Below, one piece after another: positions 1-64,000 of a stretch of 64,000 bases of DNA. Source of the DNA: Phytophthora sp. 'mugwort'. Lineage: Eukaryota; Oomycota; Peronosporomycetes; Peronosporales; Peronosporaceae. The DNA lies in contig JAUCEF010000001.1 in assembly GCA_033558025.1 (NCBI GenBank), positions 2,356,001 through 2,420,000 on the forward strand. The letters run 5' to 3'. The position numbers and the translations under genes are program-made. Positions within the stretch are counted from its first letter, which is position 1. Each line of letters opens with the position of its first letter. Below the pieces are notes generated by a model, which made no database searches, was not told where the DNA came from, and saw only the letters and a program-made list of their open reading frames with translations.

Positions 1-530
1 GATTGGACTCGCAAGTCGGCCACCCTCGGGGCTTTCAGCGTCTTGGCCATCAAGTCAGTCGGCACGCGTTCGCTCTCGCAATACTCCGGCCTCAGTACCC
101 TCTTCTTGGTGTAACACCCCACGAACTTGGTCCGCACATCGATGGGTGTTGCCTTCGCAGATGCCCCCTCGCCGTCAGGTTGCTTCAACGCAGCCTGGTT
201 GTCCACTTGCTGCGTTATCGTCCCTCATGTGCGGCGACACCCAGCTCTCCAAGCGGCTCTCGCACTCCAGACAGTTCCGTCGCCATGACGGACGCTGCCG
301 TGTATTCTGCCTCCATCGTCGAGAGAGAAGCCCCTCCGTGCTTCATGCAGGTCCAGCCGTTGGCATTCCGTCCACGGTCACCAGCCCACCCGTCACTGAT
401 TTACTGTCTGTTTTTTATCGGCCGAAATCGGCATCGCAATACGTGGCCACCTTCAGCGGCTCCTCAGGTCCTTCGATCGCTGCGTATCCGGAGATACGCA
501 GTCCCTTCGTAGCAGCCAGATAGCGTACGA
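1..530 (-). pseudogene. copia RNase H domain, frameshifted
   Basis: Minus-strand translation in mixed frames gives CDADF, KTDSKSVTGGLVTVDGMP, LSTMEAEYTAASVMATEL and YCESERVPTDLMAKTLKAP. These are the familiar blocks of copia RNase H: the first catalytic Asp in CDADF, Glu in MEAEY, and the C-terminal block before the polyprotein end. Several in-frame stops and at least three frame changes are visible. It follows directly on the RT relic and belongs to the same element. Confidence 0.85.
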
Positions 531-1445
531 CCCTCTGCTAGCTTCCTGTCAGCCACGGTCGGACTGTACGTGCGCCGCGACACCTTGTGCGCGGCAGAGG
601 CGATATCCGGCGGTGCGCATTGTGCAACCCACAACAAGCTCCCAACCAACGATTGGAACTTCGTCACTGTGACCACATTGCCTCCTCCTGAGGCAGATAA
701 CGCCTCGCCTTCGAATGCCTGGCACTCGTTCCACTCAACTCCGATTGGCGTACGCACTCCGTGCGTTGCCTGCATGCCGTGCTGCTTCGGGATATCCGTG
801 ATGGTCACCTCCTCGTCGAAGTCGTACCCGTCATCTTCGCTGTAGCTCACTCTCGTCCCCATGAATTTGCTCGCCGGGCCCAAATCCTAGATTGACAACG
901 CAGCCGAAGAAAACATCCACAACGTTCTGCTGCGTCCCCGTTACAATCAGGTCGTCTACATATACAACTAAAAGAACACCTCCTCGTGCTCCGAAGTAGA
1001 CGCACATATCAGCGAGGCTCTGCTCGAAACCGATTTCCACCAACTTCTGGTGCAGCAATTTGCTCCACAGGCGTCCAGCCTGCTTTAGCCCGTACAGGGT
1101 TTCTTCAACTCCAGCACCAGGTCGTCGTCACTCGTGACACCAAGCTCCCTGCGAATCACCTCCAGAATTACTATGCCTAGCTGAGGCCGAATAGATGTCG
1201 AGCTCGGCCTCTTTGTCTGCTTTCACATCGGCGTTAGGAACGTCTCCATGCTTAGCAGGACTCTCAGTTTTCGCGTCAATACCAGTATTAACTTCACGCT
1301 GGTCATGTGGATCACGGTGGCAAACGTGATCCCGTAGTTTACCCCGAACTCTCGCTCGTTCCCTCAGGTAAGGATCCGCGCCTTTAATCGCTCAATAGCC
1401 ACCTCGGCATCCCGTGTCATCTTGTACACCCATTTGGTGTGGAGC
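531..1445 (-). pseudogene. copia reverse transcriptase domain, frameshifted
   Basis: Starting near 1440 on the minus strand the reading is TKWVYKMTRDAEVAIERLKA, then NYGITFATVIHMTSVK, PNADVKADKEAELDIY, LYGLKQAGRLWSKLL, and the catalytic YVDD followed by LIVTG at about 951-962. The distal part reads FQSLVGSLLWVAQCAPPDIA. All are hallmark copia RT blocks. The YVDD box survives, but a stop follows KARILT and frame changes separate the blocks, so no functional enzyme is made. Confidence 0.88.
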
Positions 1446-1680
1446 ACGTGCACCCCTCGAGGCATTCCCACGACATTCCGCACTCCATTGCTTTCTAGAG
1501 CTCTGAGCTCTTCCGCCGTGGATTTGACCCAGTTATCGGTATGCTAGCTACGCATAGCCTCTCGGTAATTCCTCGGATTCACATCTAGGACATTGTCTCC
1601 TCCTCGCCTTCGGCGTCCTCGCCCTGGATGCACAGCCTCCGTACGTTCTCGTTCTGCTCTTAGTCCAATGTCTCGATATT

Positions 1681-2480
1681 TCACACATGCTGGGTCGTTA
1701 CCACGACCTTGTCCTTCGGCAGGTACACGCGGTAGCCCTTAGTTTCCTCGCCGATACCCACGATCTTTCCCTGCTGTGCACGATGTGCGAAGTTCTTCTT
1801 CGGGGATCCTTGTAAACCGTGCATGGTAATCGTCTCCAGGGTCCGTCCGCAACACGTGAATGCGGTAATCAAAACGCTTCTAGAAGAAAGTAAAAAGATG
1901 CTTAAACTGATTGGCGGCTGCGTCCTTTGTGCGCGCTAGAAAAACCCGACAGTGGTTACTCTTGTGGTTAACAAAGTTGATCATATAGCGATTGTTGAGT
2001 CAGTCTCTTGGGATCATGGGTCCCTTCAAATCCGAGCAGACCACTCCGCCCACTCGGTCTATCGGCGAGTGTGCTCCGGTGTCCTTCCGCGATTGCCTGT
2101 TCTTCGTCTGCTTGCCCTGAGCACAGGTCAGGCAGTTGACGCGTCGATGATCCGTGAGCACAATCCCGTGCTCGGGTCCCGGGCCAGCCTTTCCACTGTG
2201 TCATAGTTGAGGTGTCCAAAGCTCTTTTGGAACTCTAGCAGCGAGCCTGTCTGCACAGCACTCGACGTCTCTGCCGGCTCAGCGACTGCTTGACCCATCG
2301 CCGCCATTACCACCTCCGATGGGATCTCTTTTTTCTCTACGGCGGCAGGCATAACTAGCACGTTCCGACGCGTCTCCACGTCGAACGCTACACGCTCTGA
2401 TTTTCTTGCGGCCACGATCCGTCGTCCGCCTCTGTGGGCCAGTGTGTATCCCTTTTTGTCCAGCAGCCCGTACGAGATCA
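1681..2480 (-). pseudogene. copia GAG-pre-integrase and integrase region, frameshifted
   Basis: The minus strand gives FGHLNYDTVERLARDPSTG (GAG-pre-integrase block, about 2128-2230), then, across frame changes, CSGQ..DEEQAIAEGH and SPIDRVGGVVCSDLKGPM, the start of the catalytic core with its first Asp. KGYRVYLPKDKVVVTTQHV near 1685-1740 is the usual C-terminal integrase/linker block. Core sequence between about 1750 and 1970 is degraded. The integrase would insert the cDNA copy, and this copy cannot. Confidence 0.8.
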
Positions 2481-2720
2481 AGTTGTGCACTACCTTCTCC
2501 GTGTAGTACAAGTCCGTGAGCTTCCCAGTCTGTTCCACGCCACACGCTGTAACCCGCAGTGTCAACCTCCCTTTCTTGCTGACGCTGAGCGGCTCCGTCC
2601 GGCTGCCGGCACTCGCCCTCGCTTGCCTCGACCTCGTCCAGTCACGACGCATCGTTGACCAGGTGCCGGTTGGACCCGCTGTCCAGGATTGACGTCATGT
2701 CCGTCCGACGCGTTCGACGT
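2481..2720 (-). pseudogene. copia aspartic protease remnant
   Basis: The minus strand reads TSILDSGSNRHLVNDAS, then a stop, LDEVEAS, and further on LTDLYYTEKVVHNLISYGLL. The Asp-Ser-Gly catalytic triplet lies at 2675-2683. The LYYTEKVVHNLISYG block is the conserved distal part of copia proteases. The stop after NDAS and a frame change break it. Confidence 0.8.
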
Positions 2721-2769
2721 CTCTCCCGCTGTCAGCGTGAGGTCTGCCTTTCGAGCTCCGTTTCCTTCC

Positions 2770-4361
2770 CGCTCGGGACACACTGCACGTAGGTGCCCAA
2801 CTTTGCTGCACTCATGGCAAGCGCGTCTACTTTCCGCGGCGCTCAGTCACGGCACTACCCACCTATCTGCCAAGCTTCTCGTGTTTCGCGGGCTTCAGCT
2901 CCCAAGCCTGCACGAAGTGTGCTAACTCCTCTGTGTGCTGCAGATAGTCGGTCCTGGTCCCATCCATCTTGGTCATCTTCACCGTTCGCAGGTCCGTGAA
3001 CGCATACTGCACTAGGATTGTTCAGGACAAGGTAATCGGAGTTACCACTACACGCCCCCGAAATGGCCACCAAATACATATAATCTTTATCGTTTGCCGT
3101 CCTTGGGCAATGTGAACAGTTTCATCGCTTGGGTCGGAGTGATGTGCGTCTTGAAAGCTTCCAGCATTCGGTCCATCACATACTGCAGCGTCGGCAGCTG
3201 CGTCCACCAGGCCCCCACCTGCTTGTTGTAGTACCGCTCCGCTGTCCCTGCCATGTAGTGGTCTAACAGGTCCACATTCACGTCGTAAGATGTCTTTCAC
3301 TGAGTTCTGCTTAGTCGGCCGCAGAATTCGAAGTGAGCTCAACTTCGCCGCTCGCTCCATTCTCGCTACCGCCCAACACACACTCATCCGAAGCCAGCTT
3401 CCGTGCTTCAACCACGTGACGCTCGCCATCCGTCCGTTCTGCTCGTTTCCGTCGTCGCCCATCCCGTTCGCCGCCCATTTCTTTCACCGGTCCGTCCATT
3501 GCATCCTGCTGCCGCCTCTGAACCGTCGCCAACTCAGCTACATCGTGGCACTCCGTCCTGTCGACCGTAGTCCCGTTACAACGTCTTCGGGCCACGCGAA
3601 ACCGCACGCCGTCTGGGCAAGACCAACTTGCCTCACAAACCTTATCCCCCACTCGAGAAATCCAGATCCCAGCCCTACGTACAGCTCCTTGCCACTGAAC
3701 GTGAAGATCGCCAGCTTCTCCCGGCGGGCGTCCGGATACCTCACTCCCCCTTGATCCTCTGTCGGGCGCCTTCCAGCACCTACACGCACTTGGGCATCTT
3801 GAGGTTGTGGGGCTGCTACTGCGGGTTGCCCACCTTGTGCACCTTGAGCTGATGCGTAGAGGCGCTGCCGGTCGGACATCGGCATTCCATACCCGGGTTG
3901 CTGCTGTCCAATATACTGGGGTGCAGCCACCGGTCTGCGCGGCGTAGTTGGAGCAGCGTGCGTGGGGAGCCGCCCAGAGAGTCCAAGTGCATGCGCGTTC
4001 TTCTTCCACGTCCTGATGCGAACAGGCTGGAGTTCATGGGCGGCGTCATTGGGTGGTCGACGTTGCGCGCGCGCTTCATCTCGCCTTCTTCTAGCTTCTT
4101 CTCCAGCTTCGACTGCGACTCCTCAAGCCGTTCGAGCCGTCCAGCGACGCCAAGCAGGAGAGTCAGCAGCTCTGCTGTGTTGTCCCAGCTTCCAGGTCAT
4201 GGTCATAAGGGTTGTTGCCGTTGCCCCTTTTCGCGAGCGACGGTGCTCTCCTCTCCGGCATCGTCTGTCATACCAATCCTTTCGTGACTGATAACAGGTG
4301 CTGGCGTCGGCACTGGTGCTGGCGCGTCGTCGTGAGCGGCCTCGTTAGTGGCGTTGGTCAT
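2770..4361 (-). pseudogene. copia Gag (capsid-like) with CCHC knuckle, frameshifted
   Basis: An ATG at 4361-4359 opens a frame reading MTNATNEAAHDDAPAPVP and on to a leucine/glutamate-rich helix (ELLTLLLGVAGRLERLEESQ, then KLEKKLEEGEMKRA), a likely coiled coil. Further on come KLAIFTFSGKELYVGLGSGF (about 3640-3720), the Gag core YYNKQVGAWWTQLPTLQYVM (about 3180-3250), and a zinc knuckle CHECSKVGHLRAVC (CX2CX4HX4C, 2778-2819). Frameshifts and stops separate these parts. This is the packaging protein of the element. Confidence 0.82.
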
Positions 4362-4476
4362 TTGGGTTAAAAAAAACTTTTAGAACTCGATCCGCGGATA
4401 TGACGCACTAATAGCGCACTGAGGTCGGCTTGGCTAAGAGAAAGTGAGATTCCAGTTCGCATCCTACCTACTGACC

Positions 4477-5697
4477 TCACTTACGACAGGTGATCGCAGC
4501 TCTACGGCGCCAGGCATTTCCCCATCTCTGATCGAGGTCGCCGTTCTTTAATATATTCTTCATCCTAAGATTGTGTATGTATTGTTGCTGGAGGTCATTT
4601 CGCTCAGACCAAGTAATGCTGATCGCATCGCCTCTATACTTGTTCGTCAAACGAGTTTGGTGCACCGCCAGTAACTTTGACAATTCCTCGTCGTTGGACT
4701 GGGCAATCTTTGGGAGTTGTCGCGGCTGTTGTTGACGGTTCCATTCCCATCCGGATATTCAGTACTTGGTCGAGGATTTGTTTCGCAGCATCACGGACGG
4801 ATAAAATTACCTGTTTTTGCTGCTCATCTTCACAATGACTGATGTACACCGCTTGTGCGTAAGGTGGCACCGCACAAATTTATCCTTCGACTTTGACCTC
4901 ACTGAAAATAACATCACTGTTGTATTTGTTTTTCCCGAGCTTGTTGGGTAGTGCACTAGCCAGCTCATGCAGAGAGTAATATTGTTCACTCGATGTCACC
5001 TTCTTGTAATGCAGTTTCGCAAAGCACACTTTAAAGCTCCGTACAATATCGGCTATGAAAAAGAGAACCAGTCACCATGTAGCATGTCATACTCCGTACT
5101 CCTTTTCGCGTTGCATCTCAACGAAGCGAGAATTTTCTCATGCAAGGAACTGACATGAATCATGGATGGAGTCCGAACGCGTCTCTGCATACCTTGGACA
5201 GTTTCCGATCACCCTTCGAACATTGTCATGTATGAGCGTGAATGATAAATCTCTACCCAGCACGGGTTAAGAGTAAATGAAGTCGTCGAAACTGCTAGGA
5301 AGAACAAGTAATCTTGTCGGATTTTTCCATCGAGGGGAAGACTGTTGTAGTCTTTCCATCGAACAGGATGGTGCTTGAGATGGATTCCATAAGATTGTCC
5401 TTACAGGAAGCCGTAAATATTTCATTCTTGCGTGTGTGTTTTTTCAGCTAGAGCAGATAAAAATTGCGAGTGGTCCTGATGCGCTTCGGCGTTTTCTTGT
5501 TCACGGCCATAGGCGAGACAGAATCTGCATCTAACACCCGCCCCCTGCTCGTCTTGCAGCCCGGTTTGATTCCTTTCTCCAGCTCATACTTCGGGGGCCA
5601 TTCGTCGCGTCTGGTAGGTGTACTTGCTATGGTCCTGAAGGGCATCGCTTACACTCAGGCAATGTTTGATTGGCCGCGACCGCGTTGGCAACTTTGA
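4477..5697 (-). pseudogene. unidentified decayed coding region
   Basis: On the minus strand, coding-like stretches follow each other in shifting frames: LPECKRCPSG, PPKYELEKGIKPGCKTSRGR, SSTILFDGKTTTVFPSMEK, SFKVCFAKLHYKKVTSSEQY, ELASALPNKLGKNKYNSDVI, PPYAQAVYISHCEDEQQKQV, KLLAVHQTRLTNKYRGDAIS, then a stop at 4477. The pieces read as one protein of roughly 350-400 residues broken by at least four frameshifts. I do not recognise the family. Its position behind the copia Gag start suggests another mobile element or a captured host gene, but nothing decides between them. Confidence 0.4.
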
Positions 5698-6905
5698 CAA
5701 TGACATAGCTGATCTCGACACGATGTACGTGAGTTTAAAAGGATGGGTTGCTTTCATTAAGGAATCTAGGTTGGTTTCACTTCGAGTCGATGCTTTTCTT
5801 TTAGTTTAGCTATGTATCCATCATCTTCCTGGAGGCACTTCCCAAAACGTGATGTAGGCACTGCGCCCGGTCTATAGCCAGAAGTGCCTATATCGACAAA
5901 TCCTGCTGATACGGATCAGATTAGAGGCAAGATACTCATGTCATTAGGCCGTCGAAGACGAAAAAGGCCGATATCGGGCAAGCACCTCGCAATTCTTAGT
6001 TTTCTCGCTTACAATGACTACTCGCAAGACTTAATATGGAGAGCTGGGAATTGTGCTGTATGTGTACGACGTCCCTGTTCAGATGGTACCTGTCGTGCTA
6101 GGCACCGCGAAGCGTACTTTAAGACGGTGGCTACAGTATTTCCAGTCGACCAGTAACGTTGAAAAGAAGATTAGAGAGAAGTAGCGCTCATCTCGTTGGC
6201 CTCGCGAAGTTCTCAACTTTACTGACGACTATGTAAAAGTTTGCCCTGCTTTTATTTCGAGGAAAATAATGCTGCCATTAACCGGATGCTGAAAACCGGA
6301 TGCTGCGTTATGCTGCATTACCAAATTTATTAAGCTGAATATATTCAGCTTAAGCAATTTTTGACTTGAAGTTTGCATGAGGCCCTCGCCAGGGAGCATA
6401 CAATCTTTAGATAACGGAATGTCGTGGCTCTGTATGTGCGCTTTCTACTCGTACATGAACATCGATCAGCATTTGTCAAAAATTCGATTTCATTTTTTGC
6501 AGGTTGGTATGGTCCACGCTGTTTGGCATCGTTTTCGGGAGGTTGCCACGAATGAGTGGCTAGCCGCTGCCGCTTTTTCAAAGACTCCCTCACTCGAGAA
6601 TTTGCGCGCAGACAACACAAGCCGGCAGCAGGGATAGTAAAGCCGCCTGGCAAGGTGCTGCGGACAGCAAGGTCACGGCGCGTGATCTCCATCAAGTCGG
6701 TTTGGCGGGATCTGCACTGGCAAGGCTGGCATCGCCGCGATGAGATTTAGCCGACCGATAATCTACATCCGGCGCAACGGAGACACAAACACTAAGAAGG
6801 GCGTGCATTTCTTTCGTGGTGCAGAGGATGTGGACTACTACGCAAATCGTACGTCGATACAGAGCTGCGCCTGCTGTATTAACCAAACATTCATATTTAT
6901 TGTAT
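5698..6905. other. no recognisable gene; spacer between TE relics and tRNA array
   Basis: Only short open frames with no recognisable motif are present (for example 5884-6156 plus and 6345-6695 minus). A repeated short motif, accggatgctg, occurs twice at about 6279-6304, and a perfect palindrome lies at 6330-6353. No tRNA, LTR boundary or intact coding sequence was found. Confidence 0.5.
6330..6353. repeat. 24-bp perfect palindrome
   Basis: The half TTAAGCTGAATA (6330-6341) is followed immediately by its exact reverse complement (6342-6353), with no spacer. It could be a protein-binding site, a short cruciform or the scar of a small inverted-repeat element. Confidence 0.8.
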
Positions 6906-6965
6906 GTAGTCCTCGATCTAACGCCCTTTTTGGTTGCGAGACCAACATGCTTCTTCTCCTCTTTG
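6906..6965 (-). pseudogene. degenerate initiator tRNA-Met copy at the left edge of the array
   Basis: The segment aligns with the array tRNA from the T arm to the 5' side, but with many changes. The T-arm region is cctcgatctaac instead of tctcgatccaac. The anticodon loop reads CTCGCAA rather than CTCATAA on the coding strand, giving CGC in the anticodon position. The 3' acceptor strand is gone and the 5' acceptor no longer pairs. It is directly followed at 6974 by the first full spacer, so it is the oldest or least homogenised unit of the array. Confidence 0.75.
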
Positions 6966-7452
6966 TTCAAACAGTCCACACACCACTGACACACAAACAT
7001 GCGCAAATTCAAACGAATCAGAAACAAGCGTAATCGCACGCGCGCGGTCAGCCCAGCCCGACAATCCGCGCCTCGCACGGCCCTCTGAAATCGCAGATAC
7101 GCCGCTCCGAGCGTCTGCATGCCAATAGGCTTCAAACGCGTGTAGAATATTCAAGGCGCTTGCCACTGCTTCAGGACCGAACCCTGTCGCCACGCGTACC
7201 GCTGGACGCGTTCAACGCTCCAGACCACAAATAGCGCCACGCTGGGACGTCGGTCGATTCCGCGATTTGACGTGGCGGGACTCGATCCAGAGACCTCGAG
7301 GCACCGGTTTGCATGGTCCGTGTGGCCGCCACAAGCGTTCTCTGAGAGCGGAAATACTTCACGACGCGCCGCACGGTCGTGCCAATCAAGCAAACATTGG
7401 CAGAAGCGACAAAAGCAATACTGCGCGCGTAACGGCGTGCGCGGACAAAAGA

Positions 7453-7524
7453 TAGCACTTGTTGGTCTCGATCCAACGACCTTTGGGTTATGAGCCCAAC
7501 ACGCTTCCTCTGCGCCAAAGTGCT
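7453..7524 (-). tRNA. tRNA-iMet(CAU), left-arm copy 8
   Basis: First intact copy from the left. Cloverleaf as described for the copy at 12793-12864. It is followed downstream (lower coordinates) by the spacer that borders the degenerate copy. Confidence 0.96.
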
Positions 7525-8013
7525 AGCTCAAACAATCCACACACCACTCACACACAAACATGCGCAAATTCAAACGAATCAGAAACAAGCGTAATCGCAC
7601 GCGCGCGGTCAGCCCAGCCCGACAATCCGCGCCTCGCACGGCCCTCTGAAATCGCAGATACGCCGCTCCGAGCGTCTGCATGCCAATAGGCTTCAAACGC
7701 GTGTAGAATATTCAAGGCGCTTGCCACTGCTTCAGGACCGAACCCTGTCGCCACGCGTACCGCTGGACGCGTTCAACGCTCCAGACCACAAATAGCGCCA
7801 CGCTGGGACGTCGGTCGATTCCGCGATTTGACGTGGCGGGACTCGATCCAGAGACCTCGAGGCACCGGTTTGCATGGTCCGTGTGGCCGCCACAAGCGTT
7901 CTCTGAGAGCGGAAATACTTCACGACGCGCGGCACGGTCGTGCCAATCAAGCAAACATTGGCAGAAGCGACAAAAGCAATACTGAGCGCGTAACGGCGTG
8001 CGCGGACAAAAGA

Positions 8014-8085
8014 TAGCACTTGTTGGTCTCGATCCAACGACCTTTGGGTTATGAGCCCAACACGCTTCCTCTGCGCCAAAGTGCT
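8014..8085 (-). tRNA. tRNA-iMet(CAU), left-arm copy 7
   Basis: Body unchanged. Its downstream spacer has actgagcgcg in place of actgcgcgcg and the GCGGCACGG marker. Confidence 0.96.
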
Positions 8086-8574
8086 AGCTCAAACAATCCA
8101 CACACCACTCACACACAAACATGCGCAAATTCAAACGAATCAGAAACAAGCGTAATCGCACGCGCGCGGTCAGCCCAGCCCGACAATCCGCGCCTCGCAC
8201 GGCCCTCTGAAATCGCAGATACGCCGCTCCGAGCGTCTGCATGCCAATAGGCTTCAAACGCGTGTAGAATATTCAAGGCGCTTGCCACTGCTTCAGGACC
8301 GAACCCTGTCGCCACGCGTACCGCTGGACGCGTTCAACGCTCCAGACCACAAATAGCGCCACGCTGGGACGTCGGTCGATTCCGCGATTTGACGTGGCGG
8401 GACTCGATCCAGAGACCTCGAGGCACCGGTTTGCATGGTCCGTGTGGCCGCCACAAGCGTTCTCTGAGAGCGGAAATACTTCACGACGCGCCGCACGGTC
8501 GTGCTAATCAAGCAAACATTGGCAGAAGCGACAAAAGCAATACTGCGCGCGTAACGGCGTGCGCGGACAAAAGA

Positions 8575-8646
8575 TAGCACTTGTTGGTCTCGATCCAACG
8601 ACCTTTGGGTTATGAGCCCAACACGCTTCCTCTGCGCCAAAGTGCT
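8575..8646 (-). tRNA. tRNA-iMet(CAU), left-arm copy 6
   Basis: Body unchanged. Its downstream spacer has a single change, gtgctaatc for gtgccaatc. Confidence 0.96.
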
Positions 8647-9135
8647 AGCTCAAACAATCCACACACCACTCACACACAAACATGCGCAAATTCAAACGAA
8701 TCAGAAACAAGCGTAATCGCACGCGCGCGGTCAGCCCAGCCCGACAATCCGCGCCTCGCACGGCCCTCTGAAATCGCAGATACGCCGCTCCGAGCGTCTG
8801 CATGCCAATAGGCTTCAAACGCGTGTAGAATATTCAAGGCGCTTGCCACTGCTTCAGGACCGAACCCTGTCGCCACGCGTACCGCTGGACGCGTTCAACG
8901 CTCCAGACCACAAATAGCGCCACGCTGGGACGTCGGTCGATTCCGCGATTTGACGTGGCGGGACTCGATCCAGAGACCTCGAGGCACCGGTTTGCATGGT
9001 CCGTGTGGCCGCCACAAGCGTTCTCTGAGAGCGGAAATACTTCACGACGCGCCGCACGGTCGTGCCAATCAAGCAAACATTGGCAGAAGCGACAAAAGCA
9101 ATACTGCGCGCGTAACGGCGTGCGCGGACAAAAGA

Positions 9136-9207
9136 TAGCACTTGTTGGTCTCGATCCAACGACCTTTGGGTTATGAGCCCAACACGCTTCCTCTGCGCCA
9201 AAGTGCT
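9136..9207 (-). tRNA. tRNA-iMet(CAU), left-arm copy 5
   Basis: Body unchanged, 561 bp from each neighbour. Confidence 0.96.
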
Positions 9208-9696
9208 AGCTCAAACAATCCACACACCACTCACACACAAACATGCGCAAATTCAAACGAATCAGAAACAAGCGTAATCGCACGCGCGCGGTCAGCCCAG
9301 CCCGACAATCCGCGCCTCGCACGGCCCTCTGAAATCGCAGATACGCCGCTCCGAGCGTCTGCATGCCAATAGGCTTCAAACGCGTGTAGAATATTCAAGG
9401 CGCTTGCCACTGCTTCAGGACCGAACCCTGTCGCCACGCGTACCGCTGGACGCGTTCAACGCTCCAGACCACAAATAGCGCCACGCTGGGACGTCGGTCG
9501 ATTCCGCGATTTGACGTGGCGGGACTCGATCCAGAGACCTCGAGGCACCGGTTTGCATGGTCCGTGTGGCCGCCACAAGCGTTCTCTGAGAGCGGAAATA
9601 CTTCACGACGCGCCGCACGGTCGTGCCAATCAAGCAAACATTGGCAGAAGCGACAAAAGCAATACTGCGCGCGTAACGGCGTGCGCGGACAAAAGA

Positions 9697-9768
9697 TAGC
9701 ACTTGTTGGTCTCGATCCAACGACCTTTGGGTTATGAGCCCAACACGCTTCCTCTGCGCCAAAGTGCT
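9697..9768 (-). tRNA. tRNA-iMet(CAU), left-arm copy 4
   Basis: Body unchanged, 561 bp from each neighbour. Confidence 0.96.
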
Positions 9769-10257
9769 AGCTCAAACAATCCACACACCACTCACACACA
9801 AACATGCGCAAATTCAAACGAATCAGAAACAAGCGTAATCGCACGCGCGCGGTCAGCCCAGCCCGACAATCCGCGCCTCGCACGGCCCTCTGAAATCGCA
9901 GATACGCCGCTCCGAGCGTCTGCATGCCAATAGGCTTCAAACGCGTGTAGAATATTCAAGGCGCTTGCCACTGCTTCAGGACCGAACCCTGTCGCCACGC
10001 GTACCGCTGGACGCGTTCAACGCTCCAGACCACAAATAGCGCCACGCTGGGACGTCGGTCGATTCCGCGATTTGACGTGGCGGGACTCGATCCAGAGACC
10101 TCGAGGCACCGGTTTGCATGGTCCGTGTGGCCGCCACAAGCGTTCTCTGAGAGCGGAAATACTTCACGACGCGCCGCACGGTCGTGCCAATCAAGCAAAC
10201 ATTGGCAGAAGCGACAAAAGCAATACTGCGCGCGTAACGGCGTGCGCGGACAAAAGA

Positions 10258-10329
10258 TAGCACTTGTTGGTCTCGATCCAACGACCTTTGGGTTATGAGC
10301 CCAACACGCTTCCTCTGCGCCAAAGTGCT
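10258..10329 (-). tRNA. tRNA-iMet(CAU), left-arm copy 3
   Basis: Body unchanged. The spacer upstream (10330-10793) is shorter, lacking 24 bp and one T, so the next copy is 536 bp away. Confidence 0.96.
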
Positions 10330-10793
10330 AGCTCAAACAATCCACACACCACTCACACACAAACATGCGCAATTCAAACGAATCAGAAACAAGCGTAATC
10401 GCACGCGCGCGGTCAGCCCAGCCCGACAATCCGCGCCTCGCACGGCCCTCTGAAATCGCAAGCCAATAGGCTTCAAACGCGTGTAGAATATTCAAGGCGC
10501 TTGCCACTGCTTCAGGACCGAACCCTGTCGCCACGCGTACCGCTGGACGCGTTCAACGCTCCAGACCACAAATAGCGCCACGCTGGGACGTCGGTCGATT
10601 CCGCGATTTGACGTGGCGGGACTCGATCCAGAGACCTCGAGGCACCGGTTTGCATGGTCCGTGTGGCCGCCACAAGCGTTCTCTGAGAGCGGAAATACTT
10701 CACGACGCGCGGCACGGTCGTGCCAATCAAGCAAACATTGGCAGAAGCGACAAAAGCAATACTGCGCGCGTAACGGCGTGCGCGGACAAAAGA

Positions 10794-10865
10794 TAGCACT
10801 TGTTGGTCTCGATCCAACGACCTTTGGGTTATGAGCCCAACACGCTTCCTCTGCGCCAAAGTGCT
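10794..10865 (-). tRNA. tRNA-iMet(CAU), left-arm copy 2
   Basis: Body unchanged. Downstream lies the 24-bp-deleted spacer. Confidence 0.96.
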
Positions 10866-11354
10866 AGCTCAAACAATCCACACACCACTCACACACAAAC
10901 ATGCGCAAATTCAAACGAATCAGAAACAAGCGTAATCGCACGCGCGCGGTCAGCCCAGCCCGACAATCCGCGCCTCGCACGGCCCTCTGAAATCGCAGAT
11001 ACGCCGCTCCGAGCGTCTGCATGCCAATAGGCTTCAAACGCGTGTAGAATATTCAAGGCGCTTGCCACTGCTTCAGGACCGAACCCTGTCGCCACGCGTA
11101 CCGCTGGACGCGTTCAACGCTCCAGACCACAAATAGCGCCACGCTGGGACGTCGGTCGATTCCGCGATTTGACGTGGCGGGACTCGATCCAGAGACCTCG
11201 AGGCACCGGTTTGCATGGTCCGTGTGGCCGCCACAAGCGTTCTCTGAGAGCGGAAATACTTCACGACGCGCGGCACGGTCGTGCCAATCAAGCAAACATT
11301 GGCAGAAGCGACAAAAGCAATACTGCGCGCGTAACGGCGTGCGCGGACAAAAGA

Positions 11355-11426
11355 TAGCACTTGTTGGTCTCGATCCAACGACCTTTGGGTTATGAGCCCA
11401 ACACGCTTCCTCTGCGCCAAAGTGCT
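11355..11426 (-). tRNA. tRNA-iMet(CAU), left-arm copy 1, nearest the junction
   Basis: Body unchanged. The upstream flank has caatccgcacacc, a one-base variant also found (as its complement) before the plus-arm copies at 12793 and 15012, so the two arms share ancestry after that change. Confidence 0.96.
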
Positions 11427-11915
11427 AGCTCAAACAATCCGCACACCACTCACACACAAACATGCGCAAATTCAAACGAATCAGAAACAAGCGTAATCGC
11501 ACGCGCGCGGTCAGCCCAGCCCGACAATCCGCGCCTCGCACGGCCCTCTGAAATCGCAGATACGCCGCTCCGAGCGTCTGCATGCCAATAGGCTTCAAAC
11601 GCGTGTAGAATATTCAAGGCGCTTGCCACTGCTTCAGGACCGAACCCTGTCGCCACGCGTACCGCTGGACGCGTTCAACGCTCCAGACCACAAATAGCGC
11701 CACGCTGGGACGTCGGTCGATTCCGCGATTTGACGTGGCGGGACTCGATCCAGAGACCTCGAGGCACCGGTTTGCATGGTCCGTGTGGCCGCCACAAGCG
11801 TTCTCTGAGAGCGGAAATACTTCACGACGCGCGGCACGGTCGTGCCAATCAAGCAAACATTGGCAGAAGCGACAAAAGCAATACTGCGCGCGTAACGGCG
11901 TGCACGGACAAAAGA

Positions 11916-11935
11916 TAGCACTTGTTAGTCTCGAT
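11916..11935 (-). pseudogene. tRNA-iMet fragment cut at the inversion junction
   Basis: The minus-arm copy begins normally at its 3' end (discriminator complement plus agcactt, then gttagtctcgat with one G-to-A change) and stops inside the T loop at 11935. The next base belongs to the spacer of the plus arm, starting gaatcgaccgacg. The 5' three quarters of the tRNA, including A box and anticodon, are missing, so this copy is dead. Confidence 0.9.
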
Positions 11936-12232
11936 GAATCGACCGACGTCCCAGCGTGGCGCTATTTGTGGTCTGGAGCGTTGAACGCGTCCAGCGGTAC
12001 GCGTGGCGACAGGGTTCGGTCCTGAAGCAGTGGCAAGCGCCTTGAATATTCTACACGCGTCTGAAGCCTATTGGCATGCAGACGCTCGGAGCGGCGTATC
12101 TGCGATTTCAGAGGGCCGTGCGAGGCGCGGATTGTCGGGCTGGGCTGACCGCGCGCGTGCGATTACGCTTGTTTCTGATTCGTTTGAATTTGCGCATGTT
12201 TGTGTGTGAGTGGTGTGTGGATTGTTTGAGCT

Positions 12233-12304
12233 AGCACTTTGGCGCAGAGGAAGCGTGTTGGGCTCATAACCCAAAGGTCGTTGGATCGAGACCAACAAGT
12301 GCTA
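12233..12304 (+). tRNA. tRNA-iMet(CAU), right-arm copy 1, nearest the junction
   Basis: First intact plus-strand copy. Body unchanged. Its flanks are slightly divergent: cgtctgaagcc upstream and gtgagtaattccgc downstream, the latter shortening the unit to 560 bp. Confidence 0.96.
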
Positions 12305-12799
12305 TCTTTTGTCCGCGCACGCCGTTACGCGCGCAGTATTGCTTTTGTCGCTTCTGCCAATGTTTGCTTGATTGGCACGACCGTGCCGCGCGTCGTGAGT
12401 AATTCCGCTCTCAGAGAACGCTTGTGGCGGCCACACGGACCATGCAAACCGGTGCCTCGAGGTCTCTGGATCGAGTCCCGCCACGTCAAATCGCGGAATC
12501 GACCGACGTCCCAGCGTGGCGCTATTTGTGGTCTGGAGCGTTGAACGCGTCCAGCGGTACGCGTGGCGACAGGGTTCGGTCCTGAAGCAGTGGCAAGCGC
12601 CTTGAATATTCTACACGCGTTTGAAGCCTATTGGCATGCAGACGCTCGGAGCGGCGTATCTGCGATTTCAGAGGGCCGTGCGAGGCGCGGATTGTCGGGC
12701 TGGGCTGACCGCGCGCGTGCGATTACGCTTGTTTCTGATTCGTTTGAATTTGCGCATGTTTGTGTGTGAGTGGTGTGCGGATTGTTTGAGCTAGCACTT

Positions 12800-12810
12800 T
12801 GGCGCAGAGG
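12800..12810 (+). promoter_or_regulatory. Pol III A box (internal promoter, reference copy)
   Basis: TGGCGCAGAGG at the D arm matches the eukaryotic tRNA A-box pattern (TRGCNNAGNGG) bound by TFIIIC. It is present in every intact copy, 7 nt into the gene. Confidence 0.85.
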
Positions 12811-12842
12811 AAGCGTGTTGGGCTCATAACCCAAAGGTCGTT

Positions 12843-12853
12843 GGATCGAGACC
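12843..12853 (+). promoter_or_regulatory. Pol III B box (internal promoter, reference copy)
   Basis: GGATCGAGACC in the T arm matches the B-box pattern GGTTCGANNCC with the initiator-specific T-to-A change. Spacing to the A box is normal, and it is present in every intact copy. Confidence 0.85.
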
Positions 12854-12866
12854 AACAAGTGCTATC

Positions 12867-12870
12867 TTTT
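12867..12870 (+). terminator. Pol III terminator TTTT (reference copy)
   Basis: A T4 run begins 3 nt after the discriminator base (tcTTTTgtcc), the standard Pol III stop. A second TTTT lies about 35 nt further on (gcTTTTgtcgc) and could act as backup. Both are kept in all units I read. Confidence 0.85.
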
Positions 12871-12984
12871 GTCCGCGCACGCCGTTACGCGCGCAGTATT
12901 GCTTTTGTCGCTTCTGCCAATGTTTGCTTGATTGGCACGACCGTGCCGCGCGTCGTGAAGTATTTCCGCTCTCAGAGAACGCTT

Positions 12985-13045
12985 GTGGCGGCCACACGGA
13001 CCATGCAAACCGGTGCCTCGAGGTCTCTGGATCGAGTCCCGCCAC
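12985..13045 (+). other. tRNA-like relic in the spacer with second B-box-like motif
   Basis: GTGGCGG (12985-12991) and CCGCCAC (13039-13045) form a perfect 7-bp pairing around 47 nt. Just inside the right arm lies GGATCGAGTCC (13029-13039), one more match to a B box, preceded by AGGTC as in the real tRNA. No D arm or anticodon arm can be folded and 61 nt is too short for a tRNA. I read it as an ancient second tRNA reduced to its B box, or a chance match fixed by amplification. It recurs in every unit. Confidence 0.4.
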
Positions 13046-13329
13046 GTCAAATCGCGGAATCGACCGACGTCCCAGCGTGGCGCTATTTGTGGTCTGGAGC
13101 GTTGAACGCGTCCAGCGGTACGCGTGGCGACAGGGTTCGGTCCTGAAGCAGTGGCAAGCGCCTTGAATATTCTACACGCGTTTGAAGCCTATTGGCTTGC
13201 GATTTCAGAGGGCCGTGCGAGGCGCGGATTGTCGGGCTGGGCTGACCGCGCGCGTGCGATTACGCTTGTTTCTGATTCGTTTGAATTTGCGCATGTTTGT
13301 GTGTGAGTGGTGTGTGGATTGTTTGAGCT

Positions 13330-13401
13330 AGCACTTTGGCGCAGAGGAAGCGTGTTGGGCTCATAACCCAAAGGTCGTTGGATCGAGACCAACAAGTGCT
13401 A
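13330..13401 (+). tRNA. tRNA-iMet(CAU), right-arm copy 3
   Basis: Starts 537 bp after the previous copy because the spacer lacks 24 bp (ggcttgcgattt form). The downstream spacer has gagtcacgcc for gagtcccgcc. Confidence 0.96.
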
Positions 13402-13889
13402 TCTTTTGTCCGCGCACGCCGTTACGCGCGCAGTATTGCTTTTGTCGCTTCTGCCAATGTTTGCTTGATTGGCACGACCGTGCCGCGCGTCGTGAAGTAT
13501 TTCCGCTCTCAGAGAACGCTTGTGGCGGCCACACGGACCATGCAAACCGGTGCCTCGAGGTCTCTGGATCGAGTCACGCCACGTCAAATCGCGGAATCGA
13601 CCGACGTCCCAGCGTGGCGCTATTTGTGGTCTGGAGCGTTGAACGCGTCCAGCGGTACGCGTGGCGACAGGGTTCGGTCCTGAAGCAGTGGCAAGCGCCT
13701 TGAATATTCTACACGCGTTTGAAGCCTATTGGCATGCAGACGCTCGGAGCGGCGTATCTGCGATTTCAGAGGGCCGTGCGAGGCGCGGATTGTCGGGCTG
13801 GGCTGACCGCGCGCGTGCGATTACGCTTGTTTCTGATTCGTTTGAATTGCGCATGTTTGTGTGTGAGTGGTGTGTGGATTGTTTGAGCT

Positions 13890-13961
13890 AGCACTTTGGC
13901 GCAGAGGAAGCGTGTTGGGCTCATAACCCAAAGGTCGTTGGATCGAGACCAACAAGTGCTA
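13890..13961 (+). tRNA. tRNA-iMet(CAU), right-arm copy 4
   Basis: Body unchanged. The upstream spacer lacks one T (gaattgcgc), giving 560 bp. Confidence 0.96.
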
Positions 13962-14450
13962 TCTTTTGTCCGCGCACGCCGTTACGCGCGCAGTATTGCT
14001 TTTGTCGCTTCTGCCAATGTTTGCTTGATTGGCACGACCGTGCCGCGCGTCGTGAAGTATTTCCGCTCTCAGAGAACGCTTGTGGCGGCCACACGGACCA
14101 TGCAAACCGGTGCCTCGAGGTCTCTGGATCGAGTCCCGCCACGTCAAATCGCGGAATCGACCGACGTCCCAGCGTGGCGCTATTTGTGGTCTGGAGCGTT
14201 GAACGCGTCCAGCGGTACGCGTGGCGACAGGGTTCGGTCCTGAAGCAGTGGCAAGCGCCTTGAATATTCTACACGCGTTTGAAGCCTATTGGCATGCAGA
14301 CGCTCGGAGCGGCGTATCTGCGATTTCAGAGGGCCGTGCGAGGCGCGGATTGTCGGGCTGGGCTGACCGCGCGCGTGCGATTACGCTTGTTTCTGATTCG
14401 TTTGAATTTGCGCATGTTTGTGTGTGAGTGGTGTGTGGATTGTTTGAGCT

Positions 14451-14522
14451 AGCACTTTGGCGCAGAGGAAGCGTGTTGGGCTCATAACCCAAAGGTCGTT
14501 GGATCGAGACCAACAAGTGCTA
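14451..14522 (+). tRNA. tRNA-iMet(CAU), right-arm copy 5
   Basis: Body unchanged, 561 bp after the previous copy. Confidence 0.96.
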
Positions 14523-15011
14523 TCTTTTGTCCGCGCACGCCGTTACGCGCGCAGTATTGCTTTTGTCGCTTCTGCCAATGTTTGCTTGATTGGCACGACC
14601 GTGCCGCGCGTCGTGAAGTATTTCCGCTCTCAGAGAACGCTTGTGGCGGCCACACGGACCATGCAAACCGGTGCCTCGAGGTCTCTGGATCGAGTCCCGC
14701 CACGTCAAATCGCGGAATCGACCGACGTCCCAGCGTGGCGCTATTTGTGGTCTGGAGCGTTGAACGCGTCCAGCGGTACGCGTGGCGACAGGGTTCGGTC
14801 CTGAAGCAGTGGCAAGCGCCTTGAATATTCTACACGCGTTTGAAGCCTATTGGCATGCAGACGCTCGGAGCGGCGTATCTGCGATTTCAGAGGGCCGTGC
14901 GAGGCGCGGATTGTCGGGCTGGGCTGACCGCGCGCGTGCGATTACGCTTGTTTCTGATTCGTTTGAATTTGCGCATGTTTGTGTGTGAGTGGTGTGCGGA
15001 TTGTTTGAGCT

Positions 15012-15083
15012 AGCACTTTGGCGCAGAGGAAGCGTGTTGGGCTCATAACCCAAAGGTCGTTGGATCGAGACCAACAAGTGCTA
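15012..15083 (+). tRNA. tRNA-iMet(CAU), right-arm copy 6
   Basis: Body unchanged. The upstream flank has the gtgtgcggattg variant shared with the copies at 12793 and 11355. Confidence 0.96.
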
Positions 15084-15548
15084 TCTTTTGTCCGCGCACG
15101 CCGTTACGCGCGCAGTATTGCTTTTGTCGCTTCTGCCAATGTTTGCTTGATTGGCACGACCGTGCCGCGCGTCGTGAAGTATTTCCGCTCTCAGAGAACG
15201 CTTGTGGCGGCCACACGGACCATGCAAACCGGTGCCTCGAGGTCTCTGGATCGAGTCCCGCCACGTCAAATCGCGGAATCGACCGACGTCCCAGCGTGGC
15301 GCTATTTGTGGTCTGGAGCGTTGAACGCGTCCAGCGGTACGCGTGGCGACAGGGTTCGGTCCTGAAGCAGTGGCAAGCGCCTTGAATATTCTACACGCGT
15401 TTGAAGCCTATTGGCTTGCGATTTCAGAGGGCCGTGCGAGGCGCGGATTGTCGGGCTGGGCTGACCGCGCGCGTGCGATTACGCTTGTTTCTGATTCGTT
15501 TGAATTTGCGCATGTTTGTGTGTGAGTGGTGTGTGGATTGTTTGAGCT

Positions 15549-15620
15549 AGCACTTTGGCGCAGAGGAAGCGTGTTGGGCTCATAACCCAAAGGTCGTTGG
15601 ATCGAGACCAACAAGTGCTA
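15549..15620 (+). tRNA. tRNA-iMet(CAU), right-arm copy 7
   Basis: Body unchanged. The upstream spacer carries the 24-bp deletion (537-bp unit). Confidence 0.96.
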
Positions 15621-16085
15621 TCTTTTGTCCGCGCACGCCGTTACGCGCGCAGTATTGCTTTTGTCGCTTCTGCCAATGTTTGCTTGATTGGCACGACCGT
15701 GCCGCGCGTCGTGAAGTATTTCCGCTCTCAGAGAACGCTTGTGGCGGCCACACGGACCATGCAAACCGGTGCCTCGAGGTCTCTGGATCGAGTCCCGCCA
15801 CGTCAAATCGCGGAATCGACCGACGTCCCAGCGTGGCGCTATTTGTGGTCTGGAGCGTTGAACGCGTCCAGCGGTACGCGTGGCGACAGGGTTCGGTCCT
15901 GAAGCAGTGGCAAGCGCCTTGAATATTCTACACGCGTTTGAAGCCTATTGGCTTGCGATTTCAGAGGGCCGTGCGAGGCGCGGATTGTCGGGCTGGGCTG
16001 ACCGCGCGCGTGCGATTACGCTTGTTTCTGATTCGTTTGAATTTGCGCATGTTTGTGTGTGAGTGGTGTGTGGATTGTTTGAGCT

Positions 16086-16157
16086 AGCACTTTGGCGCAG
16101 AGGAAGCGTGTTGGGCTCATAACCCAAAGGTCGTTGGATCGAGACCAACAAGTGCTA
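16086..16157 (+). tRNA. tRNA-iMet(CAU), right-arm copy 8
   Basis: Body unchanged. Second successive 24-bp-deleted spacer upstream (537-bp unit). Confidence 0.96.
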
Positions 16158-16646
16158 TCTTTTGTCCGCGCACGCCGTTACGCGCGCAGTATTGCTTTTG
16201 TCGCTTCTGCCAATGTTTGCTTGATTGGCACGACCGTGCCGCGCGTCGTGAAGTATTTCCGCTCTCAGAGAACGCTTGTGGCGGCCACACGGACCATGCA
16301 AACCGGTGCCTCGAGGTCTCTGGATCGAGTCCCGCCACGTCAAATCGCGGAATCGACCGACGTCCCAGCGTGGCGCTATTTGTGGTCTGGAGCGTTGAAC
16401 GCGTCCAGCGGTACGCGTGGCGACAGGGTTCGGTCCTGAAGCAGTGGCAAGCGCCTTGAATATTCTACACGCGTTTGAAGCCTATTGGCATGCAGACGCT
16501 CGGAGCGGCGTATCTGCGATTTCAGAGGGCCGTGCGAGGCGCGGATTGTCGGGCTGGGCTGACCGCGCGCGTGCGATTACGCTTGTTTCTGATTCGTTTG
16601 AATTTGCGCATGTTTGTGTGTGAGTGGTGTGTGGATTGTTTGAGCT

Positions 16647-16718
16647 AGCACTTTGGCGCAGAGGAAGCGTGTTGGGCTCATAACCCAAAGGTCGTTGGAT
16701 CGAGACCAACAAGTGCTA
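16647..16718 (+). tRNA. tRNA-iMet(CAU), right-arm copy 9
   Basis: Body unchanged. The downstream spacer has the gtccggcgg and ggtctgaag changes, repeated after the copy at 24499. Confidence 0.96.
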
Positions 16719-17206
16719 TCTTTTGTCCGCGCACGCCGTTACGCGCGCAGTATTGCTTTTGTCGCTTCTGCCAATGTTTGCTTGATTGGCACGACCGTGC
16801 CGCGCGTCGTGAAGTATTTCCGCTCTCAGAGAACGCTTGTGGCGGCCACACGGACCATGCAAACCGGTGCCTCGAGGTCTCTGGATCGAGTCCCGCCACG
16901 TCAAATCGCGGAATCGACCGACGTCCCAGCGTGGCGCTATTTGTGGTCTGGAGCGTTGAACGCGTCCGGCGGTACGCGTGGCGACAGGGTTCGGTCTGAA
17001 GCAGTGGCAAGCGCCTTGAATATTCTACACGCGTTTGAAGCCTATTGGCATGCAGACGCTCGGAGCGGCGTATCTGCGATTTCAGAGGGCCGTGCGAGGC
17101 GCGGATTGTCGGGCTGGGCTGACCGCGCGCGTGCGATTACGCTTGTTTCTGATTCGTTTGAATTTGCGCATGTTTGTGTGTGAGTGGTGTGTGGATTGTT
17201 TGAGCT

Positions 17207-17278
17207 AGCACTTTGGCGCAGAGGAAGCGTGTTGGGCTCATAACCCAAAGGTCGTTGGATCGAGACCAACAAGTGCTA
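17207..17278 (+). tRNA. tRNA-iMet(CAU), right-arm copy 10
   Basis: Body unchanged, 560 bp after the previous copy (one C lost in the spacer). Confidence 0.96.
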
Positions 17279-17767
17279 TCTTTTGTCCGCGCACGCCGTT
17301 ACGCGCGCAGTATTGCTTTTGTCGCTTCTGCCAATGTTTGCTTGATTGGCACGACCGTGCCGCGCGTCGTGAAGTATTTCCGCTCTCAGAGAACGCTTGT
17401 GGCGGCCACACGGACCATGCAAACCGGTGCCTCGAGGTCTCTGGATCGAGTCCCGCCACGTCAAATCGCGGAATCGACCGACGTCCCAGCGTGGCGCTAT
17501 TTGTGGTCTGGAGCGTTGAACGCGTCCAGCGGTACGCGTGGCGACAGGGTTCGGTCCTGAAGCAGTGGCAAGCGCCTTGAATATTCTACACGCGTTTGAA
17601 GCCTATTGGCATGCAGACGCTCAGAGCGGCGTATCTGCGATTTCAGAGGGCCGTGCGAGGCGCGGATTGTCGGGCTGGGCTGACCGCGCGCGTGCGATTA
17701 CGCTTGTTTCTGATTCGTTTGAATTTGCGCATGTTTGTGTGTGAGTGGTGTGTGGATTGTTTGAGCT

Positions 17768-17839
17768 AGCACTTTGGCGCAGAGGAAGCGTGTTGGGCTC
17801 ATAACCCAAAGGTCGTTGGATCGAGACCAACAAGTGCTA
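17768..17839 (+). tRNA. tRNA-iMet(CAU), right-arm copy 11
   Basis: Body unchanged. First of four copies with the gctcagagc spacer marker upstream. Confidence 0.96.
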
Positions 17840-18328
17840 TCTTTTGTCCGCGCACGCCGTTACGCGCGCAGTATTGCTTTTGTCGCTTCTGCCAATGTTT
17901 GCTTGATTGGCACGACCGTGCCGCGCGTCGTGAAGTATTTCCGCTCTCAGAGAACGCTTGTGGCGGCCACACGGACCATGCAAACCGGTGCCTCGAGGTC
18001 TCTGGATCGAGTCCCGCCACGTCAAATCGCGGAATCGACCGACGTCCCAGCGTGGCGCTATTTGTGGTCTGGAGCGTTGAACGCGTCCAGCGGTACGCGT
18101 GGCGACAGGGTTCGGTCCTGAAGCAGTGGCAAGCGCCTTGAATATTCTACACGCGTTTGAAGCCTATTGGCATGCAGACGCTCAGAGCGGCGTATCTGCG
18201 ATTTCAGAGGGCCGTGCGAGGCGCGGATTGTCGGGCTGGGCTGACCGCGCGCGTGCGATTACGCTTGTTTCTGATTCGTTTGAATTTGCGCATGTTTGTG
18301 TGTGAGTGGTGTGTGGATTGTTTGAGCT

Positions 18329-18400
18329 AGCACTTTGGCGCAGAGGAAGCGTGTTGGGCTCATAACCCAAAGGTCGTTGGATCGAGACCAACAAGTGCTA
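18329..18400 (+). tRNA. tRNA-iMet(CAU), right-arm copy 12
   Basis: Body unchanged. gctcagagc spacer marker upstream. Confidence 0.96.
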
Positions 18401-18889
18401 TCTTTTGTCCGCGCACGCCGTTACGCGCGCAGTATTGCTTTTGTCGCTTCTGCCAATGTTTGCTTGATTGGCACGACCGTGCCGCGCGTCGTGAAGTATT
18501 TCCGCTCTCAGAGAACGCTTGTGGCGGCCACACGGACCATGCAAACCGGTGCCTCGAGGTCTCTGGATCGAGTCCCGCCACGTCAAATCGCGGAATCGAC
18601 CGACGTCCCAGCGTGGCGCTATTTGTGGTCTGGAGCGTTGAACGCGTCCAGCGGTACGCGTGGCGACAGGGTTCGGTCCTGAAGCAGTGGCAAGCGCCTT
18701 GAATATTCTACACGCGTTTGAAGCCTATTGGCATGCAGACGCTCAGAGCGGCGTATCTGCGATTTCAGAGGGCCGTGCGAGGCGCGGATTGTCGGGCTGG
18801 GCTGACCGCGCGCGTGCGATTACGCTTGTTTCTGATTCGTTTGAATTTGCGCATGTTTGTGTGTGAGTGGTGTGTGGATTGTTTGAGCT

Positions 18890-18961
18890 AGCACTTTGGC
18901 GCAGAGGAAGCGTGTTGGGCTCATAACCCAAAGGTCGTTGGATCGAGACCAACAAGTGCTA
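18890..18961 (+). tRNA. tRNA-iMet(CAU), right-arm copy 13
   Basis: Body unchanged. gctcagagc spacer marker upstream. Confidence 0.96.
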
Positions 18962-19450
18962 TCTTTTGTCCGCGCACGCCGTTACGCGCGCAGTATTGCT
19001 TTTGTCGCTTCTGCCAATGTTTGCTTGATTGGCACGACCGTGCCGCGCGTCGTGAAGTATTTCCGCTCTCAGAGAACGCTTGTGGCGGCCACACGGACCA
19101 TGCAAACCGGTGCCTCGAGGTCTCTGGATCGAGTCCCGCCACGTCAAATCGCGGAATCGACCGACGTCCCAGCGTGGCGCTATTTGTGGTCTGGAGCGTT
19201 GAACGCGTCCAGCGGTACGCGTGGCGACAGGGTTCGGTCCTGAAGCAGTGGCAAGCGCCTTGAATATTCTACACGCGTTTGAAGCCTATTGGCATGCAGA
19301 CGCTCAGAGCGGCGTATCTGCGATTTCAGAGGGCCGTGCGAGGCGCGGATTGTCGGGCTGGGCTGACCGCGCGCGTGCGATTACGCTTGTTTCTGATTCG
19401 TTTGAATTTGCGCATGTTTGTGTGTGAGTGGTGTGTGGATTGTTTGAGCT

Positions 19451-19522
19451 AGCACTTTGGCGCAGAGGAAGCGTGTTGGGCTCATAACCCAAAGGTCGTT
19501 GGATCGAGACCAACAAGTGCTA
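19451..19522 (+). tRNA. tRNA-iMet(CAU), right-arm copy 14
   Basis: Body unchanged. Last of the first run of gctcagagc spacers. Confidence 0.96.
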
Positions 19523-20011
19523 TCTTTTGTCCGCGCACGCCGTTACGCGCGCAGTATTGCTTTTGTCGCTTCTGCCAATGTTTGCTTGATTGGCACGACC
19601 GTGCCGCGCGTCGTGAAGTATTTCCGCTCTCAGAGAACGCTTGTGGCGGCCACACGGACCATGCAAACCGGTGCCTCGAGGTCTCTGGATCGAGTCCCGC
19701 CACGTCAAATCGCGGAATCGACCGACGTCCCAGCGTGGCGCTATTTGTGGTCTGGAGCGTTGAACGCGTCCAGCGGTACGCGTGGCGACAGGGTTCGGTC
19801 CTGAAGCAGTGGCAAGCGCCTTGAATATTCTACACGCGTTTGAAGCCTATTGGCATGCAGACGCTCGGAGCGGCGTATCTGCGATTTCAGAGGGCCGTGC
19901 GAGGCGCGGATTGTCGGGCTGGGCTGACCGCGCGCGTGCGATTACGCTTGTTTCTGATTCGTTTGAATTTGCGCATGTTTGTGTGTGAGTGGTGTGTGGA
20001 TTGTTTGAGCT

Positions 20012-20083
20012 AGCACTTTGGCGCAGAGGAAGCGTGTTGGGCTCATAACCCAAAGGTCGTTGGATCGAGACCAACAAGTGCTA
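20012..20083 (+). tRNA. tRNA-iMet(CAU), right-arm copy 15
   Basis: Body unchanged, standard 561-bp unit. Confidence 0.96.
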
Positions 20084-20572
20084 TCTTTTGTCCGCGCACG
20101 CCGTTACGCGCGCAGTATTGCTTTTGTCGCTTCTGCCAATGTTTGCTTGATTGGCACGACCGTGCCGCGCGTCGTGAAGTATTTCCGCTCTCAGAGAACG
20201 CTTGTGGCGGCCACACGGACCATGCAAACCGGTGCCTCGAGGTCTCTGGATCGAGTCCCGCCACGTCAAATCGCGGAATCGACCGACGTCCCAGCGTGGC
20301 GCTATTTGTGGTCTGGAGCGTTGAACGCGTCCAGCGGTACGCGTGGCGACAGGGTTCGGTCCTGAAGCAGTGGCAAGCGCCTTGAATATTCTACACGCGT
20401 TTGAAGCCTATTGGCATGCAGACGCTCGGAGCGGCGTATCTGCGATTTCAGAGGGCCGTGCGAGGCGCGGATTGTCGGGCTGGGCTGACCGCGCGCGTGC
20501 GATTACGCTTGTTTCTGATTCGTTTGAATTTGCGCATGTTTGTGTGTGAGTGGTGTGTGGATTGTTTGAGCT

Positions 20573-20644
20573 AGCACTTTGGCGCAGAGGAAGCGTGTTG
20601 GGCTCATAACCCAAAGGTCGTTGGATCGAGACCAACAAGTGCTA
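20573..20644 (+). tRNA. tRNA-iMet(CAU), right-arm copy 16
   Basis: Body unchanged, standard 561-bp unit. Confidence 0.96.
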
Positions 20645-21133
20645 TCTTTTGTCCGCGCACGCCGTTACGCGCGCAGTATTGCTTTTGTCGCTTCTGCCAA
20701 TGTTTGCTTGATTGGCACGACCGTGCCGCGCGTCGTGAAGTATTTCCGCTCTCAGAGAACGCTTGTGGCGGCCACACGGACCATGCAAACCGGTGCCTCG
20801 AGGTCTCTGGATCGAGTCCCGCCACGTCAAATCGCGGAATCGACCGACGTCCCAGCGTGGCGCTATTTGTGGTCTGGAGCGTTGAACGCGTCCAGCGGTA
20901 CGCGTGGCGACAGGGTTCGGTCCTGAAGCAGTGGCAAGCGCCTTGAATATTCTACACGCGTTTGAAGCCTATTGGCATGCAGACGCTCGGAGCGGCGTAT
21001 CTGCGATTTCAGAGGGCCGTGCGAGGCGCGGATTGTCGGGCTGGGCTGACCGCGCGCGTGCGATTACGCTTGTTTCTGATTCGTTTGAATTTGCGCATGT
21101 TTGTGTGTGAGTGGTGTGTGGATTGTTTGAGCT

Positions 21134-21205
21134 AGCACTTTGGCGCAGAGGAAGCGTGTTGGGCTCATAACCCAAAGGTCGTTGGATCGAGACCAACAAG
21201 TGCTA
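21134..21205 (+). tRNA. tRNA-iMet(CAU), right-arm copy 17
   Basis: Body unchanged, standard 561-bp unit. Confidence 0.96.
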
Positions 21206-21694
21206 TCTTTTGTCCGCGCACGCCGTTACGCGCGCAGTATTGCTTTTGTCGCTTCTGCCAATGTTTGCTTGATTGGCACGACCGTGCCGCGCGTCGTGAA
21301 GTATTTCCGCTCTCAGAGAACGCTTGTGGCGGCCACACGGACCATGCAAACCGGTGCCTCGAGGTCTCTGGATCGAGTCCCGCCACGTCAAATCGCGGAA
21401 TCGACCGACGTCCCAGCGTGGCGCTATTTGTGGTCTGGAGCGTTGAACGCGTCCAGCGGTACGCGTGGCGACAGGGTTCGGTCCTGAAGCAGTGGCAAGC
21501 GCCTTGAATATTCTACACGCGTTTGAAGCCTATTGGCATGCAGACGCTCGGAGCGGCGTATCTGCGATTTCAGAGGGCCGTGCGAGGCGCGGATTGTCGG
21601 GCTGGGCTGACCGCGCGCGTGCGATTACGCTTGTTTCTGATTCGTTTGAATTTGCGCATGTTTGTGTGTGAGTGGTGTGTGGATTGTTTGAGCT

Positions 21695-21766
21695 AGCACT
21701 TTGGCGCAGAGGAAGCGTGTTGGGCTCATAACCCAAAGGTCGTTGGATCGAGACCAACAAGTGCTA
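21695..21766 (+). tRNA. tRNA-iMet(CAU), right-arm copy 18
   Basis: Body unchanged, standard 561-bp unit. Confidence 0.96.
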
Positions 21767-22254
21767 TCTTTTGTCCGCGCACGCCGTTACGCGCGCAGTA
21801 TTGCTTTTGTCGCTTCTGCCAATGTTTGCTTGATTGGCACGACCGTGCCGCGCGTCGTGAAGTATTTCCGCTCTCAGAGAACGCTTGTGGCGGCCACACG
21901 GACCATGCAAACCGGTGCCTCGAGGTCTCTGGATCGAGTCCCGCCACGTCAAATCGCGGAATCGACCGACGTCCCAGCGTGGCGCTATTTGTGGTCTGGA
22001 GCGTTGAACGCGTCCAGCGGTACGCGTGGCGACAGGGTTCGGTCCTGAAGCAGTGGCAAGCGCCTTGAATATTCTACACGCGTTTGAAGCCTATTGGCAT
22101 GCAGACGCTCGGAGCGGCGTATCTGCGATTTCAGAGGGCCGTGCGAGGCGCGGATTGTCGGGCTGGGCTGACCGCGCGCGTGCGATTACGCTTGTTTCTG
22201 ATTCGTTTGAATTGCGCATGTTTGTGTGTGAGTGGTGTGTGGATTGTTTGAGCT

Positions 22255-22326
22255 AGCACTTTGGCGCAGAGGAAGCGTGTTGGGCTCATAACCCAAAGGT
22301 CGTTGGATCGAGACCAACAAGTGCTA
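22255..22326 (+). tRNA. tRNA-iMet(CAU), right-arm copy 19
   Basis: Body unchanged. The upstream spacer lacks one T (560-bp unit). Confidence 0.96.
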
Positions 22327-22815
22327 TCTTTTGTCCGCGCACGCCGTTACGCGCGCAGTATTGCTTTTGTCGCTTCTGCCAATGTTTGCTTGATTGGCAC
22401 GACCGTGCCGCGCGTCGTGAAGTATTTCCGCTCTCAGAGAACGCTTGTGGCGGCCACACGGACCATGCAAACCGGTGCCTCGAGGTCTCTGGATCGAGTC
22501 CCGCCACGTCAAATCGCGGAATCGACCGACGTCCCAGCGTGGCGCTATTTGTGGTCTGGAGCGTTGAACGCGTCCAGCGGTACGCGTGGCGACAGGGTTC
22601 GGTCCTGAAGCAGTGGCAAGCGCCTTGAATATTCTACACGCGTTTGAAGCCTATTGGCATGCAGACGCTCGGAGCGGCGTATCTGCGATTTCAGAGGGCC
22701 GTGCGAGGCGCGGATTGTCGGGCTGGGCTGACCGCGCGCGTGCGATTACGCTTGTTTCTGATTCGTTTGAATTTGCGCATGTTTGTGTGTGAGTGGTGTG
22801 TGGATTGTTTGAGCT

Positions 22816-22887
22816 AGCACTTTGGCGCAGAGGAAGCGTGTTGGGCTCATAACCCAAAGGTCGTTGGATCGAGACCAACAAGTGCTA
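22816..22887 (+). tRNA. tRNA-iMet(CAU), right-arm copy 20
   Basis: Body unchanged, standard 561-bp unit. Confidence 0.96.
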
Positions 22888-23376
22888 TCTTTTGTCCGCG
22901 CACGCCGTTACGCGCGCAGTATTGCTTTTGTCGCTTCTGCCAATGTTTGCTTGATTGGCACGACCGTGCCGCGCGTCGTGAAGTATTTCCGCTCTCAGAG
23001 AACGCTTGTGGCGGCCACACGGACCATGCAAACCGGTGCCTCGAGGTCTCTGGATCGAGTCCCGCCACGTCAAATCGCGGAATCGACCGACGTCCCAGCG
23101 TGGCGCTATTTGTGGTCTGGAGCGTTGAACGCGTCCAGCGGTACGCGTGGCGACAGGGTTCGGTCCTGAAGCAGTGGCAAGCGCCTTGAATATTCTACAC
23201 GCGTTTGAAGCCTATTGGCATGCAGACGCTCGGAGCGGCGTATCTGCGATTTCAGAGGGCCGTGCGAGGCGCGGATTGTCGGGCTGGGCTGACCGCGCGC
23301 GTGCGATTACGCTTGTTTCTGATTCGTTTGAATTTGCGCATGTTTGTGTGTGAGTGGTGTGTGGATTGTTTGAGCT

Positions 23377-23448
23377 AGCACTTTGGCGCAGAGGAAGCGT
23401 GTTGGGCTCATAACCCAAAGGTCGTTGGATCGAGACCAACAAGTGCTA
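23377..23448 (+). tRNA. tRNA-iMet(CAU), right-arm copy 21
   Basis: Body unchanged, standard 561-bp unit. Confidence 0.96.
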
Positions 23449-23937
23449 TCTTTTGTCCGCGCACGCCGTTACGCGCGCAGTATTGCTTTTGTCGCTTCTG
23501 CCAATGTTTGCTTGATTGGCACGACCGTGCCGCGCGTCGTGAAGTATTTCCGCTCTCAGAGAACGCTTGTGGCGGCCACACGGACCATGCAAACCGGTGC
23601 CTCGAGGTCTCTGGATCGAGTCCCGCCACGTCAAATCGCGGAATCGACCGACGTCCCAGCGTGGCGCTATTTGTGGTCTGGAGCGTTGAACGCGTCCAGC
23701 GGTACGCGTGGCGACAGGGTTCGGTCCTGAAGCAGTGGCAAGCGCCTTGAATATTCTACACGCGTTTGAAGCCTATTGGCATGCAGACGCTCGGAGCGGC
23801 GTATCTGCGATTTCAGAGGGCCGTGCGAGGCGCGGATTGTCGGGCTGGGCTGACCGCGCGCGTGCGATTACGCTTGTTTCTGATTCGTTTGAATTTGCGC
23901 ATGTTTGTGTGTGAGTGGTGTGTGGATTGTTTGAGCT

Positions 23938-24009
23938 AGCACTTTGGCGCAGAGGAAGCGTGTTGGGCTCATAACCCAAAGGTCGTTGGATCGAGACCAA
24001 CAAGTGCTA
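23938..24009 (+). tRNA. tRNA-iMet(CAU), right-arm copy 22
   Basis: Body unchanged, standard 561-bp unit. Confidence 0.96.
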
Positions 24010-24498
24010 TCTTTTGTCCGCGCACGCCGTTACGCGCGCAGTATTGCTTTTGTCGCTTCTGCCAATGTTTGCTTGATTGGCACGACCGTGCCGCGCGTCG
24101 TGAAGTATTTCCGCTCTCAGAGAACGCTTGTGGCGGCCACACGGACCATGCAAACCGGTGCCTCGAGGTCTCTGGATCGAGTCCCGCCACGTCAAATCGC
24201 GGAATCGACCGACGTCCCAGCGTGGCGCTATTTGTGGTCTGGAGCGTTGAACGCGTCCAGCGGTACGCGTGGCGACAGGGTTCGGTCCTGAAGCAGTGGC
24301 AAGCGCCTTGAATATTCTACACGCGTTTGAAGCCTATTGGCATGCAGACGCTCGGAGCGGCGTATCTGCGATTTCAGAGGGCCGTGCGAGGCGCGGATTG
24401 TCGGGCTGGGCTGACCGCGCGCGTGCGATTACGCTTGTTTCTGATTCGTTTGAATTTGCGCATGTTTGTGTGTGAGTGGTGTGTGGATTGTTTGAGCT

Positions 24499-24570
24499 AG
24501 CACTTTGGCGCAGAGGAAGCGTGTTGGGCTCATAACCCAAAGGTCGTTGGATCGAGACCAACAAGTGCTA
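24499..24570 (+). tRNA. tRNA-iMet(CAU), right-arm copy 23
   Basis: Body unchanged. The downstream spacer repeats the gtccggcgg/ggtctgaag changes seen after the copy at 16647. Confidence 0.96.
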
Positions 24571-25058
24571 TCTTTTGTCCGCGCACGCCGTTACGCGCGC
24601 AGTATTGCTTTTGTCGCTTCTGCCAATGTTTGCTTGATTGGCACGACCGTGCCGCGCGTCGTGAAGTATTTCCGCTCTCAGAGAACGCTTGTGGCGGCCA
24701 CACGGACCATGCAAACCGGTGCCTCGAGGTCTCTGGATCGAGTCCCGCCACGTCAAATCGCGGAATCGACCGACGTCCCAGCGTGGCGCTATTTGTGGTC
24801 TGGAGCGTTGAACGCGTCCGGCGGTACGCGTGGCGACAGGGTTCGGTCTGAAGCAGTGGCAAGCGCCTTGAATATTCTACACGCGTTTGAAGCCTATTGG
24901 CATGCAGACGCTCGGAGCGGCGTATCTGCGATTTCAGAGGGCCGTGCGAGGCGCGGATTGTCGGGCTGGGCTGACCGCGCGCGTGCGATTACGCTTGTTT
25001 CTGATTCGTTTGAATTTGCGCATGTTTGTGTGTGAGTGGTGTGTGGATTGTTTGAGCT

Positions 25059-25130
25059 AGCACTTTGGCGCAGAGGAAGCGTGTTGGGCTCATAACCCAA
25101 AGGTCGTTGGATCGAGACCAACAAGTGCTA
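25059..25130 (+). tRNA. tRNA-iMet(CAU), right-arm copy 24
   Basis: Body unchanged, 560-bp unit, counterpart of the copy at 17207. Confidence 0.96.
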
Positions 25131-25619
25131 TCTTTTGTCCGCGCACGCCGTTACGCGCGCAGTATTGCTTTTGTCGCTTCTGCCAATGTTTGCTTGATTG
25201 GCACGACCGTGCCGCGCGTCGTGAAGTATTTCCGCTCTCAGAGAACGCTTGTGGCGGCCACACGGACCATGCAAACCGGTGCCTCGAGGTCTCTGGATCG
25301 AGTCCCGCCACGTCAAATCGCGGAATCGACCGACGTCCCAGCGTGGCGCTATTTGTGGTCTGGAGCGTTGAACGCGTCCAGCGGTACGCGTGGCGACAGG
25401 GTTCGGTCCTGAAGCAGTGGCAAGCGCCTTGAATATTCTACACGCGTTTGAAGCCTATTGGCATGCAGACGCTCAGAGCGGCGTATCTGCGATTTCAGAG
25501 GGCCGTGCGAGGCGCGGATTGTCGGGCTGGGCTGACCGCGCGCGTGCGATTACGCTTGTTTCTGATTCGTTTGAATTTGCGCATGTTTGTGTGTGAGTGG
25601 TGTGTGGATTGTTTAAGCT

Positions 25620-25691
25620 AGCACTTTGGCGCAGAGGAAGCGTGTTGGGCTCATAACCCAAAGGTCGTTGGATCGAGACCAACAAGTGCTA
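25620..25691 (+). tRNA. tRNA-iMet(CAU), right-arm copy 25
   Basis: Body unchanged. gctcagagc marker upstream, plus gtttaagct for gtttgagct immediately before the gene. Confidence 0.96.
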
Positions 25692-26180
25692 TCTTTTGTC
25701 CGCGCACGCCGTTACGCGCGCAGTATTGCTTTTGTCGCTTCTGCCAATGTTTGCTTGATTGGCACGACCGTGCCGCGCGTCGTGAAGTATTTCCGCTCTC
25801 AGAGAACGCTTGTGGCGGCCACACGGACCATGCAAACCGGTGCCTCGAGGTCTCTGGATCGAGTCCCGCCACGTCAAATCGCGGAATCGACCGACGTCCC
25901 AGCGTGGCGCTATTTGTGGTCTGGAGCGTTGAACGCGTCCAGCGGTACGCGTGGCGACAGGGTTCGGTCCTGAAGCAGTGGCAAGCGCCTTGAATATTCT
26001 ACACGCGTTTGAAGCCTATTGGCATGCAGACGCTCAGAGCGGCGTATCTGCGATTTCAGAGGGCCGTGCGAGGCGCGGATTGTCGGGCTGGGCTGACCGC
26101 GCGCGTGCGATTACGCTTGTTTCTGATTCGTTTGAATTTGCGCATGTTTGTGTGTGAGTGGTGTGTGGATTGTTTGAGCT

Positions 26181-26252
26181 AGCACTTTGGCGCAGAGGAA
26201 GCGTGTTGGGCTCATAACCCAAAGGTCGTTGGATCGAGACCAACAAGTGCTA
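26181..26252 (+). tRNA. tRNA-iMet(CAU), right-arm copy 26
   Basis: Body unchanged. gctcagagc marker upstream. Confidence 0.96.
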
Positions 26253-26741
26253 TCTTTTGTCCGCGCACGCCGTTACGCGCGCAGTATTGCTTTTGTCGCT
26301 TCTGCCAATGTTTGCTTGATTGGCACGACCGTGCCGCGCGTCGTGAAGTATTTCCGCTCTCAGAGAACGCTTGTGGCGGCCACACGGACCATGCAAACCG
26401 GTGCCTCGAGGTCTCTGGATCGAGTCCCGCCACGTCAAATCGCGGAATCGACCGACGTCCCAGCGTGGCGCTATTTGTGGTCTGGAGCGTTGAACGCGTC
26501 CAGCGGTACGCGTGGCGACAGGGTTCGGTCCTGAAGCAGTGGCAAGCGCCTTGAATATTCTACACGCGTTTGAAGCCTATTGGCATGCAGACGCTCAGAG
26601 CGGCGTATCTGCGATTTCAGAGGGCCGTGCGAGGCGCGGATTGTCGGGCTGGGCTGACCGCGCGCGTGCGATTACGCTTGTTTCTGATTCGTTTGAATTT
26701 GCGCATGTTTGTGTGTGAGTGGTGTGTGGATTGTTTGAGCT

Positions 26742-26813
26742 AGCACTTTGGCGCAGAGGAAGCGTGTTGGGCTCATAACCCAAAGGTCGTTGGATCGAGA
26801 CCAACAAGTGCTA
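26742..26813 (+). tRNA. tRNA-iMet(CAU), right-arm copy 27
   Basis: Body unchanged. Last gctcagagc marker of the second run. Confidence 0.96.
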
Positions 26814-27302
26814 TCTTTTGTCCGCGCACGCCGTTACGCGCGCAGTATTGCTTTTGTCGCTTCTGCCAATGTTTGCTTGATTGGCACGACCGTGCCGCGC
26901 GTCGTGAAGTATTTCCGCTCTCAGAGAACGCTTGTGGCGGCCACACGGACCATGCAAACCGGTGCCTCGAGGTCTCTGGATCGAGTCCCGCCACGTCAAA
27001 TCGCGGAATCGACCGACGTCCCAGCGTGGCGCTATTTGTGGTCTGGAGCGTTGAACGCGTCCAGCGGTACGCGTGGCGACAGGGTTCGGTCCTGAAGCAG
27101 TGGCAAGCGCCTTGAATATTCTACACGCGTTTGAAGCCTATTGGCATGCAGACGCTCGGAGCGGCGTATCTGCGATTTCAGAGGGCCGTGCGAGGCGCGG
27201 ATTGTCGGGCTGGGCTGACCGCGCGCGTGCGATTACGCTTGTTTCTGATTCGTTTGAATTTGCGCATGTTTGTGTGTGAGTGGTGTGTGGATTGTTTGAG
27301 CT

Positions 27303-27374
27303 AGCACTTTGGCGCAGAGGAAGCGTGTTGGGCTCATAACCCAAAGGTCGTTGGATCGAGACCAACAAGTGCTA
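27303..27374 (+). tRNA. tRNA-iMet(CAU), right-arm copy 28
   Basis: Body unchanged, standard 561-bp unit. Confidence 0.96.
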
Positions 27375-27863
27375 TCTTTTGTCCGCGCACGCCGTTACGC
27401 GCGCAGTATTGCTTTTGTCGCTTCTGCCAATGTTTGCTTGATTGGCACGACCGTGCCGCGCGTCGTGAAGTATTTCCGCTCTCAGAGAACGCTTGTGGCG
27501 GCCACACGGACCATGCAAACCGGTGCCTCGAGGTCTCTGGATCGAGTCCCGCCACGTCAAATCGCGGAATCGACCGACGTCCCAGCGTGGCGCTATTTGT
27601 GGTCTGGAGCGTTGAACGCGTCCAGCGGTACGCGTGGCGACAGGGTTCGGTCCTGAAGCAGTGGCAAGCGCCTTGAATATTCTACACGCGTTTGAAGCCT
27701 ATTGGCATGCAGACGCTCGGAGCGGCGTATCTGCGATTTCAGAGGGCCGTGCGAGGCGCGGATTGTCGGGCTGGGCTGACCGCGCGCGTGCGATTACGCT
27801 TGTTTCTGATTCGTTTGAATTTGCGCATGTTTGTGTGTGAGTGGTGTGTGGATTGTTTGAGCT

Positions 27864-27935
27864 AGCACTTTGGCGCAGAGGAAGCGTGTTGGGCTCATAA
27901 CCCAAAGGTCGTTGGATCGAGACCAACAAGTGCTA
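27864..27935 (+). tRNA. tRNA-iMet(CAU), right-arm copy 29
   Basis: Body unchanged, standard 561-bp unit. Confidence 0.96.
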
Positions 27936-28423
27936 TCTTTTGTCCGCGCACGCCGTTACGCGCGCAGTATTGCTTTTGTCGCTTCTGCCAATGTTTGCTT
28001 GATTGGCACGACCGTGCCGCGCGTCGTGAAGTATTTCCGCTCTCAGAGAACGCTTGTGGCGGCCACACGGACCATGCAAACCGGTGCCTCGAGGTCTCTG
28101 GATCGAGTCCCGCCACGTCAAATCGCGGAATCGACCGACGTCCCAGCGTGGCGCTATTTGTGGTCTGGAGCGTTGAACGCGTCCAGCGGTACGCGTGGCG
28201 ACAGGGTTCGGTCCTGAAGCAGTGGCAAGCGCCTTGAATATTCTACACGCGTTTGAAGCCTATTGGCATGCAGACGCTCGGAGCGGCGTATCTGCGATTT
28301 CAGAGGGCCGTGCGAGGCGCGGATTGTCGGGCTGGGCTGACCGCGCGCGTGCGATTACGCTTGTTTCTGATTCGTTTGAATTGCGCATGTTTGTGTGTGA
28401 GTGGTGTGTGGATTGTTTGAGCT

Positions 28424-28495
28424 AGCACTTTGGCGCAGAGGAAGCGTGTTGGGCTCATAACCCAAAGGTCGTTGGATCGAGACCAACAAGTGCTA
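28424..28495 (+). tRNA. tRNA-iMet(CAU), right-arm copy 30
   Basis: Body unchanged. The upstream spacer lacks one T. Confidence 0.96.
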
Positions 28496-28984
28496 TCTTT
28501 TGTCCGCGCACGCCGTTACGCGCGCAGTATTGCTTTTGTCGCTTCTGCCAATGTTTGCTTGATTGGCACGACCGTGCCGCGCGTCGTGAAGTATTTCCGC
28601 TCTCAGAGAACGCTTGTGGCGGCCACACGGACCATGCAAACCGGTGCCTCGAGGTCTCTGGATCGAGTCCCGCCACGTCAAATCGCGGAATCGACCGACG
28701 TCCCAGCGTGGCGCTATTTGTGGTCTGGAGCGTTGAACGCGTCCAGCGGTACGCGTGGCGACAGGGTTCGGTCCTGAAGCAGTGGCAAGCGCCTTGAATA
28801 TTCTACACGCGTTTGAAGCCTATTGGCATGCAGACGCTCGGAGCGGCGTATCTGCGATTTCAGAGGGCCGTGCGAGGCGCGGATTGTCGGGCTGGGCTGA
28901 CCGCGCGCGTGCGATTACGCTTGTTTCTGATTCGTTTGAATTTGCGCATGTTTGTGTGTGAGTGGTGTGTGGATTGTTTGAGCT

Positions 28985-29056
28985 AGCACTTTGGCGCAGA
29001 GGAAGCGTGTTGGGCTCATAACCCAAAGGTCGTTGGATCGAGACCAACAAGTGCTA
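28985..29056 (+). tRNA. tRNA-iMet(CAU), right-arm copy 31
   Basis: Body unchanged, standard 561-bp unit. Confidence 0.96.
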
Positions 29057-29544
29057 TCTTTTGTCCGCGCACGCCGTTACGCGCGCAGTATTGCTTTTGT
29101 CGCTTCTGCCAATGTTTGCTTGATTGGCACGACCGTGCCGCGCGTCGTGAAGTATTTCCGCTCTCAGAGAACGCTTGTGGCGGCCACACGGACCATGCAA
29201 ACCGGTGCCTCGAGGTCTCTGGATCGAGTCCCGCCACGTCAAATCGCGGAATCGACCGACGTCCCAGCGTGGCGCTATTTGTGGTCTGGAGCGTTGAACG
29301 CGTCCAGCGGTACGCGTGGCGACAGGGTTCGGTCCTGAAGCAGTGGCAAGCGCCTTGAATATTCTACACGCGTTTGAAGCCTATTGGCATGCAGACGCTC
29401 GGAGCGGCGTATCTGCGATTTCAGAGGGCCGTGCGAGGCGCGGATTGTCGGGCTGGGCTGACCGCGCGCGTGCGATTACGCTTGTTTCTGATTCGTTTGA
29501 ATTGCGCATGTTTGTGTGTGAGTGGTGTGTGGATTGTTTGAGCT

Positions 29545-29616
29545 AGCACTTTGGCGCAGAGGAAGCGTGTTGGGCTCATAACCCAAAGGTCGTTGGATCG
29601 AGACCAACAAGTGCTA
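29545..29616 (+). tRNA. tRNA-iMet(CAU), right-arm copy 32
   Basis: Body unchanged. The upstream spacer lacks one T. Confidence 0.96.
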
Positions 29617-30105
29617 TCTTTTGTCCGCGCACGCCGTTACGCGCGCAGTATTGCTTTTGTCGCTTCTGCCAATGTTTGCTTGATTGGCACGACCGTGCCG
29701 CGCGTCGTGAAGTATTTCCGCTCTCAGAGAACGCTTGTGGCGGCCACACGGACCATGCAAACCGGTGCCTCGAGGTCTCTGGATCGAGTCCCGCCACGTC
29801 AAATCGCGGAATCGACCGACGTCCCAGCGTGGCGCTATTTGTGGTCTGGAGCGTTGAACGCGTCCAGCGGTACGCGTGGCGACAGGGTTCGGTCCTGAAG
29901 CAGTGGCAAGCGCCTTGAATATTCTACACGCGTTTGAAGCCTATTGGCATGCAGACGCTCGGAGCGGCGTATCTGCGATTTCAGAGGGCCGTGCGAGGCG
30001 CGGATTGTCGGGCTGGGCTGACCGCGCGCGTGCGATTACGCTTGTTTCTGATTCGTTTGAATTTGCGCATGTTTGTGTGTGAGTGGTGTGTGGATTGTTT
30101 GAGCT

Positions 30106-30177
30106 AGCACTTTGGCGCAGAGGAAGCGTGTTGGGCTCATAACCCAAAGGTCGTTGGATCGAGACCAACAAGTGCTA
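30106..30177 (+). tRNA. tRNA-iMet(CAU), right-arm copy 33
   Basis: Body unchanged, standard 561-bp unit. Confidence 0.96.
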
Positions 30178-30666
30178 TCTTTTGTCCGCGCACGCCGTTA
30201 CGCGCGCAGTATTGCTTTTGTCGCTTCTGCCAATGTTTGCTTGATTGGCACGACCGTGCCGCGCGTCGTGAAGTATTTCCGCTCTCAGAGAACGCTTGTG
30301 GCGGCCACACGGACCATGCAAACCGGTGCCTCGAGGTCTCTGGATCGAGTCCCGCCACGTCAAATCGCGGAATCGACCGACGTCCCAGCGTGGCGCTATT
30401 TGTGGTCTGGAGCGTTGAACGCGTCCAGCGGTACGCGTGGCGACAGGGTTCGGTCCTGAAGCAGTGGCAAGCGCCTTGAATATTCTACACGCGTTTGAAG
30501 CCTATTGGCATGCAGACGCTCGGAGCGGCGTATCTGCGATTTCAGAGGGCCGTGCGAGGCGCGGATTGTCGGGCTGGGCTGACCGCGCGCGTGCGATTAC
30601 GCTTGTTTCTGATTCGTTTGAATTTGCGCATGTTTGTGTGTGAGTGGTGTGTGGATTGTTTGAGCT

Positions 30667-30738
30667 AGCACTTTGGCGCAGAGGAAGCGTGTTGGGCTCA
30701 TAACCCAAAGGTCGTTGGATCGAGACCAACAAGTGCTA
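30667..30738 (+). tRNA. tRNA-iMet(CAU), right-arm copy 34
   Basis: Body unchanged, standard 561-bp unit. Confidence 0.96.
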
Positions 30739-31227
30739 TCTTTTGTCCGCGCACGCCGTTACGCGCGCAGTATTGCTTTTGTCGCTTCTGCCAATGTTTG
30801 CTTGATTGGCACGACCGTGCCGCGCGTCGTGAAGTATTTCCGCTCTCAGAGAACGCTTGTGGCGGCCACACGGACCATGCAAACCGGTGCCTCGAGGTCT
30901 CTGGATCGAGTCCCGCCACGTCAAATCGCGGAATCGACCGACGTCCCAGCGTGGCGCTATTTGTGGTCTGGAGCGTTGAACGCGTCCAGCGGTACGCGTG
31001 GCGACAGGGTTCGGTCCTGAAGCAGTGGCAAGCGCCTTGAATATTCTACACGCGTTTGAAGCCTATTGGCATGCAGACGCTCGGAGCGGCGTATCTGCGA
31101 TTTCAGAGGGCCGTGCGAGGCGCGGATTGTCGGGCTGGGCTGACCGCGCGCGTGCGATTACGCTTGTTTCTGATTCGTTTGAATTTGCGCATGTTTGTGT
31201 GTGAGTGGTGTGTGGATTGTTTGAGCT

Positions 31228-31299
31228 AGCACTTTGGCGCAGAGGAAGCGTGTTGGGCTCATAACCCAAAGGTCGTTGGATCGAGACCAACAAGTGCTA
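31228..31299 (+). tRNA. tRNA-iMet(CAU), right-arm copy 35
   Basis: Body unchanged, standard 561-bp unit. Confidence 0.96.
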
Positions 31300-31787
31300 T
31301 CTTTTGTCCGCGCACGCCGTTACGCGCGCAGTATTGCTTTTGTCGCTTCTGCCAATGTTTGCTTGATTGGCACGACCGTGCCGCGCGTCGTGAAGTATTT
31401 CCGCTCTCAGAGAACGCTTGTGGCGGCCACACGGACCATGCAAACCGGTGCCTCGAGGTCTCTGGATCGAGTCCCGCCACGTCAAATCGCGGAATCGACC
31501 GACGTCCCAGCGTGGCGCTATTTGTGGTCTGGAGCGTTGAACGCGTCCAGCGGTACGCGTGGCGACAGGGTTCGGTCCTGAAGCAGTGGCAAGCGCCTTG
31601 AATATTCTACACGCGTTTGAAGCCTATTGGCATGCAGACGCTCGGAGCGGCGTATCTGCGATTTCAGAGGGCCGTGCGAGGCGCGGATTGTCGGGCTGGG
31701 CTGACCGCGCGCGTGCGATTACGCTTGTTTCTGATTCGTTTGAATTGCGCATGTTTGTGTGTGAGTGGTGTGTGGATTGTTTGAGCT

Positions 31788-31859
31788 AGCACTTTGGCGC
31801 AGAGGAAGCGTGTTGGGCTCATAACCCAAAGGTCGTTGGATCGAGACCAACAAGTGCTA
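31788..31859 (+). tRNA. tRNA-iMet(CAU), right-arm copy 36
   Basis: Body unchanged. The upstream spacer lacks one T. Confidence 0.96.
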
Positions 31860-32348
31860 TCTTTTGTCCGCGCACGCCGTTACGCGCGCAGTATTGCTTT
31901 TGTCGCTTCTGCCAATGTTTGCTTGATTGGCACGACCGTGCCGCGCGTCGTGAAGTATTTCCGCTCTCAGAGAACGCTTGTGGCGGCCACACGGACCATG
32001 CAAACCGGTGCCTCGAGGTCTCTGGATCGAGTCCCGCCACGTCAAATCGCGGAATCGACCGACGTCCCAGCGTGGCGCTATTTGTGGTCTGGAGCGTTGA
32101 ACGCGTCCAGCGGTACGCGTGGCGACAGGGTTCGGTCCTGAAGCAGTGGCAAGCGCCTTGAATATTCTACACGCGTTTGAAGCCTATTGGCATGCAGACG
32201 CTCGGAGCGGCGTATCTGCGATTTCAGAGGGCCGTGCGAGGCGCGGATTGTCGGGCTGGGCTGACCGCGCGCGTGCGATTACGCTTGTTTCTGATTCGTT
32301 TGAATTTGCGCATGTTTGTGTGTGAGTGGTGTGTGGATTGTTTGAGCT

Positions 32349-32420
32349 AGCACTTTGGCGCAGAGGAAGCGTGTTGGGCTCATAACCCAAAGGTCGTTGG
32401 ATCGAGACCAACAAGTGCTA
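32349..32420 (+). tRNA. tRNA-iMet(CAU), right-arm copy 37
   Basis: Body unchanged, standard 561-bp unit. Confidence 0.96.
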
Positions 32421-32909
32421 TCTTTTGTCCGCGCACGCCGTTACGCGCGCAGTATTGCTTTTGTCGCTTCTGCCAATGTTTGCTTGATTGGCACGACCGT
32501 GCCGCGCGTCGTGAAGTATTTCCGCTCTCAGAGAACGCTTGTGGCGGCCACACGGACCATGCAAACCGGTGCCTCGAGGTCTCTGGATCGAGTCCCGCCA
32601 CGTCAAATCGCGGAATCGACCGACGTCCCAGCGTGGCGCTATTTGTGGTCTGGAGCGTTGAACGCGTCCAGCGGTACGCGTGGCGACAGGGTTCGGTCCT
32701 GAAGCAGTGGCAAGCGCCTTGAATATTCTACACGCGTTTGAAGCCTATTGGCATGCAGACGCTCGGAGCGGCGTATCTGCGATTTCAGAGGGCCGTGCGA
32801 GGCGCGGATTGTCGGGCTGGGCTGACCGCGCGCGTGCGATTACGCTTGTTTCTGATTCGTTTGAATTTGCGCATGTTTGTGTGTGAGTGGTGTGTGGATT
32901 GTTTGAGCT

Positions 32910-32981
32910 AGCACTTTGGCGCAGAGGAAGCGTGTTGGGCTCATAACCCAAAGGTCGTTGGATCGAGACCAACAAGTGCTA
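32910..32981 (+). tRNA. tRNA-iMet(CAU), right-arm copy 38
   Basis: Body unchanged, standard 561-bp unit. Confidence 0.96.
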
Positions 32982-33470
32982 TCTTTTGTCCGCGCACGCC
33001 GTTACGCGCGCAGTATTGCTTTTGTCGCTTCTGCCAATGTTTGCTTGATTGGCACGACCGTGCCGCGCGTCGTGAAGTATTTCCGCTCTCAGAGAACGCT
33101 TGTGGCGGCCACACGGACCATGCAAACCGGTGCCTCGAGGTCTCTGGATCGAGTCCCGCCACGTCAAATCGCGGAATCGACCGACGTCCCAGCGTGGCGC
33201 TATTTGTGGTCTGGAGCGTTGAACGCGTCCAGCGGTACGCGTGGCGACAGGGTTCGGTCCTGAAGCAGTGGCAAGCGCCTTGAATATTCTACACGCGTTT
33301 GAAGCCTATTGGCATGCAGACGCTCGGAGCGGCGTATCTGCGATTTCAGAGGGCCGTGCGAGGCGCGGATTGTCGGGCTGGGCTGACCGCGCGCGTGCGA
33401 TTACGCTTGTTTCTGATTCGTTTGAATTTGCGCATGTTTGTGTGTGAGTGGTGTGTGGATTGTTTGAGCT

Positions 33471-33542
33471 AGCACTTTGGCGCAGAGGAAGCGTGTTGGG
33501 CTCATAACCCAAAGGTCGTTGGATCGAGACCAACAAGTGCTA
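33471..33542 (+). tRNA. tRNA-iMet(CAU), right-arm copy 39
   Basis: Body unchanged, standard 561-bp unit. Confidence 0.96.
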
Positions 33543-34031
33543 TCTTTTGTCCGCGCACGCCGTTACGCGCGCAGTATTGCTTTTGTCGCTTCTGCCAATG
33601 TTTGCTTGATTGGCACGACCGTGCCGCGCGTCGTGAAGTATTTCCGCTCTCAGAGAACGCTTGTGGCGGCCACACGGACCATGCAAACCGGTGCCTCGAG
33701 GTCTCTGGATCGAGTCCCGCCACGTCAAATCGCGGAATCGACCGACGTCCCAGCGTGGCGCTATTTGTGGTCTGGAGCGTTGAACGCGTCCAGCGGTACG
33801 CGTGGCGACAGGGTTCGGTCCTGAAGCAGTGGCAAGCGCCTTGAATATTCTACACGCGTTTGAAGCCTATTGGCATGCAGACGCTCGGAGCGGCGTATCT
33901 GCGATTTCAGAGGGCCGTGCGAGGCGCGGATTGTCGGGCTGGGCTGACCGCGCGCGTGCGATTACGCTTGTTTCTGATTCGTTTGAATTTGCGCATGTTT
34001 GTGTGTGAGTGGTGTGTGGATTGTTTGAGCT

Positions 34032-34103
34032 AGCACTTTGGCGCAGAGGAAGCGTGTTGGGCTCATAACCCAAAGGTCGTTGGATCGAGACCAACAAGTG
34101 CTA
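34032..34103 (+). tRNA. tRNA-iMet(CAU), right-arm copy 40
   Basis: Body unchanged. The downstream spacer has gtgcggcgcg, the form otherwise seen in the left arm and at the right end. Confidence 0.96.
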
Positions 34104-34592
34104 TCTTTTGTCCGCGCACGCCGTTACGCGCGCAGTATTGCTTTTGTCGCTTCTGCCAATGTTTGCTTGATTGGCACGACCGTGCGGCGCGTCGTGAAGT
34201 ATTTCCGCTCTCAGAGAACGCTTGTGGCGGCCACACGGACCATGCAAACCGGTGCCTCGAGGTCTCTGGATCGAGTCCCGCCACGTCAAATCGCGGAATC
34301 GACCGACGTCCCAGCGTGGCGCTATTTGTGGTCTGGAGCGTTGAACGCGTCCAGCGGTACGCGTGGCGACAGGGTTCGGTCCTGAAGCAGTGGCAAGCGC
34401 CTTGAATATTCTACACGCGTTTGAAGCCTATTGGCATGCAGACGCTCGGAGCGGCGTATCTGCGATTTCAGAGGGCCGTGCGAGGCGCGGATTGTCGGGC
34501 TGGGCTGACCGCGCGCGTGCGATTACGCTTGTTTCTGATTCGTTTGAATTTGCGCATGTTTGTGTGTGAGTGGTGTGTGGATTGTTTGAGCT

Positions 34593-34664
34593 AGCACTTT
34601 GGCGCAGAGGAAGCGTGTTGGGCTCATAACCCAAAGGTCGTTGGATCGAGACCAACAAGTGCTA
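34593..34664 (+). tRNA. tRNA-iMet(CAU), right-arm copy 41
   Basis: Body unchanged, standard 561-bp unit. Confidence 0.96.
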
Positions 34665-35153
34665 TCTTTTGTCCGCGCACGCCGTTACGCGCGCAGTATT
34701 GCTTTTGTCGCTTCTGCCAATGTTTGCTTGATTGGCACGACCGTGCCGCGCGTCGTGAAGTATTTCCGCTCTCAGAGAACGCTTGTGGCGGCCACACGGA
34801 CCATGCAAACCGGTGCCTCGAGGTCTCTGGATCGAGTCCCGCCACGTCAAATCGCGGAATCGACCGACGTCCCAGCGTGGCGCTATTTGTGGTCTGGAGC
34901 GTTGAACGCGTCCAGCGGTACGCGTGGCGACAGGGTTCGGTCCTGAAGCAGTGGCAAGCGCCTTGAATATTCTACACGCGTTTGAAGCCTATTGGCATGC
35001 AGACGCTCGGAGCGGCGTATCTGCGATTTCAGAGGGCCGTGCGAGGCGCGGATTGTCGGGCTGGGCTGACCGCGCGCGTGCGATTACGCTTGTTTCTGAT
35101 TCGTTTGAATTTGCGCATGTTTGTGTGTGAGTGGTGTGTGGATTGTTTGAGCT

Positions 35154-35225
35154 AGCACTTTGGCGCAGAGGAAGCGTGTTGGGCTCATAACCCAAAGGTC
35201 GTTGGATCGAGACCAACAAGTGCTA
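35154..35225 (+). tRNA. tRNA-iMet(CAU), right-arm copy 42
   Basis: Body unchanged, standard 561-bp unit. Confidence 0.96.
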
Positions 35226-35714
35226 TCTTTTGTCCGCGCACGCCGTTACGCGCGCAGTATTGCTTTTGTCGCTTCTGCCAATGTTTGCTTGATTGGCACG
35301 ACCGTGCCGCGCGTCGTGAAGTATTTCCGCTCTCAGAGAACGCTTGTGGCGGCCACACGGACCATGCAAACCGGTGCCTCGAGGTCTCTGGATCGAGTCC
35401 CGCCACGTCAAATCGCGGAATCGACCGACGTCCCAGCGTGGCGCTATTTGTGGTCTGGAGCGTTGAACGCGTCCAGCGGTACGCGTGGCGACAGGGTTCG
35501 GTCCTGAAGCAGTGGCAAGCGCCTTGAATATTCTACACGCGTTTGAAGCCTATTGGCATGCAGACGCTCGGAGCGGCGTATCTGCGATTTCAGAGGGCCG
35601 TGCGAGGCGCGGATTGTCGGGCTGGGCTGACCGCGCGCGTGCGATTACGCTTGTTTCTGATTCGTTTGAATTTGCGCATGTTTGTGTGTGAGTGGTGTGT
35701 GGATTGTTTGAGCT

Positions 35715-35786
35715 AGCACTTTGGCGCAGAGGAAGCGTGTTGGGCTCATAACCCAAAGGTCGTTGGATCGAGACCAACAAGTGCTA
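35715..35786 (+). tRNA. tRNA-iMet(CAU), right-arm copy 43
   Basis: Body unchanged, standard 561-bp unit. Confidence 0.96.
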
Positions 35787-36275
35787 TCTTTTGTCCGCGC
35801 ACGCCGTTACGCGCGCAGTATTGCTTTTGTCGCTTCTGCCAATGTTTGCTTGATTGGCACGACCGTGCCGCGCGTCGTGAAGTATTTCCGCTCTCAGAGA
35901 ACGCTTGTGGCGGCCACACGGACCATGCAAACCGGTGCCTCGAGGTCTCTGGATCGAGTCCCGCCACGTCAAATCGCGGAATCGACCGACGTCCCAGCGT
36001 GGCGCTATTTGTGGTCTGGAGCGTTGAACGCGTCCAGCGGTACGCGTGGCGACAGGGTTCGGTCCTGAAGCAGTGGCAAGCGCCTTGAATATTCTACACG
36101 CGTTTGAAGCCTATTGGCATGCAGACGCTCGGAGCGGCGTATCTGCGATTTCAGAGGGCCGTGCGAGGCGCGGATTGTCGGGCTGGGCTGACCGCGCGCG
36201 TGCGATTACGCTTGTTTCTGATTCGTTTGAATTTGCGCATGTTTGTGTGTGAGTGGTGTGTGGATTGTTTGAGCT

Positions 36276-36347
36276 AGCACTTTGGCGCAGAGGAAGCGTG
36301 TTGGGCTCATAACCCAAAGGTCGTTGGATCGAGACCAACAAGTGCTA
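36276..36347 (+). tRNA. tRNA-iMet(CAU), right-arm copy 44
   Basis: Body unchanged, standard 561-bp unit. Confidence 0.96.
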
Positions 36348-36836
36348 TCTTTTGTCCGCGCACGCCGTTACGCGCGCAGTATTGCTTTTGTCGCTTCTGC
36401 CAATGTTTGCTTGATTGGCACGACCGTGCCGCGCGTCGTGAAGTATTTCCGCTCTCAGAGAACGCTTGTGGCGGCCACACGGACCATGCAAACCGGTGCC
36501 TCGAGGTCTCTGGATCGAGTCCCGCCACGTCAAATCGCGGAATCGACCGACGTCCCAGCGTGGCGCTATTTGTGGTCTGGAGCGTTGAACGCGTCCAGCG
36601 GTACGCGTGGCGACAGGGTTCGGTCCTGAAGCAGTGGCAAGCGCCTTGAATATTCTACACGCGTTTGAAGCCTATTGGCATGCAGACGCTCGGAGCGGCG
36701 TATCTGCGATTTCAGAGGGCCGTGCGAGGCGCGGATTGTCGGGCTGGGCTGACCGCGCGCGTGCGATTACGCTTGTTTCTGATTCGTTTGAATTTGCGCA
36801 TGTTTGTGTGTGAGTGGTGTGTGGATTGTTTGAGCT

Positions 36837-36908
36837 AGCACTTTGGCGCAGAGGAAGCGTGTTGGGCTCATAACCCAAAGGTCGTTGGATCGAGACCAAC
36901 AAGTGCTA
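36837..36908 (+). tRNA. tRNA-iMet(CAU), right-arm copy 45
   Basis: Body unchanged, standard 561-bp unit. Confidence 0.96.
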
Positions 36909-37397
36909 TCTTTTGTCCGCGCACGCCGTTACGCGCGCAGTATTGCTTTTGTCGCTTCTGCCAATGTTTGCTTGATTGGCACGACCGTGCCGCGCGTCGT
37001 GAAGTATTTCCGCTCTCAGAGAACGCTTGTGGCGGCCACACGGACCATGCAAACCGGTGCCTCGAGGTCTCTGGATCGAGTCCCGCCACGTCAAATCGCG
37101 GAATCGACCGACGTCCCAGCGTGGCGCTATTTGTGGTCTGGAGCGTTGAACGCGTCCAGCGGTACGCGTGGCGACAGGGTTCGGTCCTGAAGCAGTGGCA
37201 AGCGCCTTGAATATTCTACACGCGTTTGAAGCCTATTGGCATGCAGACGCTCGGAGCGGCGTATCTGCGATTTCAGAGGGCCGTGCGAGGCGCGGATTGT
37301 CGGGCTGGGCTGACCGCGCGCGTGCGATTACGCTTGTTTCTGATTCGTTTGAATTTGCGCATGTTTGTGTGTGAGTGGTGTGTGGATTGTTTGAGCT

Positions 37398-37469
37398 AGC
37401 ACTTTGGCGCAGAGGAAGCGTGTTGGGCTCATAACCCAAAGGTCGTTGGATCGAGACCAACAAGTGCTA
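37398..37469 (+). tRNA. tRNA-iMet(CAU), right-arm copy 46
   Basis: Body unchanged, standard 561-bp unit. Confidence 0.96.
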
Positions 37470-37958
37470 TCTTTTGTCCGCGCACGCCGTTACGCGCGCA
37501 GTATTGCTTTTGTCGCTTCTGCCAATGTTTGCTTGATTGGCACGACCGTGCCGCGCGTCGTGAAGTATTTCCGCTCTCAGAGAACGCTTGTGGCGGCCAC
37601 ACGGACCATGCAAACCGGTGCCTCGAGGTCTCTGGATCGAGTCCCGCCACGTCAAATCGCGGAATCGACCGACGTCCCAGCGTGGCGCTATTTGTGGTCT
37701 GGAGCGTTGAACGCGTCCAGCGGTACGCGTGGCGACAGGGTTCGGTCCTGAAGCAGTGGCAAGCGCCTTGAATATTCTACACGCGTTTGAAGCCTATTGG
37801 CATGCAGACGCTCGGAGCGGCGTATCTGCGATTTCAGAGGGCCGTGCGAGGCGCGGATTGTCGGGCTGGGCTGACCGCGCGCGTGCGATTACGCTTGTTT
37901 CTGATTCGTTTGAATTTGCGCATGTTTGTGTGTGAGTGGTGTGTGGATTGTTTGAGCT

Positions 37959-38030
37959 AGCACTTTGGCGCAGAGGAAGCGTGTTGGGCTCATAACCCAA
38001 AGGTCGTTGGATCGAGACCAACAAGTGCTA
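37959..38030 (+). tRNA. tRNA-iMet(CAU), right-arm copy 47
   Basis: Body unchanged, standard 561-bp unit. Confidence 0.96.
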
Positions 38031-38519
38031 TCTTTTGTCCGCGCACGCCGTTACGCGCGCAGTATTGCTTTTGTCGCTTCTGCCAATGTTTGCTTGATTG
38101 GCACGACCGTGCCGCGCGTCGTGAAGTATTTCCGCTCTCAGAGAACGCTTGTGGCGGCCACACGGACCATGCAAACCGGTGCCTCGAGGTCTCTGGATCG
38201 AGTCCCGCCACGTCAAATCGCGGAATCGACCGACGTCCCAGCGTGGCGCTATTTGTGGTCTGGAGCGTTGAACGCGTCCAGCGGTACGCGTGGCGACAGG
38301 GTTCGGTCCTGAAGCAGTGGCAAGCGCCTTGAATATTCTACACGCGTTTGAAGCCTATTGGCATGCAGACGCTCGGAGCGGCGTATCTGCGATTTCAGAG
38401 GGCCGTGCGAGGCGCGGATTGTCGGGCTGGGCTGACCGCGCGCGTGCGATTACGCTTGTTTCTGATTCGTTTGAATTTGCGCATGTTTGTGTGTGAGTGG
38501 TGTGTGGATTGTTTGAGCT

Positions 38520-38591
38520 AGCACTTTGGCGCAGAGGAAGCGTGTTGGGCTCATAACCCAAAGGTCGTTGGATCGAGACCAACAAGTGCTA
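38520..38591 (+). tRNA. tRNA-iMet(CAU), right-arm copy 48
   Basis: Body unchanged, standard 561-bp unit. Confidence 0.96.
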
Positions 38592-39080
38592 TCTTTTGTC
38601 CGCGCACGCCGTTACGCGCGCAGTATTGCTTTTGTCGCTTCTGCCAATGTTTGCTTGATTGGCACGACCGTGCCGCGCGTCGTGAAGTATTTCCGCTCTC
38701 AGAGAACGCTTGTGGCGGCCACACGGACCATGCAAACCGGTGCCTCGAGGTCTCTGGATCGAGTCCCGCCACGTCAAATCGCGGAATCGACCGACGTCCC
38801 AGCGTGGCGCTATTTGTGGTCTGGAGCGTTGAACGCGTCCAGCGGTACGCGTGGCGACAGGGTTCGGTCCTGAAGCAGTGGCAAGCGCCTTGAATATTCT
38901 ACACGCGTTTGAAGCCTATTGGCATGCAGACGCTCGGAGCGGCGTATCTGCGATTTCAGAGGGCCGTGCGAGGCGCGGATTGTCGGGCTGGGCTGACCGC
39001 GCGCGTGCGATTACGCTTGTTTCTGATTCGTTTGAATTTGCGCATGTTTGTGTGTGAGTGGTGTGTGGATTGTTTGAGCT

Positions 39081-39152
39081 AGCACTTTGGCGCAGAGGAA
39101 GCGTGTTGGGCTCATAACCCAAAGGTCGTTGGATCGAGACCAACAAGTGCTA
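39081..39152 (+). tRNA. tRNA-iMet(CAU), right-arm copy 49
   Basis: Body unchanged, standard 561-bp unit. Confidence 0.96.
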
Positions 39153-39641
39153 TCTTTTGTCCGCGCACGCCGTTACGCGCGCAGTATTGCTTTTGTCGCT
39201 TCTGCCAATGTTTGCTTGATTGGCACGACCGTGCCGCGCGTCGTGAAGTATTTCCGCTCTCAGAGAACGCTTGTGGCGGCCACACGGACCATGCAAACCG
39301 GTGCCTCGAGGTCTCTGGATCGAGTCCCGCCACGTCAAATCGCGGAATCGACCGACGTCCCAGCGTGGCGCTATTTGTGGTCTGGAGCGTTGAACGCGTC
39401 CAGCGGTACGCGTGGCGACAGGGTTCGGTCCTGAAGCAGTGGCAAGCGCCTTGAATATTCTACACGCGTTTGAAGCCTATTGGCATGCAGACGCTCGGAG
39501 CGGCGTATCTGCGATTTCAGAGGGCCGTGCGAGGCGCGGATTGTCGGGCTGGGCTGACCGCGCGCGTGCGATTACGCTTGTTTCTGATTCGTTTGAATTT
39601 GCGCATGTTTGTGTGTGAGTGGTGTGTGGATTGTTTGAGCT

Positions 39642-39713
39642 AGCACTTTGGCGCAGAGGAAGCGTGTTGGGCTCATAACCCAAAGGTCGTTGGATCGAGA
39701 CCAACAAGTGCTA
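39642..39713 (+). tRNA. tRNA-iMet(CAU), right-arm copy 50
   Basis: Body unchanged, standard 561-bp unit. Confidence 0.96.
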
Positions 39714-40202
39714 TCTTTTGTCCGCGCACGCCGTTACGCGCGCAGTATTGCTTTTGTCGCTTCTGCCAATGTTTGCTTGATTGGCACGACCGTGCCGCGC
39801 GTCGTGAAGTATTTCCGCTCTCAGAGAACGCTTGTGGCGGCCACACGGACCATGCAAACCGGTGCCTCGAGGTCTCTGGATCGAGTCCCGCCACGTCAAA
39901 TCGCGGAATCGACCGACGTCCCAGCGTGGCGCTATTTGTGGTCTGGAGCGTTGAACGCGTCCAGCGGTACGCGTGGCGACAGGGTTCGGTCCTGAAGCAG
40001 TGGCAAGCGCCTTGAATATTCTACACGCGTTTGAAGCCTATTGGCATGCAGACGCTCGGAGCGGCGTATCTGCGATTTCAGAGGGCCGTGCGAGGCGCGG
40101 ATTGTCGGGCTGGGCTGACCGCGCGCGTGCGATTACGCTTGTTTCTGATTCGTTTGAATTTGCGCATGTTTGTGTGTGAGTGGTGTGTGGATTGTTTGAG
40201 CT

Positions 40203-40274
40203 AGCACTTTGGCGCAGAGGAAGCGTGTTGGGCTCATAACCCAAAGGTCGTTGGATCGAGACCAACAAGTGCTA
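40203..40274 (+). tRNA. tRNA-iMet(CAU), right-arm copy 51
   Basis: Body unchanged. The downstream flank changes to ttatgcgcgcgtaattgc, the first sign of the distinct right-end subfamily. Confidence 0.96.
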
Positions 40275-40763
40275 TCTTTTGTCCGCGCACGCCGTTATGC
40301 GCGCGTAATTGCTTTTGTCGCTTCTGCCAATGTTTGCTTGATTGGCACGACCGTGCGGCGCGTCGTGAAGTATTTCCGCTCTCAGAGAACGCTTGTGGCG
40401 GCCACACGGACCATGCAAACCGGTGCCTCGAGGTCTCTGGATCGAGTCCCGCCACGTCAAATCGCGGAATCGACCGACGTCCCAGCGTGGCGCTATTTGT
40501 GGTCTGGAGCGTTGAACGCGTCCAGCGGTACGCGTGGCGACAGGGTTCGGTCCTGAAGCAGTGGCAAGCGCCTTGAATATTCTACACGCGTTTGAAGCCT
40601 ATTGGCATGCAGACGCTCGGAGCGGCGTATCTGCGATTTCAGAGGGCCGTGCGAGGCGCGGATTGTCGGGCTGGGCTGACCGCGCGCGTGCGATTACGCT
40701 TGTTTCTGATTCGTTTGAATTTGCGCATGTTTGTGTGTGAGTGGTGTGTGGATTGTTTGAGCT

Positions 40764-40835
40764 AGCACTTTGGCGCAGAGGAAGCGTGTTGGGCTCATAA
40801 CCCAAAGGTCGTTGGATCGAGACCAACAAGTGCTA
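40764..40835 (+). tRNA. tRNA-iMet(CAU), right-arm copy 52 (dimer type A)
   Basis: Body unchanged. The downstream flank is gcgcgtaattgc with gtgcggcgcg. Confidence 0.96.
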
Positions 40836-41324
40836 TCTTTTGTCCGCGCACGCCGTTACGCGCGCGTAATTGCTTTTGTCGCTTCTGCCAATGTTTGCTT
40901 GATTGGCACGACCGTGCGGCGCGTCGTGAAGTATTTCCGCTCTCAGAGAACGCTTGTGGCGGCCACACGGACCATGCAAACCGGTGCCTCGAGGTCTCTG
41001 GATCGAGTCCCGCCACGTCAAATCGCGGAATCGACCGACGTCCCAGCGTGGCGCTATTTGTGGTCTGGAGCGTTGAACGCGTCCAGCGGTACGCGTGGCG
41101 ACAGGGTTCGGTCCTGAAGCAGTGGCAAGCGCCTTGAATATTCTACACGCATTTGAAGCCTATTGGCATGCAGACGCTCGGAGCGGCGTATCTGCGATTT
41201 CAGAGGGCCGTGCGAGGCGCGGATTGTCGGGCTGGGCTGACCGCGCGCGTGCGATTACGCTTGTTTCTGATTCGTTTGAATTTGCGCATGTTTGTGTGTG
41301 AGTGGTGTGTGGATTGTTTGAGCT

Positions 41325-41396
41325 AGCACTTTGGCGCAGAGGAAGCGTGTTGGGCTCATAACCCAAAGGTCGTTGGATCGAGACCAACAAGTGCTA
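41325..41396 (+). tRNA. tRNA-iMet(CAU), right-arm copy 53 (dimer type B)
   Basis: Body unchanged. The downstream flank is gcgcgagtattgc (one base shorter) and the upstream spacer has cacgcatttgaag. Confidence 0.96.
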
Positions 41397-41884
41397 TCTT
41401 TTGTCCGCGCACGCCGTTACGCGCGAGTATTGCTTTTGTCGCTTCTGCCAATGTTTGCTTGATTGGCACGACCGTGCCGCGCGTCGTGAAGTATTTCCGC
41501 TCTCAGAGAACGCTTGTGGCGGCCACACGGACCATGCAAACCGGTGCCTCGAGGTCTCTGGATCGAGTCCCGCCACGTCAAATCGCGGAATCGACCGACG
41601 TCCCAGCGTGGCGCTATTTGTGGTCTGGAGCGTTGAACGCGTCCAGCGGTACGCGTGGCGACAGGGTTCGGTCCTGAAGCAGTGGCAAGCGCCTTGAATA
41701 TTCTACACGCGTTTGAAGCCTATTGGCATGCAGACGCTCGGAGCGGCGTATCTGCGATTTCAGAGGGCCGTGCGAGGCGCGGATTGTCGGGCTGGGCTGA
41801 CCGCGCGCGTGCGATTACGCTTGTTTCTGATTCGTTTGAATTTGCGCATGTTTGTGTGTGAGTGGTGTGTGGATTGTTTGAGCT

Positions 41885-41956
41885 AGCACTTTGGCGCAGA
41901 GGAAGCGTGTTGGGCTCATAACCCAAAGGTCGTTGGATCGAGACCAACAAGTGCTA
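41885..41956 (+). tRNA. tRNA-iMet(CAU), right-arm copy 54 (dimer type A)
   Basis: Body unchanged. Same flanks as the copy at 40764. Confidence 0.96.
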
Positions 41957-42445
41957 TCTTTTGTCCGCGCACGCCGTTACGCGCGCGTAATTGCTTTTGT
42001 CGCTTCTGCCAATGTTTGCTTGATTGGCACGACCGTGCGGCGCGTCGTGAAGTATTTCCGCTCTCAGAGAACGCTTGTGGCGGCCACACGGACCATGCAA
42101 ACCGGTGCCTCGAGGTCTCTGGATCGAGTCCCGCCACGTCAAATCGCGGAATCGACCGACGTCCCAGCGTGGCGCTATTTGTGGTCTGGAGCGTTGAACG
42201 CGTCCAGCGGTACGCGTGGCGACAGGGTTCGGTCCTGAAGCAGTGGCAAGCGCCTTGAATATTCTACACGCATTTGAAGCCTATTGGCATGCAGACGCTC
42301 GGAGCGGCGTATCTGCGATTTCAGAGGGCCGTGCGAGGCGCGGATTGTCGGGCTGGGCTGACCGCGCGCGTGCGATTACGCTTGTTTCTGATTCGTTTGA
42401 ATTTGCGCATGTTTGTGTGTGAGTGGTGTGTGGATTGTTTGAGCT

Positions 42446-42517
42446 AGCACTTTGGCGCAGAGGAAGCGTGTTGGGCTCATAACCCAAAGGTCGTTGGATC
42501 GAGACCAACAAGTGCTA
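42446..42517 (+). tRNA. tRNA-iMet(CAU), right-arm copy 55 (dimer type B)
   Basis: Body unchanged. Same flanks as the copy at 41325. Confidence 0.96.
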
Positions 42518-43005
42518 TCTTTTGTCCGCGCACGCCGTTACGCGCGAGTATTGCTTTTGTCGCTTCTGCCAATGTTTGCTTGATTGGCACGACCGTGCCG
42601 CGCGTCGTGAAGTATTTCCGCTCTCAGAGAACGCTTGTGGCGGCCACACGGACCATGCAAACCGGTGCCTCGAGGTCTCTGGATCGAGTCCCGCCACGTC
42701 AAATCGCGGAATCGACCGACGTCCCAGCGTGGCGCTATTTGTGGTCTGGAGCGTTGAACGCGTCCAGCGGTACGCGTGGCGACAGGGTTCGGTCCTGAAG
42801 CAGTGGCAAGCGCCTTGAATATTCTACACGCGTTTGAAGCCTATTGGCATGCAGACGCTCGGAGCGGCGTATCTGCGATTTCAGAGGGCCGTGCGAGGCG
42901 CGGATTGTCGGGCTGGGCTGACCGCGCGCGTGCGATTACGCTTGTTTCTGATTCGTTTGAATTTGCGCATGTTTGTGTGTGAGTGGTGTGTGGATTGTTT
43001 GAGCT

Positions 43006-43077
43006 AGCACTTTGGCGCAGAGGAAGCGTGTTGGGCTCATAACCCAAAGGTCGTTGGATCGAGACCAACAAGTGCTA
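43006..43077 (+). tRNA. tRNA-iMet(CAU), right-arm copy 56 (dimer type A)
   Basis: Body unchanged. Same flanks as the copy at 40764. Confidence 0.96.
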
Positions 43078-43566
43078 TCTTTTGTCCGCGCACGCCGTTA
43101 CGCGCGCGTAATTGCTTTTGTCGCTTCTGCCAATGTTTGCTTGATTGGCACGACCGTGCGGCGCGTCGTGAAGTATTTCCGCTCTCAGAGAACGCTTGTG
43201 GCGGCCACACGGACCATGCAAACCGGTGCCTCGAGGTCTCTGGATCGAGTCCCGCCACGTCAAATCGCGGAATCGACCGACGTCCCAGCGTGGCGCTATT
43301 TGTGGTCTGGAGCGTTGAACGCGTCCAGCGGTACGCGTGGCGACAGGGTTCGGTCCTGAAGCAGTGGCAAGCGCCTTGAATATTCTACACGCATTTGAAG
43401 CCTATTGGCATGCAGACGCTCGGAGCGGCGTATCTGCGATTTCAGAGGGCCGTGCGAGGCGCGGATTGTCGGGCTGGGCTGACCGCGCGCGTGCGATTAC
43501 GCTTGTTTCTGATTCGTTTGAATTTGCGCATGTTTGTGTGTGAGTGGTGTGTGGATTGTTTGAGCT

Positions 43567-43638
43567 AGCACTTTGGCGCAGAGGAAGCGTGTTGGGCTCA
43601 TAACCCAAAGGTCGTTGGATCGAGACCAACAAGTGCTA
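43567..43638 (+). tRNA. tRNA-iMet(CAU), right-arm copy 57 (dimer type B)
   Basis: Body unchanged. Same flanks as the copy at 41325. Confidence 0.96.
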
Positions 43639-44126
43639 TCTTTTGTCCGCGCACGCCGTTACGCGCGAGTATTGCTTTTGTCGCTTCTGCCAATGTTTGC
43701 TTGATTGGCACGACCGTGCCGCGCGTCGTGAAGTATTTCCGCTCTCAGAGAACGCTTGTGGCGGCCACACGGACCATGCAAACCGGTGCCTCGAGGTCTC
43801 TGGATCGAGTCCCGCCACGTCAAATCGCGGAATCGACCGACGTCCCAGCGTGGCGCTATTTGTGGTCTGGAGCGTTGAACGCGTCCAGCGGTACGCGTGG
43901 CGACAGGGTTCGGTCCTGAAGCAGTGGCAAGCGCCTTGAATATTCTACACGCGTTTGAAGCCTATTGGCATGCAGACGCTCGGAGCGGCGTATCTGCGAT
44001 TTCAGAGGGCCGTGCGAGGCGCGGATTGTCGGGCTGGGCTGACCGCGCGCGTGCGATTACGCTTGTTTCTGATTCGTTTGAATTTGCGCATGTTTGTGTG
44101 TGAGTGGTGTGTGGATTGTTTGAGCT

Positions 44127-44198
44127 AGCACTTTGGCGCAGAGGAAGCGTGTTGGGCTCATAACCCAAAGGTCGTTGGATCGAGACCAACAAGTGCTA
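44127..44198 (+). tRNA. tRNA-iMet(CAU), right-arm copy 58, last of the array
   Basis: Body and TTTT terminator intact. Homology to the unit ends about 65 bp downstream with cccttctgcaatgttggc, where unrelated sequence begins. Confidence 0.96.
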
Positions 44199-44263
44199 TC
44201 TTTTGTCCGCGCACGCCGTTACGCGCGCAGTATTGCTTTTGTCCCTTCTGCAATGTTGGCTTG

Positions 44264-44479
44264 GGCGATCATTAAAGGTAACCCGTTGCCTTTAGCAGCA
44301 GCACCGTATCTTACACGAGTTGGTTGATACAGGTACTGTTCACCGTTTGAGTGAGCTCCGGGCCTAGAATCGGCCATTTTGCTTGAGCCATGGCCACCGG
44401 TGCGTAGTCTAGGACTTCATCTCCTCACCGAGTCGCGCCAGCACCTTGTTAGCACTCGCGTGTTGGTGTTACGTGTCCC
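44264..44479. other. boundary sequence between array and gypsy fragment
   Basis: About 215 bp of unique sequence with no recognised feature separate the last array unit from the chromodomain relic. It may be integrase C-terminal sequence of the gypsy element too decayed to read. Confidence 0.35.
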
Positions 44480-44494
44480 TCTTGGCACTAGAGG

Positions 44495-44758
44495 CCGCCT
44501 CCACCATTGCTCGATGAGCAAGGAGAACCCCACTATCATGTGAAACGCCTAGTGGCGCGGCGTCGCCGTAAGGGTCGAACCCAGTACCTTGTGAAGTGGA
44601 AAGGATATCCCCACTCACAGAACTCATGGGAGTATGAGGTGCCCCTCCAGCAAGGCTGCCCTGACGTCGTCGACCGACATGGCCCCGAGGGCCAGCGACC
44701 ACTGCGGCGGTCCACGAGTGTCCCAGCACTAGCTCGGGATGCGCCAAGGTCAGCCTGA
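44495..44758 (+). pseudogene. gypsy integrase C-terminal chromodomain, truncated
   Basis: The reading LLDEQGEPHYHVKRLVARRR, then GRTQYLVKWKGYPHSQNSWE and YEVPLQQGCPDVVD, is a clear chromodomain: YHV start strand, the LVKWKGY core and the Trp-Glu in the final helix region. In chromoviruses this module sits at the end of integrase and directs insertion to marked chromatin. No in-frame start or upstream catalytic core remains. The frame ends at 44758. Confidence 0.85.
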
Positions 44759-44941
44759 AGGCTTCCGACCTGACCTTGGGGCAAGGTAGCCAGCATGCCA
44801 CAAACGTGAGGACGGCAGGCTGCGGAAGCAGATGCACATGATGCATTAGCTCTAGAGGAGCGAGACAACGGGGCCTGAGGCCGCTGGAAGTTGACGTCGG
44901 CGTCGGTGTCCAAAACACAGTTGGTTGAACCCAGACGATAT

Positions 44942-45013
44942 TGGTCTTTGGTGGAATCAAAGCACCGACCTTGCGCTTATGGAGCGAGTGCTCTACCACT
45001 GAGCTAGCTGGGC
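44942..45013 (-). pseudogene. elongator tRNA-Met (CAU) pseudogene
   Basis: The minus strand gives a 72-nt tRNA frame: D arm GCTCAGTGGTAGAGC intact; anticodon loop TCCATAA with CAT in anticodon position but C instead of U at 33; only three paired bases in the anticodon stem; T arm GGTGC/CCACC with a C-C mismatch and loop TTTGATT, so the B box is damaged; 3' acceptor AAAGACC plus A. The 5' acceptor strand is GCCCAGC and cannot pair with it (GGTCTTT would be needed). It differs throughout from the initiator gene of the array, so it is not an array escapee. Confidence 0.75.
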
Positions 45014-45142
45014 TGGAGGCCAGCGAGCTGTGGGCATGAGGATGCTGTCAAGGGTTGAGCGCTCTTGGAGCGGAGTTTCCGTGTCAAAATCACAGGACGT
45101 GTACCTAGTGGATACGGTGTGTCCACGGCTTAGTGGGGAGAG

Positions 45143-45548
45143 TGTAACGGGGTTACACGAAGGTAACACGAGTGTAGCCGTGCAGCGTGTCACCTTGCAG
45201 TAGGTAGTACTTGGTACCACTTGTATTAATGGGATTTTAGTACGTGGCAACAGGGCCACTTGATATGCATTTGACTAGGTTAAACTATGGTAGATAGTTA
45301 GAGTAATACATTTACACCACAGCGGCTTTGCCGCAGATAAGCAAACAAATAACAGTTCAGTTTTAGCATCAAAGAGAGTATTGCCCTAGGCTTAGGAATA
45401 CTGGCTCTTTGAGTCTCTAGTGGTATAACTAGAGAGATCTAAGCCTCTACGGAGACGTTAGTGGTTATCCTAACCACTAATAACCACAGCTAAGACTCGA
45501 GGAGTCAGACGTCTTCCTCTGACGCACTACGCTACGCAGCCCCGCTGC
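45143..45548 (+). repeat. probable 3' LTR of the gypsy fragment
   Basis: It begins with TG in TGTAACGGGGTTACACG immediately after the purine run gtggggagag (45133-45142), the normal polypurine tract/LTR junction. It contains AT-rich stretches and symmetrical blocks such as gtggttatcc/taaccac near 45460. The right end is set at cccgctgca near 45548. That end is uncertain because no partner LTR is in the window. Confidence 0.6.
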
Positions 45549-45741
45549 AGTATTTGCCTAGTAGAACTACCGATTCGTGCAATACACACGCATGTGCCGG
45601 AAAAGAGAAAGAACGTGCAACCGAAATGCTTCTTGCCGATGACGAAGGCAACAACTCCCCACGTTTTCGGTTTATAAAACGCCCCACCGACCAAGCCAGA
45701 TGAGCGCGTAGCGAACACAAAATCCCGAACGGCTTCAGCAG

Positions 45742-46690
45742 GACGCTATGGAAAAGTATTGCGCCGCTCCAAAGGTCATCGGGCCGTCAAATGTTTGGCA
45801 ACACAAAAGGTTGTGGGATGCCTAGTTGTCCATCGCCTTTTTAAAGTTCCACTTCGCTGAGCGCGATAACTGCGCAGAGCCTATTTTGCTGCTCTGGGAT
45901 GACTTTTCGGGACATTGGACGGAGAAGGTTTGTCAATATGCAGCGTCTATTAAGGTCGTACTGCTGAAAGTGCCACAACGGTACACATATGTCTGCCAGC
46001 CGGCAGACATTGCGTAGAAGAAGCCACTAAAAAATCAGATTCACCATGCATGGGTAGTCATATGAGAAAGCAGGTCGCTAAGCACCCCTCTCTGGAGGCG
46101 CTGCAACGGGAAAGATGGCGCGGCGGGCAGCAGAGGCAGAACAGCAGGTTGTGCGACAAGCCGTCGAGGTACAGCAGCAGCTAGAAGCTTATGCCGAGGC
46201 TGCGGGCAGGAGCAATACGGCCAGCAACCATTTTGCTGCTACACAAGAAGCAGAACAGAACAAGGAGCACGCCAGGCACCGCAGCAACAACAGCAGGAGT
46301 CTTCACTGTGGTTAGCGTACCGCGAACGCGATGTCACTGCGTCCGACGTCTCGGACAACAACAGCATTCGACCCGCAGGTGTCGAGCACCACAGGAAACC
46401 GCGCACGAAATCCGGTAATGACTTTGAGCTATCCGCACCGTCACGATATGATATTGCTGCGTGGATTTCAAGCGCGTGGGCGAACCTGACGAAAGATACA
46501 ATTACCGGAGGGTTCAAGCACATTTACCTTCTGAACGATACACGCGCACAGCAGCATGTCTTACCTGAGTGGACGACTGACTCATCCGCGATACTACAAG
46601 CGCTTGCTGGGCTCTCAATATCGGTTCCCATCTCCCGACGTTGCTTCGTCCACTCTGAAGATGATATGACAACTGCAGAGAAAACACATA
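45742..46690 (+). pseudogene. DDE_1 (pogo/Tigger-like) transposase relic 1
   Basis: The reading LSIAFLKFHFAERDN, then ILLLWDDFSGHWTEKVCQYA and VVLLKVPQRYTYVCQPADIA is the second catalytic Asp block (WDD at 45895-45903) and the following Q-P-x-D strand of DDE_1 endonuclease transposases. A stop replaces the expected Trp after ADIA. A Gln-rich stretch follows, then DIAAWISSAWANLTKDTITG and GF, the usual end of these proteins, with the last stop at 46688-46690. The N-terminal DNA-binding part and first Asp are missing. A better preserved paralogue lies at 57600-58720. Confidence 0.72.
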
Positions 46691-47704
46691 GTTGAGATAG
46701 CGACAAAGCGTAAACATCAATACATTAGCCTTTATCCGTGAACGCCTTCGTTTCTGGAGGAGCACGGCAGCAAGTATTCCGAGCGGAATACGGCCATATA
46801 AACCAGAGTGTGCTAAATGAGGAGGCCGGGTGTTCATAATATATATATGATCTGCAAGCCAGATACAAGTAGCTGCAGCATAGCGTTAGCAATTGCACCC
46901 ACCCAGCAGCGCTATATGCACAAATACGCACCTCTGCTCCCCTGCACTCGAGAACCCGTCAGCATCACCCTCGCTGAGTTGCTGGAAGACCATCGTTAGC
47001 ATGTCGAGCCAAACCGCTGTCTGTGTAGAAAATATAGCAGCATGCTGTTAGCCTTTGAGCAGATGAGAGGCGACAAGCTTAGCAGTGCACCGATCACTTG
47101 CGCACACATTAGCGCATCCGAAAGCGCAAGCGTTTAAACGCCCTGCTTGCCGAGAAGTCGCCACGCGTTCACCAGCCGGCTTGATGTCAAATACGCATAC
47201 AAAAGACGCCATAGTTTGCTAGCTTGTGAGACAGAGTAGCACAAGGAAACCTATGGAGCTCCGAGGCGAGTACTGACCTCCTTGTGTGCCAACTTGCGTG
47301 CGCTGACTCGGCTTAGCTGGCGCGCAGTCTCCGCGATTCCTTCGGCGGCCCTCCTGCTTCTTGTGGTGTCCGTCCAGTTGATGAGTGTGTGCCAAATGTC
47401 GAGTACGATTATAATGCAAATAAGTACGATGCATTTGTTTCTGACACGTGGGCTCTATAGCCCTAGCCTCAGATGCATTTATGGTGGCCCCTACGACAGG
47501 TAACTGTCGGTAGACGGCAAATTTTTAAGGGGGTGGGGCATTATTAGATGGATGGGGCATTATTAGATGGATGGGGCATTATTAGATGGATGGGGCATTA
47601 TTAGATGGATGGGGCATTATTAGATGGATGGGGCACAATCTCAGGTTTTACAGTACATAAATTGAAGTTGGGAACCCTGAAGTGCCTGGCGCCGCCTGGG
47701 CACC
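46691..47704. other. intergenic, no gene recognised
   Basis: This holds a short AT dinucleotide run (about 46838-46850) and the minisatellite at 47534-47634. No coding or RNA gene could be supported. The last 70 bp before 47705 should contain the promoter and 5' UTR of the WD40 gene, but no initiator match is obvious. Confidence 0.5.
47534..47634. repeat. 19-bp minisatellite, about 5.3 copies
   Basis: The unit tggggcattattagatgga is repeated head to tail without change, 70 bp upstream of the WD40 gene start. Confidence 0.95.
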
Positions 47705-50700
47705 ATGAACGATGACGATGCGTGCGATGACGACAAACGGATCCCGCCCGCATTCCTGACCGAAGTGACCAACCAATTGTACGGTGCTTCATCAGGTCCC
47801 CGTCTTGTACCGCTGCATATTGCCACTAACTCCACAGCACTGTGCATGCAGCTCCAAGCAGCTGGCCAGCGGTCGACCGTACGAGCACGACCCCGAGAAG
47901 GGCTTTACCATGGACATTATGATGATGATGGACATGGAGAAAGTGAGCGCCAATGAGCTGCAACCCCCACCCATTTTTATGAACTTTATACTGACGTTGC
48001 CAATTGCTGATGAACAGGTGAGCACGCTGCGCAACGAGTTCGAGCGTAAGGAGAAGGGGTTGTCCATCGCCGAGTTTGTCTACGTCATGATGCGCTTTGT
48101 GCAGAGTAGCGCACACACGGACGAGAACTCGCGGCTTCATGACTTGTCCGAGTCGCAGCTCGTTGCGAACCTGTGCGAGCTCTTTGCGCAGATCGATATC
48201 AATGGCGACGGCTCCATGGAGTGGGAAGAGTTCACGTCGTTTATTGTGGATACGGGTCTCACAGTCAAGAGCCACCAGCCCAATTCCATTCAGCAGTATC
48301 ACCATGTGCAGTGGGAAGATGCTTCCAAGCACAGCACGTTCATCGACCATATTTATTACTTCCCGTCAAACGATCTTGTGGCGCTTGTCGAAAGCTGCAG
48401 CCCGTATTTCAAAATCTATAACGTCAACTGCGAGCTCATCCGCACGATCAGGTCACCTGAAGGATTCGTGCAATCTGCCGAACATTTGCCCAAGGTACGT
48501 TTCCTTCTGTCATCCTCGGGATGTTGCTCGTCACGCTGCTTACACATATCTCGACCTATTGTTCCAGTACAATCAATACATCGTGGCGTCTTCCGACCTG
48601 CAGTTCCGCTTCTATGACGACACCACATTAAGGCTCACAAAAAGCTGTCATACGCCAACCTCACAGAACTGCCTTAAATGGTATCCGGAGTCCTCCGTGC
48701 TCTTTTCAGCCGGAGTGAGTGGTATCGTCTACGCCTGGGACGCTGAACGTATGGAAGAAAAACACCACATGGGCGGTGAGGCGCACGGACGAATACTCAC
48801 TCGATCCCACGATGATATTGTGCTCGATCTCCTCACGGTCCGTGCCTCATTGCTCCATATCTGCACGCTAATATGTTTTCAAGGGGCATTGAACTTGTCG
48901 GTGCTGTACAGTTGCCCACACTGGAGTCACTAGCTTCCGCTAGCATGGACCGCACGATTCGATTATGGGATGTACATACAGGCAAACACAAGCAGCAACT
49001 TGATGGGCACGCAAAGGGGGTTCGGTCACTTGCATATTCGCCTGAGTATCGCTTTCTTGTATCTGCGGGATTTGATTTCGATGCTCTCGTCTGGAATCCG
49101 TACGTTGACCAGCTCATTCTTCGGTTGCATGGCCACAATAACAGCCTGTGCGGGGTAGAAATCATTCCCGACACACCGCAGATCATCACGGCCGATGTGG
49201 ACGGAGTCTTCAAGGTCTGGGATATCCGCAACTTTGCCTGCATGCAGACCTTCACCGCCGAAAGCATGGGGGACGTCAAGAACATCGTATCGATCACCTC
49301 AGAGAAGAGAATTGTTGCAGCAGGCAAAAAGGTGCATCTGCTTATTTTAAACTTGAACTTCTCGCCATAGACTCACCTGTTTGCGTGGCATGGTGCTGCT
49401 CTCCTGTAGCTGGTCAAGTTCGACTACGAGAAGTTGGAGAACCCCGAACTAACAGACGATCATCCCGTGTTTATTGCGCTGTACAATCCAACATCCCTCT
49501 CGTTCATCACGGCAGCCGGAAGGGATGTCAAAATCTGGGATGCACGTCTTGGCAAGCTCATTCGAGTGTACAGGTGGGGGTGGCACTATTTAATGGAGTC
49601 GAGTCTGATGTGTAACCATCACTTACTCCAGTTTGGGCCATCGCATCTGCTTGTTACCATAGAGATCTAAGTTCTATGGACCTAACAACGCTCTGCCTGG
49701 ACTCCCGAGAGCGCAAATTCATCATTGGAGACCATGGTTTGTTAATGGATTGCTGTATAATCGGATCACTTTTGTTCTCGTTACGTAATGATACTGCCTC
49801 TGACTGCAGGTGGCAACATCCAAGTGTTCGACTACCTGAATGGTTCACATATGAAGTCGTTCGCATATCCAGAACTAGGCAATCGCGCCCACAATGCTGA
49901 AGTCACCAAGATTTGCTATTGCGCGGAGCACATGGCAGTTATCAGCGTTTCGTGGGACTGCTCCATCAACATCCACGACGAAAGGGACTCGGAGCGCGGC
50001 GTGCTGCTTCGGAGGTTGATTGGCGGACACTCGACGGATATCACAGCGCTCAGCTTTTCGTATCACTTGTCGCTGTTAGCGTCAGGGTCATCCGACTGCT
50101 CTCTGCAAGTATGGGACTACGAATTTGGACGTCTTGACACTACGTGTATCGGTCACGTGAGCGGCTTGCTGTGTCTGCAGTTCCTGGATCCCTTTCCGCT
50201 GCTCCTGTCCAGCGACAGCACGGGCAACGTCTGCTTTTGGGCAATGCGTCCGTCAGCCCGGTACAAAGGAAAATGCGTCTTTCGCTTTCGCAACCAGCAC
50301 AACCAATTGGGAACTGCGTCCGTGAACTGCATCGCCACGCACTCCACGGGTCACAGTAGATCCTGTTCACGCGCTCACCTTGACAGCGAATACGACTATG
50401 AATGCAACCCTTTGGACTTCACCTCCTTCCTGATCATCACAGGAGATGACAAGGGCTTCTTGAGCGTGTGGAACGTCCTGCCGCTGCTCACGCGTCTTGC
50501 AAATAACTTCGATCTCAAGCCGCTATCGAAGCCCGTCGAATGTGCCAATGCTCAACGGAATCTACGCGTGGACGCTGCTAGCATGGCACGCAAGGCACGC
50601 AACACACCGGAGTGGGCAGGATATGCGCGTCGCGACCCGCTATCGTCCTTCTTCTTTCCAGCGGGTATGCCACTCGTGGCGGTCGATGTGGACGATGACG

Positions 50701-51416
50701 AGGAAATTCGATGCGAAGATAGTGAGGTGCGGAGACTGCCACCAGTATCACTTGTACGTCGCTGGAAGGCACACGGGGATGTTGTATACTCAGTGCATAT
50801 GATCGCAGAGCCCAAGAGCCTCGTGACGTCGTCCTTCGACCGGCGGGTGAAGATCTGGTCTCTGAATGGCGAGTGTCTGGGCGTGCTAATGCAGGGCGGA
50901 CTGGACCCTTCGAACAGCCGCAGCTTGAACCCCAATGCCGGATATCCTGACGGTAACGTCCGTCGTTCCTGGCGCTTCTCCGTGGACTACGACGCCCGCG
51001 AGCGCCGGAAAGAGACAGCGGCCGCCCCCGTTGTAGAAGACGTTCAAGTCATGCTGCGTCAAGACGAGCGACGGGACCTCACGGCCGAGCGGCGCCGCAC
51101 AGAGCGCATCGCGCAGGCTGCAGCCGCCGAAGCCAGCGTACTGGAGGAGATCTCACGCACGTATCTGCCGCCGCTGCTTCCTCGTCGAGTGGCATCATCA
51201 GCAGCAGCGCCTGGTCCCGGTGCCTCTGTAGCGCTCGGCAATGATTTGGACCTCGTAGCGTTGCAGCCTTTGCGCAAGACACCGCGCCGCAAACCGGTAA
51301 ACGCGTCTACTGCCGGGCGCTCGGCGCTGATACAAGCACCGAGTCCGCGTCAGCTCCGACTTCGGAGCAGCAGCAATAACAACAGCCGGCTGGCCTCGCC
51401 CCGGCCGCCCAGCTGA
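47705..51416 (+). CDS. EF-hand / WD40-repeat protein (WDR49-like), seven exons
   Basis: Proposed exons: 47705-47764, 47838-48494, 48568-48837, 48912-49331, 49410-49573, 49663-49736, 49810-51416, giving 1,083 residues with all phases consistent. The six introns are 73-89 bp with GT and AG ends. The N-terminal part has an EF-hand with a full calcium loop DINGDGSMEWEE (48195-48230). WD40 repeats follow, for example SASMDRTIRLWD, VSAGFDFDALVWNP, ITADVDGVFKVWD, AAGRDVKIWD, ASGSSDCSLQVWD, TSSFDRRVKIWS. The C-terminal about 150 residues are charged, Ala- and Ser-rich and probably disordered. This order (EF-hand then beta-propellers) is that of WDR49/WDR64-type proteins, which in animals are linked to cilia. 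A flagellar role here is inference. The first exon and start are the least certain: an ATG at 47910 in exon 2 is an alternative. Confidence 0.82.
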
Positions 51417-52744
51417 CTGAACTAGCGGTACCGGTATATGTATGCCCCCTGCTCATCATCCACTTCGACTTGGGTTTTTCTGCTTGGTGTGTAATACTAA
51501 ATGCAAGATATTTTTGCAGCCACACATCACCAGCGTTTGAGCAATCGTTACCAACAATCCTCTAGACTGGGATACAGCCATTTTATCACTCGATGGGGTC
51601 TATCACAAATGGAGTGTGCCTGAATAATGGTACATTCGGGGACTGCAATTGCCGATTTCAAGCGGCGGTGCAACACGATCCCGACAAGCTAGAAGCTGAG
51701 CCGCCAATGGACCTGGGTATTGCCGCTAAAATTTACAACATGTACGTGTTCATACAGTGCGATGGAGCTTCGGGAGCTCTAACGCTGTTGCTTACTCGCA
51801 GTTTGATAACTGCTGGACAAGACATAATTTCTCAACTAGTACACTTGCGAGTATGCAGAACTAAACTTAGAGATGGGATAAGCTAGCGGCGAAGCTGTCA
51901 CGTCCAATCTGATCCGCCAGAAAAGAACCTAGTGGACGTGCCCATGGAGCGTGGACTTCTGCCGCGTTGAGTGCGAGGTGGGCGGTGCCCAGTGTCGAGC
52001 TAGAAGCCGACATTACAAACGGAGGCGATGAGGAAGATGTGGTCAGACACCGGAATACCTATCCAGGGAAAAAGTTAAAGGAAAGACTTTTGTAGATGAC
52101 GCAGCTTTTTGTTAACGCCGATGTAACGGGGATGGCATCGATAGCGGTGCGGACACTACGAACAATGCAACGAGCATTTAGAGAGGAGTTAGGACACAAA
52201 CAGGGCTGCAAACAGCAGAAGTCAATGCTAGACATGTTGAGGACAGACCATCGCCATAGTTAACAACTTCTATGTAGTAATAATATTACATTTTTGCATC
52301 ACAAACCGTATTCGCCGGTCAATCTTATCACCACAATTCACGATATCAGATCGTCTATACATTAACACCCCGAAAATATATCACCAGAGCACAACTGTTA
52401 AATCCGGGCGCAGAGCAGAGCAAAGCCATACAGCCCTCAGGATCATCAGCGTGCTGAGAATCGCGAAGTTGCGCTCCGCGTACAAACATAGGCGAGCCAA
52501 CTGAAGCGCTATTGCTGCCGCATGAAAGTTCCTATGACAAATGATACTCAACAACATTTCATCTTGAAACCACATACCCTGTATCAGTCGAAGGTCCAAA
52601 AGCAAAATCAGCCACCTGAAAAAACCTGCCATGTAGAGTATAATATCTAACCGAGAGCAAAGTTTATGCGTGACCCGTCGAACCTGCTACCGAGTTTGAG
52701 ATCCTGATCCATGTAAACATTTTCGGCGCACATCCTTTTGGTCG
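51417..52744. other. intergenic, no gene supported
   Basis: Open frames at 51593-51886 (plus) and 52381-52632 (minus) show no recognisable domain. The first might be a transposon scrap and the second is a Leu-rich frame without support. Confidence 0.45.
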
Positions 52745-52759
52745 GCTCATTGTCGCTTT
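52745..52759 (+). promoter_or_regulatory. oomycete-type initiator (Inr) of the cNMP/carrier-like gene
   Basis: GCTCATTGTCGCTTT matches the oomycete core promoter initiator, whose core is GCTCATTYY followed by a T-rich triplet about 5 nt later. It sits 104 bp upstream of the ATG at 52863, the expected distance for these short 5' UTRs. Confidence 0.55.
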
Positions 52760-52862
52760 AGATCCGGACCTGACGAAGCAGACCGTCGCCTGCCTCTAGT
52801 CCGGAATCCCCGCCCGCTCTTTCCACCCACTCCACATTCCACGTCACCAGCCCATCGCCATC

Positions 52863-54086
52863 ATGGACGACTGCGTGCAAGCCGCCGCCAACTCGGGCAT
52901 GTTCGCGCTGTGCTCGGAGCCGACGCTGCGCCAGATCTGCGCGCGTGCTAAAGCCGTGACGTACCCCAAGAACGCCGTCGTGTACCGTCAGGGAGAGACG
53001 CAGACCGAGATGCTGCTGCTGAAAGAGGGCAGTGTGGAGACCACCAAGATCATCGAAGGTCAGGAGCACATGCTTGACGTCATGACCAGCGGCGCCGTGA
53101 GCTCCAACCACGCGCTCGTACAGGATCCCGCGGCCGTGACGGTGCGCTGCCTCACGCCCGTGTCGGGCTTTTCCTTGCAGAGTGCCGCGCTGGACGACGT
53201 ACTGGAGGACAAGACCGCCTCGCGCGAGGTCATGCACAGTTTGAGCAAGGAGATCCGGCGACAGGCCTCGCTGCTACAGACGCCACTCTTCGAGCAGCAC
53301 GCCAAGCCCACACCCTACTTCGCCACGTCCGTGGCCGCCTCCATCGAATCGTTCTATCGTAGTGGTATGAACTCGCTGTTGAACGCCCGCCTCACGGGTC
53401 AGCCCGTTGCCAGACTCTTCCCGGATATGCACCTCCAGATCCCCACGCGTATCGTGTACATCAACGGTTTCAAGGGCATCCGTCACCTCCTGGAGAAGCA
53501 CGTAGATGCCGATCAGTACGAGTACCCACAGGTGGTGCGTTTGACGGAAGCTGTGGCCCCCGGTGTGCTAATGACCCCTGTAAGCAGCATGTTGGAGGCC
53601 TTCAACGCCGGTCACATGAATCCAGAGTCGCTGGCGACGCGCTGGATCCGCGGTACGGCCCCGCGTATGCTTCGTGAGGTGATTTTCGGCGTCGGATTGA
53701 ACCAGCTGTCGGACTACTTCGAGGAGCGTCTGTCCGTGACTTCAAGCCCCGCGCTGAACAATGCCATCGGAAGTATGGTGGCTGGTGTCGTCTCTGGTTA
53801 CCTGTCGCACGTGCCGCACAACCTGTCGACAATGAAGCTCATGCACCCACAGAAGACTTACGCCGAGCACATGGACGACTTTATCCGGCGCGCGGAGGTG
53901 CGCGTGCCCAAGACGGTGTCTCCTCGTCAGCGTTACATGGCAGCCACGGCGCTGGCGCTGCTGTTCCCGAAGGGTCTGACGGTGCGTACCTCGCAGATCG
54001 TGGGCTCGTTCATTATCCTGAACGGCACCATCAACTCTCTCAAGGATATCGACTTTAATACAGTCAAGGGCTACGTGTCGAGCTAA
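52863..54086 (+). CDS. cyclic-nucleotide-binding-like domain fused to mitochondrial-carrier-like domain
   Basis: 407 residues, single exon; start ATG in cgccatcATGG. Residues 10-125 look like a cNMP-binding fold (MFALCSEPTLRQICARAKAV, VVYRQGETQTEMLLLKEGSV), but the phosphate-binding cassette is degenerate (SGAVSSNHALVQDPAAVTVR, without the usual Gly-Glu and with a displaced Arg), so nucleotide binding is doubtful. Residues 150-395 resemble a three-repeat SLC25 carrier: helices at about 152-180, 228-290 and 300-395, with carrier-like IRGTAPRMLREVIFGVGLNQ (262-281) and GVVSGYLSHVPHNLSTMK (308-325). The PxDxxK/R signature is eroded to PVSSMLEA (239-246) and PHNLSTMK (318-325). It could be a non-transporting membrane anchor. 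It converges on the minus-strand gene at 54556. Family assignment is by pattern only. Confidence 0.72.
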   Translation: MDDCVQAAANSGMFALCSEPTLRQICARAKAVTYPKNAVVYRQGETQTEMLLLKEGSVETTKIIEGQEHMLDVMTSGAVSSNHALVQDPAAVTVRCLTPVSGFSLQSAALDDVLEDKTASREVMHSLSKEIRRQASLLQTPLFEQHAKPTPYFATSVAASIESFYRSGMNSLLNARLTGQPVARLFPDMHLQIPTRIVYINGFKGIRHLLEKHVDADQYEYPQVVRLTEAVAPGVLMTPVSSMLEAFNAGHMNPESLATRWIRGTAPRMLREVIFGVGLNQLSDYFEERLSVTSSPALNNAIGSMVAGVVSGYLSHVPHNLSTMKLMHPQKTYAEHMDDFIRRAEVRVPKTVSPRQRYMAATALALLFPKGLTVRTSQIVGSFIILNGTINSLKDIDFNTVKGYVSS

Positions 54087-54555
54087 GCGTCCAGATACTA
54101 CATGGGTACTAGGCGATAATAGGCAGCGACGCATAAGGAAGCGCGCACTTACTCCACTGCAACTTGCCACCGCCTCGGGCAGGGGGGCTCCGGGTCGGGA
54201 AGGTGCGTGCGTGTACAGCTCAGATAACTTGACACAGCCAGGCGAACCAATACAGCGAAAGCAACGACGACTGAACTGCGTAGAGCGGAAGAGAACATGA
54301 CGACATGGGGAAGTAGAGCAAACCACGGCAGCCCCAAATAATACCAATATCAAACAGAATTCTTTGCAAATATTCAACAGCTCATTGCCTCATACGGTGC
54401 TACGGGCATCAAATCGTGTTAAGCCGATCATACGAATCATCAAGCAAGCAGCAGGCCCGAACGGACTGGCATCAAGTGCCATTGCGTTTTGCTCGCTTTT
54501 CCTGTATCTGCTCCATTTGTGTCTGGGGCAGGTTGATCGGTAGACTATTTACCGT
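54087..54555. other. convergent intergenic region
   Basis: About 470 bp between two convergent genes, expected to hold both 3' ends. AT-rich around 54330-54400. No feature recognised. Confidence 0.5.
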
Positions 54556-55344
54556 TTACTCTGCCTGCAGCATGGCATCAAGAGAGGGTGGCGGAAGCGG
54601 AGTCTCGGTCGGCAGCGGGTACTCACGCACAATACTCGGTCGCGGTACTCGGCTCAAGTACTGATACGCGCCTAAGTGCCGGAAGAACGTGGAAGTAAAG
54701 AATGCCACTATCCGCGCCACCTCCATCGGCAAAAAGGGTATCGCAAGCGGTGCCACAGCAGGCGAAGGCGTCTCTGTGTCTTGCACTTTGTCATTTTCGG
54801 TCACCACGCCACTGGCGAGTCGGATCTTCTCGCGGAACTGCTCGTAAACAACTTCCACGGATGGATACGCGTCTGGCGTAGCACAAAGCGTTGGTGTCGG
54901 GGTAGGCACTTGAATGGACGCTGCATTCACTTGAAGTTCAGCGCTCTTATCCGACGAGGATGACATCGGTTCAGGGAGCTTACTCACCAGTGAGTCCCCA
55001 GCAGTTGACAGTGGCTCTGTCGCGAAGACGTACACCTCGTGCGCTAACGTCAGCAGGGCGAGAGTCTTTTCGGGAGGCAGGCGCGCGTCGTCATAAGCAA
55101 AGTTGAGTACCCCGAAGCAGAAGTCTACCCACGCAGTGGTGCGCGGGTTTACAGAGTAATGCTGCACACCCAAGGCGTTTTGCAAACGCTCAATGCGCTC
55201 TGTCGCCAACTCGGTAGCATGTAATTCCTCCAACTGCTCCAGCGAGATCAGCCTTTTCGATCTTGGTGGATCTTCAACTGGACTTGGCTGCTCCTCCACT
55301 ACAGCGGGCGTTGGTGGCGTCACTACCTCGGCTGCTTTTCCCAT
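54556..55344 (-). CDS. CFAP119 / flagellar C1a-32-like protein
   Basis: 262 residues from the ATG at 55344-55342 (the frame extends upstream, but only with a TTG). Features: a Pro-rich N-terminus (1-30); a helical block with AWVDFCFGVLNFAYDDARLP (71-90) and EKTLALLTLAHEVYVFATEP (92-111); a low-complexity Ser/Pro/Thr linker (125-155); SVEVVYEQFREKIRLASGVV (162-181); and PMEVARIVAFFTSTFFRHLG (206-225), then AYQYL. The last block resembles the TDYVxxTYFRHFKLYKY-type motif of CFAP119 (CCDC189), the homologue of Chlamydomonas C1a-32 in the central-pair C1a projection of motile cilia. No introns. The assignment rests on motif memory, so treat it as probable. Its start lies 234 bp from the stop of the CAP gene on the same strand. 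Confidence 0.6.
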   Translation of the reverse strand: MGKAAEVVTPPTPAVVEEQPSPVEDPPRSKRLISLEQLEELHATELATERIERLQNALGVQHYSVNPRTTAWVDFCFGVLNFAYDDARLPPEKTLALLTLAHEVYVFATEPLSTAGDSLVSKLPEPMSSSSDKSAELQVNAASIQVPTPTPTLCATPDAYPSVEVVYEQFREKIRLASGVVTENDKVQDTETPSPAVAPLAIPFLPMEVARIVAFFTSTFFRHLGAYQYLSRVPRPSIVREYPLPTETPLPPPSLDAMLQAE

Positions 55345-55578
55345 TCCAGCGCAACAACCAAATAAAATAAACACCGTCTCGACCTTTCGCAAGACAAGCT
55401 CAATTCATTCCTCAAAATAGTTAACCCAGCACGAAAGAACCAAAATAACCGCTTGCTTTCTGCGACGATCAAAAAGAGGTGGAAGGCCAAACAGTTCACT
55501 TCATCGTTACGCACCGTATGCCTAGCCTCCCTTTACAGACCACACGCCCAAAGCTGCGGCGCTGACGTGTGGCTAGAT

Positions 55579-56976
55579 CTAGTGCGAGTACAAGTCCGAC
55601 ACGTCGGACGAGATGGTGAGGTCGTCCATGATCTTGTGCACGAACTGCTCCGGGATCGGCTTCTCCACGTAGTCGTCACCCTCTGGGAACGCCACGTTCA
55701 TTTCCGAGCTCTTGGACGTGACGAACTGAACGTCACGACCCTCCCGCGAGACGTACACGAGACAACCGTCCGTCTTGTCGATGGCCACGGACGGTACCAC
55801 GCCCTTGCACTGCACCTGCACGCCCTTGCAGTTGACAATCTCGATGCTGGACACGGCGTTGTCGAAGATAAGTTTGGTCTTCTTGCATGAGTCGAATACA
55901 ATGTTCTTGGCTTTGCCTTCCAGCAAGATGGTGGCGCCCTCGCAGCTGAAGATATACACCTGCTGCTTCATGTTGATACCGCTGACGGTAAGCGGTTCAG
56001 GGCCGGTCTGGTACTCAATCTGCCAGTTGCCATTACGTTCCTCGCAGAGGGCAGGCTTGGCGACTTTGACGGGGGCGGCCGGTTTCTTCACGGCCGTGGG
56101 AGCAGAAGACGCCGGAGCCGCACCCTCGGGCTTGTAGTCCTTGCGCCAGGTCTGCATATCCTTGGTGACTTTCTTGAGCCCAGCAGTCTTGCCGCTGCTC
56201 TGGTCAATGGACTTGATGCCTGCAAAGATGTTGGCCAGGCCACCAGCAGCTGGGGCCGCAGCCTTGGCGGATGAGGCCGCACCTACCTCCGCGGATGTGT
56301 AGTTGGCCATGTCGCCGCCCTTGGGGTTCCACGTGACGCCGGTCGTGTGATGCGCCTTGACGTAGGCCATGAGCTCGGTGAGCAGGCCCTTGAAAGACGT
56401 GACGAAGGCGATCTGGTCTGGGTTGGATGTCTTGTACTGCACGCGAATCTTGTTGCCCCAGAAGTCCGAGCCACCCACGTACGACTCGATGAAGGGCTTG
56501 GGTGCGGGCTCGACGCAGAGCCAGCCGAGCGCCTGGATGCCCTCGTTCACCATGTTCTGGTGGTTAGCGAACTCGCTACGGTTGTCGCGCAGCGCGTTGA
56601 TCTCCTTAATACATGACTGCAGGTCCTTGAGATGCTCCGGGTTAAGTGTCGCCGGTTTCTTGCACTGGCTGGCCATCAGCAGGTATGCGCGCTGGGCCGC
56701 AAAGGCCTTCTCCGTCACCTCGCCGAGCTTCTTCGTGTCTTCACCTAGTTTGCTGGCCACCTCCACGAAGGGCGGCAGGTATTGGGCCACGTACTCGTCG
56801 TAGGCCTCAAGCTGCGGCGACAGTTCCACCACATGCGCAGCGGAGGAGGTGGCGGCAGCGACCGGGGAAGCGGCAGGGGAGAGCGAGCCCGACACGCCCA
56901 GCTTTGCCTCCACGCGGGCCAGACGCGCGCCGAACGCGTCCAACAGACTCTGCAGCGGCTTAACGGCGTCACTCAT
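55579..56976 (-). CDS. Adenylyl cyclase-associated protein (CAP/Srv2)
   Basis: 465 residues. I use the ATG at 56976-56974 (MSDAVKPLQSLLDAFGARLA); the frame is open 43 residues further but that part is not CAP-like. CAP proteins recycle actin by stripping cofilin-ADP-actin and exchanging nucleotide. N-terminal helical folded domain about 50-225, with SFKGLLTELMAYVKAHHTTG (194-213) and the hallmark TWNPKG (215-220). A linker has a WH2-like LANIFAGI..LKKVTKDMQTWR (247-278) and an Ala/Pro tract (285-308). The C-terminal CARP beta-helix runs about 310-465 (GNWQIEYQ, VYIFSCEGATILLEGKAKNI, FDSCKKTKLIFDNAVSSIEI, MNVAFPEGDDYVEKPIPEQF). The N-terminal coil VKPLQSLLDAFGARLARVEA fits the oligomerisation helix. 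Length is normal for the family and no introns are seen. Confidence 0.95.
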   Translation of the reverse strand: MSDAVKPLQSLLDAFGARLARVEAKLGVSGSLSPAASPVAAATSSAAHVVELSPQLEAYDEYVAQYLPPFVEVASKLGEDTKKLGEVTEKAFAAQRAYLLMASQCKKPATLNPEHLKDLQSCIKEINALRDNRSEFANHQNMVNEGIQALGWLCVEPAPKPFIESYVGGSDFWGNKIRVQYKTSNPDQIAFVTSFKGLLTELMAYVKAHHTTGVTWNPKGGDMANYTSAEVGAASSAKAAAPAAGGLANIFAGIKSIDQSSGKTAGLKKVTKDMQTWRKDYKPEGAAPASSAPTAVKKPAAPVKVAKPALCEERNGNWQIEYQTGPEPLTVSGINMKQQVYIFSCEGATILLEGKAKNIVFDSCKKTKLIFDNAVSSIEIVNCKGVQVQCKGVVPSVAIDKTDGCLVYVSREGRDVQFVTSKSSEMNVAFPEGDDYVEKPIPEQFVHKIMDDLTISSDVSDLYSH

Positions 56977-57599
56977 AGCTGGTCTTGTCGAAGTGTTTGG
57001 GTGCTCGGAAGCTCGGTTCTCTAATGATTTCTCGCCTCCCTCCTCTCTCTTGAAGCGAGCATGATACGCCGGTGAGCGCACGCGATTGGCGGGTTCTAAC
57101 AACACGACGAGCGATTGGACGATATTCGGATAAAAACTTCGAGCTTGTAGTGGGCTCGCAAAGATCCAAGTGTCGGCTACGGTATAAAAGGCCTCTACAA
57201 AATGCCAGAGGCCTTAAAGGACAGCATATATGTACCGATTTCCTTTGTTTGTTGCTGACGGCCGCACATTACTGACAAATCCGTGTATCTCGGTCGTCGG
57301 TTTATCCAACAGCACCGGGAATTGCATGCTGTTCATCAGTAGCAAATTGGCGTCATGGTAGGCAGGCGCGCAGCCGTCTCTGTCGCGGAGAAGCTAAATG
57401 TGCTTTCGGTTCGGCATAGGTGCAGTGTGGTGATATATCGAGCCGTTATTACAACACTCTATCCTGGGCTAGACGCATATTTGCGCTGGAACAGCGGCTA
57501 AACTCATTTACAAGTAGCGCAAAAAGGCGCAGCCTCATTAAAGCAGCGTGCGCAACGGTCAAAGACCGCGAGGAAAGAAGGCCAGAAGACGCGAAACGG
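56977..57599. other. upstream region of the CAP gene
   Basis: Contains the presumed CAP promoter on the minus strand, no clear initiator match, and a perfect hairpin at 57188-57215. No gene recognised. Confidence 0.45.
57188..57215. repeat. 9-bp inverted repeat hairpin
   Basis: AAGGCCTCT and AGAGGCCTT are separated by 10 nt, preceded by TATAAA. It could be a small element end or a binding site. It lies about 210 bp upstream of the CAP start. Confidence 0.6.
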
Positions 57600-58720
57600 G
57601 GACTGCTGTGAAAGCAAAGGAGAAACCGGTGGTGTGGATTAACAATCTGAGAATGGATGGCGTCCCTATTTCGACTATTATGCTGCAGTTACAGGCCCTC
57701 GACGTTGCTCTTGGTGTGGCGCCCTTTTCGCGCTTCATGGTTGTGGACGAATACCTTTGAAGATCGTCACAAGCTGTCGATGCTGCGAAAACGCGGTAAG
57801 GCCAACGCTCGCCTGCCGACCTCGAGAGCATCGTAGCAGCCTTCAGCAAGAAGGTGACTGCAATGTTTTAAATCCTCGGCATCTACAACGCCGATCAAAC
57901 ACGTACGCGCTGCATATCTAATATCTATTGCTTTACATGTTTGACTAAGTTAATTCATGTTGTGATGTTTAGCTGCCTTCTTTGAGAATATTCCTACCAA
58001 AACAACCGCAAGGAAGGCCCCCAAAATGGTTTAGCTTCGGTGTGGGGGTAAGAACAAGGGGCCAGCCTCCGCGATGCTCCACGTGCGCCAAACTGCCTCC
58101 TTCATTGTCTTCAAGACAAGTCAATCGACGGTCCCCGCAACAAGACATCAGAGCACCCGCCTCAGGCATGGATTCGGCGTGCGGCTGTGGCAATCTACTA
58201 GCCAGATTCAAAAGGACACATCACTTTAAGTCTACGATAACATAAAAGGTAAATTTGCAAGGAGTGTTTTTGTTTTATTATGACGTTTGGCTAACTCGTT
58301 CCGTATTATTTTCAGGCTGGTGGAATAGCTATTTGTCCATCGTGTTTCTTCGGTTTCATTTTGCGGAGCGCTACGCCAGAAGAACCTGTGATGCTGTTAT
58401 GGGACGACTTCTCAGGTCATTGGACCGACGAAGTCGTCGCATTCGCAGCTAACATCGACGTGGTGCTTATGATCTTTCCGGAGAGTGCAACGGCTGTCTG
58501 CCAGGCGGAGGACGCGGCTTGGAACAAGTGGAGAAAATGCGCGGCTACTGGTAGCTGATCTACGCGAGCAACTCAAGACGCGAGGGCCTGTCAAATCTTT
58601 CAAGATGACTGCCTCCGTCAGAGCTGTCGTAGCAAACTGGATCTGCAAGATTTGGGTGAGTTTGACAGTCATTAGGGCCGGCTACGCGAGGGCTGGACAC
58701 CAGGTGTCCAAAGCGCAGGT
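57600..58720 (+). pseudogene. DDE_1 (pogo/Tigger-like) transposase relic 2
   Basis: In shifting frames: KAKEKPVVWINNLRMDGVPI, then LQALDVALGVAPFSRFMVVD (end of the N-terminal DNA-binding region), AAFSKKVTAMF-stop-ILGIYNADQT with the first catalytic Asp at 57893-57895, a degraded middle, WWNSYLSIVFLRFHFAERYA, VMLLWDDFSGHWTDEVVAFA with the second Asp pair at 58403-58408, and ADLREQLKTRGPVKSFKMTA. This covers most of one transposase but has many stops. It shares the LWDDFSGHWT block with relic 1 yet differs elsewhere, so the two are separate old insertions of one family. Confidence 0.75.
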
Positions 58721-59611
58721 CGTTGCGTGCGAGTTGGTTGGTGAGCTTGCTAGTCTCAGTCTGATTAATTGTGCTGTGGGAGAGATAAATGACGCTAGAG
58801 ATTTTGATAGCTGCGAGCGCTGATATAACATTCCTAATGAATTACGCAGTCGAGTTGAGCAAGCACAGTCTTTTTAGCGGACTTTCAATAAAGGGTATGT
58901 TCTGCAACATAGCTGCCAGCAACAATAAAGGAAGTCGGTATGCAGGTAAAAACAAACCGCAAGATAAAATCACCACACGTGATCATCACTATTGCTCTTC
59001 AGAGTCCGGTCTACAGAATTTAACACAACAACAAACACTTTGTGGGCGCCAGCGACCTCCAATGAAAAGAGCAACTGTGGGAAACGGATCGTTGGCGACC
59101 ACTTTTCGATCTCTAGCAACCAACTCGGGCATTTCAATTCTTGTACAGCCATCCCATCGTGTCATTATCTGCTTCGTCACACCACGGCAATCACTTTACT
59201 TCCTAACCACCCGCTTTCCGAAGTGCAGCCTATCGACGATGCCGCTTAAACAAAGCTGGACGACGCTTGCTGGGTTTAACGGGAAGAAAACAAACCGAGT
59301 TTCGTTGAAAGAATTTTTGCTACTCCGCAGTTTTTTGGGTAAGAACGTGTTGGTGCGTCATATTCTCTGGGAAACCCGAAATTGTGTAGCGCCATCCTAA
59401 ATATAAGAGACCAAGTTGTTAAGAAGCTGCGAGACCTTGTCATCTGGAAATTCTGTGAGTGTTCATCGTCAACCAGCTGGGTCGTCATGAGGAAGGGGAA
59501 GGGAGCATTCACGTAGTAGCGGACAGTACTCGCAGCAACCACGATCACACTTAAGCAAGGAATACGTGAATACATTTATCGTATGGATGGAAATGCAGTA
59601 CCACCCCATAT
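58721..59611. other. decayed sequence, no gene identified
   Basis: A frame at about 59200-59400 reads KQSWTTLAGFNGKKTNRVSL and on to a stop, and MDGNAVPPHIWSNLLRP follows near 59585. Both look like old transposase scraps, but I cannot name the family. Confidence 0.35.
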
Positions 59612-60170
59612 TTGGAGCAACTTGCTTCGTCCGCATTGTTCAATCCCGCGGTTAGGCTTCCCAACGTGAACTCAAGTGTTGAGAAGTGTAAAAAACAGCC
59701 GGCGAAAGAAAAACTCGAAGAATTCAGTCTTAAAAATGCGACATCAAAACCTTTTATTGCCGGCATTGATCCTGAGACAGTCTTTTCCTTTGGAAGCCGT
59801 GAGGACGGCGGCGGGTTGCCATTTCTTGGAAATGTAGAGAGCAATTAGTCATTGATACTAAGTACCACAAGTCTGAAGCTGATGCAAAACATTGTTGCCC
59901 TTCAAGGTCAAAAATGTTTCTCATTTTTCACATGGACGCTACGTTTTATCTGATTGTTCTCGTTTACCCAGCCATGAATATGGATGTACAGATCAAAATC
60001 GAGCGTATTATGTTGCTTCTCTGCGTTTTCAGTCAAGGAATGCAGCGCGAATACTACTATACCATTGGATCTTTCGATACGCTTTTGCTTTGGAAGCTCG
60101 TGACGTTGCCACTTGGATTTGCCACAACGACAGAGAACAGTTTTTTTCGGGGTTGAAGAAGTGGACGTAG
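59612..60170 (+). pseudogene. MULE-like transposase relic
   Basis: PFIAGIDPETVFSFGSREDG (near 59745) is followed, across frame changes, by IFHMDATF, L-DCSRLPSHEYGCTDQNRA, YYVASLRF and SQGMQREYYYTIGSF. This fits the F-H-x-D-x-T-(F/Y)-K-L ... YP ... G-x-(S/T)-D ... R ... SQ pattern of MULE transposases, with the first catalytic Asp in HMDATF. At least two frameshifts are needed to join the blocks. Confidence 0.45.
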
Positions 60171-61464
60171 CAGGAGAGAAATACCATATTGGTCCGTGAG
60201 TCTAAATTCCGCCACTAGATCCGTTCTGGGGGGGGGGGGGCAATGAACAGGTAGACCGAGCTCCAGAACGTGTGCAGCAGTTTAATCTGGAAGACGCGCG
60301 AATTTGGATTATCATGTGAATGTAAACCTAAATAGTTGATACTGGTAATTGATAATGGGCCAGACGCGACAACTTGGATAGAATGTTTTTACCTTCCGCA
60401 AGCATGGATGACAATGACAGACGTACAATGGATCTCAGTAGTAGAAGAACTGACTATTTTTTCGGACCAGACTTCATTTGCGCAATGACAAGCCGACAGA
60501 ACAGACCGAGGGAGAAACGATCGGTGACTTACGGATCAAGACAGCTTAACCCAGGCCAGTGCAGGCATAACTACTTAAATAACGGTTAGAAGCAGAAGTA
60601 ACAAAAGGGGTGAAAGCGGCGCTGCGGGATCAAACCGCAAGAAATTGCGTGGATGTATCTAGAAGTTCAAAAACGCGCGAAATACAACGGCCGAATACGG
60701 TCATTCGCATAAGCGCCTAATGTCGATAAATGAGCTCTTGGAGGTCGTGCGAGAGGATCACTTGGTTCGGATTGGAAAGCGTCCCGATAGAATAATGGAA
60801 CAGGTCAAACGAAAATTGAAGCGAGCTTCAAACTGGAGCGAGACCAGACGATCACAGCTATCAGGAAAGTTAGCGGAGCACCTTCCGTCCTGGCCACACG
60901 GGTGCGAAGGCCTTCCATGAAGCTGATCGCGGCGCAACCTCGGGTAGAGAATCCGCAGCCATACCAGCGACTAGAGCTCGCAATTACGACGAGAAATAAA
61001 TGTATATTCCCTTTGCGACGCAAACCAATATTAGGGGCATCGCATAACGCAACGCCAGCCAAGGACTTAGCCGAAGCGTTTGGTGAGTTCATTCAGATAC
61101 CGGACAATAGAAGCATCTCAAAAAGCGGTCAATGACAGCTTATGAAAGGGATATCTTGGGTGGAGGTTGTGCGGTATTGCAACACACACAATTCGTCAGA
61201 TATGGATACTTAGCAAGCAACACAACAATAGCCGAGCTAATTGGCCTTTGTTGGCCTGCGCTGGATTGCCCCTAGCGGTTCGGCCCTTCCGGGACAGTGG
61301 TGGCTCGCTTCCGCTGAGACCAAGTGCCCTAAGCCAGTTAATACACAGAGGTCAGCTGCGATGACTGCCTCTGGCTTAGATATCCCGTGTCCACCGCTAA
61401 CCAGCGGACGACGGCCTTTAGCGGTTTGACGGGCCGCCGAGAGCAAAGGCTTCTCGACTAGAAG
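60171..61464. other. no recognisable gene; contains a 13-base G run
   Basis: Short frames only (60374-60589, 60720-60920, 60902-61135), rich in Arg/Lys but without motifs. A homopolymer of 13 G lies at 60228-60240. The last 220 bp (from about 61245) are GC-rich and may be part of the neighbouring LTR or its flank. Confidence 0.4.
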
Positions 61465-61807
61465 TGTTACGGTACCCGGGCTGTACGGCGTACCGGCCCG
61501 CCGAGTTCGGCAGGACTTGTTCCTTCGCGCTTGACGAGACACGCCCTTCCTTGGGCCGACTGGTTCTCTTGGCGCTATCAGTCAACACCCTACAAGCTAT
61601 GCTTCTCTGGTGTTAACGGTAACCATAACCCAGCCCGTGCAGGGACTTACCGGATAGTGTGCACTTGTCTTGGACTTGGAAGGAGTTAGTCTGCTACTAT
61701 TTATTTTCTGGGAGCCCCCAAGGGGTTCTCCTGTTCCTATACAAATATCGAGTGAAATGAAATGTGGTCGGTTCTCAACCGACCCTTCGTAAAGACCTCA
61801 ATGTAAC
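61465..61807 (-). repeat. probable LTR of a second gypsy element
   Basis: The segment is bounded by TGTTAC (61465-61470) and GTAAC (61803-61807), near inverted ends typical of LTRs. It lies downstream, in minus-strand sense, of an integrase and chromodomain, as expected for a 3' LTR. No second LTR copy is in the window, so exact ends are unproven. Confidence 0.45.
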
Positions 61808-62414
61808 CGCCGAACTCAGCGACCGGCTGAGTTCATCTAACCGAGTAGCCAAGTTGCCAGCTGACTTCGAACTCAACGGGCAGTACAGTGACCCTCGTTT
61901 AAGTGAGGTATTTGAACCACCCAATCTGGTGTCCACTACACCAAAACTATCCCGGCCATGCTACGAGCAGAGCTGGCGAGTAGTTTGGCCCAACTGGTGG
62001 GTCGCTATCTGTGAAGATTGCCTCATTCGCTCTCGACGTTCCCGCTACTCGACTCCCGATCGCCCAACGTTGTGCCCCTTGTCGCTGCTTGACGCCCTCG
62101 CTCTCCGAGATGGTAGGCTCTGGTCGCATTCACCTGCATAGCTTGATACCTTAACTGACATGTCGATGTACTCAGATGGCTAAGAAGATTTCCTCTCCGC
62201 CTTCAGATCGCGCCGCTCACTGCGGTCTGATTCGTTCTTGCCCGGAGGATGATCTGTCAGAGCAGTCTGACTCCACGGCGTGCCGGACTGAACATAGCGT
62301 CAACAACGACGCTAGGATCACGCCTCACGCAGACCCCGACGGCAAAACTCCCTCGGAAATGAACAATCATTCGACTTGGACCACTGCTGAAATGCACGTC
62401 TCAGCTATCTGAGT

Positions 62415-62468
62415 TGCTCAAACGACTCCAAATTGTCTGATCCCAGACGATTTGGAGTCGTTCGAGCA
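62415..62468. repeat. 25-bp-stem inverted repeat with 4-nt loop
   Basis: Arms 62415-62439 and 62444-62468 (core AACGACTCCAAAT) pair with two mismatches around ATCC. It lies in the 3' non-coding part of the gypsy element. Confidence 0.85.
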
Positions 62469-62939
62469 GGTGTCAATCGCATCGCCAGTTCAGCTGAGCC
62501 CATGAACTCGGACTCAACAACTTGTTCCGGTTCGACTCATCTGGTAAGCTCGCTCTCTTATCCATCGAAATCGCTGAGTTTCCTCCCTTGCAGTTTGACC
62601 GTGAAGGCTTTGTCTATCGACATCATCGCGGCTGGTCCTCGCTTCCCCGGAGCTCGTCCTTCGGGAAGTCGGAGAAACTCAACGAGTTCTTCAGCACCAT
62701 GTGGACGAGTTCTGCGTCACAGAGGGGCCCCCGTCACCGACTTGATCACGACACGCCGACGCTTAAGTCATTTTCGCCGACTCCGGCTAACCGCGAAGGT
62801 CTTGTTAGCTTCGAAACTCGTTGAATCTTCACCTTAACCGTTGTCGCGGTTGCCCAGTTCCATATTCGCACGTCACAACTCAGTAGGTTCTCAAGTAGTA
62901 GTCGTATCGACTCAGCTGAGCTATTCGCAGCTTCATTTC

Positions 62940-64000
62940 GTTCATATACATTCATGCAATGGATCTTCCTTTCCACCAGGCCTGAATTCCTGCCACTTGG
63001 TGGTGTTCAACATGTGGCACTGCAGTACTAGCTTTCGTCTGCAACTTGCACCCTCTACAGTCGATCGTCGCGTTTCTTGCGTCGACAGTAACCAAACCGT
63101 AAGCCTCCCCGGATTTGTTTTTAAAAGTACTCCCACGTCGTTCGTCGTAGCCGATGCGTTTGACCATGAACAGCCGCCGAGCCCTTTTGGTGGTCGTTGA
63201 TGATGGCATACCGTCATCAAGGATCACCCCCACTTCGTACTTGTCGGCGCTCTCGTCAACTTCCTAGCTACCTTCAAGAAGGTGTTCCTCATCGACATCG
63301 AAATCGAAACGTTGGGCTTCGCTGAGTTCATGTACATGCCGACTCGTCGGTCTTTGCCCCGGATCTATTATACGGATCTATTACTACTTTCAGCTGGGAT
63401 ACATGCACTACCGGATAAATCCGATACACCCTTTTGTCAGGAACATTCAGCTCGTTCGGTATCGCTTCGCGTTCCCTCTTACCGAGTCGAGCATTCTGTC
63501 CCTCGACTCGCCGAGATATCTCAGCTATCTGGTAATCTTTTGCCAGCCGAAGAAAGATTTCCTGCTGCCGATTGGCTTCCCCCGACGCTGAACAGTATCA
63601 GCCAAGTTCGCCGAGTTAGCTTTGATAGTCAAAACCATCGCCTTAAGCGTAGACTGAGCGTCCCAACCGTGAATACAGTAAAATGGCGTTCCGCGTCGAG
63701 TAGTGTAGCGTGAGTTGTTAATGGCGTGAACCATCTTCTTGGCAATGTTATCCTAGTCAGCTTGCAGTGGATTCTTCCACATATACTCGGATAGTCTGGA
63801 TCATCGTCTTAACTGAGCGCTCTTGCTGACCGTTGGCTTGAGGCCGATAACTCAGCGCCGCTCTTGATCTCGATTGCATCAACTCGGTCGCTTATGAAGC
63901 GGGGATCTCTGTCGTGGCTGATTAGTGACGAGGCATCGAACCTTCGGAGCACACATTTCTCAAAGACCTTCGCCGCGTCTAGTACCCAGTGTCACTCACG
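62940..64000 (-). pseudogene. gypsy integrase (core to chromodomain), frameshifted
   Basis: The minus strand reads AKVFEKCVLRRFDASSLISH and DRDPRFISD (the second catalytic Asp region, about 63898-63930), QSVKTMIQTIRVYVE-like sequence across a frame change, MVHAINNSRYTTRRGTPFYC (about 63675-63734), IHGWDAQSTLK, then VYRIYPVVHVSQLK (integrase C-terminal barrel), KYEVGVILDDGMPSSTTTK with LFMVKRIGYDE (chromodomain), and in another frame RRKKRDDRL-stop-RVQVADE, the usual end of oomycete gypsy polyproteins. At least three frameshifts and several stops. Confidence 0.82.

Follow-up and report, generated by a model that had tools for sequence, protein, structure and literature searches.

A tandem array of initiator tRNA-Met genes in a Phytophthora-type oomycete

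Introduction

Arrays of tRNA genes are already known in two oomycetes, Phytophthora infestans and Peronospora effusa, and the descriptions of both that follow draw on portions of the respective papers. In P. infestans, monomeric arrays that repeat a single tRNA gene are made up of near-identical units, have their variants grouped, and usually occupy one chromosome (PMC9584435). The array of Cys genes contains 271 copies of a 513-nt unit, tRNA-Met(CAT) genes are arrayed on Chr8 and, separately, on Chr12, and tRNA-Leu(AAG) genes make up another monomeric array. These arrays are backed by read depth; copy counts differ by about a quarter between assemblies, and there are unplaced tRNA contigs (PMC9584435). 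The word "initiator" does not appear in the main text of that paper (PMC9584435).

In P. effusa, approximately 99.6% of more than 6,000 genes annotated as tRNAs lie in 33 to 39 clusters, including an identical 72-bp tRNA carried in a 717-bp unit, with subgroups of repeats and inversions inside the array (PMC11540230). The fast expansion of these repeats, their near-identity, spacers, and inversions, and the differences between isolates led to the proposal that they are SINE-like, while the same authors consider each family to be restricted to one location and probably unable to mobilise (PMC11540230). The two papers disagree on this type of array, which one takes for tRNA genes (PMC9584435) and the other for SINE-like elements (PMC11540230). 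Outside the oomycetes, nearly all tRNA genes of Entamoeba are found in tandem arrays, the units of which hold up to five tRNA genes with short tandem repeats between them (as described in the part of PMC2652664 used here).

The locus considered here is a repeat array of about 37 kb with a unit of about 561 bp. It was studied within a window of 64,000 nucleotides (the whole stretch of DNA analysed, C1:2356001-2420000) and against an assembly of 86,260,535 bases (86.26 Mb) in 154 contigs. As in the available account of P. infestans, it is a single-tRNA array with units of some hundred bases, and both genomes also have a tRNA-Leu(AAG) array; unlike that account, the initiator family has here been identified and searched for genome-wide, and an inverted arm has been found. 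With the P. effusa arrays, as far as those portions describe them, it shares a 72-nt identical tRNA, subgroups of units, an inversion, and confinement to one location, but those arrays were interpreted as SINE-like, whereas the tRNA of this array is essential and has no other source that we found. Tandem tRNA arrays are common to Entamoeba, as partly described, and this genome, although here there is one gene per unit and no short tandem repeats were listed. Initiator tRNA genes of Xenopus also lie within a large tandem repeat, but the Xenopus unit holds several different tRNAs while the unit here holds a single gene. Titles and abstract openings were searched for an oomycete initiator array and none was described there, most subscription journals being outside the coverage of that search. 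What is new relative to the portions of PMC9584435 and PMC11540230 drawn on here is an essential tRNA of unique signature that is found only in an array.

Results

Identity of the array genes

ARAGORN called 66 tRNA-Met(CAT) genes in the window, and the same 66 were recovered with Rfam RF00005 at 61.7 bits apiece against a gathering score of 29; neither program placed another tRNA above threshold in the window. The gene is 72 nt long and has one sequence, identical in 66 of 66 copies. Eukaryotic initiators are defined by an A1-U72 pair, three G-C pairs in the anticodon stem, and a T loop with A54 and A60. The array gene has a CAT anticodon, A1-U72, three G-C pairs adjoining the anticodon loop, and the T loop ATCGAGA, which contains A54 and A60, all verified on the sequence. 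Standard pairing runs throughout the 7, 5, and 5 positions of the acceptor, anticodon stem, and T stem, and a TTTT terminator for RNA polymerase III starts three bases past the gene, at unit column 75. The array gene differs from the elongator Met gene of this genome, which has G-C at 1-72 and the T loop TTCGAGC. Judged by structure, the array genes are initiator-type tRNA-Met, and the RF00005 scores and structural check rule out that they are elongator Met genes or pseudogenes. The first-pass annotation, which had described 66 identical, structurally perfect initiator genes with these same features, was correct on this point.

Layout of the array and its flanks

The array is internal to contig C1 (4,772,530 bases) and does not lie at a contig end. 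It had been annotated as one 37-kb tandem array at 6906..44263, and these coordinates agree with ours within a few bases. The array of 66 stands, with the correction that it has two arms: 8 genes are on the minus strand and 58 on the plus strand, arranged divergently. The left arm (6907..11935, minus strand) has 8 intact units, with genes from 7453-7524 to 11355-11426, and a partial unit at the junction, and the right arm (11936..44262, plus strand) has 58 intact units, with genes from 12233-12304 to 44127-44198. At the divergent junction (11903..11936), a minus-strand unit is broken inside the T arm of its tRNA and joined to the middle of the spacer of a plus-strand unit. The tRNA remnant at this site carries a private substitution that is absent from all 66 intact genes.

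The left edge of the array is marked by a decayed initiator tRNA relic (6912..6962, minus strand), and on the right, similarity fades by eye at about 44262. A Pfam Chromo domain fragment lies about 270 bases past the right edge (E 9.6e-15), and a weak Pol_BBD match, under the Pfam cut-off, lies to the left of the array, so the array appears to be flanked by retroelement remnants. The right flank also contains an open reading frame for a cyclase-associated protein (Pfam CAP_N and CAP_C), whose product is closest to those of Phytophthora capsici and P. palmivora (89% identity), followed by other Phytophthora, downy mildews, and Pythium, which suggests that the organism is a Phytophthora or a near relative.

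The unit and its spacer

An example consensus unit (19451..20011, plus strand) is made up of 561 bp: the 72-nt tRNA gene, TTTT from column 75, and a spacer of about 489 bp. As to a protein encoded by the unit, a reading that was set aside, open reading frames of at least 60 aa that overlap 20000-21500 reach 115 aa at most. No short tandem repeats were listed in the spacer. The spacer of this unit does contain a candidate tRNA relic (19643..19703, plus strand), in which the stem ends are perfect over 7 bp; its B-box-like site, GGATCGAGTCC, is present in 65 spacer copies. A 19-base similarity between the spacer and the T arm of the initiator has a score that was reached by 23 of 2000 shuffles. 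We found no Rfam tRNA match in the spacer at E values up to 5, and a second tRNA gene was rejected on this ground, the T-arm similarity being suggestive only; the feature at 19643..19703 may be a tRNA relic, and its stem ends and B-box-like site are likewise only suggestive. B-box-like sites are in excess in the window (69 observed versus 3.67 expected), but this is not independent evidence because one site is repeated by the array.

Variation between units

The first-pass annotation gave every unit as 561 bp, which holds for 49 of the 64 complete units and fails for 15, these being 560 bp (11 units), 537 bp (3 units), or 536 bp (1 unit). The 64 units fall into 16 haplotypes, with the consensus haplotype accounting for 31, and none of the variable columns lies inside the tRNA gene. 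The variants that mark units include some in the leader (columns 547 and 557) and some in the trailer (columns 96 and 101-105). When the variants are grouped, by our own judgement, into about 17 events, the absence of any from the gene has a p of about 0.10, so that an unvarying tRNA does not on its own speak for selection; a selective reading was set aside as not significant.

Variants are clustered along the array. In the right arm, which has 57 complete units, non-consensus units of the same sequence stand next to each other in 5 pairs (shuffle mean 1.07; reached by 20 of 10000 shuffles) and two apart in 7 pairs (mean 1.08; 0 of 10000 shuffles), both in excess of chance, with a weak signal at 14 apart (3 pairs; 434 of 10000 shuffles). 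At the right end of the array, two unit types alternate three times, forming a two-unit higher-order repeat (40764..44126, plus strand) in which p52, p54, and p56 are identical, as are p53, p55, and p57. A 24-bp deletion is present in units on either side of the inversion. Clustered variants and a higher-order repeat are what unequal exchange and conversion would be expected to leave behind. Consensus units that cannot be told apart follow one another for at most 10 units, or about 5.6 kb.

Initiator genes across the assembly

An exact search for the 72-mer gives 66 places in the 86.26-Mb assembly, all within the array, and zero further copies were found in the whole assembly with up to three mismatches. 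A pattern for the initiator that keeps the variable loop and T loop finds the same 66 places in the assembly, while its reversed control finds 1 and 2. The check for initiator genes outside the array, which the first-pass annotation had proposed, thus returns zero outside and 66 inside. A 44-base piece of the spacer, allowed up to three mismatches, also has 67 of 67 places in the assembly inside the array. Two fragments on contig C17 carry the 3' half of the tRNA only; a whole-unit similarity search, which skipped common words, gave just these fragments, hence the use of pattern searches. The array is the sole source of initiator tRNA found within the assembly, although the assembly may be incomplete.

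Other tRNA arrays in the genome

Four other tRNA families are arrayed likewise in this genome, a number that is not a census. A pattern for elongator Met matches 112 sites, all of them on one strand; those listed, 100 in number, are on contig C18 with a spacing of about 707 bp, and the remaining 12 fit within a fetched stretch in which the last copies lie at about 3421700. In four 10-kb stretches, 34 complete elongator Met units comprise 14 distinct sequences. A B-box pattern matches 124 places (control 1 and 3), and 98 of the 100 listed are on contig C6, spaced by about 735 bp or multiples of it, where a 3-kb piece contains four tRNA-Leu(AAG) genes. The others are a Glu(CTC) array on contig C5, with a spacing of about 560 bp, and a Gly(CCC/TCC) array on contig C1. 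The listings obtained with tRNA patterns are themselves not a census because arrays dominate them. A further B-box pattern has 663 places (reversed control 93), and as the 100 listed appear dispersed, single dispersed tRNA-like sites exist too. Of 9329 first-look candidates in a genome search with RF00005, only 63 were scored, 62 of them equally, and this search therefore amounts to no nuclear tRNA census; ten candidates that were fetched are all in one repeated Asn-Ser-Met-Pro-Met-Gly cluster. A GGTTG-like motif seen by eye upstream of all five array families was rejected, as the best 6-mer and 7-mer were equalled in 29 and 62 of 100 shuffles, respectively. An array of one tRNA had been put forward as unusual, but with four others in the genome, and with most genes annotated as tRNAs lying in arrays of this type in the published oomycete genomes, as described in the portions of PMC9584435 and PMC11540230 used here, it is not special in this organism.

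Discussion

There is a strong case for regarding the array as the nuclear locus of initiator tRNA-Met in a Phytophthora-type oomycete, and as one of several arrays that each hold a single tRNA family. RNA polymerase III would transcribe every unit as a gene of its own, which has its A and B boxes inside it and TTTT as its terminator and is accompanied by about 489 bp of spacer. The job of the array would be the ordinary supply of initiator tRNA, to which many copies may contribute both dosage and redundancy. The burst of initiation capacity and the TFIIIC platform raised in the first-pass annotation would be speculative additions to this role. Unequal exchange, together with conversion from unit to unit, would account for the growth and uniformity of the array, and the eight inverted units could go back to a single rearrangement.

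An assembly artefact is an improbable source of either the copy number or the inverted arm. Near-identical repeats are prone to such error, faulty sequencing could account for some of the single-base deletions by which units differ, and, in the part of the P. infestans paper used here, assemblies give counts about a quarter apart and leave tRNA contigs unplaced (PMC9584435). Against this, the array is internal to its contig, and the two arms join at a specific breakpoint that has a substitution of its own. The length of the longest indistinguishable run bears on how far the assembly can be trusted, and these 10 units (about 5.6 kb) are within the span of long reads. Inversions are also known in P. 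effusa arrays, according to the portion of that paper drawn on here (PMC11540230).

The first-pass annotation had allowed that the array might be a selfish satellite that captured a tRNA. That the units are satellite or SINE-like elements with a tRNA-derived promoter, whose tRNA copies do not serve translation, is very improbable: near-identical, expanding repeats with inversions were read as SINE-like in P. effusa (PMC11540230, in part) and the initiator array has an inverted arm too, but all 66 copies of the gene are structurally perfect, the assembly would be left with zero initiator tRNA genes since none was found elsewhere, and the P. effusa authors themselves place each family at one site and consider it probably not mobile. 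The genome-wide dispersal of a SINE is not seen, as the spacer piece (67 of 67 places) and the tRNA (66 of 66 places) are in the array; what is found is a single location with many units, near-identical and of one tRNA each. Because gene and spacer piece are confined in this way and no other initiator gene was found, the array is very probably a working initiator-tRNA locus, and not a satellite or SINE with a captured tRNA, as judged from these searches of the assembly.

The initiator offers a clean test of the two published readings because its identity is unmistakable and it is essential to the cell. The finding of its copies in the array alone is an argument that arrays of this type consist, in part at least, of working tRNA genes, and the sole-source result argues against the SINE-like label (PMC11540230) for the initiator array. 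Masking such arrays as transposable elements would strip essential genes from the annotation. The marked units also make this a simple locus for asking which of a set of identical tRNA genes are used and how their uniformity is kept. More speculatively, and on balance doubtfully, the organism may rely on one rDNA-like, recombining locus for all of its initiator tRNA, with unequal exchange shifting initiation capacity between isolates. If this is true, initiator dosage would be a heritable, fast-changing trait.

Surroundings of the array and other tRNA genes

A short way to the right of the array lies a degenerate tRNA-like sequence (window 44950-45006, minus strand), which at 24.7 bits does not reach Rfam's gathering score of 29. 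Farther into the right flank is a perfect 19-bp tandem repeat of 5.4 copies (window 47534-47635), followed by open reading frames carrying WD40, cyclic-nucleotide-binding, and CAP domains (window 49788-57102). Elsewhere in the assembly, an Asn-Ser-Met-Pro-Met-Gly tRNA cluster is common to all 10 of the loci examined (L033 to L042), which lie on contigs that include C15 and C19, and many of the short contigs may be mitochondrial copies. A lone dispersed tRNA with a CAT anticodon, possibly of organellar origin, is found between AT-rich flanks on contig C14 (2391004-2391075, minus strand; locus L077).

Initiator tRNA as a possible primer of reverse transcription

A search of the whole assembly with a 16-mer complementary to the 3' end of the initiator tRNA plus CCA returned 48 places on many contigs, 24 per strand, where the reversed control gave 1 and 0, as would be expected if the initiator tRNA primes LTR retroelements. 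At three places, on contigs C1 (2440617-2446809), C4, and C5, an initiator primer site is flanked by B-box sequences at matching distances, as if an LTR carried a tRNA-like promoter element. Contig C17 (1826294-1826381; loci L001 and L002) holds two tandem copies of the initiator tRNA's 3' half, which start within the anticodon, carry a CCA end, and sit at the centre of an inverted repeat. Judged by eye, this pair looks like the reverse-transcribed product of some element for which half of an initiator tRNA served as primer.
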